Positions 1 through 64,000 of a stretch of 64,000 nucleotides of DNA are shown here, in pieces; positions within the stretch are counted from its first letter, which is position 1; each line of letters opens with the position of its first letter. The stretch spans positions 160,913 through 224,912 of the forward strand of contig JHYJ01000003.1 of NCBI GenBank assembly GCA_000621425.1, given 5' to 3'. The position numbers and the translations under genes are program-made. The notes under the pieces were generated by a model. The model had not been told where the DNA came from. It was given only the letters and a program-made list of their open reading frames with translations, and ran no database searches. The DNA comes from Lachnospiraceae bacterium AB2028. Lineage in GTDB: Bacteria > Bacillota > Clostridia > Lachnospirales > Lachnospiraceae.

Positions 1-1290
1 GTTAAGCCTGCTCCCCTTTTAAACCCGGGTACCGGCAAGCCCCTCACAGCTGAAGAGCTTTCACCTATCTTCTGTGAAGAGCTGGTTGCACAGGAGTTAG
101 ACGAGAATACACCTTATATAGATATTCCGGAGGAAATCCGCAGTTTCTACACAATGTACCGTCCTTCACCTTTAGTAAGAGCTTACTGCCTGGAGGAAAA
201 GCTCCAGACACCTGCCAAGATCTACTACAAATTCGAAGGTAACAACACCAGCGGAAGCCACAAGCTTAATTCCGCTATTGCCCAGGCATACTACGCTAAG
301 AAGCAGGGACTTAAGGGCGTAACCACTGAGACCGGCGCAGGCCAGTGGGGTACGGCACTTTCAATGGCATGCTCGTACTTCGGCCTTGACTGCAAGGTAT
401 ACATGGTTAAGGTTTCCTACGAGCAGAAACCTTTCCGCCGCGAAGTAATGCGTACATACGGAGCATCAGTTGTTCCTTCACCTTCAGAGACTACAGAAGT
501 TGGTAAGAAGATCCTTGCTGAGCATCCCGGAACCACCGGAAGCCTTGGCTGTGCAATCTCCGAGGCCGTTGAAGTTGCTACAAAGAATCCCGGATACCGT
601 TATGTACTGGGAAGCGTGCTGAACCAGGTACTGCTCCACCAGTCAGTAATCGGTCTGGAAGCAAAGGCTGCACTTGATAAGTACGGCATCAAGCCCGACA
701 TCATCATCGGATGTGCCGGCGGCGGTTCAAACCTTGGCGGACTCATCGCGCCTTTCATGGGCGAGAAACTCCGTGGCGAAGCAGACTACCGCATCATCGC
801 TGTTGAGCCTGCATCATGCCCCAGTTTCACAAGAGGCGTATATGCATATGATTTCTGCGACACCGGTATGATCTGCCCGCTCGCAAAGATGTACACACTT
901 GGAAGCAGTTTCATTCCTTCAGCAAACCACGCAGGTGGACTTCGTTTCCACGGAATGAGCAGCACACTTTCACAGCTCTATCACGACGGATACATGGAGG
1001 CTACCAGCGTAGAGCAGACATCCGTATTCGAAGCAGCTGAGCAGTTCGCACGTGTTGAAGGCATCCTTCCTGCACCTGAAAGCTCACATGCTATCCGCGT
1101 TGCTATCGACGAGGCTCTTAAGTGCAAGGAAACCGGCGAAGAAAAGACCATCGTATTCGGTCTTACCGGTACAGGATATTTCGACCTGGTTGCTTATGAG
1201 AAATTCCACAATGGTGAAATGAGCGACGAGATACCTACTGACGAGCAGCTCCAGGCATCATTTGCAAAGCTGCCTAAGGTAGAAGCTTAA
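1..1290 (+). CDS. trpB: Tryptophan synthase beta chain, TrpB2 type (5' partial)
   Basis: This enzyme joins indole and L-serine to make L-tryptophan with pyridoxal phosphate. The frame is open from base 1, so the N-terminus (probably about 20 residues) lies outside the window and 429 residues are visible. The PLP lysine is in GSHKLNS at about residue 88, and the phosphate-binding loop CAGGGSN is near residue 240. The opening part (PLLNPGTGKP, then the FEGNNTSGSHK region) and the overall length fit the longer TrpB2 branch rather than the TrpB1 that pairs with TrpA. No trpA is adjacent downstream; a hairpin terminator follows. The family call is firm; the TrpB2 subtype is inferred from length and motifs. 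Confidence 0.95.
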   Translation, partial: VKPAPLLNPGTGKPLTAEELSPIFCEELVAQELDENTPYIDIPEEIRSFYTMYRPSPLVRAYCLEEKLQTPAKIYYKFEGNNTSGSHKLNSAIAQAYYAKKQGLKGVTTETGAGQWGTALSMACSYFGLDCKVYMVKVSYEQKPFRREVMRTYGASVVPSPSETTEVGKKILAEHPGTTGSLGCAISEAVEVATKNPGYRYVLGSVLNQVLLHQSVIGLEAKAALDKYGIKPDIIIGCAGGGSNLGGLIAPFMGEKLRGEADYRIIAVEPASCPSFTRGVYAYDFCDTGMICPLAKMYTLGSSFIPSANHAGGLRFHGMSSTLSQLYHDGYMEATSVEQTSVFEAAEQFARVEGILPAPESSHAIRVAIDEALKCKETGEEKTIVFGLTGTGYFDLVAYEKFHNGEMSDEIPTDEQLQASFAKLPKVEA

Positions 1291-1333
1291 GATTTAAAAT
1301 AGTTAAACCCCAATTACCCCCCCCTATTAATAA

Positions 1334-1367
1334 CCCCGTGTACCTATGTACACGGGGTATTTGTTTA
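1334..1367 (+). terminator. Rho-independent terminator after trpB
   Basis: A perfect 10-bp stem CCCCGTGTAC/GTACACGGGG with a CTAT loop is followed by a T-rich tract. It lies 44 bases after the trpB stop and just before the convergent lipoprotein gene ends, so it should end trpB transcription. Confidence 0.85.
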
Positions 1368-1385
1368 CTTATGTCTCTGAAATAC

Positions 1386-2063
1386 TCAGTCAAGTTTCAA
1401 TACATATCCCTTGCTTTCCCTATCTCTACTAAGAACCACTGTGCTATCCTGCAGATCATAGAGGGTGCAAGAGCCGAATTCATATATGTTTCCGATTCTG
1501 TCCTGACCGACAACAGAGATGCTTACTGCATCATCCTGGGCGTAGGGATCCAGGATTGCTCCTGTATAATGGAAGAAACCTGCATCAGGCAATTTTGAAA
1601 TCCCAAGGATCTCATACATGTCCACGTCGCCATCATCGGTACTGATGCACATATGTACAATGTCTATTCCGCTGGTATTGGTAAAATAAACGCTGACGTC
1701 TTCTGTGGAAAGTGAGTCAGGAGCCTGCTCCCTTACAAGGCTGTCGGGCTGGGGTTTATCATTTTCCGCGGATGAGTCCGTATCTGGTTCAGCAGTATCA
1801 TTTATTCCCTCATCAACAGGAACAGCTGTAAAGCCCATATCACCCGTCACTTCTGCATCGGTATCCGTGGCATTTCTATCAGCCAGGTCAGCCAGAGTGC
1901 CTGTAGCTGAATCCATAGTAGCATCTCCATCGGAAACACTGTCCTTACCGCCCTTCCCAAGACCACAGCCGGCAAGCAGAGATAAAGCAAGAATCATCGT
2001 AGCTATATGAAATGATGTATGAAGATGTCTTGAACCACTTAAGGTTCTTCGCTTATTTTTCAT
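1386..2063 (-). CDS. Hypothetical lipoprotein downstream of the cellulase
   Basis: This is a 225-residue predicted lipoprotein of unknown function. A basic N-terminus and hydrophobic stretch lead to a lipobox LLAGC at about residues 29-33, which predicts lipid anchoring on the outer face of the membrane. A long Asp/Thr/Ala/Glu-rich low-complexity segment (about 35-115) looks like a surface spacer. The C-terminal half (about 120-225) has the look of a small beta-rich domain (VYFTNTSGIDIVHMCIS). The gene starts 6 bases after the GH5 cellulase stop, so the two are probably co-transcribed and may act together at the cell surface. I recognise no named family. Confidence 0.8.
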   Translation of the reverse strand: MKNKRRTLSGSRHLHTSFHIATMILALSLLAGCGLGKGGKDSVSDGDATMDSATGTLADLADRNATDTDAEVTGDMGFTAVPVDEGINDTAEPDTDSSAENDKPQPDSLVREQAPDSLSTEDVSVYFTNTSGIDIVHMCISTDDGDVDMYEILGISKLPDAGFFHYTGAILDPYAQDDAVSISVVGQDRIGNIYEFGSCTLYDLQDSTVVLSRDRESKGYVLKLD

Positions 2064-2069
2064 AATATC

Positions 2070-3776
2070 TTAATTTCCCACCGTTACTGTAGGTGTTCCC
2101 AGACTCTCATTAGTCTTTACTATGAATCCCACTTCCACGCTCTCGCCTGCTGCTAAGGATGAATTGAAATCCTGTGGCTTTATGCTCACAGTTTTACCTG
2201 AGGCAGTGATATTGCCACTCCAGGACTGGTCAATGCTCACATTACCACCAAAGTTTACTGTCACGCTCCAGCCGGAGATCTTGCTGCTGCTTGTATTCTT
2301 CACATTGACAACATACTGGTAGAAATCAGCCTTACCGTCGTTCCAGTGGTTACTCTGCGTAAGTGTTACGCTGGTATTTGCAGACGAGCTGCTGGCCGCA
2401 GGTTCGGATGAACTGCTATTACTGCTATTATTATCACTGGACTGGCTGCTCTGTGAACTATCCGCCAGGTCAAGGGATCCAAGGGGGACTCCGTTATTAA
2501 GCACGCCTACATACCACTTTCCGGCATCAGACAGATCTGACTCTGACCAGCCTGATGTCTTGCTGCATCCGGAGTTTATAAGGGCTGCGGTTTCATTCTT
2601 GTTGCAAAGGCTCCATATGCAGTAACTTACTGAATTCTTGTCCATCAGGTCTACCCAGGCATTTGCGGAATTAAAATCATTTCCGCCGCTTCCGCTGGCA
2701 TCACAGGTTCCGAACTCAGTTACAAATATAGGAAGGCCGCTGTTTATGGCATTCTGCATAGTCTTCCGAAGGCTGTCCTTATGGGTTGCCGCGTAGAAAT
2801 GCAGGGTATACATGATGTTAGTATAACCCTTGATAGGATCCGCAGCCGCCTTGTCCACTTCCTGGGACCAGGTGGGAGTTCCTACTATTATTATTGCATC
2901 AGGATTATTTTTCTTGATTACAGGTATTACCTGCTCTGCATAATTCTTAATGGTAGGCCAGTTTACACCACCATTGGGTTCGTTACATATTTCATAGATT
3001 ACATTATCGTAACTTGCATACTTTGCGGACATCTCATCAAAGAAAGCTATAGCCTCCGCAGTGTGCTTATTGGGATCCTGATCCTGCAGTATATGCCAGT
3101 CTATGATTACATACATTCCCAGATCGGTGGCATAGCTTACACCGTTATTGACCATGGTCTTCATCTGGGATGAACCGCCCTCACAGTATCCGCCGTATTC
3201 TGCAGTGTACATTGCAAGCCTTACGCAGTTTGCACCCCACTCATCACGAAGGGTCTGGAAGGATGCCTTATTTACATACTCAGGGAACCACGCCAATCCA
3301 TGAGTTGATACACCTTTTATCTGGAAATTCTTGCCATTGCAGTCCACAAGGTGTGTGCCGTTTACCTTAAGTTCACCGTGAAGTGAAACCGGCGTTCCAC
3401 TTGTAGCCTTAGGTGCGGGTGCCTCTGTTGCCGTTGCCTCTGCAGTAGGGGTTGCCGTTTCTGTAGCAGTCTGAGTTTCTGCTGCTGGCTGCTGTGCACT
3501 GTCGTTTACAGGAGTTTCCGTAGGCTCCTCAGCCTGACTCTCTGCAGAGCCCGACTCTTCCGTGGAAGGTTCCTCTGTTGCCTCCACAGTCGCAGGAACT
3601 ACTTCCTCCGGTGCGGTACTTTCCGCATCTGCAGTGAGAACTTCACTTTCTGCTACGTTCTGGGCAAGTTCATTTTTTGAATTCCCGCCAAGCAGGAAAA
3701 CAAGGGTTGCAATACCGGCTCCGATAATAAAAGTTGCCGCAATTATTATGATCAGCTGTTTTTTCGACTTGTCCAT
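2070..3776 (-). CDS. Cell-surface GH5 endoglucanase with CBM2-like module
   Basis: This is predicted to hydrolyse beta-1,4-glucan such as cellulose outside the cell. Order in 568 residues: short basic N-terminus, one membrane segment (about 7-30) that anchors or exports it, a Glu/Ala/Thr-rich linker to about 130, a GH5 TIM barrel (about 135-430), a Ser-rich linker (about 435-465), and a CBM2-like cellulose-binding domain to the end. The acid/base Glu is in CNEPNG (about 264) and the nucleophile Glu in VTEFG (about 354). The HFYAATH motif between them is typical of GH5, probably subfamily 2. It leads a two-gene unit with the lipoprotein. Upstream is the recurrent GCGTAGCC...CGGCAGAAAGG leader motif. 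It suits a plant-fibre-degrading gut or rumen bacterium. Confidence 0.93.
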   Translation of the reverse strand: MDKSKKQLIIIIAATFIIGAGIATLVFLLGGNSKNELAQNVAESEVLTADAESTAPEEVVPATVEATEEPSTEESGSAESQAEEPTETPVNDSAQQPAAETQTATETATPTAEATATEAPAPKATSGTPVSLHGELKVNGTHLVDCNGKNFQIKGVSTHGLAWFPEYVNKASFQTLRDEWGANCVRLAMYTAEYGGYCEGGSSQMKTMVNNGVSYATDLGMYVIIDWHILQDQDPNKHTAEAIAFFDEMSAKYASYDNVIYEICNEPNGGVNWPTIKNYAEQVIPVIKKNNPDAIIIVGTPTWSQEVDKAAADPIKGYTNIMYTLHFYAATHKDSLRKTMQNAINSGLPIFVTEFGTCDASGSGGNDFNSANAWVDLMDKNSVSYCIWSLCNKNETAALINSGCSKTSGWSESDLSDAGKWYVGVLNNGVPLGSLDLADSSQSSQSSDNNSSNSSSSEPAASSSSANTSVTLTQSNHWNDGKADFYQYVVNVKNTSSSKISGWSVTVNFGGNVSIDQSWSGNITASGKTVSIKPQDFNSSLAAGESVEVGFIVKTNESLGTPTVTVGN

Positions 3777-3806
3777 CCCTGCCCCTTTCTGCCGTTTCAG
3801 TGGCTA
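3777..3806 (-). promoter_or_regulatory. Recurrent 5' leader motif (GCGTAGCC...CGGCAGAAAGG) before the GH5 gene
   Basis: On the minus strand the cellulase start is preceded by GCGTAGCCACTGAAACGGC, then AGAAAGGGG as ribosome site. A near copy precedes the DUF3048 gene at 8338-8369, and shorter relatives precede genes starting at 30150, 33042, 34185, 54739 and near the ftsH start. It can form a small stem (GCC/GGC) directly against the Shine-Dalgarno sequence. Function unknown. Confidence 0.4.
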
Positions 3807-3809
3807 CGC

Positions 3810-4994
3810 TCATGCAGTCTTCTTATCCGGAAACTTACTATATAATAGTTTCAGTATTATAGGCACGCTTATGCTGGATACGATTATCAGCAGGATAACG
3901 GCCGTAAAATAACTTGAGTCTATTATACCAAGATTCATGCCTTTATTTGTAATAATCAGGGCAACTTCTCCCCTGGTCATCATTCCCACGCCGATCTTTA
4001 AGCTGTCAGCCCAGCCGAACCGCATACACTTGGAAATGATACCGCATCCAATTATCTTGCCAAGGCAGGCCACCAACACAAAAAGTACGGAGAAAAGTAT
4101 CATATCCACCACTATATGAGAGAAGTCAGTTTTTAATCCTATCCCCACAAAGAAAATAGGGGCGAATATCATATAACTGTTGATGCTGACCTTCCTGTCG
4201 ATATATTCCGCGTCCCTTACATTGCAGAGTATGATACCTGCGATATACGCGCCGGTAATATCAGCAATTCCGAAATACTTCTCTGCTATATAAGAAAGTA
4301 TGAAGCAGAGCCCTAATCCGATTATCGGAATACGCCTGGTGTGGGGATATCTTGCATCTATTTTCTTGAATATCTGGTAAAAAACAATGCCGAACAAAAG
4401 GGCAAGCACCAGGAATGCTACGGTTTTTAATATAACTATCCCCGGATTATTTGCAGGATCCTTCATGCCCAGCACAAAGGTAAGTACTATGATTCCTATT
4501 ACATCATCGATTATCGCCGCGCTGAGTATGGTCTGCCCTATGGTTCCCTGCAGGTGTCCCATCTCCTTAAGCGACTCAACGGTAATGCTTACGGAAGTAG
4601 CAGTCATTATACACCCTATAAAGAGTGCTTTGAAAAAGCTCTCGGAACCCGGACCTTCAGTTCCGTAAAACAAAGCATATAAAAGCGCGCCTCCGGCCAG
4701 GGGCACTGCCACGCCAAAGCATGCGATAACAAGCGCCTTTATGCCGGTCTTCTTAAGTTCCTTGAGATTAGTCTCAAGACCCGCTGAGAACATTATCAGT
4801 ATGACGCCGATTTCTGCCATCTGGCTTATAAAATCGCTGGGGGCTACCCATCCCAGCAGACAGGGACCGATTATAAGGCCGGCCACGATTTCGCCGGCTA
4901 CTGCAGGTATCCTGCATTTCTTGGCCACCAGTCCCATAAATTTAGCCGCAAGAATGATGATTGCAAGATCTCTGAGTATTATGTAAGTTTCCAT
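3810..4994 (-). CDS. Cation:proton antiporter (CPA2/KefB-NapA family)
   Basis: This is a membrane antiporter exchanging Na+ or K+ for protons, in pH and ion homeostasis. The 394 residues contain about 12 hydrophobic segments. Family features are VAGEIVAGLIIGPCLLG near the start, the CIMTATSVSIT stretch, AAIIDDVIGIIVL with the paired Asp of the ion site (about 160), and a late GVGMMTRGEVALII motif. I chose the start at METYIIL because AAGGAAGG lies 7 bases upstream; an upstream in-frame Met has no such site. There is no TrkA-N (RCK) domain, so it is the short form. It has its own promoter at 5061-5088. Confidence 0.92.
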   Translation of the reverse strand: METYIILRDLAIIILAAKFMGLVAKKCRIPAVAGEIVAGLIIGPCLLGWVAPSDFISQMAEIGVILIMFSAGLETNLKELKKTGIKALVIACFGVAVPLAGGALLYALFYGTEGPGSESFFKALFIGCIMTATSVSITVESLKEMGHLQGTIGQTILSAAIIDDVIGIIVLTFVLGMKDPANNPGIVILKTVAFLVLALLFGIVFYQIFKKIDARYPHTRRIPIIGLGLCFILSYIAEKYFGIADITGAYIAGIILCNVRDAEYIDRKVSINSYMIFAPIFFVGIGLKTDFSHIVVDMILFSVLFVLVACLGKIIGCGIISKCMRFGWADSLKIGVGMMTRGEVALIITNKGMNLGIIDSSYFTAVILLIIVSSISVPIILKLLYSKFPDKKTA

Positions 4995-5060
4995 AGTTTC
5001 CTTCCTTTTCGAACGGCCCCCCATTCCGTTCCATTTATATCCTTAATAAACAACCCTTGT

Positions 5061-5088
5061 ATAATATCATCTTTTATTTATTTTTCAA
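5061..5088 (-). promoter_or_regulatory. Sigma-A-type promoter of the antiporter gene
   Basis: On the minus strand TTGAAA (5083-5088) and TATTAT (5061-5066) are separated by 16 bases, about 65 bases upstream of the antiporter start. The region is A+T rich and lies between this gene and the terminator of the HAD gene. Confidence 0.55.
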
Positions 5089-5107
5089 GAATTATCGCGT
5101 AATCATT

Positions 5108-5132
5108 AAAAAAGCCGCCGCATCACGGCAGC
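5108..5132 (-). terminator. Terminator of the HAD hydrolase unit
   Basis: On the minus strand GCTGCCG-TGATG-CGGCGGC, with one mismatched position in the stem, is followed by six T. It lies 33 bases after the HAD stop. Confidence 0.8.
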
Positions 5133-5164
5133 TCTTTTAAAACATCTGATTCCTGCTTAAATGA

Positions 5165-5794
5165 TCACTTTATTATTTCCGGTATATCAAGTAACTCCGC
5201 AAAGCTATTTATCGTGTAATCCGGTTCAATTCCTTCACCGAAACCATATGCTGCATGTATGAAGGCTACCCCTGCCTCCCTGCTGGCAATCTCATCCTTA
5301 GCTATGTCACCAACATATACAGGATTCTTCATGTTCAATCTCTCAGCTATCAGCTTTATATTTCCGGCCTTCAGTAATCCGCTGTCGTCGGGGCAGATAT
5401 GGTCTTTTATAAAAGGCTCTATCCCTGTCTTTCTCATGACCAGCTCTATATATCCGCCCTGACAGTTGCTTACTATAGCAAGGGGATTCTTTTCGGCCAG
5501 CTTCTCAATAGTCTCCTTCATGCCGGGATATACTATGCCGCCATTTTTTTCAAGATATTCAAATTCATACCTGCTGCACAGCGGCTCATAGACCTCTGTC
5601 TCTTCCTTGGTTGCACCAGGCACTAAGCTTTTGAATATTTCATCCATAGGAAGACCGAACAGGCCCTTTAATTCCTCGGCTGTTGTCCTTTTCTCATAGC
5701 CCAGCTCTTTAAAGGCATCATTCCAGGCCATTTCCACCACATTCGTGGCATCCCATATTGTTCCGTCTATGTCAAAAATTATACCGTCGTACAT
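5165..5794 (-). CDS. HAD-superfamily hydrolase (phosphoglycolate phosphatase-like)
   Basis: This is a 209-residue cytosolic phosphatase of the HAD family, probably acting on a small phosphorylated metabolite. Motif I is DIDGTIWD with the nucleophile Asp at residue 8. Motif II is IVSNC (about 108), and motif III with the acidic pair is YVGDIAKDE near 163. A helical cap lies between motif I and motif II (about 15-90), as in the PGP/beta-phosphoglucomutase branch. It follows the DUF3795 gene by 13 bases and is probably in the same unit. The substrate cannot be told from sequence. Confidence 0.88.
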   Translation of the reverse strand: MYDGIIFDIDGTIWDATNVVEMAWNDAFKELGYEKRTTAEELKGLFGLPMDEIFKSLVPGATKEETEVYEPLCSRYEFEYLEKNGGIVYPGMKETIEKLAEKNPLAIVSNCQGGYIELVMRKTGIEPFIKDHICPDDSGLLKAGNIKLIAERLNMKNPVYVGDIAKDEIASREAGVAFIHAAYGFGEGIEPDYTINSFAELLDIPEIIK

Positions 5795-5807
5795 AATAAA
5801 TCCCTTT

Positions 5808-6206
5808 CTATCTTTTCCCTGTCTTAATAAAATTGATCAGCTCTTCTAAATCATCGAATTCATCATAGTCTCCCATGATGCCTTCCCTGTGATAAACAAT
5901 GCCTGCCTTTTCATTCTCCTCCAGACGGTCCAGCAGTTCCTCAACACCGTATCTTCTCGCATACTCAGCAAAGGCCCTTGCCTTTATCTTTTCTGCATAC
6001 AGACCCTTTCGGCATTCTGCAGGCTGGCACTCATAACATCCGCTTATATTCTTGTCTATGCCGCACCTGCGGACCTCACACCACTCCGCATCCTTGCACC
6101 AGGAAAGCTCCTTAAAGCCGTCCCTTTTGCAGCCCTTGCATTCAACATTTTCTGAGCACAGACAGCAGGCTAAGCCGCAGCGTGCGATTCCAAGTTCTCT
6201 TTTCAT
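5808..6206 (-). CDS. DUF3795 cysteine-rich protein
   Basis: This is a 132-residue protein of the DUF3795 family, function unknown. The N-terminal half holds a dense cysteine pattern (GIARCGLACCLCS, CKGC, CGIDKNISGCYECQPAEC), which probably binds zinc or an iron-sulfur cluster. The C-terminal half is helical and acidic. A GGAG site lies 4 bases before the ATG. A possible 16-codon leader reading frame with a GTG start and a strong AGGAGGT site (6221-6271) lies just upstream. It heads the unit with the HAD hydrolase. Confidence 0.8.
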   Translation of the reverse strand: MKRELGIARCGLACCLCSENVECKGCKRDGFKELSWCKDAEWCEVRRCGIDKNISGCYECQPAECRKGLYAEKIKARAFAEYARRYGVEELLDRLEENEKAGIVYHREGIMGDYDEFDDLEELINFIKTGKR

Positions 6207-6289
6207 ATTACTCCACCATGCTAATCCCGGATCGACGGTGAAAAACCGGCTCTTTCAGAGCGATTTTCCACACTACCTCCTAAAATTGC

Positions 6290-6302
6290 TATAATTAATT
6301 TA
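6290..6302 (+). promoter_or_regulatory. -10 box placed for a leaderless transcript
   Basis: A perfect TATAAT (6290-6295) ends 6 bases before the ATG at 6302, so transcription should begin at or next to the start codon. No ribosome site is present on this strand. Confidence 0.5.
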
Positions 6303-7087
6303 TGAAAAAAACTGACATTAAGTTCAACTACAACCTGCGTCCCTCGGATCCTGCACTTTTCAGACAGGCCTGTGATAGGCAGGTACTCCGCCTGCAGCAT
6401 GCTGACGGTATCGGCACTCTGGGTGAGAAAAGCGTTCATTCCGTACTCAAGTATTATTACCTGCCCCGTCCCGAATGCCATGAGATCCCGATTGACCGTT
6501 TCGTGGCAGATGCCTGCTGCGACGGCGAGATTTTTGAGATACAGAGCAGGGGCTTTCACGCTCTCAAGGGTAAGCTCTCTGCTTTTCTTCCGGATTACGA
6601 TGTTACTGTCGTCTATCCCATAGCAGCTATAAAGTGGCTCCGCTATGTTGACCCTGACACCGGCGAGATACTCCCACCTAAGAAATCCCCTAAAAAGGGA
6701 CATCCCTACGATGTCTTAAGGGAACTGCTTAACATCAGAGATTTCCTATCCGATCCCCATTTCCATCTGGTACTCTGCCTGCTGGAAACCGAAGAATACA
6801 TCCTGCTTGACGGATACGGTAAAAACCGCAGGCGTCATGCCACCAAGGCTGATAAAATCCCCTTAAATATAATAGAAGAAATCTCCCTTGCCGAAGTAAA
6901 GGATTATCTCACACTTTTACCCACCGGATTTGCAGAAAGGGAAAACTTTACTACAAAAGACCTTTCTATAGCTTCCGGCAGATCCTTGAATGATGCCCAA
7001 TGTTTCTGCTATCTTCTAAACCACATGGGGCTTGTCACTTCCGATGGCAAACAGGGACGCTACAACCTTTACCGCTTTATACAGTAA
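6302..7087 (+). CDS. Hypothetical protein, possibly nuclease-like; probably leaderless
   Basis: This is a 261-residue soluble protein that I cannot assign to a named family. Around residues 55-100 the pattern DRFVADACCDGEIFEIQ then GKL, followed by a strand DVTVVYPI, resembles a PD-(D/E)xK nuclease core with Glu-x-Gln; that is only suggestive. The C-terminus (about 215-261) looks like a winged-helix segment (FTTKDLSIASGRSLNDAQCF... GRYNLYRF), so a DNA-related role is possible. It is a single gene facing away from its neighbour, with a TATAAT just before the ATG and no Shine-Dalgarno site, and it shares a bidirectional terminator with the DUF3048 gene. Confidence 0.75.
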   Translation: MKKTDIKFNYNLRPSDPALFRQACDRQVLRLQHADGIGTLGEKSVHSVLKYYYLPRPECHEIPIDRFVADACCDGEIFEIQSRGFHALKGKLSAFLPDYDVTVVYPIAAIKWLRYVDPDTGEILPPKKSPKKGHPYDVLRELLNIRDFLSDPHFHLVLCLLETEEYILLDGYGKNRRRHATKADKIPLNIIEEISLAEVKDYLTLLPTGFAERENFTTKDLSIASGRSLNDAQCFCYLLNHMGLVTSDGKQGRYNLYRFIQ

Positions 7088-7118
7088 AACAATTTCTAAT
7101 TACTTTTACTATAATAAA

Positions 7119-7148
7119 ACACTGTACCGACTCTCATCAGTACAGTGT
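7119..7148. terminator. Bidirectional terminator between convergent genes
   Basis: A 9-bp stem ACACTGTAC/GTACAGTGT with a 12-base loop has A/T-rich flanks on both sides. It lies between two convergent stops (7087 and 7174). Confidence 0.7.
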
Positions 7149-7173
7149 CTAATCGTTTCAAAAACCTTTTCTA

Positions 7174-8337
7174 TCAGTCAATCTTAAGATCCTTCCACTG
7201 GTCGTGGGGAACAAGACCGATATAAGTCTTACCTGTGTTCAGCTCAAGAGGCATTCCGCTTTCAGCTTCAAAATAGTAGGTGTTGGAATCCTCACCCATC
7301 TTCTGCCAGGTAATCTCAATAGCCTTACCGTTTGTACAGTAGTAACCGCTCTTAGGTGAATCAACAAGCAGGTAGTATGCCATATATCCATGCTCATCCA
7401 GCTGTACGAAATCAACATCCTCGATGATGACATTCTTGAATGACATTACCTTATCGCCATCAAGGGGATCGATGTGTGCATCACCATAGGTGTAGTACTC
7501 ATAAACACCCTCATCCTCATTGTACTTAAGGGTTGAGCTTGTGTGCTGCATAGGAAGCTTGATCTCAGTAGCATCTGTAGCACCTTCATCAGATGTAAGC
7601 TCTCTGTTTCCGCCCTTGCAGAATGTGAAATCAGGTCCTGCATAGTGATCGTTGTATGTGGTGCTGTATCCGGCGCTATCAATCCTATCGATCAGACCAT
7701 CATATGACTTGCCTGTAGAAGGATTTGTATAGTCATTGGATGTAACGTACTCTGTAAACTCAGTAGCCTTTCCGTTTGAAAATCTTGCGAAACCGCCGCT
7801 TAAGTTATTTGTATAATCCTTGGAAACATACTGCTGTATATAGTAAGGACCACCGTCGTGGATAAGGATGGCATTCCACTCACCTGCAAGGATGAAGTTG
7901 GAAGGTCTTGCGCTACGAACGGAACCGAACTGTTCAATATTTCCCCAGTCCTTAACAATGCACATAAGTCTTGTGATACGGCCGTTAGCAGTACTGTTCA
8001 TAAGCTCGTAAACAACATCTGCCTGGTTAAGTCCCATGTGGGGATAAGCATAGGTTTCGTTATCTACCATTACTGCGATAGGTCTCTGATCCTTGATGTC
8101 TTCGCTTATGATCTCGTTAGTGATCTCGCTGCGATACATACCGTCAGGGATAACCTCTTCCTCTTCCTCAGGGTTTCCTTCCTCTGTTGCCTCAGTAGCC
8201 TCACCGGCATCTTCGGAGTTGCCTGAAAGATCAAGCTCTACAACAGTCTGCTCGGGTTCACCAGGATCCTTCTCACATCCACTCATCAATACAGCCGTAG
8301 AAAGAAGGGCTGCAACAAATAAAGTTCTCTTTTTCAT
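7174..8337 (-). CDS. DUF3048 (YerB-like) lipoprotein
   Basis: This is a 387-residue exported lipoprotein of the DUF3048 family (B. subtilis YerB type), function not established. The signal peptide is MKKRTLFVAALLSTAVLMSGC, with the lipobox Cys at residue 21, then an acidic spacer (about 22-65). The family core begins at DQRPIAVMVDNE and includes the GSVRSARPSNF motif and a YYIQQYVSKDY stretch. I chose the start at the Met preceded by GGAGGAATA; the longer frame upstream runs through a hairpin cluster and is not credible as coding. The 5' leader is unusual (8351-8504). Confidence 0.9.
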   Translation of the reverse strand: MKKRTLFVAALLSTAVLMSGCEKDPGEPEQTVVELDLSGNSEDAGEATEATEEGNPEEEEEVIPDGMYRSEITNEIISEDIKDQRPIAVMVDNETYAYPHMGLNQADVVYELMNSTANGRITRLMCIVKDWGNIEQFGSVRSARPSNFILAGEWNAILIHDGGPYYIQQYVSKDYTNNLSGGFARFSNGKATEFTEYVTSNDYTNPSTGKSYDGLIDRIDSAGYSTTYNDHYAGPDFTFCKGGNRELTSDEGATDATEIKLPMQHTSSTLKYNEDEGVYEYYTYGDAHIDPLDGDKVMSFKNVIIEDVDFVQLDEHGYMAYYLLVDSPKSGYYCTNGKAIEITWQKMGEDSNTYYFEAESGMPLELNTGKTYIGLVPHDQWKDLKID

Positions 8338-8350
8338 TATTCCTCCTTCT

Positions 8351-8504
8351 GCCGCTTTAGCGGCTACGCGAAGAGAATTTGTGTATACAAATTCTCTGAT
8401 GCGATCAAAGAACATTGGGCCGCTTTGCGGCATCAATGTTCAGTTAAAAGAAATGCTATCGAGCATTTCTTTTAAACATCTTCCTCCCGTCATGATAGCA
8501 TGAC
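8351..8504. other. Cluster of five short-loop hairpins in the DUF3048 leader
   Basis: Five inverted repeats are packed into 154 bases: GCCGC/GCGGC (8351-8364), an 11-bp stem with GTAT loop (8372-8397), GAACATTG/CAATGTTC enclosing a GCCGC/GCGGC hairpin (8410-8441), a 14-bp stem with ATCG loop (8444-8475), and GTCATG/CATGAC (8489-8504). In minus orientation they form the 5' leader of the DUF3048 gene. A GGGAGG site then a 7-codon frame (ATG at 8479) sits among them. This could be a structured RNA or a site prone to quasi-palindrome repair; function unknown. Confidence 0.6.
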
Positions 8505-8574
8505 ATTACTTTTAATTTTTCCCACACACTACTAATTATCTAAAAAGGGAAATTATTGCAAAAAAAATTAAAAA

Positions 8575-8648
8575 TGTTCCTGGGCGGATTCGAACCGCCG
8601 GCCTTTCGCTTAGGAGGCGAACGCTCTATCCTGCTGAGCTACAGAAAC
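8575..8648 (-). tRNA. tRNA-Arg (anticodon CCT)
   Basis: The minus strand folds as a full cloverleaf: acceptor GTTTCTG/CAGGAAC, D arm GCTC/GAGC, anticodon arm TTCGC-CTCCTAA-GCGAA giving anticodon CCT (reads AGG), a five-base variable loop, and T arm GGCGG-TTCGAAT-CCGCC. The 3' CCA is not encoded. A long T-rich tract follows and should end the transcript. No repeat of the tRNA end is seen nearby, so I see no sign of use as an integration site. Confidence 0.95.
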
Positions 8649-8762
8649 ACGGTAAACACTATTCAGTTGGTGTCCACGGATTGCTACACCTCTATCCGAC
8701 TGCAGCAATCCGCTAACACGAACACTATAATAATAAACTTTTAACAAAATTGCAACAGAAAA

Positions 8763-10598
8763 TTATGCAATTCTAATAGCAATTCCATCTGCTCCTATTA
8801 CGTAAGTACCACCGTCTTCAGCTATAACGGTTGTATTGAACACCATTGCACCTGTTGCAGGGTCGAAGTAACAGAGCACACCGTTTACAACCTGAAGGCC
8901 TACCTGCATAGCTCCGGTCTTAGGCTCGAAGTAGCAGAAGGAGTTACCTACAGGAACAAGACCCTTCATCTGGGCACCTGTTGCAGGATCAAAATAGTAA
9001 GTATTTGTTCCGTCAGAAATCAATCCTGTAAGCATAGCAAATGATGCAGGATCAAAGTAATATGTAGAACCATTGATCATCTGGAAACCTACCTTTGCAG
9101 CACCGGTCTTAAGATCGAAATCATAGAATTTATCACCGATGGGAACAAAGCCCTTAACCTGTGCGCCTGTGCCCGGCTCAAAGTAGTATGTATTTACACC
9201 GTCCGAAACAAAGCCTGTCACCATCTCAAATGTAGCAGGATCGAAGTAGCAGTTCACACCGTTGCCCACATTCTGGATGCCTGCCATAGCATATCCATTC
9301 TGGTCGAAGAAGTAATTCTTGTCACCAATAGGATTGAAACCGGTAAGCATATGGCCGTCTTCAGCAAAATACTGTCTGTGAAGGCCATCATTGAACCAGC
9401 CCTTTACCATGGAACCGTCAGCGTTGAAAAGGAAAGTCTGTCCGGAAATCTTCTGGAAACCAACCAGCATCACTCCGTTTCCGTCAAAATAGTACATATT
9501 GTCGCCGATGGTCTGGAAACCGGTAAGCATATGACCGTCAGTCGGGAAATAATACCTTGTGCAAATGCCATCGTTAAACCAGCCCCTTACCATGGAGCCA
9601 TCTTCTGCAAAGAGATACTTGAACTCGCCTACAGTTGTAAGCCCCTTTGCCATCCTTCCGTCTTCTGCGAAGTAATAGGTTTTCTCAGCTATGTTCTGGA
9701 AACCGGTAAGCATGTGGCCGGATGCATCAAAGTAGAATGTTCCGTCTCCGATAGGATAGAAACAGTTTGCTACCATATGGCCGTTGCTGTCTACAAAATA
9801 ACGGAATCCGCCGTAATCAGCGAAACGGTTACGCTGCATCTTATAATTCTCGTAGTAGTACCAGAAACCTTTTCTCTGAATGAGACCGGTATTGATGATC
9901 AGCTGGCTGTAATCCTTGAACTGATAGTCGATATCAACATGTCCGGATATGCCGGCCATAGTACCCTTGTCGGTAGCCTGCCAAATGCATGCATCAGGTA
10001 CCTGGCAGGAAGATGCATACTGTGCTACCCACTTGTCATAGCCAACAGGTCCGATCTTCTGAGTGAAGAAATATTTATTCGCATATACCATAGGGTAATA
10101 GCCTGCTGACTCTATGATAGAGCAGAAGGTATTGCAGATAAGAGCGTTCTGGTCTGGTGTAAGCCCCTTGTGAAGGTCACTCTCTATGTCGATAACTACA
10201 GGCATGCTTACCTGATAGGGCTCGATCATGGCAAGAACCAGTGCAGCCTCTGCTGCGGCCTGCTCAGGTGTTACTGCAGTGGTGTAGTAATATACACCGG
10301 TCTTTATGCCTGCTGCTGCCGCACCTGTCATGTTTACCGGAAAATACTGATCAAGTCCTGACTTACCGTTGCCGACACGTACAATAGCAAAACTTACGCC
10401 TGCAGCCTTTACCTGGGGCCAGTTGATAGCTCCCTGCCATTTGGAAACATCGATTCCTACGGCTATCGCACTGGACGAATCCGCAGCGGAAACCTCTTCC
10501 TTGGGGGCAACGGTCACCAGCGCAGTCAAAGACACGGCTACCGTAAGCATCACTGCCATAGCAGTGGTCATCACGCTCTTAAAAACACTCCTCCTCAT
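8763..10598 (-). CDS. GH25 muramidase with C-terminal cell-wall-binding repeats
   Basis: This is a secreted lysozyme-type enzyme that cuts peptidoglycan glycan chains, in wall remodelling or autolysis. The 611 residues begin with a signal peptide (about 1-40). The GH25 domain (about 48-240) has AVGIDVSKWQG at its start, the VVIDIES motif with catalytic acidic residues, and YANKYFF and DIDYQF near its end. From about 250 to the end lie some sixteen copies of a roughly 20-residue aromatic/glycine repeat (YYFD..G.M..GF), the choline/glucan-binding type that attaches enzymes to the wall. Start: the second Met follows GAGGAGAGAGAGA and is preferred over a Met lying within that ribosome site. It lies 13 bases after serS. 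Confidence 0.92.
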   Translation of the reverse strand: MRRSVFKSVMTTAMAVMLTVAVSLTALVTVAPKEEVSAADSSSAIAVGIDVSKWQGAINWPQVKAAGVSFAIVRVGNGKSGLDQYFPVNMTGAAAAGIKTGVYYYTTAVTPEQAAAEAALVLAMIEPYQVSMPVVIDIESDLHKGLTPDQNALICNTFCSIIESAGYYPMVYANKYFFTQKIGPVGYDKWVAQYASSCQVPDACIWQATDKGTMAGISGHVDIDYQFKDYSQLIINTGLIQRKGFWYYYENYKMQRNRFADYGGFRYFVDSNGHMVANCFYPIGDGTFYFDASGHMLTGFQNIAEKTYYFAEDGRMAKGLTTVGEFKYLFAEDGSMVRGWFNDGICTRYYFPTDGHMLTGFQTIGDNMYYFDGNGVMLVGFQKISGQTFLFNADGSMVKGWFNDGLHRQYFAEDGHMLTGFNPIGDKNYFFDQNGYAMAGIQNVGNGVNCYFDPATFEMVTGFVSDGVNTYYFEPGTGAQVKGFVPIGDKFYDFDLKTGAAKVGFQMINGSTYYFDPASFAMLTGLISDGTNTYYFDPATGAQMKGLVPVGNSFCYFEPKTGAMQVGLQVVNGVLCYFDPATGAMVFNTTVIAEDGGTYVIGADGIAIRIA

Positions 10599-10626
10599 TC
10601 TCTCTCTCCTCATTTTGTATTATTTA

Positions 10627-11907
10627 CTATGCTCTGATCTCAGTCTGTCCGCCCATGTAAGGTCTGAGTACCTCAGGTATCCTTACACTGCCGTCAGCCT
10701 GAAGATTATTTTCAAGAAAAGCAATAAGCATTCTGGGGGGAGCCACTACTGTATTGTTCAGTGTATGTGCCAGATACTTGCCATCCTTTCCGTTTACACG
10801 GATCTTTAGACGCCTTGCCTGTGCATCACCGAGATTGGAGCAGCTTCCTACCTCGAAATACTTCTTCTGTCTGGGACTCCATGCCTCTACGTCCAGGGAC
10901 TTAACCTTAAGGTCAGCCAAATCACCGGAGCAGCATTCCAGAGTTCTTACAGGAATATCAAGTGAGCGGAACAGATCAACCGTATTCTGCCAGAGCTTGT
11001 CAAACCACATAGGTGACTCTTCCGGCTTACATACAACGATCATTTCCTGCTTTTCAAACTGGTGGATACGGTATACGCCTCTTTCCTCTACGCCATGAGC
11101 ACCCTTTTCCTTGCGGAAACAAGGTGAATAACTGGTAAGCGTATAAGGGAGCTTGTCCTCTTCCACGATCTGGTCAATAAACTTACCTATCATGGAATGC
11201 TCACTGGTACCGATGAGGTAAAGATCCTCGCCCTCAATCTTGTACATCATGGCATCCATCTCAGCAAAACTCATAACGCCTGTTACGACATTTGAGCGGA
11301 TCATGAAAGGAGGAACACAGTATGTGAAACCTCTTCCTATCATAAAGTCCCTTGCATATGCGATAACTGCAGAATGAAGTCTCGCGATATCACCCATTAA
11401 ATAGTAGAAACCATTTCCTGCCACACGCCTTGCGGCATCCAGATCGATACCGTTAAATTTCTCCATTATATCTGTATGGTAAGGGATCTCAAAATCGGGA
11501 ACTACGGGCTCACCAAACTTCTCGATCTCAACGTTCTCGGAATCATCCTTGCCGACAGGAACAGAAGGATCGATCATCTGAGGTATGACCATCATGATCT
11601 TTGTAACCTTTTCCTCCAGCTCAGACTGCTTTGCTTCAAGGGCTGCCAGCTTCTCGGCATCTGCCTGTACTTCAGCCTTAACCTTTTCAGCCTCGTCCTT
11701 TTTGCCTTCCTTCATCAAGGCACCGATCTGCTTGGACAGTGCATTCCTTGCTGCCTTCAGATCGTCAGCCTCTCTCTGGGACTCGCGTCTTTCCTTATCG
11801 AGAGCAATTACCTCGTCAACAAGGGGAAGCTTGTCGTCCTGGAATTTCTTTTTGATGTTTTCCTTTACTGCATCAGGGTTTTCTCTTAAAAATTTAATGT
11901 CAAGCAT
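10627..11907 (-). CDS. serS: Seryl-tRNA synthetase
   Basis: This class II synthetase charges tRNA-Ser with serine. At 426 residues it has the family's usual length. The N-terminal MLDIKFLRENPDAVKENIKK is followed by the long antiparallel coiled coil (about 25-110) that grips the tRNA-Ser long arm, then the catalytic core with motif 2 (SPCFRKEKGAHGVEERGVYRIHQFEK) and motif 3 near the end. It sits in the parB-DUF4446-serS order common in this group. The leader is short (under 100 bases) with a small hairpin GGAGTC/GACTCC just before GGGAGG; I see no T-box. Confidence 0.97.
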   Translation of the reverse strand: MLDIKFLRENPDAVKENIKKKFQDDKLPLVDEVIALDKERRESQREADDLKAARNALSKQIGALMKEGKKDEAEKVKAEVQADAEKLAALEAKQSELEEKVTKIMMVIPQMIDPSVPVGKDDSENVEIEKFGEPVVPDFEIPYHTDIMEKFNGIDLDAARRVAGNGFYYLMGDIARLHSAVIAYARDFMIGRGFTYCVPPFMIRSNVVTGVMSFAEMDAMMYKIEGEDLYLIGTSEHSMIGKFIDQIVEEDKLPYTLTSYSPCFRKEKGAHGVEERGVYRIHQFEKQEMIVVCKPEESPMWFDKLWQNTVDLFRSLDIPVRTLECCSGDLADLKVKSLDVEAWSPRQKKYFEVGSCSNLGDAQARRLKIRVNGKDGKYLAHTLNNTVVAPPRMLIAFLENNLQADGSVRIPEVLRPYMGGQTEIRA

Positions 11908-11993
11908 GTTTCCTCCCGGAGTCTCGGACTCCTTACATTAAAAATTTTATTTATTTCTATATATAAATATAACCACTTACTATCCGGTAAAGA

Positions 11994-12506
11994 TCAATTG
12001 CCCTTTACCGCAATCTTCACAGCCTCTGCTTCCTCCGGGGAAAGATCTATATTGCACTTTCCGCCCCTTATTTCTTTGGTATATGAATAGCATCCGCTGC
12101 TGGACTGTACCGAATCAAGCAATATACCATCATTATTCTCATCAAGAAGCGCCAGGGAAAAACTAAGCTTACCGCCCATTTCCTTGAAAGCATCATACTT
12201 AACCATACCCATCTTCTGAAAAGCAGTGCGATGTTTCTTAAAAAGCTTAGCAATATCATCAGCATTGGTCTGGTCATTTGCGATCAGGATATTTACATTT
12301 TCCGTAAGGTTAGCTATATCCTCTTCCAATGAAATTGCTGACGCACCCAGCATGAATCTCTCATAGCGATCTTTAAGTTTGTTGTGCTTAACTATCATCA
12401 CTATAAGAAGCACTACAACCACGATCAGGAGTACATATGCTATTATCAGGAAAATGGCAGGGTCTACTGAGCCCAGGCCTATTGCCGTCATTATTCCGCT
12501 GTTCAT
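11994..12506 (-). CDS. DUF4446 membrane protein next to parB
   Basis: This is a 170-residue protein of the DUF4446 family, function unknown. One N-terminal membrane segment (about 17-42, rich in Leu/Ile/Val) is followed by a soluble part with a helical region and a C-terminal conserved core: KYDAFKEMGGKLSFSLALLDENNDG. The DUF4446 gene habitually lies between parB and serS in Clostridia, which supports the call and suggests a link to chromosome or cell-cycle work. AAGGAAGG precedes the start. Confidence 0.88.
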   Translation of the reverse strand: MNSGIMTAIGLGSVDPAIFLIIAYVLLIVVVVLLIVMIVKHNKLKDRYERFMLGASAISLEEDIANLTENVNILIANDQTNADDIAKLFKKHRTAFQKMGMVKYDAFKEMGGKLSFSLALLDENNDGILLDSVQSSSGCYSYTKEIRGGKCNIDLSPEEAEAVKIAVKGN

Positions 12507-12543
12507 AAAACCTTCCTTATAAATAATGTATCTAACCGTATTT

Positions 12544-13449
12544 TTACTTCATCAGCAGTTCGTATAATTTCTCAAAATCATCACTGCTGTAGAATTCTAT
12601 CTCAATCTTGCCCTTTTCCTTATCGCTAAGGGAAGCTGAAACCTTTGTGCCCAGCTTTTCTGCAAGTTTGCCGGCAAATTCATCATAATGAACCTGGTAT
12701 TTCTCCAGATCCTTCTTAGGCTTAGACTTAGGCGGAGTCTTAAAAGTCTTTACCAGCTGCTCCACCTGACGTACAGACAGTTTTTGCTCATATGAAGTCT
12801 GAGCCAGCTTATACTGTGTGTCTGTTTCTTCTATAGCGAGAAGGGGACGAACGTGGCCGGTCGTAAGCTTCTTTTCAATGACCATCTCCCTAACTCTCTC
12901 GTCAAGCTTAAGCAAACGCAAGCTATTGGTAACGGCAGTACGGCTCTTTGAAACCTTTTCAGCCACCTGCTCGTCCGTAAGTGAATATTTGTCCTTAAGG
13001 CTCTTATATCCAAGGGCCTCTTCTATGGGATCCAGATCTTCACGCTGAAGATTTTCTATAAGGGCAATCTCTGCAATCTGCTGCTCGGAAAGATCCCTTA
13101 TTATTACAGGAACTTCCGTAAGTCCTGCTGCCATTGCAGCACGCCATCTGCGTTCACCGGCAATGATCTGGTAATGATCACCGCGGTCTTTTACTAAAAT
13201 AGGAGTCAATATACCCTGCTGCTTGATGGACTCAGCCAGCTCTGCAAGACTCTCTTCATTGAACCTGTGCCTCGGCTGCTCCTTATTACGTTCTACTTTA
13301 TTAATAGGAACAGTTTTTAACACACCGTCCTTAGCCGTAAGCAACTCGGCCTCTTTTTCAGTGACCATTTCTTTAGGATTAGAACCTAATTTACTCTGTA
13401 ACAATCCCTCAAGTCCCCTGCCGAGACGCTGTTTCTTAGGTGATGGCAT
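12544..13449 (-). CDS. parB: Chromosome-partitioning protein ParB/Spo0J
   Basis: This is a CTPase clamp that loads at parS sites to organise and partition the chromosome origin. The 301 residues show the N-terminal KRLGRGLEGLL motif, the ParB/sulfiredoxin domain with IIAGERRWRAA (about 90-100), the NLQREDLDPIEEA segment, a helix-turn-helix (SLTDEQVAEKVSKSRTAVTNSLRLL), and a C-terminal dimer region. I start at MPSPKK because GGAGG lies 5 bases upstream, even though upstream in-frame Mets exist. It has its own promoter. No parA, its usual upstream partner, is adjacent, which is odd. Confidence 0.95.
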   Translation of the reverse strand: MPSPKKQRLGRGLEGLLQSKLGSNPKEMVTEKEAELLTAKDGVLKTVPINKVERNKEQPRHRFNEESLAELAESIKQQGILTPILVKDRGDHYQIIAGERRWRAAMAAGLTEVPVIIRDLSEQQIAEIALIENLQREDLDPIEEALGYKSLKDKYSLTDEQVAEKVSKSRTAVTNSLRLLKLDERVREMVIEKKLTTGHVRPLLAIEETDTQYKLAQTSYEQKLSVRQVEQLVKTFKTPPKSKPKKDLEKYQVHYDEFAGKLAEKLGTKVSASLSDKEKGKIEIEFYSSDDFEKLYELLMK

Positions 13450-13541
13450 ATTATCCTCCATGTAGCAGGCTCTCACCGGACACAACAAATCAGTCCGCAT
13501 ACTCTACGAGCCGCCGGCACAAAATTTCACATACGGATTTA

Positions 13542-13571
13542 AGTATACCACTAATGAAGAGTAATATGCAA
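13542..13571 (-). promoter_or_regulatory. Promoter of parB
   Basis: On the minus strand TTGCAT (13566-13571) and TATACT (13542-13547) are 18 bases apart. The parB start is about 90 bases downstream. This makes parB independent of the island genes. Confidence 0.55.
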
Positions 13572-13597
13572 ATCAAACTCAGATTTGCCCTATCCCT

Positions 13598-13777
13598 CTA
13601 TTCACTCAGTTTTTCTTCTATCCGTTCATCAATACTCATATTTTCTTCTTTGCACTGAGCTATTGTTTCCGCGTATCTCTGTTCAAAGGGTTTCTTCATA
13701 TTTTCTGCATTCTTTATTGCAAATTCCAGTTCCTCACCGGTAAGCGCCCTCTGGCTTCCTTCCAGGATTTTTGGCAT
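13598..13777 (-). CDS. Small hypothetical protein, 59 aa
   Basis: This is a 59-residue acidic helical protein of unknown function, beginning MPKILEGSQRALTGEELEF and ending SIDERIEEKLSE. AGGAG lies 8-9 bases before the ATG (AAAAGGAGATGGGATC), which supports real translation. It stands alone between parB and the sigma-like gene, facing away from the latter. The shape (short, charged, helical, with a likely LTGEEL turn) would fit an antitoxin-like or regulatory peptide, but no toxin partner lies next to it. A GCAAATC/GATTTGC inverted repeat follows its stop (13570-13588). Confidence 0.55.
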   Translation of the reverse strand: MPKILEGSQRALTGEELEFAIKNAENMKKPFEQRYAETIAQCKEENMSIDERIEEKLSE

Positions 13778-13909
13778 GATCCCATCTCCTTTTTGCTATA
13801 ATCAATGCAATACAGAATCGCTTTTTTCCGTATTATAAGTTATACTTGTTTTATCATTCACTATCAAGTACGCTTTCGGAAAAACAATTCCATATAAAGG
13901 GGAGCCACA

Positions 13910-14932
13910 ATGGACATCAACGGTACACTCGACTGGAATCACATCCAGGATGAAGTCATAGAAATGAAGAAAATACTTGAAGAAAGCGGCAATCCGGATC
14001 CAATAGAAAACCCCAGGTACAAAGAACTGCGTGATGACATTCTCATCGCGCTAAATCCGTTTACCTGTAAAGAAAAGACTTTTTTTGTCGACGGAAAGCC
14101 TTATCGCGCTGGTGTCACTGTATGCGAAACCCCTTTCGCAAAGATGATCATAGCCAAAATAAATAAAGAAAACATATTTACTGATGGTATGCTAGGTGAT
14201 ATAGATGACCTTCTATTAGAAGCTTATAGTAATATAATAAGCATGATAGCTTTTTATGATCCTGATAATCCTGAAAACGCCAGTTTTGAAACTTATATTG
14301 TAGATAAATGCTACTATGCCATGCTGGATAGATACAAAAAGGTTCATACAATAGAAAAGACTTTTAAGGACAAAACAGGAAAAAGAAGGACAAAATATAT
14401 TACGCATGATTCTTTGGACAGAAATATAAATGAAGACGGACAAACTCTTGGGGACATATACACCCAAAATGAAAAAAAAGGCTCTGACCCGATCAACGAG
14501 CTTTATAAACCAGATAATGAGAGCGAATGCATTCATTTCACTGATGAAGATTTTGACGAAGTATTTCCAAAAGATTATTTTATGCCGGAGGAACGAAAGT
14601 TAGTAAAGATCCTGATTCCCGAAAAAAACAGCGAGTCCCGTGATTTCCTGCATAATTTCGGTGCATGGGTCAGAAAGAATAAACAGGAAAATACATACCT
14701 GAAGAGTGACTGTGAATATTTCTACGATTCTTTGATTGACTATATCTGTGACAAGGGAAACCCCGTTTTCCTGGAGAGATTTCTTAATAATACAGGTATA
14801 CCATTATCCTCAGAGCTAAAAAAGCTCGGCCTGGAAAGACCGAGCCATAATGAATACACAGCTGATTATATCTACAGTACCTGCCTGCGCATTAAGCGAA
14901 GGAGGGACAGGCTGAAAAAACTTAGGCATTGA
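13910..14932 (+). CDS. Sigma-70-like protein of the accessory island
   Basis: This is a 340-residue soluble protein whose central part (about 85-145) resembles sigma-70 region 2: DIDDLLLEAYSNIISMIAFY, then DPDNPENASFETYIVDKCYYAMLDRYKK, matching the FDP...F.TY.....R..A..D pattern of sigma factors. The C-terminal 25 residues (YTADYIYSTCLRIKRRRDRLKKL) are basic and could be a weak region 4-like helix, but no clear one is present. It has a good AAAGGGGAG site. It is the only plus-strand gene of the island and its last 11 bases overlap the end of the convergent operon. It could direct polymerase to the shared CCATAAYAAGTG elements; that is inference. It might equally be a degenerate phage-type sigma. 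Confidence 0.6.
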   Translation: MDINGTLDWNHIQDEVIEMKKILEESGNPDPIENPRYKELRDDILIALNPFTCKEKTFFVDGKPYRAGVTVCETPFAKMIIAKINKENIFTDGMLGDIDDLLLEAYSNIISMIAFYDPDNPENASFETYIVDKCYYAMLDRYKKVHTIEKTFKDKTGKRRTKYITHDSLDRNINEDGQTLGDIYTQNEKKGSDPINELYKPDNESECIHFTDEDFDEVFPKDYFMPEERKLVKILIPEKNSESRDFLHNFGAWVRKNKQENTYLKSDCEYFYDSLIDYICDKGNPVFLERFLNNTGIPLSSELKKLGLERPSHNEYTADYIYSTCLRIKRRRDRLKKLRH

Positions 14933-16196
14933 TACCCTTTTCCCTCAAAGCCTTCTTCTTTTCTTCCGTCTTCTCAATAGACCTCGACAGCTCCGTATAG
15001 AACGGACTCTGACACAATTCATCCGGCAGTTCCTCTGACATTTTATTCTGTGAAAAATATCCCTTCAAACCTTCTATATCAATATCTCTTAACAGCAGCC
15101 TTGCCTCCCTAATTGCATCATTGTATTCCCCATAAACATGATCAAAATAGTTCCTGCACACTTTCCTGCGCACATTCCGGCTGACTGCACCTTTAGAATC
15201 CGAACCGTCTTTTTCCTTATATGCCACGTGCAGCGGCTTCAGTTCGTTCATGTTCTCATAAGTCAGTCCCGCCTCATATATAGCAGACATTCCGTTGTTC
15301 AAGCGCTGTCCCACATCACTTAAATGCATCACTGTCAGAATGCATGGAAGAAATGATTTCTTTTCATAGAAATAATTCCTCCCCACAATGCACATGCTTA
15401 CTCCCGTAAAGCTGTCCACATACAAGGGTATCAGCAGATAACGGTACTGCTCACTGCCCGGATTATTTTCATCCATGCCATTTTCCATTATCCTGAAAAA
15501 CATGGCAAAATTTTTATCAAGCAAATCCTTATTCTCCGTCTTTTTTTCATCTGTAGAAAAAAGTGAGGCAAAGTATTCATCAGCAACACACTTATCAAGC
15601 AGCGACTTCTTAATGCGGCTATTGCTTCCCAGGCTGCTTATATTCGATTCCAGATCATCAAATATAAAACCGGCTTTGAGTTTTATCTGCATCGTTGAGA
15701 TTGTTTCCCGCTCCAGACTCGTATCCGTCCCCACCTCAATGTGTTCCCTGGCATCCCTGAAAACCTTCTGTATCCACTGCCGGTTTATGCCGTCACTTAT
15801 ATCCGGAAGGTATTCCTCGGAAACGAAGGCAGCCAGCAGCCGTTTCCAGTCTTTATAAAACTTTTTTCTCGCAGCATCGCTTTCCTTGTTTGAAGGTATC
15901 CAAAGCTGTTTGTCTTTTTTGGTCTCATCCCTGCGATCAAGCAGCTCAAATACCACATCAAGGTAGCCACGTATGCTCCCGGCATCTCCGGTCATAGCCT
16001 GTGCATATGCCTTGTACAGCCTTACATAGCTTCCGACCGTGCCGTCCTTTTCCTTCTCTGAACCGGCACTGCCTTCCAGTTCACCGCTGGCCATTTCAAG
16101 CTTATCCCGGGACTCCGCATACAGAACAGATTTAGAAGGCTTATCTGCATACTGTTTTATAAGCATGTCACACAATTTTTCCGCAAAACTGCTCAT
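14922..16196 (-). CDS. Hypothetical protein, fourth gene of the VirD4-like operon
   Basis: This is a 424-residue soluble protein with no family I recognise. It is helical and charged; the middle (about 230-330) is more hydrophobic (RYLLIPLYVDSFTGVSMCIVGRNYF) and may be a small alpha/beta domain. Its ATG overlaps the stop of the preceding gene (ATGA), with AGGAAGAAAG as ribosome site, so translation is coupled. The C-terminus is Lys/Glu rich. It is the last gene of the unit; its 3' end overlaps the convergent sigma-like gene. Context ties it to the VirD4-like ATPase, but its role is unknown. Confidence 0.8.
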   Translation of the reverse strand: MSSFAEKLCDMLIKQYADKPSKSVLYAESRDKLEMASGELEGSAGSEKEKDGTVGSYVRLYKAYAQAMTGDAGSIRGYLDVVFELLDRRDETKKDKQLWIPSNKESDAARKKFYKDWKRLLAAFVSEEYLPDISDGINRQWIQKVFRDAREHIEVGTDTSLERETISTMQIKLKAGFIFDDLESNISSLGSNSRIKKSLLDKCVADEYFASLFSTDEKKTENKDLLDKNFAMFFRIMENGMDENNPGSEQYRYLLIPLYVDSFTGVSMCIVGRNYFYEKKSFLPCILTVMHLSDVGQRLNNGMSAIYEAGLTYENMNELKPLHVAYKEKDGSDSKGAVSRNVRRKVCRNYFDHVYGEYNDAIREARLLLRDIDIEGLKGYFSQNKMSEELPDELCQSPFYTELSRSIEKTEEKKKALREKGINA

Positions 16197-17341
16197 ACTT
16201 TCTTCCTCTGTATTTTCTTTGCTTCATCAACAGCCGTATACAGTATCTCAAACACGGAATTAAACCCCGCATCATCGGAATATATGGTCTTGTTATTTTC
16301 CTTAAGGTAGGCATCTATCTTTGCTTCAATCATTCCCTCGTACTCCACACAGTCCGGTGTGGTGATTTCCGCAAGGTGCTTATACATGCTTATGTATGCA
16401 TCGCCATCCTCAAAAAGGACCTTAAGCCGCTTTACATATTTTTCGTATTCTTCGCGTTTCTCAGGATCATCCGGGTCGATCACATAACGATATAACTCCG
16501 ACATTTCCTCCTCTTCTTCCATCTGATCTGCCTCATAATCCTCCCGGCTCTTCCAGTCTATATAGCCGTCATCGTTTGTACCATAAAAGCATGACTGTTC
16601 GTATGCCCTGAGGGAACTGTACTGCTCGGCCCGATAATACTCATCTGCCTCTTCCGGAGTCATCCCTTCTGTAGGATCCCAGCCGCAATAATCACCGAAA
16701 TCCGGATCATCATAGTCCATCACGTCATTGAAACTGTCTTCGGAACCGGCCTGTTCATCCGGTACTGCTGTCTCCGCCTCAATAGTCTCATCTTCTGCAG
16801 GAGACTCTTCCTTTCCTACCTTTTCTTCTTTTTTTGTATAAGGGGAAGGGAATGACATTTTCTCACCCGTAAGCATAAGGTATATTGTCTCGGCTGTTGC
16901 CCTGGCAGACGGGCTTACAACACCGATCCTTTTTCCCCCGCCGAAACGGTATTCAACAGGAGTAAATTCCAGTTGGGACAATATACCTGCAAAACTGTCA
17001 TCATGTACCGGCTCAACCCTTGCAATCCTGCCGGATTTCCCTGCAACTACTTTACTGAGCCTGGACTGATTAGCCCGAATGATCACATAAAGAAGTGTTT
17101 TTATATAATCCGTCTCTTTTGCATGCCTGTCTGTATCCAGATATACCCAATCCGAATCCTTGATATCAGCATCCACCAGCTCATCCAGCAGAGCCATAAG
17201 TTTTTCGTCACTGTATTCTCCCTGCCTGTCCTTGGTAAGGCTTCCTATGGAAATATTCCTTCCGGAGCAGGCATCCTTAAACTCCTCCATGAGCCACTCC
17301 AAGCTTTTTCTCATTTTTTCGTTATGATATCCGTATGACAT
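16193..17341 (-). CDS. Hypothetical acidic protein, third gene of the VirD4-like operon
   Basis: This is a 382-residue protein, no recognised family. The N-terminal part (about 1-160) looks globular. A strongly acidic, low-complexity centre (about 165-290, rich in Glu/Asp/Tyr, with DYDDPDFGDYCGWDP) is followed by a helical C-terminus. The acidic centre could be a flexible linker or a DNA-mimic-like surface; that is speculation. GAGGAGGATTACC precedes the start. It begins 15 bases after the second gene's stop and overlaps the next gene by 4 bases, so it belongs to one operon with them. Confidence 0.8.
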   Translation of the reverse strand: MSYGYHNEKMRKSLEWLMEEFKDACSGRNISIGSLTKDRQGEYSDEKLMALLDELVDADIKDSDWVYLDTDRHAKETDYIKTLLYVIIRANQSRLSKVVAGKSGRIARVEPVHDDSFAGILSQLEFTPVEYRFGGGKRIGVVSPSARATAETIYLMLTGEKMSFPSPYTKKEEKVGKEESPAEDETIEAETAVPDEQAGSEDSFNDVMDYDDPDFGDYCGWDPTEGMTPEEADEYYRAEQYSSLRAYEQSCFYGTNDDGYIDWKSREDYEADQMEEEEEMSELYRYVIDPDDPEKREEYEKYVKRLKVLFEDGDAYISMYKHLAEITTPDCVEYEGMIEAKIDAYLKENNKTIYSDDAGFNSVFEILYTAVDEAKKIQRKKV

Positions 17342-17356
17342 GGTAATCCTCCTCTA

Positions 17357-18085
17357 TCATATATTCTCTTCCGATTGCACCAAATCTTTATCGGTATTAT
17401 TAAAATAGATCCTTGCAGGTGCCTCCACCATCAATAGCCATATCCAGGTAGAAACAAGACGTATGTATTTATGCTTAGCCTCTTCCAGATCGCTTTTTGT
17501 GGAAACAGGCTTTACTCCCAGTTCCCGTGAAGATCTTTTGAATGGTTCTGCAATTTTTTCCGGAAAATAACCGTCCGGCCGTTCCATGTACGGCTGGACC
17601 TTATAATCATCTTCCCATTCAATATCAAAGGCAATTTCCATTATATCACCCACAGACGGCACCCTGCCATGTTCTGCTTCCCACATTCCTGATTCCCTGC
17701 CAAACCACTCTTCATACTGCTGATCGAATCCGGCTTCCCGCATCACATCCTCTACACCAAAGGACATCCATTTCATTACACTGTCGGATCCCCAGCCATG
17801 CAAAGACGCCAGCGACATATATAATGCCGCAGGCGTATCTTTATGGAAAACAGCCTGCCTTTCCAGACCGCCTACAACATCCCAATAGTTTTTTCCCATC
17901 CTTACAGGTTGGGCAAATCCAAAAAGGGTAATAGTCCAGAAGTCCCGACCCTCATAATCAGAATTGACCATCCGCGGCACCATTGTTTCCATCAGCGCCA
18001 CCGCTGCATTTCGTACTCCCACCGGGCTTATGGCCCTGCCGGTCTCTATGCTGTGTATTATATCATCAAGATTCTTCCGCTCCAT
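17357..18085 (-). CDS. Hypothetical protein, second gene of the VirD4-like operon
   Basis: This is a 242-residue soluble protein without a recognised family. It is rich in Trp and Met (DFWTITLFGFAQPVRMGKNYWDVVGG, MSLASLHGWGSD), with mixed alpha/beta character. No membrane segment, signal peptide or catalytic motif is evident. A strong GAGGAGG site lies just before the ATG. The 87-base gap after the VirD4-like gene holds a GGCGGGGGC...GTCCCCTGCC hairpin that could adjust expression between the genes. Its constant linkage with the ATPase would have to be tested in other genomes. Confidence 0.78.
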   Translation of the reverse strand: MERKNLDDIIHSIETGRAISPVGVRNAAVALMETMVPRMVNSDYEGRDFWTITLFGFAQPVRMGKNYWDVVGGLERQAVFHKDTPAALYMSLASLHGWGSDSVMKWMSFGVEDVMREAGFDQQYEEWFGRESGMWEAEHGRVPSVGDIMEIAFDIEWEDDYKVQPYMERPDGYFPEKIAEPFKRSSRELGVKPVSTKSDLEEAKHKYIRLVSTWIWLLMVEAPARIYFNNTDKDLVQSEENI

Positions 18086-18172
18086 ATTAAATCCTCCTCA
18101 ATGTGATTTCGATAACCCAAATACAGTTTCATTGCTATCCGGCAGGGGACAAGCCCCCGCCTTGCATAACAT

Positions 18173-19531
18173 TTACACCTGGAAATCCTCCGGCCCCACC
18201 GAGTAGGGCTTGATCTTCTCGGCAAGGCAGGCCTTCTGGCCTCTGGTAAATACCCACTCATGATTCAGATCCAGTTCAAGTATTCGCTCCGGCAGTCTGC
18301 CTGCCTTGTCCGCAAAAAACTTCGCAGTCTCAACATCCTGTCCGCCCATATAGACCATAGTATCACAATTGTTGATTATGGTAGATGCCTGGCCTTTGTT
18401 GTACATGGCCTCAAGCTGCGACAGGGACTGCAGTATGACACTGGTACTGATATCACGGGAACGGATCACGGATATGATCTTGTCAAAATCCGGTATATAC
18501 ACATTTGCCGCAAAGTCATCCAATATTATGTGCACCGGTACCTTGAGCCGGCCATCTGCACGGTCATCAGCTCTCCTGCACAGTATCTGGTAAAGCTGTG
18601 TATAGAAGATATTCACGATGCTGTCCATGGAACGGTCGGTGTCACTAATATTCACAAAAAGTGCAGTCCTGCGTCTGCCAAGATCCATTATATCAACCTC
18701 GCTGTGACAAAGCATGTGATTGTTCTCTTCATAATCAAAAACATTCAGAGCATTGGCCACAAACTGTGCAATGGAACTCCAGCACTTTTCAGCCTTGAAA
18801 TTAAATGCATACATATGGTACTTTTTCACCGCAAAGCTGTCCGGATTCTCATCCTCCAGCGCCTTGAAGAATGACACCTCAGGCACCTCGTCCCGCTTTG
18901 TCTGTTCAATCTCCTTACACATCAGCCTGAAGAGCTTTGCCACAGAACCGAAGTTCTGCTCTTCCCCGGGAAGTACTTCCAGCACATACGAGATCAAACT
19001 GGCTATTACCACCCTGGCTGAATCAGTCCAGAAAGGCTCCTTTTCGTCAGCCTCGGGGACAATCAGCCTTGCTATGCTCATTACATCCTGCTGACGGTAG
19101 GTCTCGTACTCGTAATCCTCTACTTCCGGAGAAATCAGCTCTTCGCCGTCCTCATAGACACCGGGATTAATCACTTCCTTACCCCTTTTTTTGTACCGTT
19201 CTATGCCATCCAGCGGATTGTATCCCATGGAACGCTCAGGATGAACGAAGTCTATGAGCTGTGTCACATATCCGAGTTTTCTAAGGTCATCCGCATAATT
19301 ACGGTAGAGCTGTCCTTTGGTATCAGCCACTACTATGCTTCCGCGAGTGGAAAACATATTGGGCAGCACGTAAGATCCTGTCTTGCTGCAGCCGGATATA
19401 CCTATTACGAGGACATTGTTGTTAAGTCCCGTGGTACGGCTGTCCTCCGAGCGCATCATGTCCTTGGCGAAAACACGGAAGGACTTTGAACGGTCAAAAG
19501 CTACATTGGAATTATTTGTGTTTGTCATCAT
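18173..19531 (-). CDS. VirD4/TraG-like ATPase without membrane segments, altered Walker A
   Basis: This protein is related to the coupling proteins that feed DNA or protein into type IV secretion. In 452 residues the P-loop is GISGCSKT (44-51), followed by SYVLPN and VVADTKGQLYR; Walker B is HIILDDFA (about 330) then IPDFDKIISVIRSRDIS, and the TraM-recognition end has IINNCDTMVYMGGQD. Two things are odd. The two N-terminal membrane helices of true VirD4 are absent, and the glycine before the P-loop lysine is serine. No relaxase, VirB4 or pilus genes are in the window. So this is probably not a working conjugation pump but a soluble hexameric ATPase with partners encoded downstream. It follows a shared promoter-like element and a hairpin leader. 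Confidence 0.85.
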   Translation of the reverse strand: MMTNTNNSNVAFDRSKSFRVFAKDMMRSEDSRTTGLNNNVLVIGISGCSKTGSYVLPNMFSTRGSIVVADTKGQLYRNYADDLRKLGYVTQLIDFVHPERSMGYNPLDGIERYKKRGKEVINPGVYEDGEELISPEVEDYEYETYRQQDVMSIARLIVPEADEKEPFWTDSARVVIASLISYVLEVLPGEEQNFGSVAKLFRLMCKEIEQTKRDEVPEVSFFKALEDENPDSFAVKKYHMYAFNFKAEKCWSSIAQFVANALNVFDYEENNHMLCHSEVDIMDLGRRRTALFVNISDTDRSMDSIVNIFYTQLYQILCRRADDRADGRLKVPVHIILDDFAANVYIPDFDKIISVIRSRDISTSVILQSLSQLEAMYNKGQASTIINNCDTMVYMGGQDVETAKFFADKAGRLPERILELDLNHEWVFTRGQKACLAEKIKPYSVGPEDFQV

Positions 19532-19694
19532 AATTACTAATCTCCTTTATTTTTTGCTGTACACATATGTACATTTTCTGCTTCACCATGTCCGATTCCT
19601 AAGAAAATCCCCATGGTCGTTTTTACGCTAACCGGATCACTCTGCTGATCCGTCCGGCACTGTGTTCCCTGATCTCACATATTCAATTGTCTCC
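19532..19694 (-). promoter_or_regulatory. Hairpin-containing leader of the VirD4-like operon
   Basis: The 163 bases between the CCATAATAAGTG box and the ATPase start include GGGAACAC-GTGCC, then GGATCA-loop-TGATCC (19632-19656), then ACCATG...CATGGT. The first two blocks recur in the same order in the leader at 21718-21914. Conserved structure upstream of different proteins suggests a regulatory RNA leader. Confidence 0.5.
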
Positions 19695-19736
19695 CACTTA
19701 TTATGGGTAGGGCGGAAAACCGCCGAAAAATTTTCT
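19695..19736 (-). promoter_or_regulatory. Shared island element, copy A (before the VirD4-like operon)
   Basis: On the minus strand TTTTTCGGCGGTTTT is followed by nine bases and CCATAATAAGTG. The CCATAAT part can serve as a -10 box. It abuts the clpP stop. The same blocks at identical spacing occur at 20434, 21915 and 34404. Here the CCGCCGG left arm that makes a terminator in copies B and C is missing, so the conserved part is not merely a terminator. Confidence 0.6.
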
Positions 19737-20313
19737 ACCACTTCTCAATAATGCCTGTCGCTATGCCAAATTCGATGGATTCCTCTGCATCAAGGAAACA
19801 GTCCTCCTTAGTCTTCTCAAGAACTTCCTCAAGGGTGTGCCCGCTGCGTTCAGCAATTATGCCGCCAATGATGCCCCTTGTCTCCATAAGCTTTGCGGCT
19901 TCTTTTTCCAGCTCGAGAGCCTTCTTACTCCCTGAAAGCCCAGCTATAAGTGGATCATGAATCATACACTTTGTATGTGGAAGCATCAGGCGTTCCGCAC
20001 CCGCAAGGAAGATTATGGAACCCATACTTGCAGCCGTTCCTATGCATACAGTACGCACCGGGCTCTCCAGCATCTGAATGGTGTCATAGACTGCCAGACC
20101 ACTGACTACCTCTCCTCCGGGTGAATTAATGCACAGTGTGATCTCCTTCCCCGGCGCATCCTTGTCCAGAAAGAGCAGATACTCTATAAGCTCATTGGAG
20201 CTCTCCGGCGTCACCTCCTCTGTGAAAAAAAGCATCCTTGACCTAAGCAGTCCGCTCTCCGGACCGTATGCATCAATACCTCTTGCCGACTCGTGTAAAA
20301 TTAATCCCTTCAT
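19735..20313 (-). CDS. ClpP-family serine protease (island copy)
   Basis: This is a 192-residue proteolytic subunit that would form a barrel with an AAA+ unfoldase. The catalytic Ser is in GTAASMGS (about 97), His in CMIHDP (about 122) and the Asp in KTKEDCFLDAEE (about 172), so it looks active. The INSPGGEV motif is present. No clpX or clpA lies nearby, and it stands alone between two shared island elements, unlike housekeeping clpP. It may be a paralogue that partners one of the island ATPases, or resemble phage head-maturation ClpP; no phage genes are seen. RBS AGGAGGTAAAGCAA. Confidence 0.9.
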   Translation of the reverse strand: MKGLILHESARGIDAYGPESGLLRSRMLFFTEEVTPESSNELIEYLLFLDKDAPGKEITLCINSPGGEVVSGLAVYDTIQMLESPVRTVCIGTAASMGSIIFLAGAERLMLPHTKCMIHDPLIAGLSGSKKALELEKEAAKLMETRGIIGGIIAERSGHTLEEVLEKTKEDCFLDAEESIEFGIATGIIEKW

Positions 20314-20433
20314 TTGCTTTACCTCCTGATTAATTGGTTGTGCATCCTTACGGATGCAGATCTATGCTCCTTTGCCCTGTTCAATGCTGCTCCGCCATAT
20401 AATGTGGTGTTCATGGGGCCGGGCACTCCCCCT

Positions 20434-20479
20434 CACTTGTTATGGACGCACCAAAAAACCGCCGGAAAAAATCCGGCGG
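20434..20479 (-). promoter_or_regulatory. Shared island element, copy B (before clpP), with mazEF terminator
   Basis: The perfect stem CCGCCGGA/TCCGGCGG (20459-20479) with a T-run ends mazEF transcription on the minus strand. Its right arm forms the CGGCGGTTTT block, followed by nine bases and CCATAACAAGTG (20434-20445). Clp protease begins about 120 bases further on. The leader contains AAAGGAG at 20372 and a GCATCC/GGATGC hairpin near 20341-20360. Confidence 0.6.
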
Positions 20480-20545
20480 TTCCATACACTTAATTTATTA
20501 TTATGAAAAACTACCTAAAGATAAGCCTCCTCCTTTATGCGTTCA

Positions 20546-20857
20546 CTAATCATACTCAAATATTCCCTGAATAACATCGGATATGTTCATTACATCATCA
20601 TAGCTCAATCGGTCTACTCTGTTAATTCCACGGGCAATGGGATCTATAAGTTTCATCTGTTCACAGATAACTGTACCTCCGGTATGCTTTTTTCCTTTAA
20701 CCTTTATGTGTATAGGACCGGCAGCAACATCTGAAAGCACAGGACATACATGCAGAAATCCTGTCGCTTTTATAAAAGCATTTTTACTGGTAACAACAAA
20801 AAGTTTATTTCCGAATCCGCCTATCTTAACAATATCCCCCTGACATATATCATTCAC
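20546..20857 (-). CDS. mazF: MazF/PemK-type toxin
   Basis: This is a predicted mRNA-cleaving endoribonuclease of a type II toxin-antitoxin pair, 103 residues. It has the fold's opening GDIVKIGGFGNKLFVVTSKNAF, and a central TGFLHVCPVLSD in place of the usual RPVLVLSN/P stretch. QMKLIDPIARGINRVDRLS near 66-84 matches the conserved Q.k.iD...R region. Its ATG overlaps the antitoxin stop by 4 bases, so it is made by coupled translation. The CVLS-type segment is somewhat divergent, so activity is likely but not certain. Confidence 0.82.
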   Translation of the reverse strand: MNDICQGDIVKIGGFGNKLFVVTSKNAFIKATGFLHVCPVLSDVAAGPIHIKVKGKKHTGGTVICEQMKLIDPIARGINRVDRLSYDDVMNISDVIQGIFEYD

Positions 20858-21096
20858 AGCAACTCCCTCCCTTGCGGTTCACCCCACTCAAAATCACAGA
20901 CCGAGATTTCATTATGATACTCCGCCATACGCTCCTCAAAGGTCTTATGCCTGAAAGCCTTCCTTAGGATGATCGTACCATCAGACATTTCAATATCTAA
21001 GACATCTGAAACTTTAAGATCCATCTTATCCATTATGTCCTTACTGATTCTTATTCCCTGGCTATTGCCCCAGGCTCTGATTGCGACCTGATCCAT
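20854..21096 (-). CDS. mazE: MazE/AbrB-type antitoxin
   Basis: This is an 80-residue antitoxin with an N-terminal SpoVT/AbrB DNA-binding fold: VAIRAWGNSQGIRISKDIMDKM (residues 4-25), then DVLDIEMSDGTIILRK. The acidic C-terminus (about 50-80) should wrap the toxin. GGGAGG lies 5 bases before the ATG. The gene leads a two-gene operon with the toxin, and the promoter is embedded in a 34-bp palindrome that is a good site for autorepression by the MazE dimer. Confidence 0.9.
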   Translation of the reverse strand: MDQVAIRAWGNSQGIRISKDIMDKMDLKVSDVLDIEMSDGTIILRKAFRHKTFEERMAEYHNEISVCDFEWGEPQGRELL

Positions 21097-21114
21097 ATCA
21101 ACCTCCCAAAAAAT

Positions 21115-21164
21115 TATCCGGTATAATGTATATACATTATACCGGATACACCTATTTGATGCAA
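21115..21164 (-). promoter_or_regulatory. mazEF promoter with 34-bp perfect palindromic operator
   Basis: Bases 21115-21148 are a perfect palindrome with half-site TATCCGGTATAATGTAT. On the minus strand it contains TATAAT (21136-21141), with TTGCAT (21159-21164) exactly 17 bases upstream. Binding of an antitoxin dimer to the palindrome would block the -10 box. Confidence 0.85.
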
Positions 21165-21179
21165 TACTGCCTTACACAG

Positions 21180-21506
21180 TTATATCATAACTCCGGCTTT
21201 TACAAGTCCGATAATTCTGTCATTTGCAGCATACTTGCTTACTAAATCCGGATCCAGATTATTAATATGGTCTCTGTTTTTCCGGATCAGATCCTGCACA
21301 TTTGCATCATATACAACATAAGGCTTAGCTTCACCGTTATCATCTCTATAATATTTGTAGCCTACTCCGTTTATTTTTCCCTTTTTTGTAACCTCACGTA
21401 TTCCGTTTACGTATCCCATCTCTTTATCAAGAAAATACAAAACCTTATCTCTTGATATTCCAAACTTGCCTGCTATTTTTGTTAATGACATTGGATAATT
21501 ATTCAT
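21180..21506 (-). CDS. Small protein with N-terminal helix-turn-helix, 108 aa
   Basis: This is a hypothetical 108-residue protein. Residues 6-30 (MSLTKIAGKFGISRDKVLYFLDKE) look like a helix-turn-helix; the rest is basic to neutral with a GYKYYRDDNGEAKPYVVYD segment and a helical end. It may be a DNA-binding regulator. AAAGGAG precedes the ATG. It is the second gene of the unit headed by the 46-residue membrane protein, behind shared island element C. No named family recognised. Confidence 0.7.
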   Translation of the reverse strand: MNNYPMSLTKIAGKFGISRDKVLYFLDKEMGYVNGIREVTKKGKINGVGYKYYRDDNGEAKPYVVYDANVQDLIRKNRDHINNLDPDLVSKYAANDRIIGLVKAGVMI

Positions 21507-21576
21507 TTGAACTTACTCCTTTTCTTTATGCTTTTGTTGATTATTTTCTGTTGTTTTCATTGCTACGTTTTTCTTG

Positions 21577-21717
21577 TCATTCCGCATCTAAAAAATCTCT
21601 TACCTTTACGAAAATCCAGGCTGCAATTATCAGTAAAAACACACCAGTCTGGTACTTTTCAGGAAAAATGCTGCAAAATGCAATTATCAAGCCCATTTTG
21701 ATTATCCATCCGACCAT
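21577..21717 (-). CDS. Small hydrophobic membrane protein, 46 aa
   Basis: This 46-residue protein has two hydrophobic segments (WIIKMGLIIAFCSIF and VFLLIIAAWIFVKV) joined by a short polar turn, with the charged tail RDFLDAE. GGAGG lies 8 bases before the ATG in a clear ribosome site. It resembles the tiny membrane proteins that accompany integrative elements or phage holins, but no family can be named. It is the first gene behind island element C and its 197-base leader. Confidence 0.65.
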   Translation of the reverse strand: MVGWIIKMGLIIAFCSIFPEKYQTGVFLLIIAAWIFVKVRDFLDAE

Positions 21718-21914
21718 GTTCAAATCCTCCTTGTTTTTGCTAATAAACAGTTTGCCTTGGATACCGTGTCTACTTTCTCATGAGGCGCAGGCATTTGCCC
21801 TTGCGGTCCCCAGTTTCGCTTCACGATTGGTTTTGTGGCTAAACGGATCAGTCCACTGATCCGTTTAGCACGGTGTTCCCTGGCACTCACCTTATGAAGT
21901 TTTGTACCTCCTTA
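21718..21914 (-). promoter_or_regulatory. Hairpin-containing leader of the 46-aa membrane protein unit
   Basis: After the CCATAATAAGTG box come GGGAACACCGTGC, a perfect 14-bp stem with TGGA loop (21838-21869, GCTAAACGGATCAG arm), and a second hairpin around GGGCAAATGCC (about 21789-21806). The first two parts match the leader at 19532-19694. A GTG-started frame of about 56 codons crosses it, but its phase is not kept in the other copy, so I treat it as non-coding RNA. Confidence 0.5.
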
Positions 21915-21960
21915 CACTTATTATGGAGCCAATAAAAAACCGCCGGAATTTTTCCGACGG
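21915..21960 (-). promoter_or_regulatory. Shared island element, copy C, with vsr terminator
   Basis: The near-perfect stem CCGTCGGAAA/TTCCGGCGG (21940-21960) with six T ends vsr transcription on the minus strand; its right arm is the CGGCGGTTTT block. Nine bases later comes CCATAATAAGTG (21915-21926). Confidence 0.6.
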
Positions 21961-21989
21961 TTTTAAAACCAATGTTATATATTTTTTTC

Positions 21990-22454
21990 TTAGGATGTCG
22001 CTTCCGACATCATATTCTCAAATATTGTTTCCTCTATAACCCTTATACATACATCAGGATCCGCAAGTATTTCCTTTCCCCAGAAATGGATAACGGTCCA
22101 TCCCGCAAAACGGAGCATCTGGTCTTTTTCCGTATCACGCTCCATATTGCGCTCTATCTTCCGGATCCAGTAGCCAGCATTATTTCCCTTCTCGAGCCTC
22201 TTTTTCTGTTCTTCCCAATCTTTGCCATGAAAAAACTCCCCGTCGCAGAAAATGGCTATCCTGTATTTTGTAAGCGCGATATCGGGTGAGCCCGGAAGAG
22301 CACGGTAATTTTTCCTATATCTATAACCCTTTGCCCAGAGTGCCTTCCTCAATGCAAGCTCTATACTCGTATCCTTCCCACGGATACGGCTCATATTCTT
22401 ATGGCGCACCCCAGATACTTCGCCGAAGAGTTCAGATTTTTTCTGGTCTTTCAT
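21990..22454 (-). CDS. vsr: Very short patch repair endonuclease (Vsr)
   Basis: This is a mismatch endonuclease that nicks beside T:G mismatches arising from deaminated 5-methylcytosine. The 154 residues include the family signature NMSRIRGKDTSIELALRKALW, then KGYRYRKNY, LPGSPDIAL (catalytic Asp region) and AIFCDGEFFHG. The normal partner, a C5 cytosine methylase, is not in the window, so it is an orphan here. I start at MKDQKK; an upstream Met at 22508 would overlap the truncated frame described next. No good ribosome site is present, which suggests coupling to that upstream frame. Confidence 0.88.
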   Translation of the reverse strand: MKDQKKSELFGEVSGVRHKNMSRIRGKDTSIELALRKALWAKGYRYRKNYRALPGSPDIALTKYRIAIFCDGEFFHGKDWEEQKKRLEKGNNAGYWIRKIERNMERDTEKDQMLRFAGWTVIHFWGKEILADPDVCIRVIEETIFENMMSEATS

Positions 22455-22482
22455 CACACTGTTCAGTACTTTATCCTTTTTA

Positions 22483-22653
22483 CTATATACTTGGAAAAAT
22501 CCAAGCATCTGTATCTAACAGTTCATCCACAGATTCTCTCGGAGCTGAGTACAATTCCCCCGAATTCCAACTTGAGTCCTCTATACTTATTACTCCGCTG
22601 AGATCCCCTTCGTACAATAACAGATTTATCGTTTTTGCTTTTGCACTAGCCAT
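22483..22653 (-). pseudogene. Truncated GIY-YIG-type protein (N-terminal 56 aa)
   Basis: A 56-codon frame has a strong AAAAGGGGTGG site and starts MASAKAKTINLLLYEGDLSG. It continues with SIEDSSWNSGELYSAPRESVDELL, which is the leading segment I know from GIY-YIG nuclease family proteins. It then stops at the point where the GIY-YIG catalytic domain would begin. Codons just past the stop in another phase read GFFQVYSKKDKV, which faintly resembles the missing GVY...KVYVG strand. I infer a deletion or frameshift that removed the nuclease domain and joined the remnant to vsr. Confidence 0.55.
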
Positions 22654-22726
22654 CAAAACCACCCCTTTTATATGTCTTTGAGTAAAGCATAATTGATCAG
22701 ATAGCTATGATCAATCTGATTCTGGT

Positions 22727-22753
22727 CAAAAACCGTCGGAAACTTCCCGACGG
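22727..22753 (-). terminator. Terminator of the M41 peptidase gene
   Basis: On the minus strand CCGTCGGG-AAGTTT-CCGACGG is followed by five T, 44 bases after the peptidase stop. Confidence 0.8.
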
Positions 22754-22796
22754 TTTTTGCAAAAACACTATAAACTAGGATGAACAAATTGAGAAA

Positions 22797-24638
22797 TCAT
22801 ATTCCCAAATCCCTGCACCATTCTTCAAAAGTCTCGCCTGATATCTCCTTTTTATCAAGTGATAAAATGCGCTCAGCAAGCTTCTCCAGAGCAGGCTTGT
22901 ACTTGCTTAATAAAGCTTCTGTTTTCGATGCAACCTGCTCAACACATCTATCCGGCATTTCGTCCGCAGGCACCGGATCAAACGCGTGGTACTTACAAAT
23001 AATACTCTGCGTGTTTTCATCTAAGTAATAAATGCAATCGTCTTCCATCATAGCTCTCATTACCAAACCCTTTGCCTCAATATAATCCTGGCTCCATCCG
23101 GAATCCTCTCTACCCATGCATATCTTCTCAGCCGTTCGTCCACCAAGATAGATCATCATCCATTTTTCACACTCCATATTCAGGTCCCGACACTTATTTG
23201 AATAATCGCAGTGTCCCCCAGTACCGTTCTCTGGAATTATTGTAACCGTATCCCACAAACCATCTATATTTGAAACCAGCTTTCCAACCAAGGCATGTCC
23301 CATTTCATGGATGGCAGTTCTTCTAAGATCTCTTTCCTTTATTATTGTGTTGTCCCCGACCAGTTTACTAACCGTATCCAGAAAATCTTTCATTGTTTCT
23401 GCAGATACCCCTCCTTCAGTCCTACTCTCATTCAATTTGTCTATGCATGACAGAATGATTGCTTCCACATTTTCAGGATTCGTCTTATATCTGACAGGAT
23501 ATGAGAATTCATCAACGAAGCAGTTAAATAAATCTTCTGATTGTTTTGTGTTTAAATAAACAACATCTTTTGAATTATTAATTCCTTTACCCGGCATAAA
23601 ATCTAAAGAAAGATCAAATCCATTGTCTTTCAGAGCTCTTGATATCGACTCTCTTATAATCATTTTTATGGAATAACCAGGGTTTATGGATACAAAATTA
23701 TCGTTCTTTATCATTTCTTCCAAATAAGATTCTGATGTTGTTTTAAATCTAGCCTGTCCGTCATGATAAATGTATTTCCATGGAATTAAATTTTGCCCAA
23801 GCAACACCCCCTCATTATTTTTTAAATGAAATAAACTCAGGTTAGAATAGAACAAGCCTTTATATGATTCATCCTTATCCGTGGGAGGATTATAGGCATC
23901 ACTATAAATGTGTCCATTTGTGTCCCCTTTTAAGAGATAGATCACATCATTTCCGTAACCAATGGATATTACTTCAAAATCAGTTGCATAGGTAGACTTT
24001 GAACTCCATGGGGTAATTGTCCCCGCTTTTACATAATCATGCGCTTCATCACTCCATTCTACATCCTCATCGTAAAATTGCTCCTCGTAAATGATGTTTC
24101 CTTTCAAAAAATATACAAAAGGAATGGTATTATCCACGCATGTACGATTGGGAATCTTCGAATATCCGCCATCGCGATAAGGGAAAAACGCCGTGATTTT
24201 TTCACCACTAATATTTTTTTCAGAATCCTTCAACTCTGTCACGATACTCTCTGCATAAATATAGTCATGCTCCACAGGCTCAAGGTCAATAAGCTTATGC
24301 GTAATAAGACCATTAGACAGCACTGCACTACGCACTTTCATTCTTCGGATCATTCCGTCAACAATAGATACAGGATCTTTTTTTTCATCCTTCTTGCTGA
24401 TATAGAACGGATCGGCTACATCATCAAGGAAGCAAGCAAAAACATCCGCATCCTTTTCAAGGTAGCGCTCAAGTCTGTACTCTCCGTAATTTTCCATTAC
24501 AGCTTTAGTATTATCAATTATCATCTGATCAGGATTATCAATTCCGGAAACATCAATATCAATTTCATATCTGAAATCTCCAAACACCTCAATGGAATCT
24601 GCCGAACTTAACTTTGCATATCGTATAATTACTTTCAT
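22797..24638 (-). CDS. Free-standing M41 (FtsH-type) metallopeptidase with unknown N-terminal region
   Basis: The C-terminal third is a zinc peptidase of the FtsH (M41) type: HEMGHALV zinc motif at about residue 443, TIIPENGTGGHCDYS, YLGGRTAEKICMG, and the third ligand region SGWSQDYIEAKGLVMRAMM. Unlike FtsH there is no AAA+ ATPase domain and no membrane helix. The first 400 residues match no family I know; they are rich in Tyr/Asp strands. A true ftsH is present at 57.9-60.3 kb. The ATG at 24638 is chosen over a TTG two codons earlier because AAAGG is 9 bases away. It may process island proteins, or depend on one of the nearby ATPases. Confidence 0.85.
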   Translation of the reverse strand: MKVIIRYAKLSSADSIEVFGDFRYEIDIDVSGIDNPDQMIIDNTKAVMENYGEYRLERYLEKDADVFACFLDDVADPFYISKKDEKKDPVSIVDGMIRRMKVRSAVLSNGLITHKLIDLEPVEHDYIYAESIVTELKDSEKNISGEKITAFFPYRDGGYSKIPNRTCVDNTIPFVYFLKGNIIYEEQFYDEDVEWSDEAHDYVKAGTITPWSSKSTYATDFEVISIGYGNDVIYLLKGDTNGHIYSDAYNPPTDKDESYKGLFYSNLSLFHLKNNEGVLLGQNLIPWKYIYHDGQARFKTTSESYLEEMIKNDNFVSINPGYSIKMIIRESISRALKDNGFDLSLDFMPGKGINNSKDVVYLNTKQSEDLFNCFVDEFSYPVRYKTNPENVEAIILSCIDKLNESRTEGGVSAETMKDFLDTVSKLVGDNTIIKERDLRRTAIHEMGHALVGKLVSNIDGLWDTVTIIPENGTGGHCDYSNKCRDLNMECEKWMMIYLGGRTAEKICMGREDSGWSQDYIEAKGLVMRAMMEDDCIYYLDENTQSIICKYHAFDPVPADEMPDRCVEQVASKTEALLSKYKPALEKLAERILSLDKKEISGETFEEWCRDLGI

Positions 24639-24770
24639 TTTCAATAACCTTTCTGAATTTGATTTTGTTACAAGACGTCATAATAATTTTACTATAACCT
24701 TTTTTGTCAAGTACTAGTCAAAACAACAATCCACATAGTAATCCCCCTTCCCATACATTTTGATCATTTT

Positions 24771-27203
24771 CTATGATTGAAACAGTTCTTCATAAAAACA
24801 TTCTTTGAGTCTTTGTATTAACTCTTCCAAACCTTCATCACTCTCGCCCGGAACATATGCTTTATATTTTCTTTCACCATCACCAGCTGTGAAATGCAAC
24901 TCCGTAAGCTTCAGCACACCATACTTTTCCAATTTATCAAAGTCTTCTGCTAAAGCATTTTCATTAATATCACTATTAGTTTTCTTCAATGCTCCAAAAC
25001 TCGGATTGGTATTATTACCTCCCTCTCCTAATAAAATTTCTTTTGTCTTTTTTATCCCAAACATATTTTTTCCGGTTTTACTCATATAAGCATACATTCG
25101 GGATATCTCTGTCAGCACAGTACATAACTCTATATATTTAGGATCCGTCTCAAGCTGTTTATCTTTCAGATAATCAGAATCATCCAAAAATTCTTTTAAA
25201 TCTGCCAAGTCATCCTCACTAAATGAATTCAGCTTATTAGCATCAATACATACAAGCCTTCCATCTTCATGGTTTACAATCAATAACCCACTACCCACAA
25301 TGTAATCAATAAAACATGAATAAATAAAATCATCAATACCTTCCACTCTATTATTCAATACATCATCCATGTTTTTACTACTTACCAAAAAGGATCCACC
25401 CATAAATTGTTTTATTGACTCTATAATCTCTATCAAAGTATCCCAAAGGTTATATTCCTTGTGTCCTATCGGATCATACCATGTTACATTAAATATCTTG
25501 TCATTATTAATATGACTGGTTAATAAAATTTCCCGCTCTACATGTTGCAGAGCTATTTCTTTCACACCATTTTCTCCCCTTATCTCATTTATAAATTCAG
25601 AATTATCATTTCCCGGAGCCGCAATATATACCCTGTTTTTAGTACGGGTCATAGCAACATAGAATAGCCTTCGTTCTTCATTGACAGCACCGTCACTATT
25701 CTCATTTTCAACATATTTTAAAACCGGATCGTCCTGGATTATTGAAGGAAAGCCAAAATAGGATCCTTCACCTGATGAACCATTTAAGATGATTACATCT
25801 TCATACTGAAGTCCCTTGGATGAGTGAACCGTCAAAAATTCAATCTTTAATTTCGGATACTTGAATGAAAAGACTCTCCTTCTACCTATTTTTTTATAGT
25901 TGCCATATTTATATTCTTTCAGGTCCCTTCCATATCTTCCGAGCAGGAGTATACTTCCGTACGGATCTTTTCCTTCATTTATTCTGTTATCAACGATCTC
26001 ATCTAATATCTGTTCTAACTCATCATCATTTAATCTTGGTTCTTTGACAACCTGTTCATCACCCTCGGCGGTTTGATTATAATAACGGAATTGCAATTCC
26101 CGGTCATAATTTACGATCACGACCGGATTGTCCACAACATTTCCGGTCATGGATACCAATTCTTTTTCAATCTGAGCAGGATTTTTCATAACAAATTTGC
26201 CTGCGATATCGATCAGAGCCTGAGTATTCCGGTATGTATATTTCATACGTATAAGTCTGACATCTTTACCCTTTCCCATTTCGTTTTTAAAATCCGTAAA
26301 GAGAGATAGTTCCGAACCGGCAAAACGATATATAGACTGCCAGTCATCACCGACTGCCATCAGTTTTGTGCCATATGTATCAGCCAGTGCTTTTACCAAA
26401 TTGTATCTTTGCCTGGATATATCCTGATACTCATCCACAATAATATATCTAAATTTATAATCCGGTTTTCCCCCATCTTCTTCCGTCAGCTTTTTATAAG
26501 CGTCGATGATCATATCGCTGTAGCTGATAATACTTTCATTCTTTTCATTCTTTTTATTCTTTTTATACTCCACATAATAGTCCCAAAAACTTGAAGCCAT
26601 ATCCAAAAACAGTTTATCACTGTCTGTTTCTGCCCTCTTCTTCATTTCATCAAAGGCTTCCTTATCATTATCATATCCCCTCTGTTCGAATCTATTAATA
26701 AATGTCTGCATAACCCGCCATGTTTTTTTATTATCCTTATCAGGCTTATTCCAATACTTAGTCCATTCATCATTCCATTTCTCATCACAAAAATCATTAA
26801 AAGTTGTTTGATTAAGTTCTTTAACAATCTTTTTCTCTTCACTGAAATTTATAATTTCCAAACCTATTGAATGAAATGTACGAACATTACAGCCTTCGTT
26901 GTTTTGTCCTCCTGCCACTTTCACGCCTAATGCCTCAACCTTGCTCCGAAGGTCAGCAACTGCGTCCTGTGAAAAAGAAAGCATTAATATTTCTGAAGGA
27001 TCATATCCGCACTTTTCAATCAGGTAAGCAACCTTTATTGCTATAGTTGATGATTTTCCTGCACCGGCACCGGCAACAACAAGCGTTCTGTCGCCTTCAT
27101 CCATGATCACTTCGAGCTGTGAATCATCCAATTCGCCTTTAGCATTTATCTTTTTTGATATTTCATTCAAATATTTTTTTTGATTTTCATCTAATGATTT
27201 CAT
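24771..27203 (-). CDS. UvrD/Rep-family DNA helicase (SF1A)
   Basis: This is an 810-residue ATP-driven 3'-5' helicase. Motifs in order: VVAGAGAGKSSTIAIK (Walker A, about 39), IIVDEYQDISRQRYNLV (Walker B), VGDDWQSIYRFAG (motif III), TYRNTQ (motif IV region), FLTVHSSKGLQYEDVIILN (motif V) and FYVAMTRTKNRVYIAAP (motif VI). The C-terminal 200 residues (about 600-810) have no match I recognise and no nuclease motif. It precedes the M41 gene with its own spacing and follows the second helicase by 31 bases, so the two helicases are probably co-transcribed. Base composition is more A+T rich than the core genes, consistent with transfer. Confidence 0.92.
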   Translation of the reverse strand: MKSLDENQKKYLNEISKKINAKGELDDSQLEVIMDEGDRTLVVAGAGAGKSSTIAIKVAYLIEKCGYDPSEILMLSFSQDAVADLRSKVEALGVKVAGGQNNEGCNVRTFHSIGLEIINFSEEKKIVKELNQTTFNDFCDEKWNDEWTKYWNKPDKDNKKTWRVMQTFINRFEQRGYDNDKEAFDEMKKRAETDSDKLFLDMASSFWDYYVEYKKNKKNEKNESIISYSDMIIDAYKKLTEEDGGKPDYKFRYIIVDEYQDISRQRYNLVKALADTYGTKLMAVGDDWQSIYRFAGSELSLFTDFKNEMGKGKDVRLIRMKYTYRNTQALIDIAGKFVMKNPAQIEKELVSMTGNVVDNPVVIVNYDRELQFRYYNQTAEGDEQVVKEPRLNDDELEQILDEIVDNRINEGKDPYGSILLLGRYGRDLKEYKYGNYKKIGRRRVFSFKYPKLKIEFLTVHSSKGLQYEDVIILNGSSGEGSYFGFPSIIQDDPVLKYVENENSDGAVNEERRLFYVAMTRTKNRVYIAAPGNDNSEFINEIRGENGVKEIALQHVEREILLTSHINNDKIFNVTWYDPIGHKEYNLWDTLIEIIESIKQFMGGSFLVSSKNMDDVLNNRVEGIDDFIYSCFIDYIVGSGLLIVNHEDGRLVCIDANKLNSFSEDDLADLKEFLDDSDYLKDKQLETDPKYIELCTVLTEISRMYAYMSKTGKNMFGIKKTKEILLGEGGNNTNPSFGALKKTNSDINENALAEDFDKLEKYGVLKLTELHFTAGDGERKYKAYVPGESDEGLEELIQRLKECFYEELFQS

Positions 27204-27234
27204 TTTTTTCTTCTCCTATGACATTCAACTCTAT

Positions 27235-30150
27235 TCATTTTTTCCCGCACAGATGCTTTAAATAGCACTCCTTGCATTTCTCGCCCTTCCTTCTGGGCAG
27301 ATTGTCGCTGCGAATATTATGGGCCGCTTCCATGATGCCGTCACGTGCTGAAATAAGTGCATTGCTTTGCACCTCTTCCTTTGCATTCCTTGAACCGTCG
27401 GGGTGGTCCAGATTGTAGATCATCAGATAGTCTGCATCCCGGCCTGTTGCCTCCTGGTAACCGATGGCATAAATCTTTAACTGCTCTGCATTCAGGCACT
27501 GTTCTGCATCCTTCCCCGCAGACTTAAGGTCGACAATGGCAAGCTTTTCACTGCCGTCCACCTGAACAGTGCGGACCAGATCTATACGGCCATTGACACT
27601 TACGCCCTCACCCATCTCAATATTGATATCCATTTCCGACGCAACCATACGGTCCTTGTCTTTTTCATTCTGCCTTATATAGGCCTTCGCACAGTTCATT
27701 GCACCGGTCTTCGCATTTTCTATCTGCACCGGATTTGCAAAGGGCAGATAAACAGCAGTTTCAACTATCTGCTTCAAGTTGTCCTCTGTTATTTCTTCAT
27801 GATCTATCCAGGTACGATGTATGTGCATCATAATCTCATGCAGCACGGTTCCGTATCCCTGCACTTCCGAATAGGGCTGCACAAAACCGTAGAAATTAGA
27901 AAGCTTAAAGCGATAAGGGCAATCATAATAATTGGAAAGCAGTGAAAAGTTGAGCGTAAGCGGAAGTGGATCCTGTTTCATAAACGGTAATGCCTTATCC
28001 GAATACCTGAAATCCGGATTATCCCCTAGATGCTTATAATACTTTAGATAAGGTGATTCCAGGACTTCGTTTAAAAACTCTGACCTGCATTCATCCTTTT
28101 CACCATATTTATCAGCATAGCTTAGGAAGAGATATTTTTTTGCCCTTGTGACAGCTACATAGAAAAGCTTGCGTTCTGCGTCTACTCCCCCATAATACCC
28201 GTCAAAATTAGGCACCCACGTATGTACATCCGCATTTGCTGAACCTGCCATACTTCTTAATGCATCAGCTGCACTGTATACCCTGCCTGGCATACAAAAA
28301 CTTCCGGAAGGGAATATTCCCTCGCAAAGTGCAGGAATGAATACAGCCGTAAATTCCATGCCCTTTGACTGATGAACCGTCATAAGACGCACTGCGTCAC
28401 CGCGTATCATGGCATTGTCCTGCTCGCCCTCAGGATACATGTCTGTTACCATCAGCATCAGATGCTCGCAGAACCGGCTCGCTTTGTACTGGGCTGATTC
28501 ATTAAAGTACAACAGTTCAAAATCAGCTATCACACGGCTGCATTTGCCGAAATTGTACATTGCAGTCCGCGCCCGGTTATCATCCCGCTCCAGAAAATCA
28601 AAATGCGCCAGAAACTCCTGAAATATCTGCTGCATATTAAATTCATGACCGAAGACCTTTTCCTTTGAACAGATTTTTTTCATCTTCTTATCCAGGTCTT
28701 TAATAGCAGACTCATAGCATGACTCGTCATTACACACTTTTAGCCAGGTGTCCTTTATCTGCTGTGCCTGGAAACCAATGACCATACTGGAATACTTTGA
28801 AAGATAATTTGCCGTAATATAAAAGAAGAGATGCTCCATCGCAGCAAACTCATCCGTAGTATGAAGGGTATTCAGGCCCTCCACGATATATTCAATATTA
28901 TTCTCCTTCAGCTTTGCGGACAGGACATTCTGGAAATCGGCCATTATTACACCATAGTCATATTCCCTGCGCTTTCTGAAAAGCACCGCTATCTCAGAAA
29001 GGGGAATGCCGCCGGCATTCAGACGTTTTATCTCCCTTACCATATGGTCGGCTTCACTATCGTAACCTGAGAAATCCTTCCATACTATGTCACCTTCTTC
29101 ATATGCCAGGCTGCTGCCCTTTATATCCCCATGGACCATAGGAATATGTTCCTGTCCATCTGTGTAATTTCCTTCTATAGAATGATTAGCAACATCAATC
29201 ACCGCATCAGTACTACGGAAATCCTTATCCAGACGGATCTGTACAGCATCATACTTCTCCTTGAAACCAAGGATATTGCTCTCATCACTTCCCCTGAACT
29301 GATATATGGTCTGATCCGCATCACCTACCACACACAAATTGGCGTTGCCATATTTCTTAAAAAGCCCTGTGAGATACTCCTGTGACGGATTAGTATCCTG
29401 GTATTCATCTATGATAAGGTACTTAACCCTGTCAAAAACTTTTTGGCCAAACTCTGATATCTGTCCACCATTTGTATCCGACTCCGGATCAAGGCCTTCG
29501 ATCATCTTTCTGATCATAGATGAAAAATCAAAATACTTATTGTCGTACAGGCATTTATTGTATTTAGCAAGACAATCCAGAACCTCAGGACTCCAATTGT
29601 CCCTATAGGAATGATCATGCCATGTACCGTTCAGCATGGACATAAGGCTCGAATAATAGTCAAATTTCCTTGGATTCTTTGACCCGTTACGGTTAAGATT
29701 GACCGCTCTGTCGATTACAGATCCCCTGAGTCCCGTCATATCCTCCCTGCCGTCGCTGTATCTTTCAAGAAAAATCTTGGTCTGCACTTCATCAAGGACT
29801 GAAAACTTGGCATACTCAGGCTCATACTCCTGCAGCATCTTAAGGCAGAAAGCATCTATCGTGCCTATATACATATCCGCAAATCCCTTCGTATTACCAA
29901 GGATGCGGCCGCCCACATCATAAATACGTCCACGCATTTCTGCGGCTGCCTTCCTTGTGAAAGTGATCGCCACGATATTCTCCGGTTTCACTCCGTTTGC
30001 GATCATGTATATGATACGGTGGGTAACAGTCTTGGTCTTACCCGCACCAGCACAGGCTACTATCTCCAGGTCATGTGTTATCTCCTGTACCGCCTGCTTC
30101 TGCGGCTCAGTCATTCCGTCAAGAAGCTTGTCTCTGATTTTCTTGTTCAT
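27235..30150 (-). CDS. UvrD-family helicase-nuclease with C-terminal RecB/Cas4-like Fe-S nuclease domain
   Basis: This is a 971-residue fusion of an SF1A helicase and a PD-(D/E)xK exonuclease, as in AddA/AdnA-type enzymes that resect or degrade DNA ends. Helicase motifs: IVACAGAGKTKTVTHRI, LIIDEYQDTNPSQEYL, VGDADQTIYQFRGSDE, LMTVHQSKGMEFTAVF, FYVAVTRAKKYLFLSY. The nuclease (about 740-971) has the first cluster cysteine in YYDCPYRFKL, GTVLHEIMMH, VNGRIDLVRT, IVDLKSAG (catalytic Asp and Lys) and closing cysteines CKECYLKHLC, so an Fe-S cluster is expected. The RBS is weak (GCAGAAAGAG) behind a shared leader motif. Confidence 0.92.
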   Translation of the reverse strand: MNKKIRDKLLDGMTEPQKQAVQEITHDLEIVACAGAGKTKTVTHRIIYMIANGVKPENIVAITFTRKAAAEMRGRIYDVGGRILGNTKGFADMYIGTIDAFCLKMLQEYEPEYAKFSVLDEVQTKIFLERYSDGREDMTGLRGSVIDRAVNLNRNGSKNPRKFDYYSSLMSMLNGTWHDHSYRDNWSPEVLDCLAKYNKCLYDNKYFDFSSMIRKMIEGLDPESDTNGGQISEFGQKVFDRVKYLIIDEYQDTNPSQEYLTGLFKKYGNANLCVVGDADQTIYQFRGSDESNILGFKEKYDAVQIRLDKDFRSTDAVIDVANHSIEGNYTDGQEHIPMVHGDIKGSSLAYEEGDIVWKDFSGYDSEADHMVREIKRLNAGGIPLSEIAVLFRKRREYDYGVIMADFQNVLSAKLKENNIEYIVEGLNTLHTTDEFAAMEHLFFYITANYLSKYSSMVIGFQAQQIKDTWLKVCNDESCYESAIKDLDKKMKKICSKEKVFGHEFNMQQIFQEFLAHFDFLERDDNRARTAMYNFGKCSRVIADFELLYFNESAQYKASRFCEHLMLMVTDMYPEGEQDNAMIRGDAVRLMTVHQSKGMEFTAVFIPALCEGIFPSGSFCMPGRVYSAADALRSMAGSANADVHTWVPNFDGYYGGVDAERKLFYVAVTRAKKYLFLSYADKYGEKDECRSEFLNEVLESPYLKYYKHLGDNPDFRYSDKALPFMKQDPLPLTLNFSLLSNYYDCPYRFKLSNFYGFVQPYSEVQGYGTVLHEIMMHIHRTWIDHEEITEDNLKQIVETAVYLPFANPVQIENAKTGAMNCAKAYIRQNEKDKDRMVASEMDINIEMGEGVSVNGRIDLVRTVQVDGSEKLAIVDLKSAGKDAEQCLNAEQLKIYAIGYQEATGRDADYLMIYNLDHPDGSRNAKEEVQSNALISARDGIMEAAHNIRSDNLPRRKGEKCKECYLKHLCGKK

Positions 30151-30188
30151 ATATTCTCTTTCTGCCTTTTAGCGGCAATTAAATGTTT

Positions 30189-30467
30189 CTACATCCACTT
30201 TTCAAACTTCGCAGGATCTTTGTCGCCAGTGTAGTACCACTTCTTCTTATCAGGATCCCACCTTGCCCCCAAAGCCTTAGCCTCATCTTTTTCGTCAAAG
30301 GGACAGTTGATGTAATGTTTCTCATTCTTTAATCTGTTTAGCTCTGCCTGTTTAGCCGCCCTATTTTCCCTGTCCTCGTACTCAAGTGCATCCCAGACTG
30401 CATCATCATATGCATCCTGCAGATCTTCACCATCGGCTCCAAGAATTTCTTCCCAATCGATTCCCAT
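30189..30467 (-). CDS. DUF5710-domain protein
   Basis: This is a 92-residue protein whose C-terminal half (about 46-92: YINCPFDEKDEAKALGARWDP, then KKWYYTGDKDPAKFEKW) is the DUF5710 module. That module is found as an add-on in primases, helicases and mobile-element proteins and is thought to bind nucleic acid. The N-terminal half is acidic and helical. It lies between the VWA gene and the helicase-nuclease and probably works with DNA-handling proteins. AAGGAGG precedes the ATG. Confidence 0.8.
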   Translation of the reverse strand: MGIDWEEILGADGEDLQDAYDDAVWDALEYEDRENRAAKQAELNRLKNEKHYINCPFDEKDEAKALGARWDPDKKKWYYTGDKDPAKFEKWM

Positions 30468-30536
30468 TGTAATGTCCTCCTTTTGTTTTCTATCGTATCA
30501 CATTTTTTTAACTAATTTTACTTTTTTATGTAACTG

Positions 30537-31712
30537 CTATTGCAGTTTTGCGATCTTCCCGTACCTCCGCATATCCCTTCCACAGTCTTCGCTAAGTACC
30601 ATTATCGTGCTATTCCGCAGGCTTCCCGGAATCATCGGCATATCATCAAAATACCCGTCCGTAAGTATCAGCATCAGATATGGCCGTATTCTGTTTTCTT
30701 CAATATACTTGTATACGCACGCAACATCCGTGCCGCCGCCCCAGTATGTCTTGCATTTCAGCAGGTCTTCTTTTTTCTGTATGTCCTTATAAACATCGCC
30801 TATGCTTGAATCCCAGTATGCCAGGTTCAGTGAACAGGTGTAGGAACTTAGGATCTGCTTAAGCTGCGTCAGGAATTCCATAACTGTTTCCTGCGATATG
30901 GAGCCGGATGTATCTATAAAGGTCCATATCTCGCCGAGATCGTTTTCATCCGGATCAGCCCCCGGTACTATCATACCCATATGCAGGTATTTGCGCTCCG
31001 GCTTTAAGTATGAAGAATCGTCAGCTTCATTTTCCTGCAGGTATTCCCTAAGAAGGCTATCCCAGGGCAGGTATTTGGGCTTTGTTGTGAAGTACATCTC
31101 GGAAATGATTTCCGGCGGCTTTCCGCCGAAGACCATCGCTTTCTTTATTGAATCCTTGAACATACGCCGCAGTTCTTCTTCCTCCTCCGGTGAAAGCTCC
31201 GCATAGTCTCCCATCAGGTCAGACGGCACCAGTCTCCCTATTTCAGATTTTTCTATCACTCTCCTGACGCTTTCGATCATTTTCTTCACGCCCTCATCCT
31301 CCGAATTGTACAACTCATCATAATACACCTCGGCACTTTTTTCTTCCCAGCCTAAATTATAATGGGGATAAATCACTCCATCCGGACCATAATAGCCGCT
31401 CTTCCTCAGTGTCAGATTTATCACATAATCTGTTGCGATATTCCATATTACACGGTCCCTTCCTTTCCTTCTGGAGAAATGCAGCAGAAGGATATGCAGC
31501 AGCTCGTGCAGAAGGATGAATTTTATCTCGCTTCCCTTGAGCTGCCCCATATATTCAGGCGAGTAGATTATCCTGCGCCCGTCTGTTGCCGCCGTATCAA
31601 TTCTTTCATCCTCCACCAATGGGATGTGGGAAAGTATAGTCCCATAAAAGGGCTGCTCCAGTAATATATTTGCCCTGACATCTTCAATTCTGTCTTTTAT
31701 ATCCTGATTCAT
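30537..31712 (-). CDS. VWA-like protein with N-terminal metallopeptidase domain (DUF2201 type)
   Basis: This is a 391-residue partner of MoxR-type ATPases. The N-terminal part has a putative zinc peptidase motif, LLHELLHILLLHF (HELLH, about residue 69). The C-terminal half (about 255-391) is a von Willebrand A-like domain with a metal-ion adhesion motif, FIDTSGSIS (DxSxS), and a distal LILTDGYFDD. The combination is typical of the DUF2201 family, which pairs with AAA MoxR proteins. It lies 13 bases after an unknown gene and two genes after the MoxR gene. It may be a substrate adaptor or a peptidase released by the ATPase. Confidence 0.88.
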   Translation of the reverse strand: MNQDIKDRIEDVRANILLEQPFYGTILSHIPLVEDERIDTAATDGRRIIYSPEYMGQLKGSEIKFILLHELLHILLLHFSRRKGRDRVIWNIATDYVINLTLRKSGYYGPDGVIYPHYNLGWEEKSAEVYYDELYNSEDEGVKKMIESVRRVIEKSEIGRLVPSDLMGDYAELSPEEEEELRRMFKDSIKKAMVFGGKPPEIISEMYFTTKPKYLPWDSLLREYLQENEADDSSYLKPERKYLHMGMIVPGADPDENDLGEIWTFIDTSGSISQETVMEFLTQLKQILSSYTCSLNLAYWDSSIGDVYKDIQKKEDLLKCKTYWGGGTDVACVYKYIEENRIRPYLMLILTDGYFDDMPMIPGSLRNSTIMVLSEDCGRDMRRYGKIAKLQ

Positions 31713-31725
31713 AATTCCTCCTGTC

Positions 31726-33042
31726 CTAATTAAGTATATTTATCAGCCTGAATCTTCTCATGTAATACTGCTTAACATTATAATAGTTTACAGCATCATC
31801 GTCTTCATTGAGACAGCCATTCTCATCAGCTATCATAAAAGCATGACTTTCGCCTGACGGAGAAAATGCATTAAAGGCCCTGAATATCGTATACTCCCTT
31901 CCTTTGTAATGTACATCCGCAATATCAGCGTCATAATGCAGGCAAATACCTATTAATATCTGCAGCACCGGTCCATCTTCGCGGTCGTAAAAGACACAGT
32001 ATAGATCACGTATAACCCCCCTCCTGATAACCTGTCTTTCCTTATCACTCATATTATCGACCAGAAGACTTCCAATCCTGTCAATATCTTCAAAGGGTTC
32101 CGATACATTCGCCCCCAAAAGTGACACTGCTCTGCTGGCATCTCCGGTAATAAACGATAAATACGGGCCATGACTTAAATCATTATAAGCATTCCCGAAT
32201 TTCAGCCGGTAGTCAATGTCAAAGCTGTCCTGACTGGTCTTTTTCCTGTAAAGGTTAACCTGCGGAAAATAATAGCCCCAGTTAATGTCGTAAGACCCCA
32301 TAAAACTACTTGACAGAAGACACCCGCCATCAGCTGTTTTATACCCTGTAACCGGCCTGTACCTGTCAGCCTGATCCGGCGATAGTCTGAAAAATATCTT
32401 CGTAGTGCTCAGTATATCCTGAGGAATCTCTACTTTTGTTACACCCTGTGTCAATTCAAGCACAGACGTATGGATGAGTTCCGGCTGTGCAGCCACCGTC
32501 TTGATGCCAGGATCTATCACAACTTTCTCCAGCTGTTTTTCTCCTATCCTAAGGCTCCCCTGCCCAAGTCGTTCAATATACCTCTGAGCAAGGTACGCAG
32601 GAACTTTGGCTATGCCGTTGATATCCTTTACTTCTATATAAAGGATAGTATTCCCCGCAACGATGTAATCGTCCGTCCAAAACCAGTTGTTTATCATTCT
32701 TGCATCGTAGCGTGCATCTGCAGGCTTTGCATGATTGCCGGCCTTTTTACCGTAAAGCCATAGCACATCTACCATCTTTTCAGCCATCTTGTTCAGGGTA
32801 CCCGCGTTCTTAAAACATTTCTCTCTCCTGAACTTAGAGTAATGTGCAAGCTCATCCATTATTTCAGGGTAAAAACCTGTGAGGGTACTCATGGTATCGT
32901 AGGTAAGATCCGTGTTATATCCCTGCAACTCGGAAAACTCAAATAGGCTGAGCAGTTCCATAAGTGCCAGATGATTGCTCTCTGATTTCTCCAGTGAATA
33001 TATCTTCCTGATAAAATTCACATAGTTTGTACTGAAGTCCAT
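31726..33042 (-). CDS. Hypothetical protein between MoxR and VWA genes
   Basis: This is a 438-residue protein of unknown family, soluble. I start at MDFSTNY because GGCAGAAAGGAGG lies just before it; upstream in-frame Mets lack a site. It has a long helical N-terminus (about 1-110), a middle section with strands (NTILYIEVKDINGIAKVPAYL) and a C-terminal domain (VIRDLYCVFYDREDGPVLQI). In MoxR systems a third protein is often the client or effector; by position this is the candidate. Nothing in it shows a catalytic site I can name. Confidence 0.78.
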   Translation of the reverse strand: MDFSTNYVNFIRKIYSLEKSESNHLALMELLSLFEFSELQGYNTDLTYDTMSTLTGFYPEIMDELAHYSKFRREKCFKNAGTLNKMAEKMVDVLWLYGKKAGNHAKPADARYDARMINNWFWTDDYIVAGNTILYIEVKDINGIAKVPAYLAQRYIERLGQGSLRIGEKQLEKVVIDPGIKTVAAQPELIHTSVLELTQGVTKVEIPQDILSTTKIFFRLSPDQADRYRPVTGYKTADGGCLLSSSFMGSYDINWGYYFPQVNLYRKKTSQDSFDIDYRLKFGNAYNDLSHGPYLSFITGDASRAVSLLGANVSEPFEDIDRIGSLLVDNMSDKERQVIRRGVIRDLYCVFYDREDGPVLQILIGICLHYDADIADVHYKGREYTIFRAFNAFSPSGESHAFMIADENGCLNEDDDAVNYYNVKQYYMRRFRLINILN

Positions 33043-33105
33043 AGTACCTCCTTTCTGCCACGCTTTTTGCGGCACCTTCGAAAGAATCCCTGCCGTGGCC
33101 GCCTG

Positions 33106-34185
33106 TTATGCACAGGCAACCACTTTATCCATCCGGTCCAGATACTTCTCCATTTCCGGATCATCCATTTCAAATATAATGGACTTGATGATGTTAGGAT
33201 TAACCTTCAACAGCCGCTTCATAGCGTAGGTAACAAACTCAGTACGCTTAAGCCTTAGGATGCAGTCGACGATGTCGTGAAGTATTTCACGGTCTCTTTC
33301 AGAAAGCTTCTGTGAGGCGGAAGATCTGCACACAATTGCCGCCTTTGAAGTCAGATGATCGATTATCATTTCGATTTCCGCCGGATCAATTGGTGCCGGA
33401 ATACTGCCTTCAATAAACTTATCGATCATTATTCCGTAATCCTTCTCACAGAACTGGAAGAATTTATGTGCCTCAACATCACCGATATTGCCGATGATCT
33501 TGAACCTGACAGCCGGACTGCTTATGTCATCCGCGCAGTTCAGGATTTCGCTTACCCTGGTCCAGGATCGCGGCGTGGCAAATACCATTTCATCGGTGCC
33601 GCTCTTCTGGGTATGGAGTGACTCGGGATAGCAGTTTAAGTACCTCACTACATATCCATTTATACCATTCGGTATGGCGTAGTCCTCTTTCCAGACCCTG
33701 TAATCCACATCGATATTATGGATTTCAAAACGGTCCGCCAAAGGTGCCGCAAGCTTTACATACACACCGTCATCCGTTTCGCGATTTCCAAGAGCAATCA
33801 CGATAGTGCCTTCCGGCAGCTTGTACTGTCCCACCCGCCTGTCAAGGACAAGCTGATAGGCTGCCACCTGCACGCGCTTCGGACAAGATGTGATCTCATC
33901 CAGCAACAGGATAGTCTTTTTGCCATCCCTTTCCTCATCCGGCAGGATCTCAGGTGCCAGCCATCTGGTCTTGGTGTGATCCTCATTCGGATAGATGAGT
34001 CCGCCGATCTCCACCTCAGACATCTGGGCGAGACGCAGGTCTATCACCTTGTAGCCGTATTTCTCGCCGATCTGCTGTATCATCTCGGACTTTCCGAGAC
34101 CCGGTGCTCCCAGGCCAAGCACTGCATGCCTTATGCCATGCTCTATGTTGAACTCAATGCAATTTCTAAAATCTCTAAGTGTCAT
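33106..34185 (-). CDS. MoxR-type AAA+ ATPase
   Basis: This is a 359-residue AAA+ ATPase of the MoxR branch, which remodels or activates partner VWA proteins. Walker A is LGAPGLGKSEMIQQIG (about 24-39), Walker B KTILLLDEITSCPKRVQ (about 91-107), sensor 1 VIALGNRETDDGV, and the arginine region follows. Position is first in the MoxR-unknown-VWA operon, behind shared island element D. The ribosome site GGCAGAAAGGTGG is part of the recurrent GGCAGAAAGG leader motif. The C-terminal lid (about 240-359) is helical. Confidence 0.92.
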   Translation of the reverse strand: MTLRDFRNCIEFNIEHGIRHAVLGLGAPGLGKSEMIQQIGEKYGYKVIDLRLAQMSEVEIGGLIYPNEDHTKTRWLAPEILPDEERDGKKTILLLDEITSCPKRVQVAAYQLVLDRRVGQYKLPEGTIVIALGNRETDDGVYVKLAAPLADRFEIHNIDVDYRVWKEDYAIPNGINGYVVRYLNCYPESLHTQKSGTDEMVFATPRSWTRVSEILNCADDISSPAVRFKIIGNIGDVEAHKFFQFCEKDYGIMIDKFIEGSIPAPIDPAEIEMIIDHLTSKAAIVCRSSASQKLSERDREILHDIVDCILRLKRTEFVTYAMKRLLKVNPNIIKSIIFEMDDPEMEKYLDRMDKVVACA

Positions 34186-34700
34186 AGTTCCACCTTTCTG
34201 CCGCCTTTTCGCAGCTTAAATATTCGTAACTGAATACCAATCTTTTCTTTCGGTTACCAGAGCGGATGCAAGGGCACTTTTCGGGAGCCGCTCGCCGCTT
34301 GTAGCGGGTCGTGGCGCTGTTTCCCCGGATGGGGGCCTCCCGTGTATTTCCATCATGTAGTTGTCAAGGTGCGATCGAAGCACGTTCTGCGAAATCAGTC
34401 CCACACTTATTATGGGGCCGGCCAAAAACCGCCGAAAAATTTCCGGCATTTTCTGTTTTTTTACGCATAAAACGACATTTTCGTGCAAAACTAAAGGCTG
34501 CAAAAACAACGAACAGCGACAAAAATGCACAAAAATAACATCTCCGTATTCAGTTTCTTCTTTTGGAATTTTATTTGATTATCGGTGCTTTCAGACTTCA
34601 CCGATTGATCTCTGAGAGAGATCCCTCTTATCGAGTGGTTTCATTGTAACACATAAAGACTATATGTCAATAGGGAAATTTCAAATTTTGATTGGTTGTG
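34186..34700 (-). other. 515-base region without a credible gene; leader of the MoxR operon
   Basis: It contains island element D (34404-34447), then towards the MoxR gene a G+C-rich stretch (34255-34345), much richer than its surroundings. An in-frame stretch there reads MEIHGRPPSGETAPRPATSG, which may be a relic of another coding sequence. The stretch 34450-34700 is A+T rich with no gene I can support. A 104-codon frame covers part of this, but it crosses element D and has no ribosome site. Confidence 0.5.
34404..34447 (-). promoter_or_regulatory. Shared island element, copy D (before the MoxR/VWA operon)
   Basis: On the minus strand GCCGGAAATTTTTCGGCGG is followed by TTTTT, then CCATAATAAGTG (34404-34415) at the same nine-base spacing from CGGCGGTTTT as in copies A-C. 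The MoxR ATG is 219 bases downstream. The preceding gene already has a strong terminator of its own at 34701, so this copy is not needed for termination. Confidence 0.6.
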
Positions 34701-34732
34701 AAAAAAACATCCCCACCGAAATGGTGGGGATG
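34701..34732 (-). terminator. Terminator of the Rpn-type nuclease gene
   Basis: A perfect 10-bp stem CATCCCCACC/GGTGGGGATG with a five-base loop is followed by seven T on the minus strand, 14 bases after the stop. Confidence 0.92.
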
Positions 34733-34745
34733 ATGAATGTGTATG

Positions 34746-35567
34746 TCATTCTGTAGATATAAGCAATTCTTTCTCCACCTCTTTCACCTGCTCTATAGGA
34801 TAGCCACAAAAATCGGCTATTTCTTCCGCAGTTTTACCGGAACGAAGCATTTCGGATATTTTTACGGTATCTCTTTCAAGATATCCTTCCTCCCTCGCAT
34901 CCTGTATTACAACCCATTCTTTCATATACTGTGCCCTCCAGACCTCGTTTCTGCGTGCCTTTGCTACGGCAGAATTTAACTTTTCTGTCAGTTCATCACT
35001 TGCACGTCCTATACCAACAAACGCATATAAGTTCCTGATACCATCCGGAATATCTTCACCCTCGTACTTACAATTATAGAACACTTTCTCTGTGCCGTCA
35101 TCTAGACAAAGCTCCGAATTTTCATCACATCTTTCACGAAATGTATATTTACTCAGTCCATGTCCAAACGGATCAAATGTACAGATAAAGATTACCCTGC
35201 TCTCAGGAAGAAGCTTATATGAAAACTTCTTATTCATGAAATCAATATCAATTGCCCCTTGATAAAACCTGCTCCTTCTGGGAAGCTGATGCTGCTCAAC
35301 CGTTTTATGGTTTAAATTTTCCATCTCGGCGTCATATATCCGTCCGTCGCTGTCCTCGTTATATACGTCAAGCCGAATAGGCTTTCCGTCGGATGTAAAC
35401 CTGAACTCTCGCTGTGTCTGTAACTCTGTTAGTTCACCTACCGGCTGCTGAAGCAAACACTCCAACACCTCCCGGCAGAGCTCCTTATCCTCCATCACCT
35501 TGCCGAACATGAAGTCGTCACTGAACACCAGGTCATCATAGCTCTTCATTACTTTTTGTTTACTCAT
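34746..35567 (-). CDS. Rpn-family PD-(D/E)xK nuclease/putative transposase
   Basis: This is a 273-residue protein of the recombination-promoting nuclease group. It opens with KSYDDLVFSDDFMFGKVM, the usual start of this family, then the nuclease core IRLDVYNEDSDGRIYDAEMEN (Asp and Glu-x-Glu; about 63-83), LPRRSRFYQGAID and a C-terminal helical region with HTH-like AEEIADFCGYPIEQV (about 245-260). I start at MSKQKV after AAGAAGGGAG. Family members occur in many copies in Lachnospiraceae and are linked with gene mobility and phage defence. It is a single gene with its own terminator. Confidence 0.88.
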   Translation of the reverse strand: MSKQKVMKSYDDLVFSDDFMFGKVMEDKELCREVLECLLQQPVGELTELQTQREFRFTSDGKPIRLDVYNEDSDGRIYDAEMENLNHKTVEQHQLPRRSRFYQGAIDIDFMNKKFSYKLLPESRVIFICTFDPFGHGLSKYTFRERCDENSELCLDDGTEKVFYNCKYEGEDIPDGIRNLYAFVGIGRASDELTEKLNSAVAKARRNEVWRAQYMKEWVVIQDAREEGYLERDTVKISEMLRSGKTAEEIADFCGYPIEQVKEVEKELLISTE

Positions 35568-35708
35568 AATTTTCTCCCTTCTTTGGACTGCTGACAAGGA
35601 TTAATGAGCAAACTTTTTCCTTAATCCCTGCCTGTTTTGTTTGGAATCATAAGCAGGAATTTCAGAATTACAAGAATGAGCCGACGCCCGTATGAATTTT
35701 ATAAATAG

Positions 35709-35747
35709 AAAAACTGCTTATGCGTGGATTATATCATGCATAAGCAG
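35709..35747 (-). terminator. Terminator of the trmL unit
   Basis: The 10-bp stem CTGCTTATGC/GCATAAGCAG with a 14-base loop is followed by TTTTTCTATTT on the minus strand, 33 bases after the trmL stop. Confidence 0.85.
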
Positions 35748-35779
35748 TGGGTAAGATTCATCTGTTCCACAGAGACCTC

Positions 35780-36277
35780 CTAAACATCTTTCCACTGTAA
35801 TCTATGCAGCTCACCGTCTTTTCTCAGTCCCTCAAAGTCATTCTGCCTCAGTGCCTCATACAGAATGATGGCAACAGAATTACAAAGATTTATGGAACGG
35901 GTATCCTCATACATCGGGATCCGTATGCATGTTTCCTCATTATCAACCAGAATTTCCTCTGGGATTCCCCTGCTTTCCGGACCGAACATTATGTAATCAT
36001 CCGGATCGAATGATACATCCGTATAAAGCTTGTGGGCCTTGGTTGTTGCCATCCAGATCTTTGGGCGGTTATTCTTTTCCAAAAAATCCGAATAGTTTTC
36101 ATACACCCGGTGATCAAGCTTAGGCCAGTAATCAAGCCCCGCCCTCTTTATTTCTTTCTGATCAAGCGAAAACCCTAACGGCTTTATCAGATGAAGGCGT
36201 GAATTAACGGCAACACAGGTCCTGCCTATGTTGCCGGTGTTATATGGTATCTCTGGTTCGTAAAGTACTATGTTCAT
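35780..36277 (-). CDS. trmL: tRNA (cytidine/uridine-34-2'-O)-methyltransferase
   Basis: This is a SPOUT-class enzyme that methylates the ribose of the wobble base in tRNA-Leu species. The 165 residues have NIVLYEPEIPYNTGNIGRTC at the start, HLIKPLGF, and the trefoil-knot motifs MFGPESRGIPEE and CIRIPMYEDTRSINLCNSVAI. The length is standard. Its ATG overlaps the stop of the 1126-residue protein gene (ATGA), so it is translated as the last gene of that unit. It is a core gene now attached to an unusual upstream partner. Confidence 0.95.
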   Translation of the reverse strand: MNIVLYEPEIPYNTGNIGRTCVAVNSRLHLIKPLGFSLDQKEIKRAGLDYWPKLDHRVYENYSDFLEKNNRPKIWMATTKAHKLYTDVSFDPDDYIMFGPESRGIPEEILVDNEETCIRIPMYEDTRSINLCNSVAIILYEALRQNDFEGLRKDGELHRLQWKDV

Positions 36278-39200
36278 GTCGTTTTCACCTTTGGATAATA
36301 TGTATGAACGCTTCTTACAGGATCAAAGAAGGCTACCGATTTCGCCTGGTGTTCATGTAACGGGTAAATCTCGCCTGTGGTTACAGCCTGCTTTTTATTG
36401 TTATAAACCATTGTTCCCGGTCCCGAAAGCTTTACAGTAGTTTTCGCTTTATCCGTATATTCTATTTTCTTCAAGCGGAACATCTTCACCAAGCCAGGAG
36501 CATTTTCTCCGTTCTTCTGTGCATGCTTATGCTGAAGTGCACTCTTCCCCACGATATCCAGAATACTCTTTCTTGTCAGCTGATTTAGATCATTGCTGTC
36601 ATTACTAAGGGGATTCTTCAGTATCAGATTATCGCCGTCTATACCTACTACAGTCTGATAATGCACACTGTAGCCTATGCCTATAGGAGTATTTTCCCGA
36701 AGCGCATTAACTACAGCCTCCTTAAATACAAGAACCTGCTCATCTATTGTCAGTCCGCCATTATCCTTAGTAGAACAGATTATTCCTCTTTCTTCCAGGG
36801 AATACCCTTTTGCTTTTCCAAGTATATAATCCGCATAATCACTTATGTCATTATAGTTATTCCTGTTTTGGTCGAAAAAATCACCTTTCTTGACCCCATA
36901 GCTCTTTACATCTTTTATCTTTACATCATACCCTGCATACCTTAGCAGATTCGAAGTGGTATCTGCCCAGCACTCATACCCACTCTGGAATTCCTTCTGC
37001 TTCACATCAGGAAGATAAATAAACGGTTTATCCTTAAATGCTATTTTTTCCGTCTTTTCATCTATCAGTGCCATAAGGTGCCTTTTCCTAAAAGGCGTTA
37101 TCAGGCTTAAATTTGCTATGGTTCGTTTGACAAACAGAAGATCCATCATGTCAGAAAGGCCATTTATAATCTCTTCAGTTTTCTTGGACTTGTCTGTTAA
37201 TACCCTTCTACGCTCTATCTCCTTAAGTTCATTCAGAGCCTTCGTCTTATCCTCCTCATTAACAGCTACCAGACCTTCCTCGCTATCATACTTATATTTT
37301 ACATTATTCTGAATTCGAGCCTGCAGCGTTTCTACAATATACGCATTTACCCCCGGATCCTGAGAAACATCCTGCGACTCAACTATATGGTTTATCAGAT
37401 AATTGAGCAGGCTATTGTCCTGAATCCCATCTATATAATTGTATGTTTCATTACTTACATTCTCTATATCCCCTATCTGTCTGGCAAGTTCAGCGCGGTT
37501 TGTACGGCTTTTCATCATCTTACCGTTATCGTAATACTTCTTTCCATTATTCTTTACTAAATATTTCCCAATAATCTTATCATCTAACTTAGCAGTATTA
37601 TAAAGCCCCTCATTATAACTAATGTAGGAATAACCCGTTGTTTCATAGTATTCTTCTTGTAAATCTACTGTTTCCTTAGTTTCATTATCTTTATTCTTCT
37701 TTTCCTTTTCAGCCCTTTCTTTAGCATCTTTCTTTTCTTTTTCTATTCTCTCTTTTTCTTCGCGTTCTTTCTTTTCTCTTTCTATTCTCTCTTTTTCCTC
37801 GCGTTCTTTCTTCTCTTTCTCTTCCTTTTCTTTGGCAGCCTTTTCCTCGCGTTCTTTCTTCTCTTTTTCTTCCTTTTCTTTGGCAGCCTTTTCCTCGCGT
37901 TCTTTCTTCTCTTTCTCTTCCTTTTCTTTAGCTTTCTTTTCCTCGCGTTCCTTCTTTTCTTTCTCTTTCTTCTCTTTCTCTTTGGCTGCCTTTTCGTCTT
38001 TCTTGTCCTTTTCCTTAGCCTTATCTTCAGGTTTCTTATCTTCTTTTTTCTCCTCGGACTCCTCACCCGCAATTATCGGATTCTCATCGATTAATTCCTT
38101 ATCTTTCTTATTTTTAATATCTATTTCATCGATGTCTTCTGAATCATCCTTTTTCTTCCCACCACTCAGAATATCATTCACCATTCTTGCTTTTTCCTTT
38201 GCAAGCCTGGGAAGTTCATTTTTTTCTTCCAGCTCCTTCCGAATATTGACTACTTCCCTGCTAAATCCTACGGACTTTCCCATAGTCCTATACAAGCTGC
38301 CTATGACCCTTTTAGATGTTTCAGCCAAGTTCGTCAGCTCATCTAAATGCTCTCTCAGATTATCGTGGTAAGCCATTATATCATTTGGATTACTTGGAAC
38401 TTCCTTGTCGGAAACCTCATGATATGTCCTGGTGATTTCCTCAAGCTTAAACAGTGCATCATGAGCATCCTGCGCACTGTTAGGATCCATTCGCAGTCCA
38501 TCGATCCTATCCAGATACGCCATAATAGTACTGGTAAAACGATCTCGTCTGTATTCCTCCATTTTCTTTATTTTTTTTTCAAAGAAATTCTGTTTTTTAT
38601 CTCCAGGTTCTTTCCCCTGTCCTTCTTTTTTGGCTTTTTCCTGTTCTGTAAATTTTTTATAAAGAGCATACAGCTGCTTGGAACGTTCCAGTGTCCTTTG
38701 GTCAGCAATATCCTTTATCTCCATATCTGTTGATTTCTTTGCCATATACCACGCTTTTATGCCACTGGTATACTCTGACACCTGATCAAGATTATCCTTG
38801 TATATTTCCTTCTTTTCGTAATCAGGAATCTTAACAGGGTATTTAAGAAAGTCCTCTTCTCCCACATATGCGCGCATAAAAATATCAAGCTCGAACTTTT
38901 CCTTCCCTGCTTTTGACAATTTCTCGTATTTTCTTTCATTGATTTCGGACAGTTTGTTATATTCTTCTTCTTTTTCCTTAAGGGTTAATCCACGCCTTCC
39001 TAATATCTGCTCCTGCTTATCCAAAGGAAGAATGGAAATCATTTTTAATTCCAGAGCATTAAGTTTTCCTTTGTTTCTTTCCAGGCTCAGAACAGCATTT
39101 TTCTTAAGTTCATTTCTGTTTTTCCTGGCCTTTTTCGCTCTTTCAATCAGTTCCTTATCACCGGACTCTGTTTGCTCGATCATAAAAGCCTTGTCAGCTT

Positions 39201-39654
39201 CACTCCATTCACTGAACTTATACTCAAGCTTAAGAAACTTCGCCTCCATTTCAATCTCATATATCAGTTCATTTTCTTCCAGAGTGTTAAGCGTAACGAC
39301 TTCCGCATCCGATAGTTCAATCCCATTTATCTCTTTTTTTATCATCGCTTTTATTTCAGGGGTTTCGATAACCTTTTCATGGCTGCCTATGGATACCGGC
39401 AATTGCACATCTTCCAAATCAGGTGCAATGCCATCTGACCATTCAATCAGGGACATAGCCATTTTACGCACCCATTTTTTACGGCTCTCCTTATCCACCT
39501 CAGGTTTAAACTTAGCATCCTTCTTCTCCTGGGCAAGCTGCTTTTCGGATTTTTTCTCCTCTTCTTTCAGAAGATTTTTTTCCTCCTGAACCTTTTTCTG
39601 TTCAGTTTTTACATTTTCTACGGATTTATTTTTCTCTTTTTCTTTCAGATCCAT
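36274..39654 (-). CDS. Large charged coiled-coil protein with C-terminal C39-like cysteine peptidase domain
   Basis: 1126 residues, no signal peptide or membrane segment. The first 540 residues are helical and Lys/Glu rich. About 540-660 is nearly all Lys/Glu repeats (48-base DNA repeat). About 660-920 is a second helical region. The last 200 residues look like a papain/C39-type peptidase: Cys in GYECWADTTSNLLRYAGY (about 930), His in GYSVHYQTVVGIDGD and Asn in LILKNPLSND, an order typical of this fold. The look is of a large effector- or toxin-like protein whose peptidase is on the C-terminal end. An acetyltransferase-like gene lies upstream and trmL overlaps downstream. I cannot name a substrate. 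Confidence 0.75.
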   Translation of the reverse strand: MDLKEKEKNKSVENVKTEQKKVQEEKNLLKEEEKKSEKQLAQEKKDAKFKPEVDKESRKKWVRKMAMSLIEWSDGIAPDLEDVQLPVSIGSHEKVIETPEIKAMIKKEINGIELSDAEVVTLNTLEENELIYEIEMEAKFLKLEYKFSEWSEADKAFMIEQTESGDKELIERAKKARKNRNELKKNAVLSLERNKGKLNALELKMISILPLDKQEQILGRRGLTLKEKEEEYNKLSEINERKYEKLSKAGKEKFELDIFMRAYVGEEDFLKYPVKIPDYEKKEIYKDNLDQVSEYTSGIKAWYMAKKSTDMEIKDIADQRTLERSKQLYALYKKFTEQEKAKKEGQGKEPGDKKQNFFEKKIKKMEEYRRDRFTSTIMAYLDRIDGLRMDPNSAQDAHDALFKLEEITRTYHEVSDKEVPSNPNDIMAYHDNLREHLDELTNLAETSKRVIGSLYRTMGKSVGFSREVVNIRKELEEKNELPRLAKEKARMVNDILSGGKKKDDSEDIDEIDIKNKKDKELIDENPIIAGEESEEKKEDKKPEDKAKEKDKKDEKAAKEKEKKEKEKKEREEKKAKEKEEKEKKEREEKAAKEKEEKEKKEREEKAAKEKEEKEKKEREEKERIEREKKEREEKERIEKEKKDAKERAEKEKKNKDNETKETVDLQEEYYETTGYSYISYNEGLYNTAKLDDKIIGKYLVKNNGKKYYDNGKMMKSRTNRAELARQIGDIENVSNETYNYIDGIQDNSLLNYLINHIVESQDVSQDPGVNAYIVETLQARIQNNVKYKYDSEEGLVAVNEEDKTKALNELKEIERRRVLTDKSKKTEEIINGLSDMMDLLFVKRTIANLSLITPFRKRHLMALIDEKTEKIAFKDKPFIYLPDVKQKEFQSGYECWADTTSNLLRYAGYDVKIKDVKSYGVKKGDFFDQNRNNYNDISDYADYILGKAKGYSLEERGIICSTKDNGGLTIDEQVLVFKEAVVNALRENTPIGIGYSVHYQTVVGIDGDNLILKNPLSNDSNDLNQLTRKSILDIVGKSALQHKHAQKNGENAPGLVKMFRLKKIEYTDKAKTTVKLSGPGTMVYNNKKQAVTTGEIYPLHEHQAKSVAFFDPVRSVHTYYPKVKTT
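37797..37952. repeat. In-gene tandem repeat, 48-bp unit (about three copies)
   Basis: A 48-base unit repeats just over three times, encoding 16-residue KEKEEKEKKEREEKAA blocks inside the large coiled-coil protein. Because the unit is a multiple of three, copy number can change without breaking the frame. Confidence 0.8.
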
Positions 39655-39708
39655 AATCCCGGCTCTCCTTATCCCCAGTTACCGAAATACCTCATGCACA
39701 ATTTTGCC

Positions 39709-40542
39709 TTAATCCTTTATATTCAGTCTGTATCTGTATTTTTCATTAAACTCGCCCTTGGGCAAAACTTTTTTTGCAAGCTTTACAGACTCATCATTTA
39801 TTGCCTCAAATACAACATTAACATCATCCTTGTACATTTTTCCTGCCCTTACCCAAGTCTCTTTTACCAGTGAAAGAGCTACTTTTACACTATCCTTCCT
39901 TATATAAAGGTACTCTATCTTCAGGTTTTCATCATCCCGGCCTATCAGTATCATAGCCTTGACATCTGCAGCCGATTTGGTGGAAAACAGGCATAGGCTC
40001 AGGTCCGGATCGTAATCCATTTCTATATTTACCTGGTCAAGCGGTACTCCCAGTTCTTCGTTCAGTGCCTTTGAAACCTGCAAAGATTCCGCATAGCTTA
40101 AATCACCGACGCTGACAGCTGATATATCCCCCATATCCGTTTCATCCATAGCCAGCTTGATATCTGATAATTTTCCTTTAACCTCTACATATTCATATGT
40201 CTTCTCATATCCCTGTTTCTCCAGGTAGGAAACCAGTGCCATATTGTCCGTTGCTGCAACATCTATGCTTAATACATTCCCCGTCATCTCTGAATAGTTC
40301 ATTAGAACTTCGAAAAAAAACAGGTATGTGCTGTCATTTTCCCTTCCGGTAAAGCTCTTATACTCCAGCACCCTTACCCTTCCGTTATTAAGGGTAAATG
40401 CGAAAATCGCCTTTACCTCCTTGTCGTCATCAATCACGGCCAGAGCCTCGGCCCTGGATGAAATAAGCAGGTGAAAAACCGGCTGGCTCCACAGAGCCCT
40501 GCTTTCATCAACTTGTGACCATTTCATATGTACAACTTTCAT
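39709..40542 (-). CDS. Hypothetical protein, GNAT acetyltransferase-like
   Basis: This is a 277-residue soluble protein. The first half has features of a GNAT fold: AEALAVIDDDKEVKAIFAFT, a helix and strand pair leading to SIDVAATDNMALVSYLEKQGYEKTYEYVEV, which is the typical last strand-helix-strand of acetyltransferases. The second half (about 130-277) repeats a similar alpha/beta pattern, so it may be a degenerate tandem GNAT. The acetyl-CoA Q/RxxGxG/A loop is not evident, so activity is uncertain. It lies 54 bases upstream of the large peptidase-like gene and could act with it. Confidence 0.6.
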   Translation of the reverse strand: MKVVHMKWSQVDESRALWSQPVFHLLISSRAEALAVIDDDKEVKAIFAFTLNNGRVRVLEYKSFTGRENDSTYLFFFEVLMNYSEMTGNVLSIDVAATDNMALVSYLEKQGYEKTYEYVEVKGKLSDIKLAMDETDMGDISAVSVGDLSYAESLQVSKALNEELGVPLDQVNIEMDYDPDLSLCLFSTKSAADVKAMILIGRDDENLKIEYLYIRKDSVKVALSLVKETWVRAGKMYKDDVNVVFEAINDESVKLAKKVLPKGEFNEKYRYRLNIKD

Positions 40543-40996
40543 AAGATTTCCACCTCTACATAGACATTATAAATAGCCGAGCGTACCGAATTGCGAACTT
40601 TTTAAAACTATTGTAATTATAACAAAAATATGGGGATTTCACGGGGAATTGGCCGCTTATTGTCATCGGGCAGGGAAAATCCTGCCCGATGATGCGTTGG
40701 GCATCAAATGAGCGCTCGTGTAAACACGGCGCTCATACGAAAAAAAGCTATCCGGGCGGCGGTTCATGCAAGCATGACCTTCTTCCGGATAGCTTTTTTT
40801 CTTGCGACCATGTAAACATGGTCGCATTTGATGCCTTTATCGCACAAAATAATGCCCCGGCAGATGCCGGGGCATTAAGGTGAGGGGGAGATAGTATTGT
40901 GTGTCTTACACACTATCTATATGCCTATATTATCACACATATTTTTTAAAAATAGTGTATTTTTTGAAGAACTTTTTTGTATTTTTTTGAGCATTT
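40543..40996. other. 454-base intergenic region packed with hairpins
   Basis: No gene is seen. Between 40663 and 40917 lie: a 12-bp stem (40663-40692, TCATCGGGCAGG arm), TGAGCGC-CGTG-TAAA-CACG-GCGCTCA (40709-40735), a 16-bp stem ending in seven T (40740-40800, AGCTATCCGG core) holding a smaller stem, GCGACCATG-TAAA-CATGGTCGC (40804-40825), an 11-bp stem (40851-40876), and GATAG/CTATC with GTGTG/CACAC (40890-40917). GGCATCAAATG (40700-40710) pairs perfectly with CATTTGATGCC (40825-40835), closing a multi-branch shape around the middle hairpins. The flanks are A+T rich. Confidence 0.75.
40851..40876 (-). terminator. Probable terminator of galE
   Basis: The 11-bp stem AATGCCCCGGC/GCCGGGGCATT with a four-base loop is followed by ATTTTG on the minus strand, about 120 bases after galE. 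It is part of the hairpin array. Confidence 0.6.
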
Positions 40997-42016
40997 TTAC
41001 CTTCCGTATCCGTCCGGGTTCATCTGCTGCCAGCGCCAGCTGTCGGCACACATTTCGCGGATGCCATTCTCTGCCTTCCATCCCAGCTCACGCTCTGCCT
41101 TTGAGGCATCGGCATAGTTCTCAGCTATGTCGCCGGGGCGTCTGGGATCGATCTGGTAGGGGATATTAATACCTGTGGCCTTCTCAAAATTATCCACAAT
41201 TTCAAGAACACTGTAGCCCCTGCCCGTACCAAGATTATAAATGGACAGGCTTCCCTTTTCACTAAATTTCTTCAGTGCTTTCACATGACCTTTTGCCAGA
41301 TCAACCACATGGATATAGTCCCTGACGCCGGTTCCGTCAGATGTGGGATAGTCATTCCCGAAAACATGGAGTTTTTCCAGCTTTCCTACTGCAACCTGGG
41401 TTATATATGGCATAAGATTGTTTGGGATTCCGTTTGGATCCTCACCGATCTTTCCGCTTTTGTGCGCTCCTATGGGGTTAAAGTATCTGAGCAGCACGAT
41501 ATTCCACTCAGGATCAGCAGCCTGTATGTCCGTAAGTATGGTTTCCTGCATGGATTTAGTGGAACCGTAGGGATTTGTGCAGGGCTTCTTCGGGCTTTCC
41601 TCTGTCACCGGCACTTTATCCGGGTCTCCGTATACCGTAGAAGACGATGAAAAGATCAGATTTTTCACACCATGCTTTCTCATTACATCTAAAAGTACCA
41701 GGGTGCCGTGTATGTTATTGTCATAATACTCCCAAGGGAGCTTTACCGACTCGCCTACAGCCTTTTTCCCCGCAAAATGTATGCAACCGCTTATTCCAGG
41801 CTCTTTAGAAAAGACTTCCTCAAGTCCTTCCCTGTCCCTTATGTCGGTTTCATAAAATTTTACCGCTTTACCGGTTATCTCCTCTATCCTGTCGAGTGCT
41901 GTTTTTGTAGAATTGTCAAGATTGTCTACTACGACCACATCTTCACCTGCCTGCTGCAGCTCAACCACAGTATGGCTTCCTATAAATCCGCACCCTCCGG
42001 TCACAAGTATTGACAT
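40997..42016 (-). CDS. galE: UDP-glucose 4-epimerase
   Basis: This interconverts UDP-glucose and UDP-galactose using bound NAD, for the Leloir pathway and surface sugars. The 339 residues start with the Rossmann motif TGGCGFIGSHT, have DNLDNS, the catalytic Ser region SSSSTVYG, and the YGSTK motif (Tyr-x-x-x-Lys, about residues 150-154), then RYFNPIGAHKSGKIGEDP, which separates GalE from other epimerases. It is a single gene, ending in the hairpin array at 40.6-40.9 kb. Confidence 0.97.
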   Translation of the reverse strand: MSILVTGGCGFIGSHTVVELQQAGEDVVVVDNLDNSTKTALDRIEEITGKAVKFYETDIRDREGLEEVFSKEPGISGCIHFAGKKAVGESVKLPWEYYDNNIHGTLVLLDVMRKHGVKNLIFSSSSTVYGDPDKVPVTEESPKKPCTNPYGSTKSMQETILTDIQAADPEWNIVLLRYFNPIGAHKSGKIGEDPNGIPNNLMPYITQVAVGKLEKLHVFGNDYPTSDGTGVRDYIHVVDLAKGHVKALKKFSEKGSLSIYNLGTGRGYSVLEIVDNFEKATGINIPYQIDPRRPGDIAENYADASKAERELGWKAENGIREMCADSWRWQQMNPDGYGR

Positions 42017-42095
42017 ATGCCATCCCTCCGTTGTCCTTTATCTGTCACTTTTATCTATATAATGAATGTTTTGTTTTTTATATTGCAGGATTTCC

Positions 42096-43373
42096 CTAAA
42101 TTATCTCTTTACTTTCCCCTGAATGTTTTTTTATCTGCTCGTTCAGATACCCTGCCAGCTCATCCTGGGGCACATCATAGTATTCAGTAAAGGCATGCTT
42201 TTCACCGTTTATCTTGATGCCCAGCATTTTTTCAAAGGGAATGTTCTCCGTGGACCTAAGCAGGTTATTCTCCACATTTGGATTGGTCTTCTTAAGCTCC
42301 GCTATCAGCTGCTTTACCGCCAGGCGCTTTGAACCGCCCTCGCCTTCCGGCCTGCAGGTCGTACAGGTATCGGTAAAATGGCAAGCACACTGTATGAAAT
42401 GCAGCCCATTATAGTCACGCCATCTCTTTATGTCATCCTCCCTGACAAGGTATAGCGGCCTTATCAACTCCATTCCCTCGAAATTGGTGCTGTGAAGCTT
42501 GGGCATCATGGCCTGGAACTGCCCACTGTAGAGCATTCCCATAAGCACAGTTTCTATGACATCGTCAAAATGGTGTCCCAGAGCTATCTTGTTGCAGCCC
42601 AACTCCTTTGCCTTGCTGTAAAGGTATCCCCGGCGCATCCTTGCGCAGAGATAACAGGGGGATTTTTCCACGCTGTATACCGCATCAAATATATTTGTCT
42701 CAAATATGGTCAAGGGTATCCCCATAAGCTTTGCGTTGCTTTCTATGACCTTGCGGTTTACCTCGCTGTACCCCGGATCCATGCACAGGAATACTATCTC
42801 AAAAGGAAATTTGTGGTGTTTCTGAAGCTCCTTGAAAAGCATGGCCATGCACATGGAGTCTTTTCCTCCGGATATGCATACAGCTATCCTGTCCCCCGGC
42901 TGCACCAGCTCATAGTTGACTATGCCCTTCGTAAACCGTGAAAAAAGATCCTTCTTAAAAGTCTTAGTAATGCTTTCTTCTATGCTGATGCGCCTTGCAT
43001 CATCCTCAGCAGCCCCCGATGCCAGACGGTAAACATAGGCTCCATAACCGCCCTCCAGATTATATGCGTCATACCCTGCATCGCGCAGCTCATCAACAGC
43101 ATCAGCGCTTATCCTGCCGAAACGGCAGAGTACTACCAGCTTCCTTCCGGAAGATACTATTTCCGAAAGCCTCAGTCCGGAACCTTCCAAGGCTTCACTT
43201 GAAAGATCATTTGAAACCTTGTCTTCGCAAAAGGCCTGTATCTGCTCCGGCGTAAAATAATATGCCCCTTCAATATGGTCCTTGTCAAAAGCCTCCCTGT
43301 CCCGAAGATCGATCACATAATAATCTTCAGGGGCCAATTTTATAAATTCTTCTGCGGTGATACTCGCACTCAT
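42096..43373 (-). CDS. Rhodanese-TtcA-like fusion (tRNA 2-thiolation type)
   Basis: This is a 425-residue fusion. Residues about 1-115 are a rhodanese (VIDLRDREAFDKDHIEGAYYF, active Cys in VVLCRFGRIS), a sulfur carrier. The remainder is a PP-loop ATPase of the TtcA branch: CISGGKDSMCMA (SGGxDS, about 165), CYLCARMRRG with the CxxC pair, GHHFDDVIETVLM, and a third cysteine set in CACHFTDTCTTCRPEG. TtcA makes 2-thiocytidine in tRNA with an Fe-S cluster. Having the sulfur donor fused suggests sulfur is passed within one chain. It lies 55 bases downstream of hypE. Confidence 0.85.
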   Translation of the reverse strand: MSASITAEEFIKLAPEDYYVIDLRDREAFDKDHIEGAYYFTPEQIQAFCEDKVSNDLSSEALEGSGLRLSEIVSSGRKLVVLCRFGRISADAVDELRDAGYDAYNLEGGYGAYVYRLASGAAEDDARRISIEESITKTFKKDLFSRFTKGIVNYELVQPGDRIAVCISGGKDSMCMAMLFKELQKHHKFPFEIVFLCMDPGYSEVNRKVIESNAKLMGIPLTIFETNIFDAVYSVEKSPCYLCARMRRGYLYSKAKELGCNKIALGHHFDDVIETVLMGMLYSGQFQAMMPKLHSTNFEGMELIRPLYLVREDDIKRWRDYNGLHFIQCACHFTDTCTTCRPEGEGGSKRLAVKQLIAELKKTNPNVENNLLRSTENIPFEKMLGIKINGEKHAFTEYYDVPQDELAGYLNEQIKKHSGESKEII

Positions 43374-43428
43374 AAATCAAAAACTCCCGTTCCGACCCTG
43401 CCCTACAGCCGTAAAACACGTCATATCG

Positions 43429-44433
43429 TCAACATATCCTTGGCAGGCCTTCTCCCTTAAGTATGTCCATATTTCGCTCGCCGCCTATACGGGTCTTCAT
43501 TATAAGCTTCCCGGCACGCTTTTCTTCGTCCCTTACTTCGCCTATAACTGCTACCATGGAGCCGTAGGCACTGCTCTTTATAAGTTCAACGGCCCTGTCG
43601 GCGTATTCCCCGGGAAGTATCAGGGCAAGTTTCCCTTCATTCCCCATGTATGCAGGGTCTATGCCCATCAGTTTAGCAAAATCCCTTACCGCATCCGTCA
43701 CCGGTATTTTTTCTTCTTCTATATAAAAAGCCTTATCGCTGCTTTCAGCTAATTCCTTAAGCACTGTACCAAGACCACCCCTGGTGATATCCCGCATTGT
43801 ATGAATAGGAATTCCTGATTCCATCAGTTTCCCTACCATCTCAGTGAGCGGGGCATTATCGCTCTTTATATCAGTTTCTATATTCAGCCTGTGGGCCATT
43901 ATCGTTGCGTGATGGTCCCCCATAGTACCGGAAACAATTATAACATCCCCATCTTCAGCATTAGCAGCCGATATATCCGGCACAGACTCCTCGTTAAACA
44001 GCCCTACGCCGGAAGTATTTATGTACATGCCGCCATTACCACCGACTACCTTGGTATCTCCGGCCACAATATGGACTCCGGCCTCTTTTGCAGTATCCGC
44101 CAGGGATTCAACGCACCTTTTCAGAGTACTGATTTCAAGTCCTTCCTCCAGAATAAAACCACAGGTTATGTATTTGGGCACAGCTCCCCGCATAAGCAGA
44201 TCATTTACGGTCCCGCATATACTGAGCCTGCCTATGTCACCACCGTTAAACTCAAGGGGCGTCACTACAAAGCTGTCCGTAGTCACCGCAATTCGTCCAC
44301 TCCCCGGTACTACTGCGCTGTCCTCCATGGCAAGCAGGGTCTCGTTTGCAAAAGCAGGCGCAAAAATCTCATCTATTAATTTTTTTGTATCACTGCCCCC
44401 ACTTCCGTGAGCAGTTGTTATCACATCCGGCAT
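43429..44433 (-). CDS. hypE: HypE, hydrogenase maturation (carbamoyl dehydratase)
   Basis: HypE dehydrates the HypF-derived thiocarbamate to make the cyanide ligand of NiFe hydrogenases. The 334 residues show the PurM/AIRS fold (AVTTDSFVV, GTVNDLLMRGA, VAGDTKVV, DITRGGLGTVLKE) and end in PRIC, the C-terminal cysteine that carries the thiocyanate. The start MPDVITT is chosen since GGAGAG lies 4 bases upstream. No other hyp gene or hydrogenase is in the window, so it is isolated here. Confidence 0.93.
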   Translation of the reverse strand: MPDVITTAHGSGGSDTKKLIDEIFAPAFANETLLAMEDSAVVPGSGRIAVTTDSFVVTPLEFNGGDIGRLSICGTVNDLLMRGAVPKYITCGFILEEGLEISTLKRCVESLADTAKEAGVHIVAGDTKVVGGNGGMYINTSGVGLFNEESVPDISAANAEDGDVIIVSGTMGDHHATIMAHRLNIETDIKSDNAPLTEMVGKLMESGIPIHTMRDITRGGLGTVLKELAESSDKAFYIEEEKIPVTDAVRDFAKLMGIDPAYMGNEGKLALILPGEYADRAVELIKSSAYGSMVAVIGEVRDEEKRAGKLIMKTRIGGERNMDILKGEGLPRIC

Positions 44434-44562
44434 ATTTCTCTCCATATATTTTACTTTTAGTGCCTAAAACATTATATCAGCAACACCTAACATTTTAAAG
44501 CACGGGCGGTTTCCGTTTGGGATAAAAAATGATACAATATTTAAGAAGGCAGGTGGGGTTAC

Positions 44563-44793
44563 ATGGCAAATAAAAATTCTGATTATTCTTATATAAAAGA
44601 AAATGATTCCAAAGAAAAAGATACCCTTGATAAAAAAACCTATCTGTACCAGTCTGAGCTCTTTTCAGGAAAAACGCCAGATGTTAGGGATATCCATAAA
44701 ATGATGCCTGAACAACGAATACTGAAACTAAAGAAAAGAACAGACACTGACAGGAGCTTAAACAAATTTCTGGAAGACACCACCGATAACTGA
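44563..44793 (+). CDS. Small hypothetical charged protein, 76 aa
   Basis: This 76-residue hydrophilic protein, rich in Lys, Asp and Glu, is of unknown function. A weak ribosome site (GGCAGGTGGGG) precedes the ATG. It heads a likely two-gene unit with the SulP transporter 47 bases downstream. A motif DIHKMMPEQRILKLKKRTDTD near the C-terminus is helical and amphipathic. No family recognised. Confidence 0.65.
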   Translation: MANKNSDYSYIKENDSKEKDTLDKKTYLYQSELFSGKTPDVRDIHKMMPEQRILKLKKRTDTDRSLNKFLEDTTDN

Positions 44794-44840
44794 ATACAAA
44801 AAACCATTCCACCATAGAAGGAGGAGGTATTCTCCCGACT

Positions 44841-47153
44841 GTGACGAATAAATACAAAGACTACAAATTATCATATGTTCCCGGTGACATATTCATTGGA
44901 GTAATAATAGCCTTTATTTCTATTCCCATATCCATGGGATATGCAATGATAGCCGGCCTCCCGCCGGTGTACGGACTGTATGGTTCCGTACTTCCCATAC
45001 TGTTCTTCGGACTTATCACTTCATCCCCCGGTTTTGTATTTGGTGTAGATGCCGCCCCTGCTGCACTTACAGGCGCATTAGTCTATTCCCTCGGATTAAC
45101 GGCATTTTCCGAAGAGGCCATAAGCCTAATACCCACACTGACAATATGCGTAACATTCTGGCTTGGTCTGTTCATGCTGTTTAGGGCTGACCGCCTCACC
45201 CGTTTCGTTTCCTCGCCTGTAATGGGAGGTTTCATAACCGGCATCGGCTGCGAAATAATACTTATGCAGGTGCCCAAGCTCTTCGGCGGCGATGCGCTGC
45301 GCGGCGAACTCTTTGAGCTTGTCCCGGAGATAATAAAATCAGCACTTAAGAATTTTAACCTCCTGTCTTTTGTCCTCGGCCTCTCTACCGTAGTAATAAT
45401 ACTTATTTTCAAAAAGATATCTCCCCGCATACCCATGACGGTGATAATGATGATATTAGGTGCACTGCTGGGCAGATTTACTCCCATATCAGATCTGGGC
45501 GTAAAACTTTTGGATACGCCCAAGCCCGGGCTTATGCCCCTTGCTTTCCCGGATCTCACATGGCTGTTCGCACACCCAAAGGAGCTTATCAGCACTTCTC
45601 TGGTAATAGCAATTGTAATTACAGCAGAAACACTGCTTGCCACACAGAATTTTGCTATGAAGAACGGTCAGCACATAAATGGCAGACAGGAACTTCTGGC
45701 ATATACCGTAGGAATGTTTGCTGCATCTCTTTCCGGATGCTGTCCGGTTAACGGTTCAGTATCCAGAAGCGGTATTGCTGACCAGTATAAGGTCCGTTCA
45801 CAGATAATGTCCTTAGTTGCTTCCATTACTATGGTAGTAATTCTCCTAGTGGGCACTCCTTTCATTGGCTGGCTTCCGGTTCCCATCCTGACAGCCATAG
45901 TTATATCCGCACTTATCGGAATACTTGAAATAACCTTAGCAATTAAGCTTTTTAAAACAGACCGGATAGAATTCTTCATATTCATAGCAGTACTTTTGAC
46001 CGTACTTATCCTTGGCACCATGTACGGTGTATTCGCGGGTGTCATTCTCTCCTTTGTCATATACATAATACGTGCTTCTAAACCTGCCAGAAGTTTTCTT
46101 GGATGCATACCTGGACAGGAGGGCTTTTTTCCCATCGATCGTTATAGGGATGTATATCCGATAAAAGGAGTTGTCATCTATAAATTCATGTCACCGCTTT
46201 TCTTTGCAAATGTCGGGGATTTCTGCTCAGATATAGAAAATGCTATCAGAAACGGTATTAAAGTGGTGATAGTGGACGCTGGAAGCATAAGCAGCATAGA
46301 CATCACCGCTGCTGAATATCTATTGAAACTATATGAAAACCTCAAAAAAAAGGGAGTACGTTTCTTCCTGACAGAGCATGCAGGAAAGATAAATGATGAG
46401 CTTCATGAGTTCGGATGCGGAATACTGCTTTCGGAATGGGCTGTTATACCGCGCATAGAACAGGCTCTAAAAATATGCGGATACAAATATCCGTATATAT
46501 CTGTCGAAAATAGCGAATACCTGCAAAAGGAAATTGCCGAAAGCAACCTTCAATCAAGTGAATCAGACCTTCATTCCAGTAACGCACGTAAGGTGCTGGC
46601 ACAGTTTGAATGGGCTTTCGGAAAAGATGCAGAAAACCGTATGCAGGAACTGGCAATAGACTTCTCCAGAAAACTGCTTGAAAGCGAATGGGATGAAAAA
46701 GACCATATATTAAATGAACTTATACCTTCCTGGGGCATACTGGACGAAGAACAGTTTCTCGATATCGTAGAAATGCAGCTTGCCGTCTATGACACTGAGC
46801 ACGGCACCGCCCACATAAATAATTCTGACAAAGATGATGCACCTGATGATCTTTCCGCAGATACGGAAGATAATGAGGATTCTATAAACAATATCGAAAG
46901 CATAAAGGAAGCTCTGGTCCGCTACCACGCAGAACTTGACCGCAGGCTGGCAGAATCAGACAGTACTCTCATAAACGATGTGGTAAGAGCCAGACGCCGC
47001 AGGGAACTTTACTTCAAAAAACATAACCCCAAAGCATACGAAATCTACCGTGCAGAAAGACATGAACACCGAAACCTTCTCCGAGAGAAGTATCCCAACC
47101 TGCTGGCTAAAATTGATGAAATACGGGCAGATGAAGATTCAAAGCATAAATGA
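44841..47153 (+). CDS. SulP-family anion transporter with STAS domain and long C-terminal extension
   Basis: This 770-residue membrane transporter moves sulfate, bicarbonate or another anion. The transport domain (about 1-415) has the SulP signature AFISIPISMGYAMIAGLPPVYGLYGS near the start, about 12-14 membrane segments and the GCCPVNGSVSRSG stretch. A STAS domain follows (about 435-550; DAGSISSIDITAAEYL). The last 200 residues are acidic then basic and are not part of standard SulP proteins. Start is GTG with GGAGGAGG 13 bases upstream, a long spacing; no ATG is closer. The 3' end overlaps the convergent signalling gene by 15 bases. Confidence 0.9.
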   Translation: MTNKYKDYKLSYVPGDIFIGVIIAFISIPISMGYAMIAGLPPVYGLYGSVLPILFFGLITSSPGFVFGVDAAPAALTGALVYSLGLTAFSEEAISLIPTLTICVTFWLGLFMLFRADRLTRFVSSPVMGGFITGIGCEIILMQVPKLFGGDALRGELFELVPEIIKSALKNFNLLSFVLGLSTVVIILIFKKISPRIPMTVIMMILGALLGRFTPISDLGVKLLDTPKPGLMPLAFPDLTWLFAHPKELISTSLVIAIVITAETLLATQNFAMKNGQHINGRQELLAYTVGMFAASLSGCCPVNGSVSRSGIADQYKVRSQIMSLVASITMVVILLVGTPFIGWLPVPILTAIVISALIGILEITLAIKLFKTDRIEFFIFIAVLLTVLILGTMYGVFAGVILSFVIYIIRASKPARSFLGCIPGQEGFFPIDRYRDVYPIKGVVIYKFMSPLFFANVGDFCSDIENAIRNGIKVVIVDAGSISSIDITAAEYLLKLYENLKKKGVRFFLTEHAGKINDELHEFGCGILLSEWAVIPRIEQALKICGYKYPYISVENSEYLQKEIAESNLQSSESDLHSSNARKVLAQFEWAFGKDAENRMQELAIDFSRKLLESEWDEKDHILNELIPSWGILDEEQFLDIVEMQLAVYDTEHGTAHINNSDKDDAPDDLSADTEDNEDSINNIESIKEALVRYHAELDRRLAESDSTLINDVVRARRRRELYFKKHNPKAYEIYRAERHEHRNLLREKYPNLLAKIDEIRADEDSKHK

Positions 47154-49148
47154 CTTAGGCGTTATCTCAGACCTGTGAAGGATGCCATAAACCACTTCTT
47201 TTGTTATCGCAGGATTCAGCGGCTTAGTCACATAATCGTCTATGCCAAGCTCACGTATTTTATGAAGAGTTTCCTTGCTCTTATCTCCGGTCATAAGAAC
47301 TACCGGCATAGCATATTTCTTCCGGATCCTCACATACATGTCAAATCCGTCTATATCCGCTATTTTAAGGTCCAAAAGTATAAGTGAAATATTTGTCTGT
47401 TCCAGAATTTCAAATGCCTCTTCTTCATTCATTGCACTTACCACCTTGATATTTTCCATTTTCTCAAGGATATGCTTCACATGAGTTATAGCCATTTGAA
47501 CATCATCGATAACCAGCACAATATCTGTAACGGCATCCTTCTGTTTCAGCTTATACTCCTTATCCGCATCAATAATGGAAAGCATTACGTCTGCAATCTC
47601 AGGATCAAACTGGCTTCCCCTGCCCTTCTCTATTTCACTGCGAATAACATCCTGGGGAAGCGCCTTTCGGTAGCTCCTGTCACTGGCCATAGCATCATAG
47701 GCATCAGCCACTGCAATAATACGCGCCACTTCAGGTATATTTTCTGCTTCCAAACAGTTTGGATACCCGGTTCCGTCATATCGTTCATGGTGGTATTTAG
47801 CTCCGTAGCCTATCCTTGTATCTTCATGCAGTCCTGTCAGAATATGATATCCGCTGACGGGATGTATCCTGATTGCATCCATCTCATCCTTTTCCAAACG
47901 CCCGGGTTTATTTATGATTTCTTCAGGTACACGGATCTTTCCTACATCATGCAATAAACCGGCAACATATATCTTCTTCAAATCTTTCTTGGATTTTCCC
48001 ATATGTTCTGCGATCAATACAGCGTAATCCGCAACACGCTGGGAATGACCGCTTGTATAACGGTCCTTTGCATCAATAGTTGATGCCAGTGCAGTAACCA
48101 TGCGCATATTCAAATCTTCTATCTTTGTGGCATTCTTCTGCTCTGACCTATATCCTAAATAATAGAAATATGATATGAAGAAGAAGATTATCATAGATAC
48201 TATGATATTAACCACCAGCTGGGAGTTTACATTTTCAAAGAGCTCTTCATCCGTGACAACTATAACCGCATACCACTGCCCCATTATAGGATGAACAAAA
48301 AGCGTGCACATCTCATCATCCACGTATGCATTAAAACGACCATCGATTGTTTCAGTGACCATCGGCATTATATCCTGATCATATACTTCAGAAATATACC
48401 TGCCGTTATATTCTTTTTCATGATGAGCAATTATAAATCCATCATCATTCACAACCATTGCGTAGCCTTTACCGGCTATATCAGTACTGTATACAGCATC
48501 GTTTATATAATTGACTATCACATCCAGACAGACCACATTGAATTTTCCGCTTTCTTCATCTTCGGATATACACTTTGCAAAGGTAACAACCACATAGCCT
48601 GTCTGTGCATCCACATAAGGGGAAACTATCACAACCTCCCCCGGCTCTTCAGATGCCGCCTTATACCAGTCCCTTGACTCCGGGTCAAACCCTTCAGGGG
48701 GAATCCAGCCTGAACCGTCCAGGTATTCACCATTTACATAAGCATATAGGCCAGTGAAATTCTCATCAAACTGTTCAGCCTGTTTTACTGTCTGATCAGA
48801 AAGATACTTGTAAATGTCCCGAGAAGAATTTCCGTTCTTATCCATAAGGTAGATGGTATCCGCTGATACACGGAGCGTAGACTGTGCAACAGTAAGATAA
48901 TTATCAAGATCTGTAGACATCATCTGTATCTTATCATCACCATCCTCGTATACGCCTCCAACCGATGAGTCAAACAGCACCTTCGTATTATAGGCCACAA
49001 CAATGAACATCAGCATAAATGTTACTATAAGGGTAACAATAAAGCTGTTCTTGCTCCTTTTTGCAAAGTCCATCTCCAGGCGTAATTTTTTCAGCTTATC
49101 ATAATAATTCGAGAAAAGATAAAGAAGGGTCATGATCATAATGATCAA
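47139..49148 (-). CDS. Membrane Cache sensor with HD-GYP phosphodiesterase and C-terminal receiver domain
   Basis: This is predicted to break down cyclic di-GMP in response to an outside signal. Order in up to 669 residues: membrane segment, extracellular Cache domain (about 60-300; TGLYAYVNGEYLDGSGWIP), second membrane segment (about 320-345), HD-GYP domain (about 365-530: HSQRVADYAV, GLLHDVGKI, HHERYDGTGYP) and a receiver domain (about 555-660, phospho-Asp in LLDLKI, Lys in VTKPLN). A receiver at the C-terminal end is unusual. The start is uncertain: the frame upstream of the TTG at 49148 reads like another membrane helix but has no standard start codon near its AAGGGAG site; an internal Met (MDFAKRS) is an alternative. 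Confidence 0.88.
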   Translation of the reverse strand: MIIMIMTLLYLFSNYYDKLKKLRLEMDFAKRSKNSFIVTLIVTFMLMFIVVAYNTKVLFDSSVGGVYEDGDDKIQMMSTDLDNYLTVAQSTLRVSADTIYLMDKNGNSSRDIYKYLSDQTVKQAEQFDENFTGLYAYVNGEYLDGSGWIPPEGFDPESRDWYKAASEEPGEVVIVSPYVDAQTGYVVVTFAKCISEDEESGKFNVVCLDVIVNYINDAVYSTDIAGKGYAMVVNDDGFIIAHHEKEYNGRYISEVYDQDIMPMVTETIDGRFNAYVDDEMCTLFVHPIMGQWYAVIVVTDEELFENVNSQLVVNIIVSMIIFFFISYFYYLGYRSEQKNATKIEDLNMRMVTALASTIDAKDRYTSGHSQRVADYAVLIAEHMGKSKKDLKKIYVAGLLHDVGKIRVPEEIINKPGRLEKDEMDAIRIHPVSGYHILTGLHEDTRIGYGAKYHHERYDGTGYPNCLEAENIPEVARIIAVADAYDAMASDRSYRKALPQDVIRSEIEKGRGSQFDPEIADVMLSIIDADKEYKLKQKDAVTDIVLVIDDVQMAITHVKHILEKMENIKVVSAMNEEEAFEILEQTNISLILLDLKIADIDGFDMYVRIRKKYAMPVVLMTGDKSKETLHKIRELGIDDYVTKPLNPAITKEVVYGILHRSEITPKSFML

Positions 49149-49260
49149 AAAGATAGATACGGCATAAATTATCAGGCTTAATCCGTTTGAAAAAGTATAT
49201 TCAAAAAATTTTTCTCCCTTTTTACAAAAGTGTTTCTATATGTACAAACTTGAATTTGTA

Positions 49261-49674
49261 TCACAGAACCATCAGCAATGTTCCGGCTCCAATCAGGATA
49301 CACCCTATCACTGACTTAAAAGTAAATTCTTCATGCAGAAAAACAAACGCCAGTATCAGCGTAATGACAACGGACAACTTATCAATCGGGACGACTTTTG
49401 AAGCGTCTCCCATCTGCAAGGCCTTGTAATAGCAAAGCCATGAGGCACCAGTAGCAAGGCCGGACAGAATCAGGAAAATCCAGCATTTCTGGCTAATGTC
49501 TTTTATTCCGGCTTGCTGATGAGTAATAAATACCATTCCCCATGCCATGATAACAACAACCATCGTACGGATCGCAGTAGCCAGATTCGATCCGACACCT
49601 TCAATTCCTATCTTTGCCAATATTGATGTCAGTGCGGCAAAGATTGCCGAACCAAGCGCTAATAAAAACCACAT
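49261..49674 (-). CDS. EamA/DMT-family small transporter
   Basis: This is a 137-residue membrane protein with four to five hydrophobic segments and a single EamA repeat: ALGSAIFAALTSILAKIGIEGV at the start, GASWLCYYKALQMGDASKVVPIDKLSVVITL, and a terminal FKSVIGCILIGAGTLLMVL. One-domain members work as dimers and are annotated as permeases of the drug/metabolite superfamily. The substrate is unknown. It is 12 bases downstream of the next membrane gene and probably last in the hprK group of genes. Confidence 0.88.
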   Translation of the reverse strand: MWFLLALGSAIFAALTSILAKIGIEGVGSNLATAIRTMVVVIMAWGMVFITHQQAGIKDISQKCWIFLILSGLATGASWLCYYKALQMGDASKVVPIDKLSVVITLILAFVFLHEEFTFKSVIGCILIGAGTLLMVL

Positions 49675-49686
49675 AGTGATACTCCT

Positions 49687-50496
49687 TCAAATCCCGATTT
49701 GAATTATTCTATCATGAGCAACACAAATGTAAAAAGGGAGAAATTTTTCTACAATAAAGTATCCTGCAATACACCCGCCGAATATGAGAAACGATAAAAC
49801 CGCCTGTATAGCAGCCTGTGTGCGCAGCTCGGCATCATGAGTTTTGACTGACATCAGCTCCTTGTACTCATAATCCTTCCCTGCACCCCATGCAAAGAAA
49901 ATAATGATCAGCGATTCTAAAATATTGAAATAGAAGTAGGGGCTAAGCAGTTCACTTGGCCAGTCAAAACATGAAGATGTCCACATACCGTATTCAGTTA
50001 CGACATATGCCAAACCCAAAACCGATAAATGCGGAAAGCCTATTCCGTTTTTCTTATTTTTGACATAGAAAACTATATCCTTCAAACAGAAGATCATTAT
50101 AAGTGTTGTAACGCCGACTTCCCATATATTTACAATTAGAGAATCATATGGAAGATAAAGGAACATCTGGGGAATATTGGTAAGTAACGGCAATACTATC
50201 AAAGGATGTAAAAAACGCCGTCTTTCCGGAGTCTGGAAATAAATGATAGTGAAAAGAAGAACCACATATCCTATATTCCAGCCAATATTTGCCACATATC
50301 TGTAGGAATCCGGTGAATCATGCATTATGAGCTGATATACCATCCAATAGTAATCGCTCAGAAACCGCAGAACAAAGAAAGTTATCAGATAAAGATATCC
50401 ACGTTTTGAATATGTTATATATTTAAATAAACACAACAAAAGACCGACGATTGTAAAGAACAGCGATATGAAATTCTCTAAATCATCAAAAGTCAT
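49687..50496 (-). CDS. Multi-span membrane protein, possibly a sensor N-terminal region
   Basis: This is a 269-residue protein with about seven or eight hydrophobic segments, no recognised family. The layout (short polar loops, FYVKNKKNG, KTHDAELRTQAAIQ after segment six) recalls the membrane part of 7TM sensor proteins; the output domain would be missing. The last residues (FYICVAHDRIIQIGI) look unlike a natural end, so truncation is possible. No clear ribosome site was identified. It lies 34 bases after the acyltransferase gene. Confidence 0.7.
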   Translation of the reverse strand: MTFDDLENFISLFFTIVGLLLCLFKYITYSKRGYLYLITFFVLRFLSDYYWMVYQLIMHDSPDSYRYVANIGWNIGYVVLLFTIIYFQTPERRRFLHPLIVLPLLTNIPQMFLYLPYDSLIVNIWEVGVTTLIMIFCLKDIVFYVKNKKNGIGFPHLSVLGLAYVVTEYGMWTSSCFDWPSELLSPYFYFNILESLIIIFFAWGAGKDYEYKELMSVKTHDAELRTQAAIQAVLSFLIFGGCIAGYFIVEKFLPFYICVAHDRIIQIGI

Positions 50497-50530
50497 CTGT
50501 TCCAGCCCCTATATAACAGTGAACTCTTTC

Positions 50531-51937
50531 CTACATGGTCTTCTTTACAAAAGGAATCCTCCTGAAAAGCCATACCGGTATAAAGGATATCAGATAAACT
50601 ATTAATATCCACAACAGTGACGGGAAAATCTTTGCCGGTCCTGTTATATCTCCAAATATCATATACTCCAGGTCATCGAATATCTTTATACGGTCAAGTA
50701 CGGCAGGAAATACAAGATATACTCCCAATGTGCATCCTCCTATGGAAGCAAGGACCTTTTGGACAGTTTCCTTGTGGGGATGTCCCGTATGTATCAATTT
50801 GATGGTCATAAACAGCGATATTGATGCAAGTATTCCAACCCAATATAAGTAATCCATGTATATTGCCACACTCTCAATATATGTCGTGTGGTAATAAGTA
50901 TTGTATATTATCATGGACATATCAAGTACAGTCAGCAACCATGCAAAAGGGAGTATCTTCTTTATCTGTTCCCTTGTCACTCTGTGGTGCAGATAGTAGC
51001 CCACAAGGGGATAGAATATAGAATTAGTCAGAAGCCAATTCAGATTAAACGCCGGATTCATAATGTACCTGCCCTCGCAGATCTTATCATCAATCTCAGG
51101 CATTACAGTCTGTAATATTATTCCTATAATTATGAGATAGATGAAATCACGGTTCTTCATATTCTGCGCCATAGGCCTTAAGAAAGGCAGACAGATAAGA
51201 AAGCCGATATAAGAATACATATATGCAAGGGGAACTATCCTTTCCTTGCAGTAAAGATCGCCTATGAAAGTCCAGATATCCCAGTCATCACGGCCACCCA
51301 TCAAATCGGAAATGTAATAAAAAATAGTAGCTATCAGAAGAAGGACAGCCATACGCAATATCCTGTTCTTCCATATGTACCTTTTGGTTTCATTATGTAT
51401 AAGCAGCTTTGCACCGGCTTTCATAAATACAAGTGAAGGTCCGCACAGGGAAATCATAGATATTATCATGAATATTCCATACGGTACGGTTCCTGCCTTG
51501 CACTCCCTTCCGAATATTTCAAAGCCTTCTGTCTGGGCAAAAAGATATAGAAGGATCGAAACTATCATTATGACATCAAAATAAAGTTCATTTGTCGGCT
51601 GATGTTTCTGAGCTACTTCCGGCTCCTCCGATATATGTACCTTCTTTGCAACATGTTTATTGTGCGCATGGGCTGTTGTCGATTTTTCCAAAGACAAATC
51701 TTCAACATCAGAAATTTTATCCTTAGTTACAGCCACTTTGCCTGAATGAGTCTTCCGTTTGTGTGAAGGCTCTTTCACCTTGGGCTCATCTTTCCCTGCA
51801 GCTTTATCAACACCCTTCTCTTTGGGAGAAGACATTTGTCCCTTTGGAGTAATCTCTTCCTTCGGCAGCTCGATATCTATGGTTCCCGTTTCACCATCTT
51901 TAAGAACCAGCTTTTTATCAACTTCTTTGATCTTCAT
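50531..51937 (-). CDS. Acyltransferase family 3 membrane protein with charged N-terminal extension
   Basis: This is a 468-residue integral membrane protein. Residues 1-115 are a hydrophilic, Lys/Glu/His-rich cytosolic extension. Then about ten membrane segments follow, with the acyltransferase-3-like layout (FGRECKAGTVPYGIFMIISMI, LLIHNETKRYIWKNRILRM, PLVGYYLHHRV, TLGVYLVFP). Such proteins O-acetylate or succinylate surface glycans. The usual HxxE-like active site is not obvious, so the family call is moderate. Its ATG overlaps the murB stop (ATGA), so expression is coupled to cell wall synthesis. Confidence 0.75.
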   Translation of the reverse strand: MKIKEVDKKLVLKDGETGTIDIELPKEEITPKGQMSSPKEKGVDKAAGKDEPKVKEPSHKRKTHSGKVAVTKDKISDVEDLSLEKSTTAHAHNKHVAKKVHISEEPEVAQKHQPTNELYFDVIMIVSILLYLFAQTEGFEIFGRECKAGTVPYGIFMIISMISLCGPSLVFMKAGAKLLIHNETKRYIWKNRILRMAVLLLIATIFYYISDLMGGRDDWDIWTFIGDLYCKERIVPLAYMYSYIGFLICLPFLRPMAQNMKNRDFIYLIIIGIILQTVMPEIDDKICEGRYIMNPAFNLNWLLTNSIFYPLVGYYLHHRVTREQIKKILPFAWLLTVLDMSMIIYNTYYHTTYIESVAIYMDYLYWVGILASISLFMTIKLIHTGHPHKETVQKVLASIGGCTLGVYLVFPAVLDRIKIFDDLEYMIFGDITGPAKIFPSLLWILIVYLISFIPVWLFRRIPFVKKTM

Positions 51938-52854
51938 AGTTTCTCAAAATCTCCAAGCATTATTACTTCAGGTTCAAGCGTAACTCCCGAATGCTCTTTT
52001 ACTTTATCCCTTACCAGACAGATAAGCTTGTAAACATCATCTGCTGTAGCATTTCCTTTATTTATAACAAATCCGCAGTGCTTTTCAGACACGCAGGCAT
52101 CCCCTACGTTCACTCCCGAAAGACCGGCCTCCATTATGAGTTTTCCTGCAAAATTACCCTCAGGCCTCTTAAATGTACTGCCCGCACTGGGATATTCAAG
52201 TGGTTGTTTCTCAAGACGCTTATTCTTAAGCTCCTCCATCTTTTCCCTTATAGAACTATTGTCACCCTGCTGCAGTTCGAAAACAGCACCGGTTATTACC
52301 CTTCCGTTTTTCTTGAAAACACTGCTCCTGTATGACAATTCAAGATCCTGCTTTTTTATTGCACCGTCAGGTGTGGAGGCCTCTATTATAATATCCGCTA
52401 TTTCTCCGCCATAGGCACCGGCATTCATAAATACAGCCCCGCCAACGCTTCCGGGGATACCGGATGCAAATTCAAGTCCGGTAAGTCCATGCTCTGCTGC
52501 CACAGCTGCCGTCTTGATTATGGATGCAGCAGCACCGGCAATTATCCTGGTGCCTTCAACCTTTATCTCTTCAAAATCACCGGCAAGCTTAATTATCACT
52601 CCGTCGTAACCGCTGTCGCTCACCAGGAGATTGCTGCCATTTCCAGCAAGGAAAAAAGGTATCTTTTCTGATGAAACATATTCCGAAACAGCCTTAAGGC
52701 TGGACTCATCGCGAGCCATCACAAAAGCCGCAGCCTTTCCGCCCACACGAAAAGTGGTATGCAGGCTCATACTCTCGTCCGTAAGTACATTGGACGCACC
52801 TGCAAGCTGTTTTAAGCGTTCTATTATTTCACCAGTCACTATCCGCTCTGCCAT
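51934..52854 (-). CDS. murB: UDP-N-acetylenolpyruvoylglucosamine reductase
   Basis: MurB reduces the enolpyruvyl group to give UDP-MurNAc, an early peptidoglycan step, using FAD and NADPH. In 306 residues: TTFRVGGKAAAFV, FLAGNGSNLLVSDSGYDGVII (FAD binding), GLEFASGIPGSVGGAVFMNAGAYGGEI, YRSSVFK, and SAGSTFKRPEGNFAGKLI with the catalytic Ser. This pattern is the type IIa form common in Firmicutes. It follows glcK with 2 bases between them. Confidence 0.97.
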   Translation of the reverse strand: MAERIVTGEIIERLKQLAGASNVLTDESMSLHTTFRVGGKAAAFVMARDESSLKAVSEYVSSEKIPFFLAGNGSNLLVSDSGYDGVIIKLAGDFEEIKVEGTRIIAGAAASIIKTAAVAAEHGLTGLEFASGIPGSVGGAVFMNAGAYGGEIADIIIEASTPDGAIKKQDLELSYRSSVFKKNGRVITGAVFELQQGDNSSIREKMEELKNKRLEKQPLEYPSAGSTFKRPEGNFAGKLIMEAGLSGVNVGDACVSEKHCGFVINKGNATADDVYKLICLVRDKVKEHSGVTLEPEVIMLGDFEKL

Positions 52855-52856
52855 CT

Positions 52857-53795
52857 TTATCCAAGAACTAACTTAGCAGCTCCGTATATTCCTGCATCAT
52901 TTCCCAGCTCAGCCAGTGCAAACTTTACATCACTGCAGCCACGGAAAACATACTTCTTATAATACTTATCTATGTAATCGAAAAGCACAGGACCTGCCTT
53001 TGACACGCCTCCGCCGATAACAAATGCCTCAGGATTTACTACGCAGGCTACTGCTGCCAGTCCCTTTCCGAGATAATCCCCGAAACGCTCAGCTATTTCG
53101 ATAGCTACTTTGTCGCCTGCTTTTACTGCATCAAATACGGACTTAGCAGAAAGTTCGCCTTCCCTTAATGAACTGGGCTCGTTATCCTCAGCCAGTCGCC
53201 TATTTGCAAGACGAACAACCCCTGTTGCGGATGCATACTGCTCAAGGCAGCCCTTATTGCCACAGCCACAGGTATCAGGCTCGTCATCAACGATGTGGAT
53301 GTGTCCGATCTCTCCGCCTGCACCTGTAGAACCTGTCAGGATCTTTCCGTCAACTATAATGCCGCCGCCTACGCCGGTACCAAGGGTAACAACTACCAGA
53401 CTGCTATAGCCTCTTCCGCTGCCCTTCCACATTTCGCCAAGAGCTGCAACGTTTGCATCGTTTCCTGCCTCAACCTTTATACCGTCAAGAAGTCCGCTTA
53501 AGGTCTCCTTTATTGAGAAAGTGCCCCAGCCTAAGTTAGCGGCCTTGAAGATTACACCGTCTCCGTCAACAGGTCCGGGAACACCAATGCCCACGCCGAT
53601 AACATCTTCCTTAGACACATTTTTTTCTGCCATTTTCTTCTTTATAGCATCTGCAATGTCAGGAAGAATCTTCTTTCCTTCATCGCTTTTATCTGTAGGT
53701 ATCTCCCACTTCTCGGTAACATTTCCGTCAGGATCAAAAAGTCCCATTTTGACAGTTGTACCTCCAAGATCTACACCAAATATAACCTTACCCAT
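52857..53795 (-). CDS. glcK: ROK-family glucokinase
   Basis: This phosphorylates glucose with ATP in the cytosol. The 312 residues have the ATP motif FGVDLGGTTVKMGLFD, GVGIGVPGPVD, EAGNDANVAALGE with the catalytic Asp, VVVTLGTGVGGGIIVDG, and the ROK zinc site GEIGHIHI...CGCGNKGCLEQYAS (His plus three Cys). It sits between murB and hprK with only 2-base gaps, so sugar entry, catabolite control and wall synthesis are produced together. Confidence 0.95.
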   Translation of the reverse strand: MGKVIFGVDLGGTTVKMGLFDPDGNVTEKWEIPTDKSDEGKKILPDIADAIKKKMAEKNVSKEDVIGVGIGVPGPVDGDGVIFKAANLGWGTFSIKETLSGLLDGIKVEAGNDANVAALGEMWKGSGRGYSSLVVVTLGTGVGGGIIVDGKILTGSTGAGGEIGHIHIVDDEPDTCGCGNKGCLEQYASATGVVRLANRRLAEDNEPSSLREGELSAKSVFDAVKAGDKVAIEIAERFGDYLGKGLAAVACVVNPEAFVIGGGVSKAGPVLFDYIDKYYKKYVFRGCSDVKFALAELGNDAGIYGAAKLVLG

Positions 53796-53797
53796 TA

Positions 53798-54739
53798 TTA
53801 TTCCTCCTCTTCCTCTTCCTTTTTGCCAACAGATGCCTGTACTCTCTTGTACAGCTCTTCAACTGCGTTGTAACCCATCTTCTTCTGTCTATGGTTAACT
53901 GCTGCCGACTCACAGATAACTGCGAGATTTCGGCCCGGTCTGATGGGAATTGTATGGCTCACTACCTTGTTTCCAAGATACTCTGTATACTCATCCTCAA
54001 GACCCATGCGGTCGTATTCCTGATCCTTTGACCAATCCTTAAGCTTTATGACAAGGTCGATTTCCTGGTCATCCTTTACGCTGGATACACCGAACATCTG
54101 CTTTACGTCAACGATTCCGATACCCCTTATCTCGATCAGATGCTTCGTCACTTCGGGAGCGCTTCCGATGAGAGTATCTTCGCTGACCTTTCTAATGAGA
54201 ACCGCATCATCGCTTACCAGTCTGTGTCCTCTCTTTATCAGCTCTATGGCAGCTTCAGATTTACCGATTCCGCTTTCACCGGTGATCAGCACGCCTTCAC
54301 CATAGATATCCACCAGAACTCCGTGCACCTGTATACTGGGGGCAAGCTTGGCATTAAGCCATCTGATGCTCTCTGCCATAAAGGCGGATGTAGCCTTGGA
54401 TGTGCCTAAAAGGGGAACGCCGTACTTTATGGCAGTTTCCTTAAAAAAGGGATCCGGCTCCAAATCGCGGCAGTATATAAATGCCGGCGTAGGATGATTG
54501 AGTATTTCATTGTAAATCTTCTCTTTCTGTTCCTGAGAGAGAGACTGCATATAGGTATACTCGACAAAACCTACTATCTGCACACGGGAGGCATCATAGT
54601 GCTCCATGTATCCCGTAAGCTGTATGCCCGGACGGTTGATATCAGGCTGGTGGATCTTTATTTTCTTTATATCCACTTCCTCAGTAAGGTTTACCAGCTT
54701 GAATTTGTCAATCAATCTCTGGAGAGTGATGCTCGCCAT
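53798..54739 (-). CDS. hprK: HPr kinase/phosphorylase
   Basis: This is the sensor enzyme of Firmicute carbon catabolite control: it phosphorylates HPr at Ser46 and removes that phosphate. The 313 residues have an N-terminal regulatory domain (about 1-130), then the kinase with P-loop GESGIGKSEAAIELI (about 155-169), LVSDDAVLI, the signature IEIRGIGIVDVKQMFG, and GRNLAVICESAAVNHRQK at the end. It leads the hprK-glcK-murB group. GGCAGAAGGAGGT, one of the recurrent leader motifs, is its ribosome site. Confidence 0.97.
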   Translation of the reverse strand: MASITLQRLIDKFKLVNLTEEVDIKKIKIHQPDINRPGIQLTGYMEHYDASRVQIVGFVEYTYMQSLSQEQKEKIYNEILNHPTPAFIYCRDLEPDPFFKETAIKYGVPLLGTSKATSAFMAESIRWLNAKLAPSIQVHGVLVDIYGEGVLITGESGIGKSEAAIELIKRGHRLVSDDAVLIRKVSEDTLIGSAPEVTKHLIEIRGIGIVDVKQMFGVSSVKDDQEIDLVIKLKDWSKDQEYDRMGLEDEYTEYLGNKVVSHTIPIRPGRNLAVICESAAVNHRQKKMGYNAVEELYKRVQASVGKKEEEEEE

Positions 54740-54858
54740 TGTACCTCCTTCTGCCGTATGTAATCCGGCTTCAGCGTAAGAGTCCTTTTCTTCAATATAG
54801 AAGCCCCTGACGGCATATATGCCGTATGAGCATAAAACACTAATTTATTATTATACCA

Positions 54859-54998
54859 CAATTGTTCGGCGCTCGCCATCCGTGGCTCGCTGTTCCCTCA
54901 CAATTGCTGTACAACATCCTTGTTATATTGCAATTGTTCGGCGTTCGCCATCCATGGCTCACTGTTCCCTCACAATTGCTGTATAACATCCTTGTTAT
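54859..54998. repeat. Tandem pair of 68-bp REP-like palindromic repeats
   Basis: Two copies (54859-54926 and 54931-54998) differ at 4 of 68 bases. Each has CAATTG near both ends (CAATTGTTCGGCG... and ...CTCACAATTGC), so each can fold back. They lie in the gap between hprK and the SGNH-like gene. A perfect palindrome ACGGCATATATGCCGT lies nearby (about 54812-54827). They look like a REP/MITE-type element; a short frame crossing them only mirrors the repetition. Confidence 0.8.
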
Positions 54999-55023
54999 AC
55001 CACCATATTTATGAACTGTTAAC

Positions 55024-56025
55024 TTACTGTTTCTGCTTGTATTCCTTAAGTTTCTCAGCCACCCGTTCGGAATAGATCCTTGCGCCTTCTGAATTCGGGT
55101 GCAGGGGATGGTTGTAAAAATACTCGCCAGGCAGGAAGAAGTCCTCAAATCCCCCCAGCACATCCGCCTCCATATAGTCCTCAACATTTTTATCAAATGT
55201 ACTGAACATTCCCCCGTCTTCTTTCCAGGATTCTTCAACAGTAGGCGAATAGGTTATGACAAAGGTGATATCGTTTTCATCACAGTAGTGCTTGAAATCA
55301 TTCAGTGCATCAAAGGATTCATTTTTTAACTCTTCAAACTCTATAGTGTTATCCCTATCTGCATTCGTACTGATCTCCGTGCCTATTCTTTCAACGGTCA
55401 TGTTTCCTTTTTCATCAAAGGAATTGATCTCATAGACCTGTTTTTTGTCGGACAATCTGCTCCTTACCATTTCTAAGGGTGTCGCAGCAGTAAGGGCATA
55501 TATCTTCCTCCAGGTAAGGTATGTGTCAGGGATGTGGCCTTCTTTATCCCAGTATGCCAACAATTTTTCCTTATCAGGCTCAAGAGCAGCCGATATAGAC
55601 ATTATGCTGGTCTCGGTGGGGTTAGATTCCCCAAGAATATACACAACAGTGTCTCCGGGCTTTGCATCTTCCTTAAGGACATCTATAAGATAAGGTATAC
55701 CTATTGCCGCCTCTATTCCCAAAATTTGTGCCTTCGTACCGTCACCCAGCGTTTCCTCGATAGTTTTGGTATCTATGCCATAAGGAACATAGGATGATCC
55801 AAAAATTATAATCTCAGGCTCCCTTGCCGGATCCTCCAGTGCATATATCTGTCTAAGCAATGCTCTCTGATAGGAAGAGTCATAAGCATCAGGCCCGGCT
55901 TCGCTTTTCCACAGAAACCAGAACAGCAGCTGATAAGCAGCCGTTGCCAGTATTATTAACAGAACAAACTTCAGCACAAAGATTATGAACTTTTTTTTAG
56001 GATTTTTGTTTTCTGTTTCTGCCAT
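55024..56025 (-). CDS. Membrane-anchored SGNH-hydrolase-like protein
   Basis: This is a 333-residue protein with one N-terminal membrane segment (about 13-36) and an outside-facing domain. EIIIFGSSYVPYGID near residue 68 matches block I of SGNH/DltD-AlgX-like proteins (GSS in place of GDS), and HPNSEGARIYSERV near the C-terminus fits the block with the catalytic His (DxxH-like). Such proteins help O-acetylate or D-alanylate surface polymers, often with a membrane acyltransferase. It follows uvrC by 15 bases. The catalytic role is inferred. Confidence 0.75.
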   Translation of the reverse strand: MAETENKNPKKKFIIFVLKFVLLIILATAAYQLLFWFLWKSEAGPDAYDSSYQRALLRQIYALEDPAREPEIIIFGSSYVPYGIDTKTIEETLGDGTKAQILGIEAAIGIPYLIDVLKEDAKPGDTVVYILGESNPTETSIMSISAALEPDKEKLLAYWDKEGHIPDTYLTWRKIYALTAATPLEMVRSRLSDKKQVYEINSFDEKGNMTVERIGTEISTNADRDNTIEFEELKNESFDALNDFKHYCDENDITFVITYSPTVEESWKEDGGMFSTFDKNVEDYMEADVLGGFEDFFLPGEYFYNHPLHPNSEGARIYSERVAEKLKEYKQKQ

Positions 56026-56040
56026 TTGTATTCTTTATTC

Positions 56041-57951
56041 CTATTCGTCTGCCTTATGGAAATACTCATACAGCGACTCCGCCGCATTCCTGGGAAGATT
56101 TCCCTTTTCCATAAGAGTCTCTATATCTGCCTCTCGTATATCATTCAGTGAACCAAAGCCCCGCATCAGCTCACGTCTGCGTTTCGGGCCAATCCCCGAT
56201 ATATCATCCAGCACAGAATGAACCTGCTCCTTTGTCCTAAGGGACCTATGGTACTCTATTGCAAAGCGGTGCACCTCATCCTGAACCCTGGTAAGTAACT
56301 TAAAAGCTTCGCTGTCCCTGTCTATTGGTATCTCTTCATTATTATAATATAAGCCCCTTGTTCTGTGGTGGTCATCCTTAACCATTCCGCAGACCGGTAT
56401 GTTAAGGTTCAATTCATCCAGTACCTGCAGGGCAATATTTACCTGACCTCTGCCTCCATCCATCAGGATTATATCAGGGAACCTGTCAAAGTGTCCGTTT
56501 GCCGTCTTTTCTGCTCTTTCCTTCAGACCGTGCGTAAACCTTCTGGTCAGAACTTCCCGCATGCTGGCATAGTCATCGGGACCGCTTACGGTCTTAATCT
56601 TAAACTTCCTGTAATCGCTTTTCTTTGGCCGGCCCTTTTCATATACCACCATGGACGCCACATTCTCAAAACCGCTGATGTTTGAGATATCGTAGGACTC
56701 CATCCTCTCAAGTCCTTCCATGCCAAGCAGCTGCTCAATCTCCTTAACAGCACCTATCGTCCGGCTTTCCTCACGGGTTATCTTTTCCTTATCTTTTGAA
56801 AGAACCAGGGCGGCATTCCCGGCTGCAAGCTCCACAAGCTTTTCCTTCTGTCCTTTTTTAGGAGTCCTTAAGTATACCCTTGCTCCCCGCTTTTCTGAAA
56901 GCCAGTCTTCGATCACCCGGCTCTCGCTGCTTTCTATGGACATCATTATTTCCCTTGGGATAAAGGGCGTTCCGGCATAGAACTGTTTCAGGAAGCTGGT
57001 AAGGATGCTTTCATCCGTCTCGCTTTCCGTATTCTTCATATAATAGTGTTCCCGACCCACCATTCTGCCATTCCGAAGGAAGAAAATCTGGACCACTGCA
57101 TCAGATTCATCTCTTGCAAGCGCGATAATGTCCCTGTCCTCTAAACCGGTATCTTCTATCTTCTGCTTCTGTGCTATGTTTCCCACGCTCTGAAGCAGGT
57201 CACGGTAGGCTGCTGCATTTTCAAAATCCAATGCCTCTGACGCAGCGTTCATTTTTTCCCGAAGGTCATCCATGACAGGCGCATAGTTGCCCCCAAGGAA
57301 ACTCATTGCACCGGCTATTCTCTCCCTATATGCCTCAGAACTTTCCTTTCCCTCCACGCAAGGACCGCAGCATCTGCCTATATGGTAGTTGAGACAAGGG
57401 CGTTCTTTTCCTATGTCCTTTGGAAGATTACGGTTGCAATCTCGCAAGCCGTATATCCTGTTTATAAGGTCTATGGTAGTACGGACTGAATCCGCTCCGG
57501 TGTAAGGACCGTAATACTTTGCCTTATCCTTTTTCATCTGCCTGGAAAAAAGAATCCTGGGATATGCCTCGTTTACGGTGACCTTAATATAAGGATAAGT
57601 CTTGTCATCCCGGAGCATGGTGTTGTATTTTGGCTCATGCTCCTTTATCAGGTTATTTTCCAGTACAAGGGCCTCCAGCTCTGAGTCAGTCACAATGTAC
57701 TCAAAGCGTCGGATCAGGCTTACCATCCTGTCAATCTTCGGACCCCTGCCTATGTTTTTACGAAAATAAGACCGCACCCGGTTATTCAGGTTCACGGCCT
57801 TACCCACATAAATTATCGTATCATTCTGATCATGCATGATGTAAACACCGGGGCTCTTAGGCAGTTTCCTAAGTTCCTGGGTTACATTAAACCCGCCGGG
57901 CAGCACATGATCTTCTTTTTTATTTTCATCCTCACGAGTTTCCATCGTCAT
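56041..57951 (-). CDS. uvrC: Excinuclease ABC subunit C
   Basis: UvrC makes both incisions in nucleotide excision repair. The 636 residues begin, after about 25 extra residues, with the GIY-YIG domain ([34 protein letters not shown]), then CNRNLPKD...[19 protein letters not shown], a UVR motif ([15 protein letters not shown]), the RNase H-like domain ([23 protein letters not shown]) and C-terminal helix-hairpin-helix repeats ([21 protein letters not shown]). The start is uncertain: it overlaps the end of ftsH, and no strong ribosome site is seen, so translation is probably coupled to ftsH. Confidence 0.93.
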
Positions 57952-60259
57952 CGGACTTTTCACGGAATGCACGCTTTCTTAATTCAGCGGCAAAATCCAT
58001 ATCGTCATCATCGTCGTCTTCGTCATCAATGTCATCCATATCATCGGAGACACTGTTAGGTGTTTCTGTTGAAACATTAGACTGACCGGCACCCGGATCT
58101 GCACTCTTTCCATCGTTCGTACCTTCAACATTGGATAAAGGATTTTCCATGGGGCTGTTAAGAGACCAATCAGAAGAGTTTCCATTACCCTGTGCAGGAA
58201 CTACTACAGGTACAGCCGTATCCGATGCCTGAGAATCTGAATTAGCATTATCGCTCTCCTGCTCTTCGGCAGCCTTCTCTTCACGCATCTTTGCAAGGCT
58301 CTCCTCGCCTCTTCCCTTTTCGGGAACAGGGATTCCCTTCTCTTTGCAGTAGATTTCCATAAACTCGTGACCTGTTATGGTTTCCTTTTCGATCAGGTAC
58401 TCAGCTATCTTATCAAGGATATCGCGGTTATCCTTAAGAAGACGTTTAGCCTCTTTGTAGCTTTCCTTGATGAGTTTCATTACCTCCTCATCAACCATAG
58501 CGGCAGTCTCATCCGCACAGTTAAGAGTGGTAGAACGGTCAAGATAAGGATTATCAACGCTTTCTATCTGCATCAGGCCAAACTTCTTGCTCATACCGAA
58601 CCTGGTGATCATGGCTCTGGCGATGCGTGTTGCCTTCTCAATATCATTTGCTGCACCGGTAGTCACCGTATCAAATACGATATCTTCCGCAGCACGGCCA
58701 CCCAGGATGCTTACCAGCTCTGCACGAAGCTCCTTCTCGGTCTGCATGAACTTTTCTTCTTCAGGATAACTAAGCACATAGCCAAGGGTTCCCATAGTTC
58801 TGGGTATGATGGTGATCTTCTGTACCGGCTCGGTATTCTTCTGGAGTGCAGAAATAAGTGCATGGCCGGTCTCGTGGTAGGATACGATCTGTCTTTCCTT
58901 CTTGGAAAGTATGCGGTCCTTCTTCTCCTTACCCATGCTAACCAGCTCAACGGCATCCAGCATATCCTTCTGGCTTACATATTCGCGCCCGCGCTTTACT
59001 GCAAGAATGGCTGCTTCGTTTATCATGTTTGCAAGGTCTGCACCTACGGCGCCAACCGTTGCAAGCGCAATCTCATCAAGATCCACGGTCTGGTCAAGAA
59101 GCACATCCTTGGCATGAACCTTGAGGATTTCCACACGTCCCTTAAGATCCGGCTCTTCAACTATGATACGGCGGTCAAAACGTCCGGGACGAAGCAAAGC
59201 TTTATCAAGAACCTCAGGCCTGTTGGTAGCTGCCAGCAGTATAATACCCTTCTTGGCATCAAAACCGTCCATCTCGGAAAGCAGCTGGTTAAGTGTCTGC
59301 TCGCGCTCATCATTTCCGCCGAATTTGGAATCACGGCTGCGTCCGATGGCATCTATCTCATCTATAAATATGATACAAGGCGCGTTTTTCTCGGCTTCCT
59401 TGAAAAGGTCACGTACACGGGATGCACCCACACCGACATAAAGCTCAACGAAATCTGAACCGGCCAGAGAGAAAAAGGGAACGCCAGCCTCACCTGCTAC
59501 AGCTTTCGCAAGAAGGGTCTTACCTGTTCCGGGAGGTCCCACCAGCAGTCCACCCTTAGGAATCTTTGCACCGATCTTGGAATACTTGTCCGGATTGTGA
59601 AGAAAATCAACGATTTCTACAAGAGACTCCTTAGCCTCGTCCTCACCTGCCACATCCTTAAATGTAATTCCTGTCTCTTTGCCCTCGTACATCTTGGCAT
59701 TGCTGCGTCCCACACCGAAACCGAATCCGCCGGAACGCCCGATCCTGTTGAATATGAAGCCAAGCGCCAGCCAGAGTATGACAAGGGGCAGTACATATGT
59801 AAGCAGGATATTGATTATCAGGTTGCTGCCGCTCTCTACCTTGCTGCTGACCTCAACGCCTGAATCCAGCATACGACCGGTCAGGGTTGTAGAATCCTCA
59901 GCCAGGCCGGTAAAATATGTCTTGCCTATATCAAATTTGCTATCACCCTTCGACTTTTCAGTTATGATGACACGATCCGCTTCTATTGATATGCTTTCAA
60001 CCTTATTCTCGGATACCATGGTCAGGAACTGATCATAGGTGATCTCATCGCTCTTCCCCGAAGACCTGCTTACAAAATAGCTGATAACAAGCAGAGCTAT
60101 AAAGGTCACAATGATGAAGATCATTATGTTGGGACCACGTCCCTGCTCCTTATTGTCACCGCCATTATTATCGTTATTATTCTTTTTGCCGCCGTTTCCG
60201 CCATAACCGCCGCCGGAATTGTCCTGCATACGGTTGCCCTTATTAGCGTCGTCTTTCAT
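57932..60259 (-). CDS. ftsH: ATP-dependent zinc metalloprotease FtsH
   Basis: This is a membrane hexamer that extracts and degrades proteins. Order in 775 residues: glycine/asparagine-rich cytosolic leader, two membrane helices (about 40-60 and 145-168) around a small outside domain, AAA+ domain ([46 protein letters not shown] with SRH), then the M41 peptidase ([36 protein letters not shown]). The C-terminal 130 residues are an acidic low-complexity tail. I prefer the second Met (MKDDANK) because AAAGGAAG lies 9 bases upstream; an earlier Met at 60289 is possible. uvrC overlaps its end. Confidence 0.96.
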
Positions 60260-60418
60260 TATTGATTTCTTCCTTTTAAATATATTCATTCTGCCGCCTT
60301 AGCCCGTCCCTCATGAAAAATATAATATGTGCATAATAAGTTCATCATAGTATTATATGATTTTTACTCACTGTTTTTCAACTGTTTCACAAAATCTTCA
60401 TAAAAGAATGGAGAAGGG

Positions 60419-60459
60419 CAAAAAAATACCCGATACGACCGTTTAATGGCCACATCGGG
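60419..60459 (-). terminator. Terminator of the small-gene pair
   Basis: On the minus strand CCCGAT...ATCGGG, with inner pairing GG-CC, is followed by ATTTTTTT, 19 bases after the stop at 60478. Confidence 0.7.
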
Positions 60460-60477
60460 TTAATTAAAGTCACCAAT

Positions 60478-60732
60478 TTATACTGATGCAAGTCCACTGG
60501 TATTGCAATCAAAAATGTAATTAGCGTATGTTTTCCTAAACCCCGTCTCATTTACCATATACTCAAGTACATCAGACGAATTTGCCTCAGGATGATCCAA
60601 TATATAATTTTCTATTAGTTCCTTCTTATCAGCATTCCCCGGCATTTTGATATAAGAAACCACAGCATCTTCAAATCCTTTATAATAACGATCAACATTT
60701 CTTAATAGTACTTTGAATTCTTCCATTCTCAT
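60478..60732 (-). CDS. Small hypothetical protein, 84 aa
   Basis: This is an 84-residue helical protein of unknown function (RNVDRYYKGFEDAVVSYI, then DVLEYMVNETGFRKTYANYIF). The strong AGGAGGTGAT site is 4 bases from the first Met and 10 from the second (MEEFK), so either may be used. It is second in a two-gene unit, 11 bases after the 71-residue protein. The size and pairing would fit a toxin-antitoxin-like module, but no family is recognisable. Confidence 0.65.
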   Translation of the reverse strand: MRMEEFKVLLRNVDRYYKGFEDAVVSYIKMPGNADKKELIENYILDHPEANSSDVLEYMVNETGFRKTYANYIFDCNTSGLASV

Positions 60733-60743
60733 ATCACCTCCTG

Positions 60744-60959
60744 TTAATTCAGATTGGGAACTCTAGCAAAAATTAAATAGTCATCAAAGCCATAATTCTC
60801 AGCGTAGTAAATATAATATTCATTATCAAGTCCCACGGACGGATGTGCGATTATTTTTAGTCCTTCATTTCTGCTGTAATTAGTATTTATTTCATGGCGG
60901 ATTTTTTCTTCTTCCTGCCCCGGAATAGCACTCATCCAGTATTCATAATACTTCTCCAA
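60744..60959 (-). CDS. Small hypothetical protein, 71 aa (TTG start)
   Basis: This is a 71-residue protein rich in Tyr, Glu and Asn (YYEYWMSAIPGQEEEKIR, DNEYYIYYAENYGFDDYLIF), function unknown. The start is TTG, supported by AAAGGAGAAAAAGTGG just before it; an ATG three codons from the end of the next turn would lose conserved-looking sequence. It is first in the pair with the 84-residue protein. Confidence 0.6.
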   Translation of the reverse strand: MEKYYEYWMSAIPGQEEEKIRHEINTNYSRNEGLKIIAHPSVGLDNEYYIYYAENYGFDDYLIFARVPNLN

Positions 60960-61044
60960 CCACTTTTTCTCCTTTCATTATAACGAGCATAACCTTTGGT
61001 TTTCAACTACAATTGTAAATAAGCTATTACTAGAAATGCGATAA

Positions 61045-61079
61045 TATAAAAACGGCTCCACCCATAAGGATGAAGCCGT
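61045..61079 (-). terminator. Terminator of the small membrane protein pair
   Basis: On the minus strand ACGGCTTCATCC-TTAT-GGGTGGAGCCGT is followed by TTTTATA, 43 bases after the stop at 61122. Confidence 0.88.
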
Positions 61080-61121
61080 GATCATAACAGTTATACGTAT
61101 TTTCAGATTATCAACATCCGG

Positions 61122-61433
61122 TCATGCACTTTTCTTAAGTGCCCTGCGTACCGAACCCTTGGGATCAGCTATCAGCAGGCGGACAAGCCAGATGACAAGT
61201 CCCAGGGCAACAACAGACAGACCAAGGAAGCTGTCATTAATGATATCCTCAAGGGCAGGAGTGAAATACTCTGCCTGCAGTTCCACATATTCAAAGACAG
61301 CGTCTACAGACCACATAAGCGAAGCGCCCCAATAAAGAAAGCAGAGCGTACCCAGCCTCATAGAATCATCTTTTCTGTTGTACCATAATATTGTAGCTGT
61401 AACTGCTGCAAAAACAGTGATAAGTAAAGTCAT
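61122..61433 (-). CDS. Small membrane protein, 103 aa
   Basis: This is a 103-residue protein with three hydrophobic segments (LLITVFAAVTATILWY, LGTLCFLYWGASLMWSVDAVFEYV, FLGLSVVALGLVIWLVRLLIA) and a basic C-terminus. The function is unknown. It follows the 128-residue membrane protein by 13 bases, and the two share hydrophobic segments followed by an acidic loop (SVDAVFEYV here, AFEHVWHGE there), so they probably form a complex or are distant relatives. Confidence 0.75.
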   Translation of the reverse strand: MTLLITVFAAVTATILWYNRKDDSMRLGTLCFLYWGASLMWSVDAVFEYVELQAEYFTPALEDIINDSFLGLSVVALGLVIWLVRLLIADPKGSVRRALKKSA

Positions 61434-61446
61434 TTTCCTCTCTCCT

Positions 61447-61833
61447 TTATGCTTTGGTCTTATTTCCGTTAGTCCGTTTTGCTATCGCATCTGCGGTCAG
61501 ACACATAGCAACCCACACAAGCGTTATCAAAGCTGCCATTGAAACACCGACAGTTGCCATTTCATGAAGCATTTCCGCAGTATCACCGGGATCATTCATC
61601 GCAGTAAGGAACGGAAACCAGGGCACAACCTCTCCATGCCATACATGTTCAAATGCAAGCAGGACCGAGCCGCCCCAAAGCATATTTGAAAGCCATTTCA
61701 ATTTAGATCTTATGGGTACCTTGAATGCAGCGTCTTCCGCAACTTCATTACTTTGTGCGGCTTTTGCGCCCATTCCTTTTTCGATTGCTGTAACTACGAC
61801 AGCCTCTGTTGCTGATACAAGAAAACAAGCCAT
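61447..61833 (-). CDS. Small membrane protein, 128 aa
   Basis: This is a 128-residue membrane protein of unknown function, with three hydrophobic segments: the N-terminus (ACFLVSATEAVVVTAI), the middle (LSNMLWGGSVLLAFEHVWHGEVVPWFPFL) and the C-terminus (VGVSMAALITLVWVAMCLTAD). A conserved-looking FEHVWHGE loop has His and Glu residues that could bind metal. AAGGAGGGATTAAA precedes the ATG. It is co-transcribed with the 103-residue protein downstream. Confidence 0.78.
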   Translation of the reverse strand: MACFLVSATEAVVVTAIEKGMGAKAAQSNEVAEDAAFKVPIRSKLKWLSNMLWGGSVLLAFEHVWHGEVVPWFPFLTAMNDPGDTAEMLHEMATVGVSMAALITLVWVAMCLTADAIAKRTNGNKTKA

Positions 61834-61904
61834 TTTAATCCCTCCTTAGAGCTGTTAGTATATGTAGCTTTTTCATTATATTAACAGCAATATGGAGCAA
61901 CAAG

Positions 61905-61916
61905 CCCCCCGGGGGG
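61905..61916. repeat. C6G6 palindrome
   Basis: CCCCCCGGGGGG is a 12-bp palindrome in an otherwise A+T-rich gap between the small membrane gene's start and the glycosyltransferase stop. It could be the core of a weak terminator for the glycosyltransferase, but no T-run follows on the minus strand. Confidence 0.5.
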
Positions 61917-61935
61917 ATGTAATTTTAAGAAAAGA

Positions 61936-63180
61936 TCACCATCTCCGCACGAACCGTGCGCCATATTTTGGACCGATCTCAGGGTCACGGCACATAGGCT
62001 GCAGGGCACCGCTTGGTTCCTCGGTGGAGGAATAAGTCGGTTCCTTCCCCTCCATCAGTTCTCCGGCTACGCGTATGAACTGTGCTGCGGCATTCTCCGC
62101 ATTCCAATATTTCACCATTGTCTCGTAGGCCTGCTTTCCCTGTTCCCTGCATTCCGGACGATCAGTTGCCATAGCAAGGACCATACCGCAGAAATTTAAA
62201 AGTTTGCCGTCACACACCATACCGTTCATTCCATGCTGAACAATATACGGTACTGCACCGATCATAGGCCTGGTCACTACAAGACAGCCGCTGTTCATCG
62301 CTTCGTTCAGCACTGCTCCCCAGCCCTCTTTTTCATCACTTGTAAATAAGAAGATATCGGCTTTTTCCATCTCCGCACGGATTTCTTCCGGCTTAAGGAA
62401 ACCGGTAAAATGCACCACCTCTTCCAGCCCTTTTGCCTTAACCTCGGCATGCAAAGACTCCTCCATTTCGCCGCCACCTGCCATGGTCAGTGTAAAACCG
62501 CCATTGTCTTGAAGCTTCTGCTCATATCCCGCATTAAACATAGGATCACCGTGCAGCAGCTTATCTGCAACAGCTATTGCATATTCAGGATGCTTCCAGT
62601 CGATCATCCTGCCTGCCCAGAGTATGCGTACAGGCTCTCCCTCATGGCTCTTTTTTGCCATCAGCTCCTCGATATCATAGTGCTTTACTTCAGGAAAATA
62701 TCCCCAGACAAATTTCTTTTTGGGATATGCATGTATAAGCTTGAAATCCGAGCCCACGAAGGCTCCGGCGCAGAGAAGATATACCGGAGACTTACGGTAC
62801 TGTATGTGATCATGGTATTTTTTCTTAAGACCCTTGGGCGAAACAAATTTCCACTGGCCTTCCTTATATATGCGTTCGCTGTATCTGAAAGTAAGCTTGC
62901 CGGCCTTAAGGCGGGGCTCAATCTCTTCTTCCATCTCCACACCGCCCCAGATGACGATATCGCTCTCAAGGATATCCCTACGCGCTGCATCCTCGTCATC
63001 GTGGAAAAGCTTTACATAGGGATAGTCCTTTATCTCTATACCCCAGCCCATTCGTACCCTTTCCTCTTCCATAGGCTCAGTCTGATAAAAGCAGAAATTC
63101 ACACCCCCCGTTTTGGAAAATGCTTCACAAAGCGGCTTCTGGTGATGATTAAAATAATTTGATACGAATACTATCCTCAT
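61936..63180 (-). CDS. GT4-type glycosyltransferase
   Basis: This is a 414-residue cytosolic enzyme that transfers a sugar from a nucleotide donor, probably to a surface glycan. The N-terminal Rossmann domain starts RIVFVSNYFNHHQKPLCEAF. The C-terminal domain has ILWAGRMIDWKHPEYAI, LTMAGGGEMEE, HFTGFLKPEEI and the GT4 signature DIFLFTSDEKEGWGAVLNEAM (E-x7-E type). Its ATG overlaps the stop of the upstream lipoprotein gene (ATGA). The acceptor is unknown. Confidence 0.9.
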   Translation of the reverse strand: MRIVFVSNYFNHHQKPLCEAFSKTGGVNFCFYQTEPMEEERVRMGWGIEIKDYPYVKLFHDDEDAARRDILESDIVIWGGVEMEEEIEPRLKAGKLTFRYSERIYKEGQWKFVSPKGLKKKYHDHIQYRKSPVYLLCAGAFVGSDFKLIHAYPKKKFVWGYFPEVKHYDIEELMAKKSHEGEPVRILWAGRMIDWKHPEYAIAVADKLLHGDPMFNAGYEQKLQDNGGFTLTMAGGGEMEESLHAEVKAKGLEEVVHFTGFLKPEEIRAEMEKADIFLFTSDEKEGWGAVLNEAMNSGCLVVTRPMIGAVPYIVQHGMNGMVCDGKLLNFCGMVLAMATDRPECREQGKQAYETMVKYWNAENAAAQFIRVAGELMEGKEPTYSSTEEPSGALQPMCRDPEIGPKYGARFVRRW

Positions 63181-63698
63181 GGTCCGCTTGTCTCCGGGTC
63201 TACGCTGGTTTCCTGTTTTGCCGCACCCCAGGAATCAAATGAAAAGTTATAAGTCTGTTCAAAGAACTCAGTGCAGTCTCCGCCGTGGCACTGTGCATTG
63301 ATAACTCCGGCTTCAAAATCAACCTTATAGCTGTCGCCTTTAGCAAAAGTAACAGCTGTTATTTTTTCAGGATCAAGACCTTCACTTGACAGACTAAGAG
63401 TCATGGCATCTGCATCCACCATCACATCATCTGGTTTAAATACAACAGACTCGTCATCCGTCAGCCATACAATAACACAGTCGTTCTGAAGCAGTTTTCC
63501 CTTAGTGAAGAAATACTGTACGCCGTAGGGATACTCATCAGTATAAACATATTCCTCATCAAACTGCATATACGTCATTCCTTCATTAATGTATACCGAC
63601 TCCAGGCCCAGCATATTGTCAGGATTGCAGGAAAAAACCTCTTCCCCTTTCACCGCAGACTTTCTGCCGCAGCCTGAAAAAAGCATAAGAAAAGTCAT
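63177..63698 (-). CDS. Lipoprotein with non-standard start, upstream of the glycosyltransferase
   Basis: This is a 173-residue protein counting from the first ATG. Its lipobox MLFSGC is only 10 residues from that ATG. Reading in frame upstream of the ATG gives KKKICFVACI, a normal basic and hydrophobic signal peptide start, so translation probably begins further upstream, at an ATT (63729-63734) or another rare start. The mature part is rich in Asp, Glu and Tyr and is a probable beta-rich domain of unknown function. It is coupled to the glycosyltransferase by a 4-base overlap. Confidence 0.7.
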   Translation of the reverse strand: MTFLMLFSGCGRKSAVKGEEVFSCNPDNMLGLESVYINEGMTYMQFDEEYVYTDEYPYGVQYFFTKGKLLQNDCVIVWLTDDESVVFKPDDVMVDADAMTLSLSSEGLDPEKITAVTFAKGDSYKVDFEAGVINAQCHGGDCTEFFEQTYNFSFDSWGAAKQETSVDPETSGP

Positions 63699-63782
63699 TA
63701 TACACGCAACAAAACAAATTTTCTTTTTAATAATTAAACCGTCACTTCTTAAATATTATTGTTCAACTGAACACAGCCAGAT

Positions 63783-64000
63783 TTAGGATACATTATTTAC
63801 AAAGCCCACTGAAACATAATTATCAATGATAGCTCCTAAGTCCGTTCCCTCCGGGGCATCCCATATCCTCTTTGAAGATATGCGATAGCCTTTGACGCCG
63901 GCCTCTTCAGATTCCTTGCTGTAAGAATCATCATAGAAGCCATCAGTAAATACGACCGTCCCCTTCTTTATGCCCTTGCATTCTGCCAGCGGACATTCGG
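63783..64000 (-). CDS. C-terminal end of an unknown protein (5' partial)
   Basis: The minus-strand frame is open from the window edge to a stop at 63783-63785, giving 72 residues. It reads KKGTVVFTDGFYDDSYSKES then GVKGYRISSKRIWDAPEGTD and ends FVNNVS. An apparent C-x5-C pair lies at its start. No family is recognised; the gene continues beyond the window. Confidence 0.65.
   Translation of the reverse strand, partial: ECPLAECKGIKKGTVVFTDGFYDDSYSKESEEAGVKGYRISSKRIWDAPEGTDLGAIIDNYVSVGFVNNVS

What the first reader, a model, noticed from the sequence alone, without database searches (positions are those of the whole stretch)
19695..34447. Four island operons share one composite promoter-like element
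Four minus-strand sites (19695-19736, 20434-20479, 21915-21960, 34404-34447) carry CGGCGGTTTT, then exactly nine variable bases, then CCATAAYAAGTG. Each lies 120-220 bases upstream of a transcription unit: the VirD4-like operon, clpP, the 46-aa membrane protein unit and the MoxR/VWA operon. In copy A the left arm of the terminator hairpin is missing but the blocks remain, so conservation is not explained by termination. A dedicated regulon linking these unrelated genes is likely.
Basis: partly seen in the sequence, partly recalled or inferred. Interest (0 to 1): 0.8.

Follow-up and report, generated by a model that had tools for sequence, protein, structure and literature searches.

The report
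Shared start signal of island operons
In a bacterium of the family Lachnospiraceae, a stretch of mobile-looking genes carries the same short DNA signal, probably a combined stop-and-start switch for transcription, in front of several of its gene groups, which suggests that the stretch may control its genes together.

Summary
CGGCGGTTTT-N9-CCATAAYAAGTG occurs exactly four times, all on the minus strand, with 0 expected by chance. The 3.48-Mb genome holds one further place with 3 mismatches, inside an open frame. Homologous islands in three other genomes of the genus bring the copies found to 19. The relaxed form is GGCRGYTTT-N10-CAYRAY; 18 of 19 keep the 10-base gap. AAGTG is not universal (15 of 19). 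The same core heads different units: MoxR, clpP, p46, p108, p313, p393 and two of six virD4 genes. In 15 of 19 copies the left block is the 3' arm of a good hairpin; CATAAT resembles a -10 box.

Best reading: an island-specific terminator-promoter junction that starts long leaders; the p46 leader is a strongly structured RNA without Rfam match. A dedicated regulator is possible but unproven. The island encodes a sigma-like 340-aa protein (not found in two of the four box-bearing genomes) and a 108-aa HTH-like protein (found in three of four). The "regulon" is supported as confinement to one island, not as a shown circuit. No transcript data were available.

The parts
19700..19740 (-). Copy A (virD4 unit): degraded left arm overlapping the clpP stop codon, right arm plus T-run, N10, CATAAT at 19700-19705
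20439..20479 (-). Copy B (clpP unit): 7-bp hairpin, T-run, N10, CATAAC at 20439-20444
21920..21960 (-). Copy C (p46/p108/MazEF-like unit): 7-bp hairpin (one wobble pair), T-run, N10, CATAAT at 21920-21925
34409..34449 (-). Copy D (MoxR unit): weaker hairpin (6 of 7 pairs, wobble included), T-run, N10, CATAAT at 34409-34414
21763..21912 (-). Structured leader RNA (model R2) between box C and the p46 start codon; 46 predicted pairs; no Rfam match
19585..19698 (-). Diverged relative of the R2 leader between box A and virD4 (E 2.7e-7; not used to build the model)
34275..34351 (-). Conserved leader domain (model R1) between box D and MoxR; 5 copies in three genomes, 2 of 21 predicted pairs with double changes
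18173..19531 (-). VirD4-like protein, NCBIfam NF045973 (CD1115 family), unit headed by box A
19735..20313 (-). ClpP-like protease, headed by box B
21577..21717 (-). 46-aa small protein (p46), first gene after box C
21180..21506 (-). p108, helix-turn-helix-like small protein (non-significant MerR/RacA-like fold matches); candidate regulator in the box C unit
33106..34185 (-). MoxR-like AAA ATPase, first gene after box D; followed by p449 and a DUF2201/VWA protein
13910..14932 (+). 340-aa protein with weak sigma-factor similarity (TIGR02479, residues 97-160); candidate island sigma-like factor

Best explanation
The element is an island-specific junction between transcription units. A short hairpin with a T-run ends the upstream unit. 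Its 3' arm plus T-run (GGCGGTTTT) lies at a fixed distance (10 bases) from a -10-like CATAAT, from which the next unit starts. The transcript then begins with a leader of about 120-220 nt before the first gene; one class of leader (p46/p108, distantly virD4) is a compact structured RNA. Because the -10-like box reads C instead of T at its first base in all 19 copies and no good -35 hexamer exists, the promoter probably depends on an extra factor that reads GGCGGTTTT, most simply one encoded in the island. Shown: the repeats, their spacing, their confinement in what was searched, and the pairing of most hairpins. Inferred: transcription start, termination and any factor.
For: 19 copies found, each oriented towards the unit it precedes; 18 with exactly 10 bases between the blocks. 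On the 8 island loci the gap-10 pattern gives 17 exact matches (18 with one mismatch), gap 9 gives 1 exact, and the other 20 gaps from 3 to 24 give no exact match. Means worked out by hand from the column table: 1.86 bits over GGCGGTTTT and 1.82 over CATAAT, against 0.69 in the spacer, 0.56 upstream and 0.47 downstream. Right hairpin arm 1.71 bits, left arm 1.04 (underestimated, as two rows are shifted by one base), as expected if the right arm is also read as DNA; copy A keeps it without a good left arm. In the six p46/p108 copies the shared leader sequence (AGGAGGT...) begins 6-10 nt after CATAAT, about where a transcript from a -10 box would start. CCGGCGGTTTTT occurs at 4 places in 3.48 Mb, 2 of them boxes, so it is not the genome's usual terminator.
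Against: No transcript ends are available. CATAAT with TTYCGG at 17 bases is a poor sigma-A promoter; none of the four boxes is listed by the promoter scan, which finds 48 sites against 42.3 (sd 5.9) in shuffles. Copy B reads CATAAC. Copy D lies about 300 bases after a gene that already has a strong terminator-like site, and a much better promoter-like site (TTGACA-N16-TACAAT, 34670-34643) lies upstream of it. Four of six virD4 genes lack the box. The 19 rows are orthologues and paralogues of seven unit types, not independent.
Confidence: 0.6

Rival explanations
1. Dedicated regulon in the strict sense: an island-encoded factor (the sigma-like 340-aa protein or p108) recognises the box and switches the units together.
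For: Confinement to the island; first base of the -10-like box is C in 19 of 19; sigma-like similarity of 13910-14932 in NCBIfam (E 7.6e-4) and weakly in PHROGs (E 0.2) at overlapping residues; p108 strongly present in 3 of the 4 box-bearing genomes and strongly in none of the other 31 (the E 7.7e-4 hit in G002 lies in an unrelated-looking ORF).
Against: The sigma-like protein was found in own and G005 only, not in G031 or G016. p108 was not found in G016. p108 is linked to the box, so co-occurrence is expected anyway. The fold matches of p108 are not significant (best E 0.13). The sigma-like model has mean pLDDT 49.5.
Confidence: 0.3
2. The box is a leftover of duplication and module shuffling: units were copied and recombined at short homologous junctions, so the junction is alike by descent, not by selection.
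For: Units and leaders are duplicated and re-ordered between islands; the p46 leader and gene stand before MoxR in G005 and before p108/mazEF in the window; the box is missing before one virD4 orthologue of G031 whose leader is otherwise similar.
Against: The spacer and both flanks vary while the two blocks and their gap do not; in 2 of 19 copies a hairpin pair is changed on both sides (CCGCC..GGCGG against CTGCC..GGCAG).
Confidence: 0.2
3. RNA-level attenuator: transcripts come from further upstream, and the hairpin plus the following RNA decide on read-through into the next unit.
For: A strong promoter-like site upstream of copy D; in some copies the 3' end of the spacer could pair with GGCGG (seen by eye only); the p46 leader is strongly structured.
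Against: A rigid 10-base gap is not needed for an RNA switch; no conserved alternative pairing was established; the MoxR, clpP and virD4 leaders of the window as wholes are not clearly more stable than shuffled sequence (z +0.44, +0.64, -1.14).
Confidence: 0.12
4. Ordinary terminator followed by an ordinary housekeeping promoter, alike by chance or by general base usage.
For: Terminator-promoter neighbours are common in compact genomes (recalled).
Against: 0 expected matches; CCGGCGGTTTTT is rare in the genome; the only further own-genome place with the strict pattern (3 mismatches) lies in a 711-codon open frame.
Confidence: 0.03

Closest known systems
Start-Associated Sequences (SAS/ESAS) of cluster K mycobacteriophages (PMC3203893, passages seen)
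   Same: Short oriented repeat before many genes of different families in one mobile element, absent or rare in the host genomes named there, about half with inverted repeats; function unknown in that paper
   Different: SAS sits at the ribosome binding site, typically 3-7 bp before the start codon; here the box is about 120-220 bases upstream and looks like a promoter
KorA/KorB operator regulon of IncP-1 plasmid RK2 (PMC4889941, PMC11790492: starts of abstracts in a search listing only; details recalled)
   Same: One mobile element, shared regulatory sites across several operons, element-encoded regulators
   Different: There the regulators are known; here no regulator is shown, and the site is an asymmetric two-block element
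T4 middle promoters, MotA box plus -10 (PMC6755090, PMC2988021: starts of abstracts in a search listing only; box position recalled)
   Same: Poor -35, conserved block upstream of a -10-like box at fixed distance, element-encoded activator
   Different: Different sequence and host group; no MotA- or AsiA-like protein was looked for or identified; only an analogy

Membership tests
Sigma-70/sigma-A promoter | -10 hexamer close to TATAAT | tested here: met
   CATAAT (5 of 6) in 15 of 19 copies; CATAAC, CATGAT and twice CACAAT in the others
Sigma-70/sigma-A promoter | -35 hexamer close to TTGACA at 16-18 bases | tested here: not met
   TTYCGG-like at 17 bases, 2 of 6 (read); none of the four boxes passes the scan
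Sigma-70/sigma-A promoter | Transcript starts 5-9 bases after the -10 box | not testable with these tools
   No transcript data; the shared leader sequence begins 6-10 bases after CATAAT in the six p46/p108 copies
Intrinsic terminator | G+C-rich hairpin followed by a T-run | tested here: inconclusive
   6-7 of 7 pairs in 15 of 19 copies; 5, 3, 2 and 1 in the others (two of these are shifted by one base). Of the four window copies the terminator scan lists only copy D
Mobile-element regulon (Kor-like) | Shared site confined to the element | tested here: met
   Strict pattern in own genome, 35 genus and 397 family genomes; the relaxed form was not run on all of these
Mobile-element regulon (Kor-like) | Element-encoded regulator that binds the site | not testable with these tools
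   Candidates only: 340-aa sigma-like protein and p108
Known Rfam leader or riboswitch | Match above the family's gathering score | tested here: not met
   Whole window: only a tRNA; 17000-35000 and the p46 and MoxR leaders alone at loose E-values: all far below gathering scores
Sigma factor (for 13910-14932) | Sigma-factor profile match above the curated cut-off | tested here: not met
   TIGR02479 E 7.6e-4, 19.3 bits against a cut-off of 189.6; Pfam none; so sigma-like at most
MerR-type regulator (for p108) | MerR-type winged HTH fold | tested here: inconclusive
   Many of the top PDB hits are MerR-family, RacA or CarH proteins, but the best E is 0.13; no Pfam match for the window copy

The most novel reading that the evidence does not exclude
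A genus-restricted genomic island runs its own transcription programme: one new promoter class (GGCGGTTTT-N10-CATAAT fused to a terminator), read with the help of an island-encoded sigma-like or MerR-like factor, launches a set of leader RNAs, including a new structured RNA family, in front of interchangeable gene modules (MoxR/VWA, ClpP-VirD4, toxin-antitoxin).
Probability: 0.25. Interest if true: 0.6.

Novelty: new member of a known kind. Interest (0 to 1): 0.4.

Why it matters
If true, the box ties together genes with no recognised joint function (MoxR/VWA, ClpP, VirD4-like ATPase, a MazEF-like pair) as one programme, which would help to learn what the island does. It also gives a compact test bed for how a mobile element builds its own promoter class, and offers two leader RNA types without an Rfam match.

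Tried and rejected
Tried and left: (1) Rfam for the leaders: no match. (2) Island proteins in viral contigs: none for MoxR, VirD4 or p108. (3) Shortened box patterns as exact matches: CGGTTTT-N9-CCATAAYAAGTG in viral contigs (2 hits) and CGGTTTT-N10-CATAAYAAGTG in genome contigs (10 hits). Three of the latter are the two known islands (L031, L035, L036); the other seven and the two viral hits show no box context by eye. (4) Structure of the sigma-like protein: mean pLDDT 49.5, not used further. (5) Structure of p108: mean pLDDT 62.9, only non-significant matches. (6) Leaders of ClpP-VirD4 pairs outside the box islands: no box by eye in the 11 loci printed. (7) A hairpin within CCATAAYAAGTG itself: stems and loops differ between copies, judged by eye only. 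(8) Literature: the motif letters occur in 42 papers, and none of the 10 titles listed concerns such an element; a search needing three of five terms on terminator/promoter overlap, intergenic repeat, identical promoter, ICE and Lachnospiraceae gave 0 papers. Nothing wider is claimed about novelty in print.

Limits: the relaxed box pattern was run on the 8 island loci held (147,690 bases) and, with slightly different letters, on the own genome, not on all 35 genomes, so diverged copies elsewhere may exist. On the own genome GGCGGYTTT-N10-CATAAT with up to 2 mismatches gives 30 places against 15 for the reversed control. Of the 8 places with at most one mismatch, 4 are the boxes; of the other 4, three lie in open frames of at least 208 codons and one was not resolved; the 22 places with two mismatches were not inspected. 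One place with a 9-base gap and one mismatch was not examined. The RNA model search of the genus scored the 88 best candidates of each genome. G031 is 85% complete and the G016 island contig is 4.7 kb, so absences there are weak.

Full report
Observation. The pattern CGGCGGTTTT-N9-CCATAAYAAGTG is present four times without mismatch, all on the minus strand; no match appears in 100 shuffles. In the own genome (3,476,318 bases) up to 3 mismatches add one place on another contig, which lies inside a 711-codon open frame. CATAAYAAGTG alone occurs 10 times against 6 for the reversed control, and CCGGCGGTTTTT occurs 4 times, two of them boxes. The combination, not the parts, is what is special.

Distribution. 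In 35 genomes of the genus (own included) the strict pattern with up to 3 mismatches hits 4: own (5 places), G005 (3), G031 (2) and G021 (1). The G021 place shows no hairpin or leader by eye. In 397 genomes of the family 14 have a match: own, and 13 others with one 3-mismatch hit each, while the reversed control gives 15 hits in 14 genomes, so these look like chance. Contexts of five of the 13 were printed (L016, L017, L022, L025, L026) and show no box context by eye; the other eight were not read. A shortened pattern in genome contigs found the G005 and G031 islands again (Lachnospiraceae bacterium UBA4364, DGSK01000022.1, and an uncultured Lachnospiraceae bacterium, CAMOJK010000003.1) and seven unrelated-looking places. 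These records are the basis for naming the family of the window.

A wider set of copies. A relaxed pattern on the eight island loci held (147,690 bases) gives 17 exact and 18 one-mismatch-or-better matches with a 10-base gap between GGC[AG]G[CT]TTT and CA[CT][AG]A[CT], and one exact match with a 9-base gap. The other 20 gaps from 3 to 24 give no exact match and at most 3 with one mismatch. That makes 19 copies: own 4, G005 7, G031 7, G016 1. By unit: MoxR 3, p46 4, clpP 6, virD4 2, p108 2, p313 1, p393 1. All six clpP genes seen in these islands have a box; only two of six virD4 genes do. AAGTG follows CATAAT directly in 9 of 19, after one extra base in 6, and is absent in 4. So the core is GGCGGTTTT-N10-CATAAT, not the full pattern of the finding.

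Anatomy. Column information (block means worked out by hand from its table): GGCGGTTTT 1.86 bits, CATAAT 1.82, spacer 0.69, upstream 0.56, downstream 0.47. The left block of the finding is the 3' arm and T-run of a hairpin with an A/T-rich loop. 15 of 19 copies form 6 or 7 of 7 pairs; the others are the two virD4 copies (5 and 1) and two copies shifted by one base (2 and 3). Two copies change one pair on both sides (CTGCC..GGCAG). The right arm is more conserved (1.71 bits) than the left (1.04, underestimated because of the shifted rows). Copy A overlaps the clpP stop codon with its left arm and keeps the right arm exactly; the G005 virD4 copy, however, has a changed right arm, so the argument from copy A rests on one site. 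The first base of the -10-like box is C in 19 of 19. No acceptable -35 is seen, and none of the four boxes is listed by the promoter scan, which itself finds about what shuffles give (48 against 42.3, sd 5.9). The 19 rows are related to each other, so these figures describe and do not test.

Leaders. Behind the box of the p46 unit and of the G005 p108 unit lies a 150-nt structured RNA: 46 predicted pairs, none broken in the 4 sequences used, 1 pair changed on both sides. The 188-nt p46 leader of the window is more stable than all of 200 shuffles (z -3.83). Two leaders not used for the model match it: the G031 p108 leader (E 3.4e-15) and the virD4 leader of the window (E 2.7e-7). Among 35 genomes the model finds six places in the three islands and one weak place (E 0.6) elsewhere in G031. 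A second conserved domain lies behind the MoxR box and before p313: 5 copies, 21 predicted pairs, 2 with changes on both sides, 2 not kept in every copy; one copy (G005, before the first MoxR) has no box directly upstream, since p46 lies between. Against a general statement about structure: the whole MoxR, clpP and virD4 leaders of the window are not clearly more stable than shuffles (z +0.44, +0.64, -1.14). Rfam has no match. The leaders differ between units while the box does not, so the box seems to have a role of its own.

Who might read it. The island encodes a 340-aa protein with weak similarity to FliA/WhiG sigma factors over residues 97-160 (E 7.6e-4, 19.3 bits, far below the family's cut-off of 189.6), echoed by a late-sigma match with E 0.2. 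It was found in own and G005 only, 2 of 35, hence not in two box-bearing genomes. p108, encoded in the box C unit, has non-significant fold matches, many of them MerR-family, RacA or CarH proteins (best E 0.13). It is strongly present in own, G005 and G031 (two copies) and strongly in no other of 35 genomes; the weak hit in G002 lies in an unrelated-looking ORF. Since p108 is itself an island gene, this co-occurrence is no independent proof.

Genes. The VirD4-like protein passes the cut-off of NCBIfam NF045973 (CD1115 family). In 11 loci chosen from the high-scoring VirD4 matches (9 loci from 8 genomes of other genera, 2 from the own genome) a ClpP gene lies directly before the VirD4-like gene; the regions upstream show no box by eye. 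The middle protein of the MoxR unit is found in 4 of 35 genomes of the genus and only in the own genome among 397 of the family. The island thus looks restricted to a few species of one genus in what was searched, while the ClpP-VirD4 pair is wider.

Conclusion. The regulon claim is supported in the weak sense (one element, confined to one island, before several of its units) and untested in the strong sense (one factor, joint control). I commit to a terminator-promoter junction with probability 0.6, and to a dedicated island factor with about 0.3; the two overlap.

Noticed in passing
window 18173-20313; L094-L104: ClpP-like protease gene directly before a small VirD4-like ATPase gene in 11 of 11 chosen loci (9 from other genera of the family, 2 further pairs in the own genome), without the box by eye; the pair looks like an older functional unit.
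   Followed up: partly
window 21763-21912 (minus): Compact 150-nt structured leader RNA with no Rfam match, found strongly in three of 35 genomes of the genus.
   Followed up: partly
window 34275-34351 (minus); L014:11223-11300; L012:12292-12375: Second conserved leader domain (GGGAGGCCCCCATCCGGGG...) before MoxR and before an unrelated 313-aa gene, once without a box directly upstream.
   Followed up: partly
window 13910-14932 (+): 340-aa protein with weak sigma-factor similarity at the island edge, next to a parB-like gene.
   Followed up: partly
window 34643-34670 (minus): Strong promoter-like sequence TTGACA-N16-TACAAT about 230 bases upstream of the CATAAT of box D, with an unexplained stretch between.
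   Followed up: no
window 20546-21096 (minus): MazE-like and MazF-like toxin-antitoxin pair with a TATAAT inside an inverted repeat (21115-21148) just upstream.
   Followed up: no
L095:8000-8240; L013:9190-9340; L046:4410-4560: Leaders of some other ClpP/VirD4 genes share an AGCCCGAAGYRYTTG motif (seen by eye), different from the box leaders.
   Followed up: no
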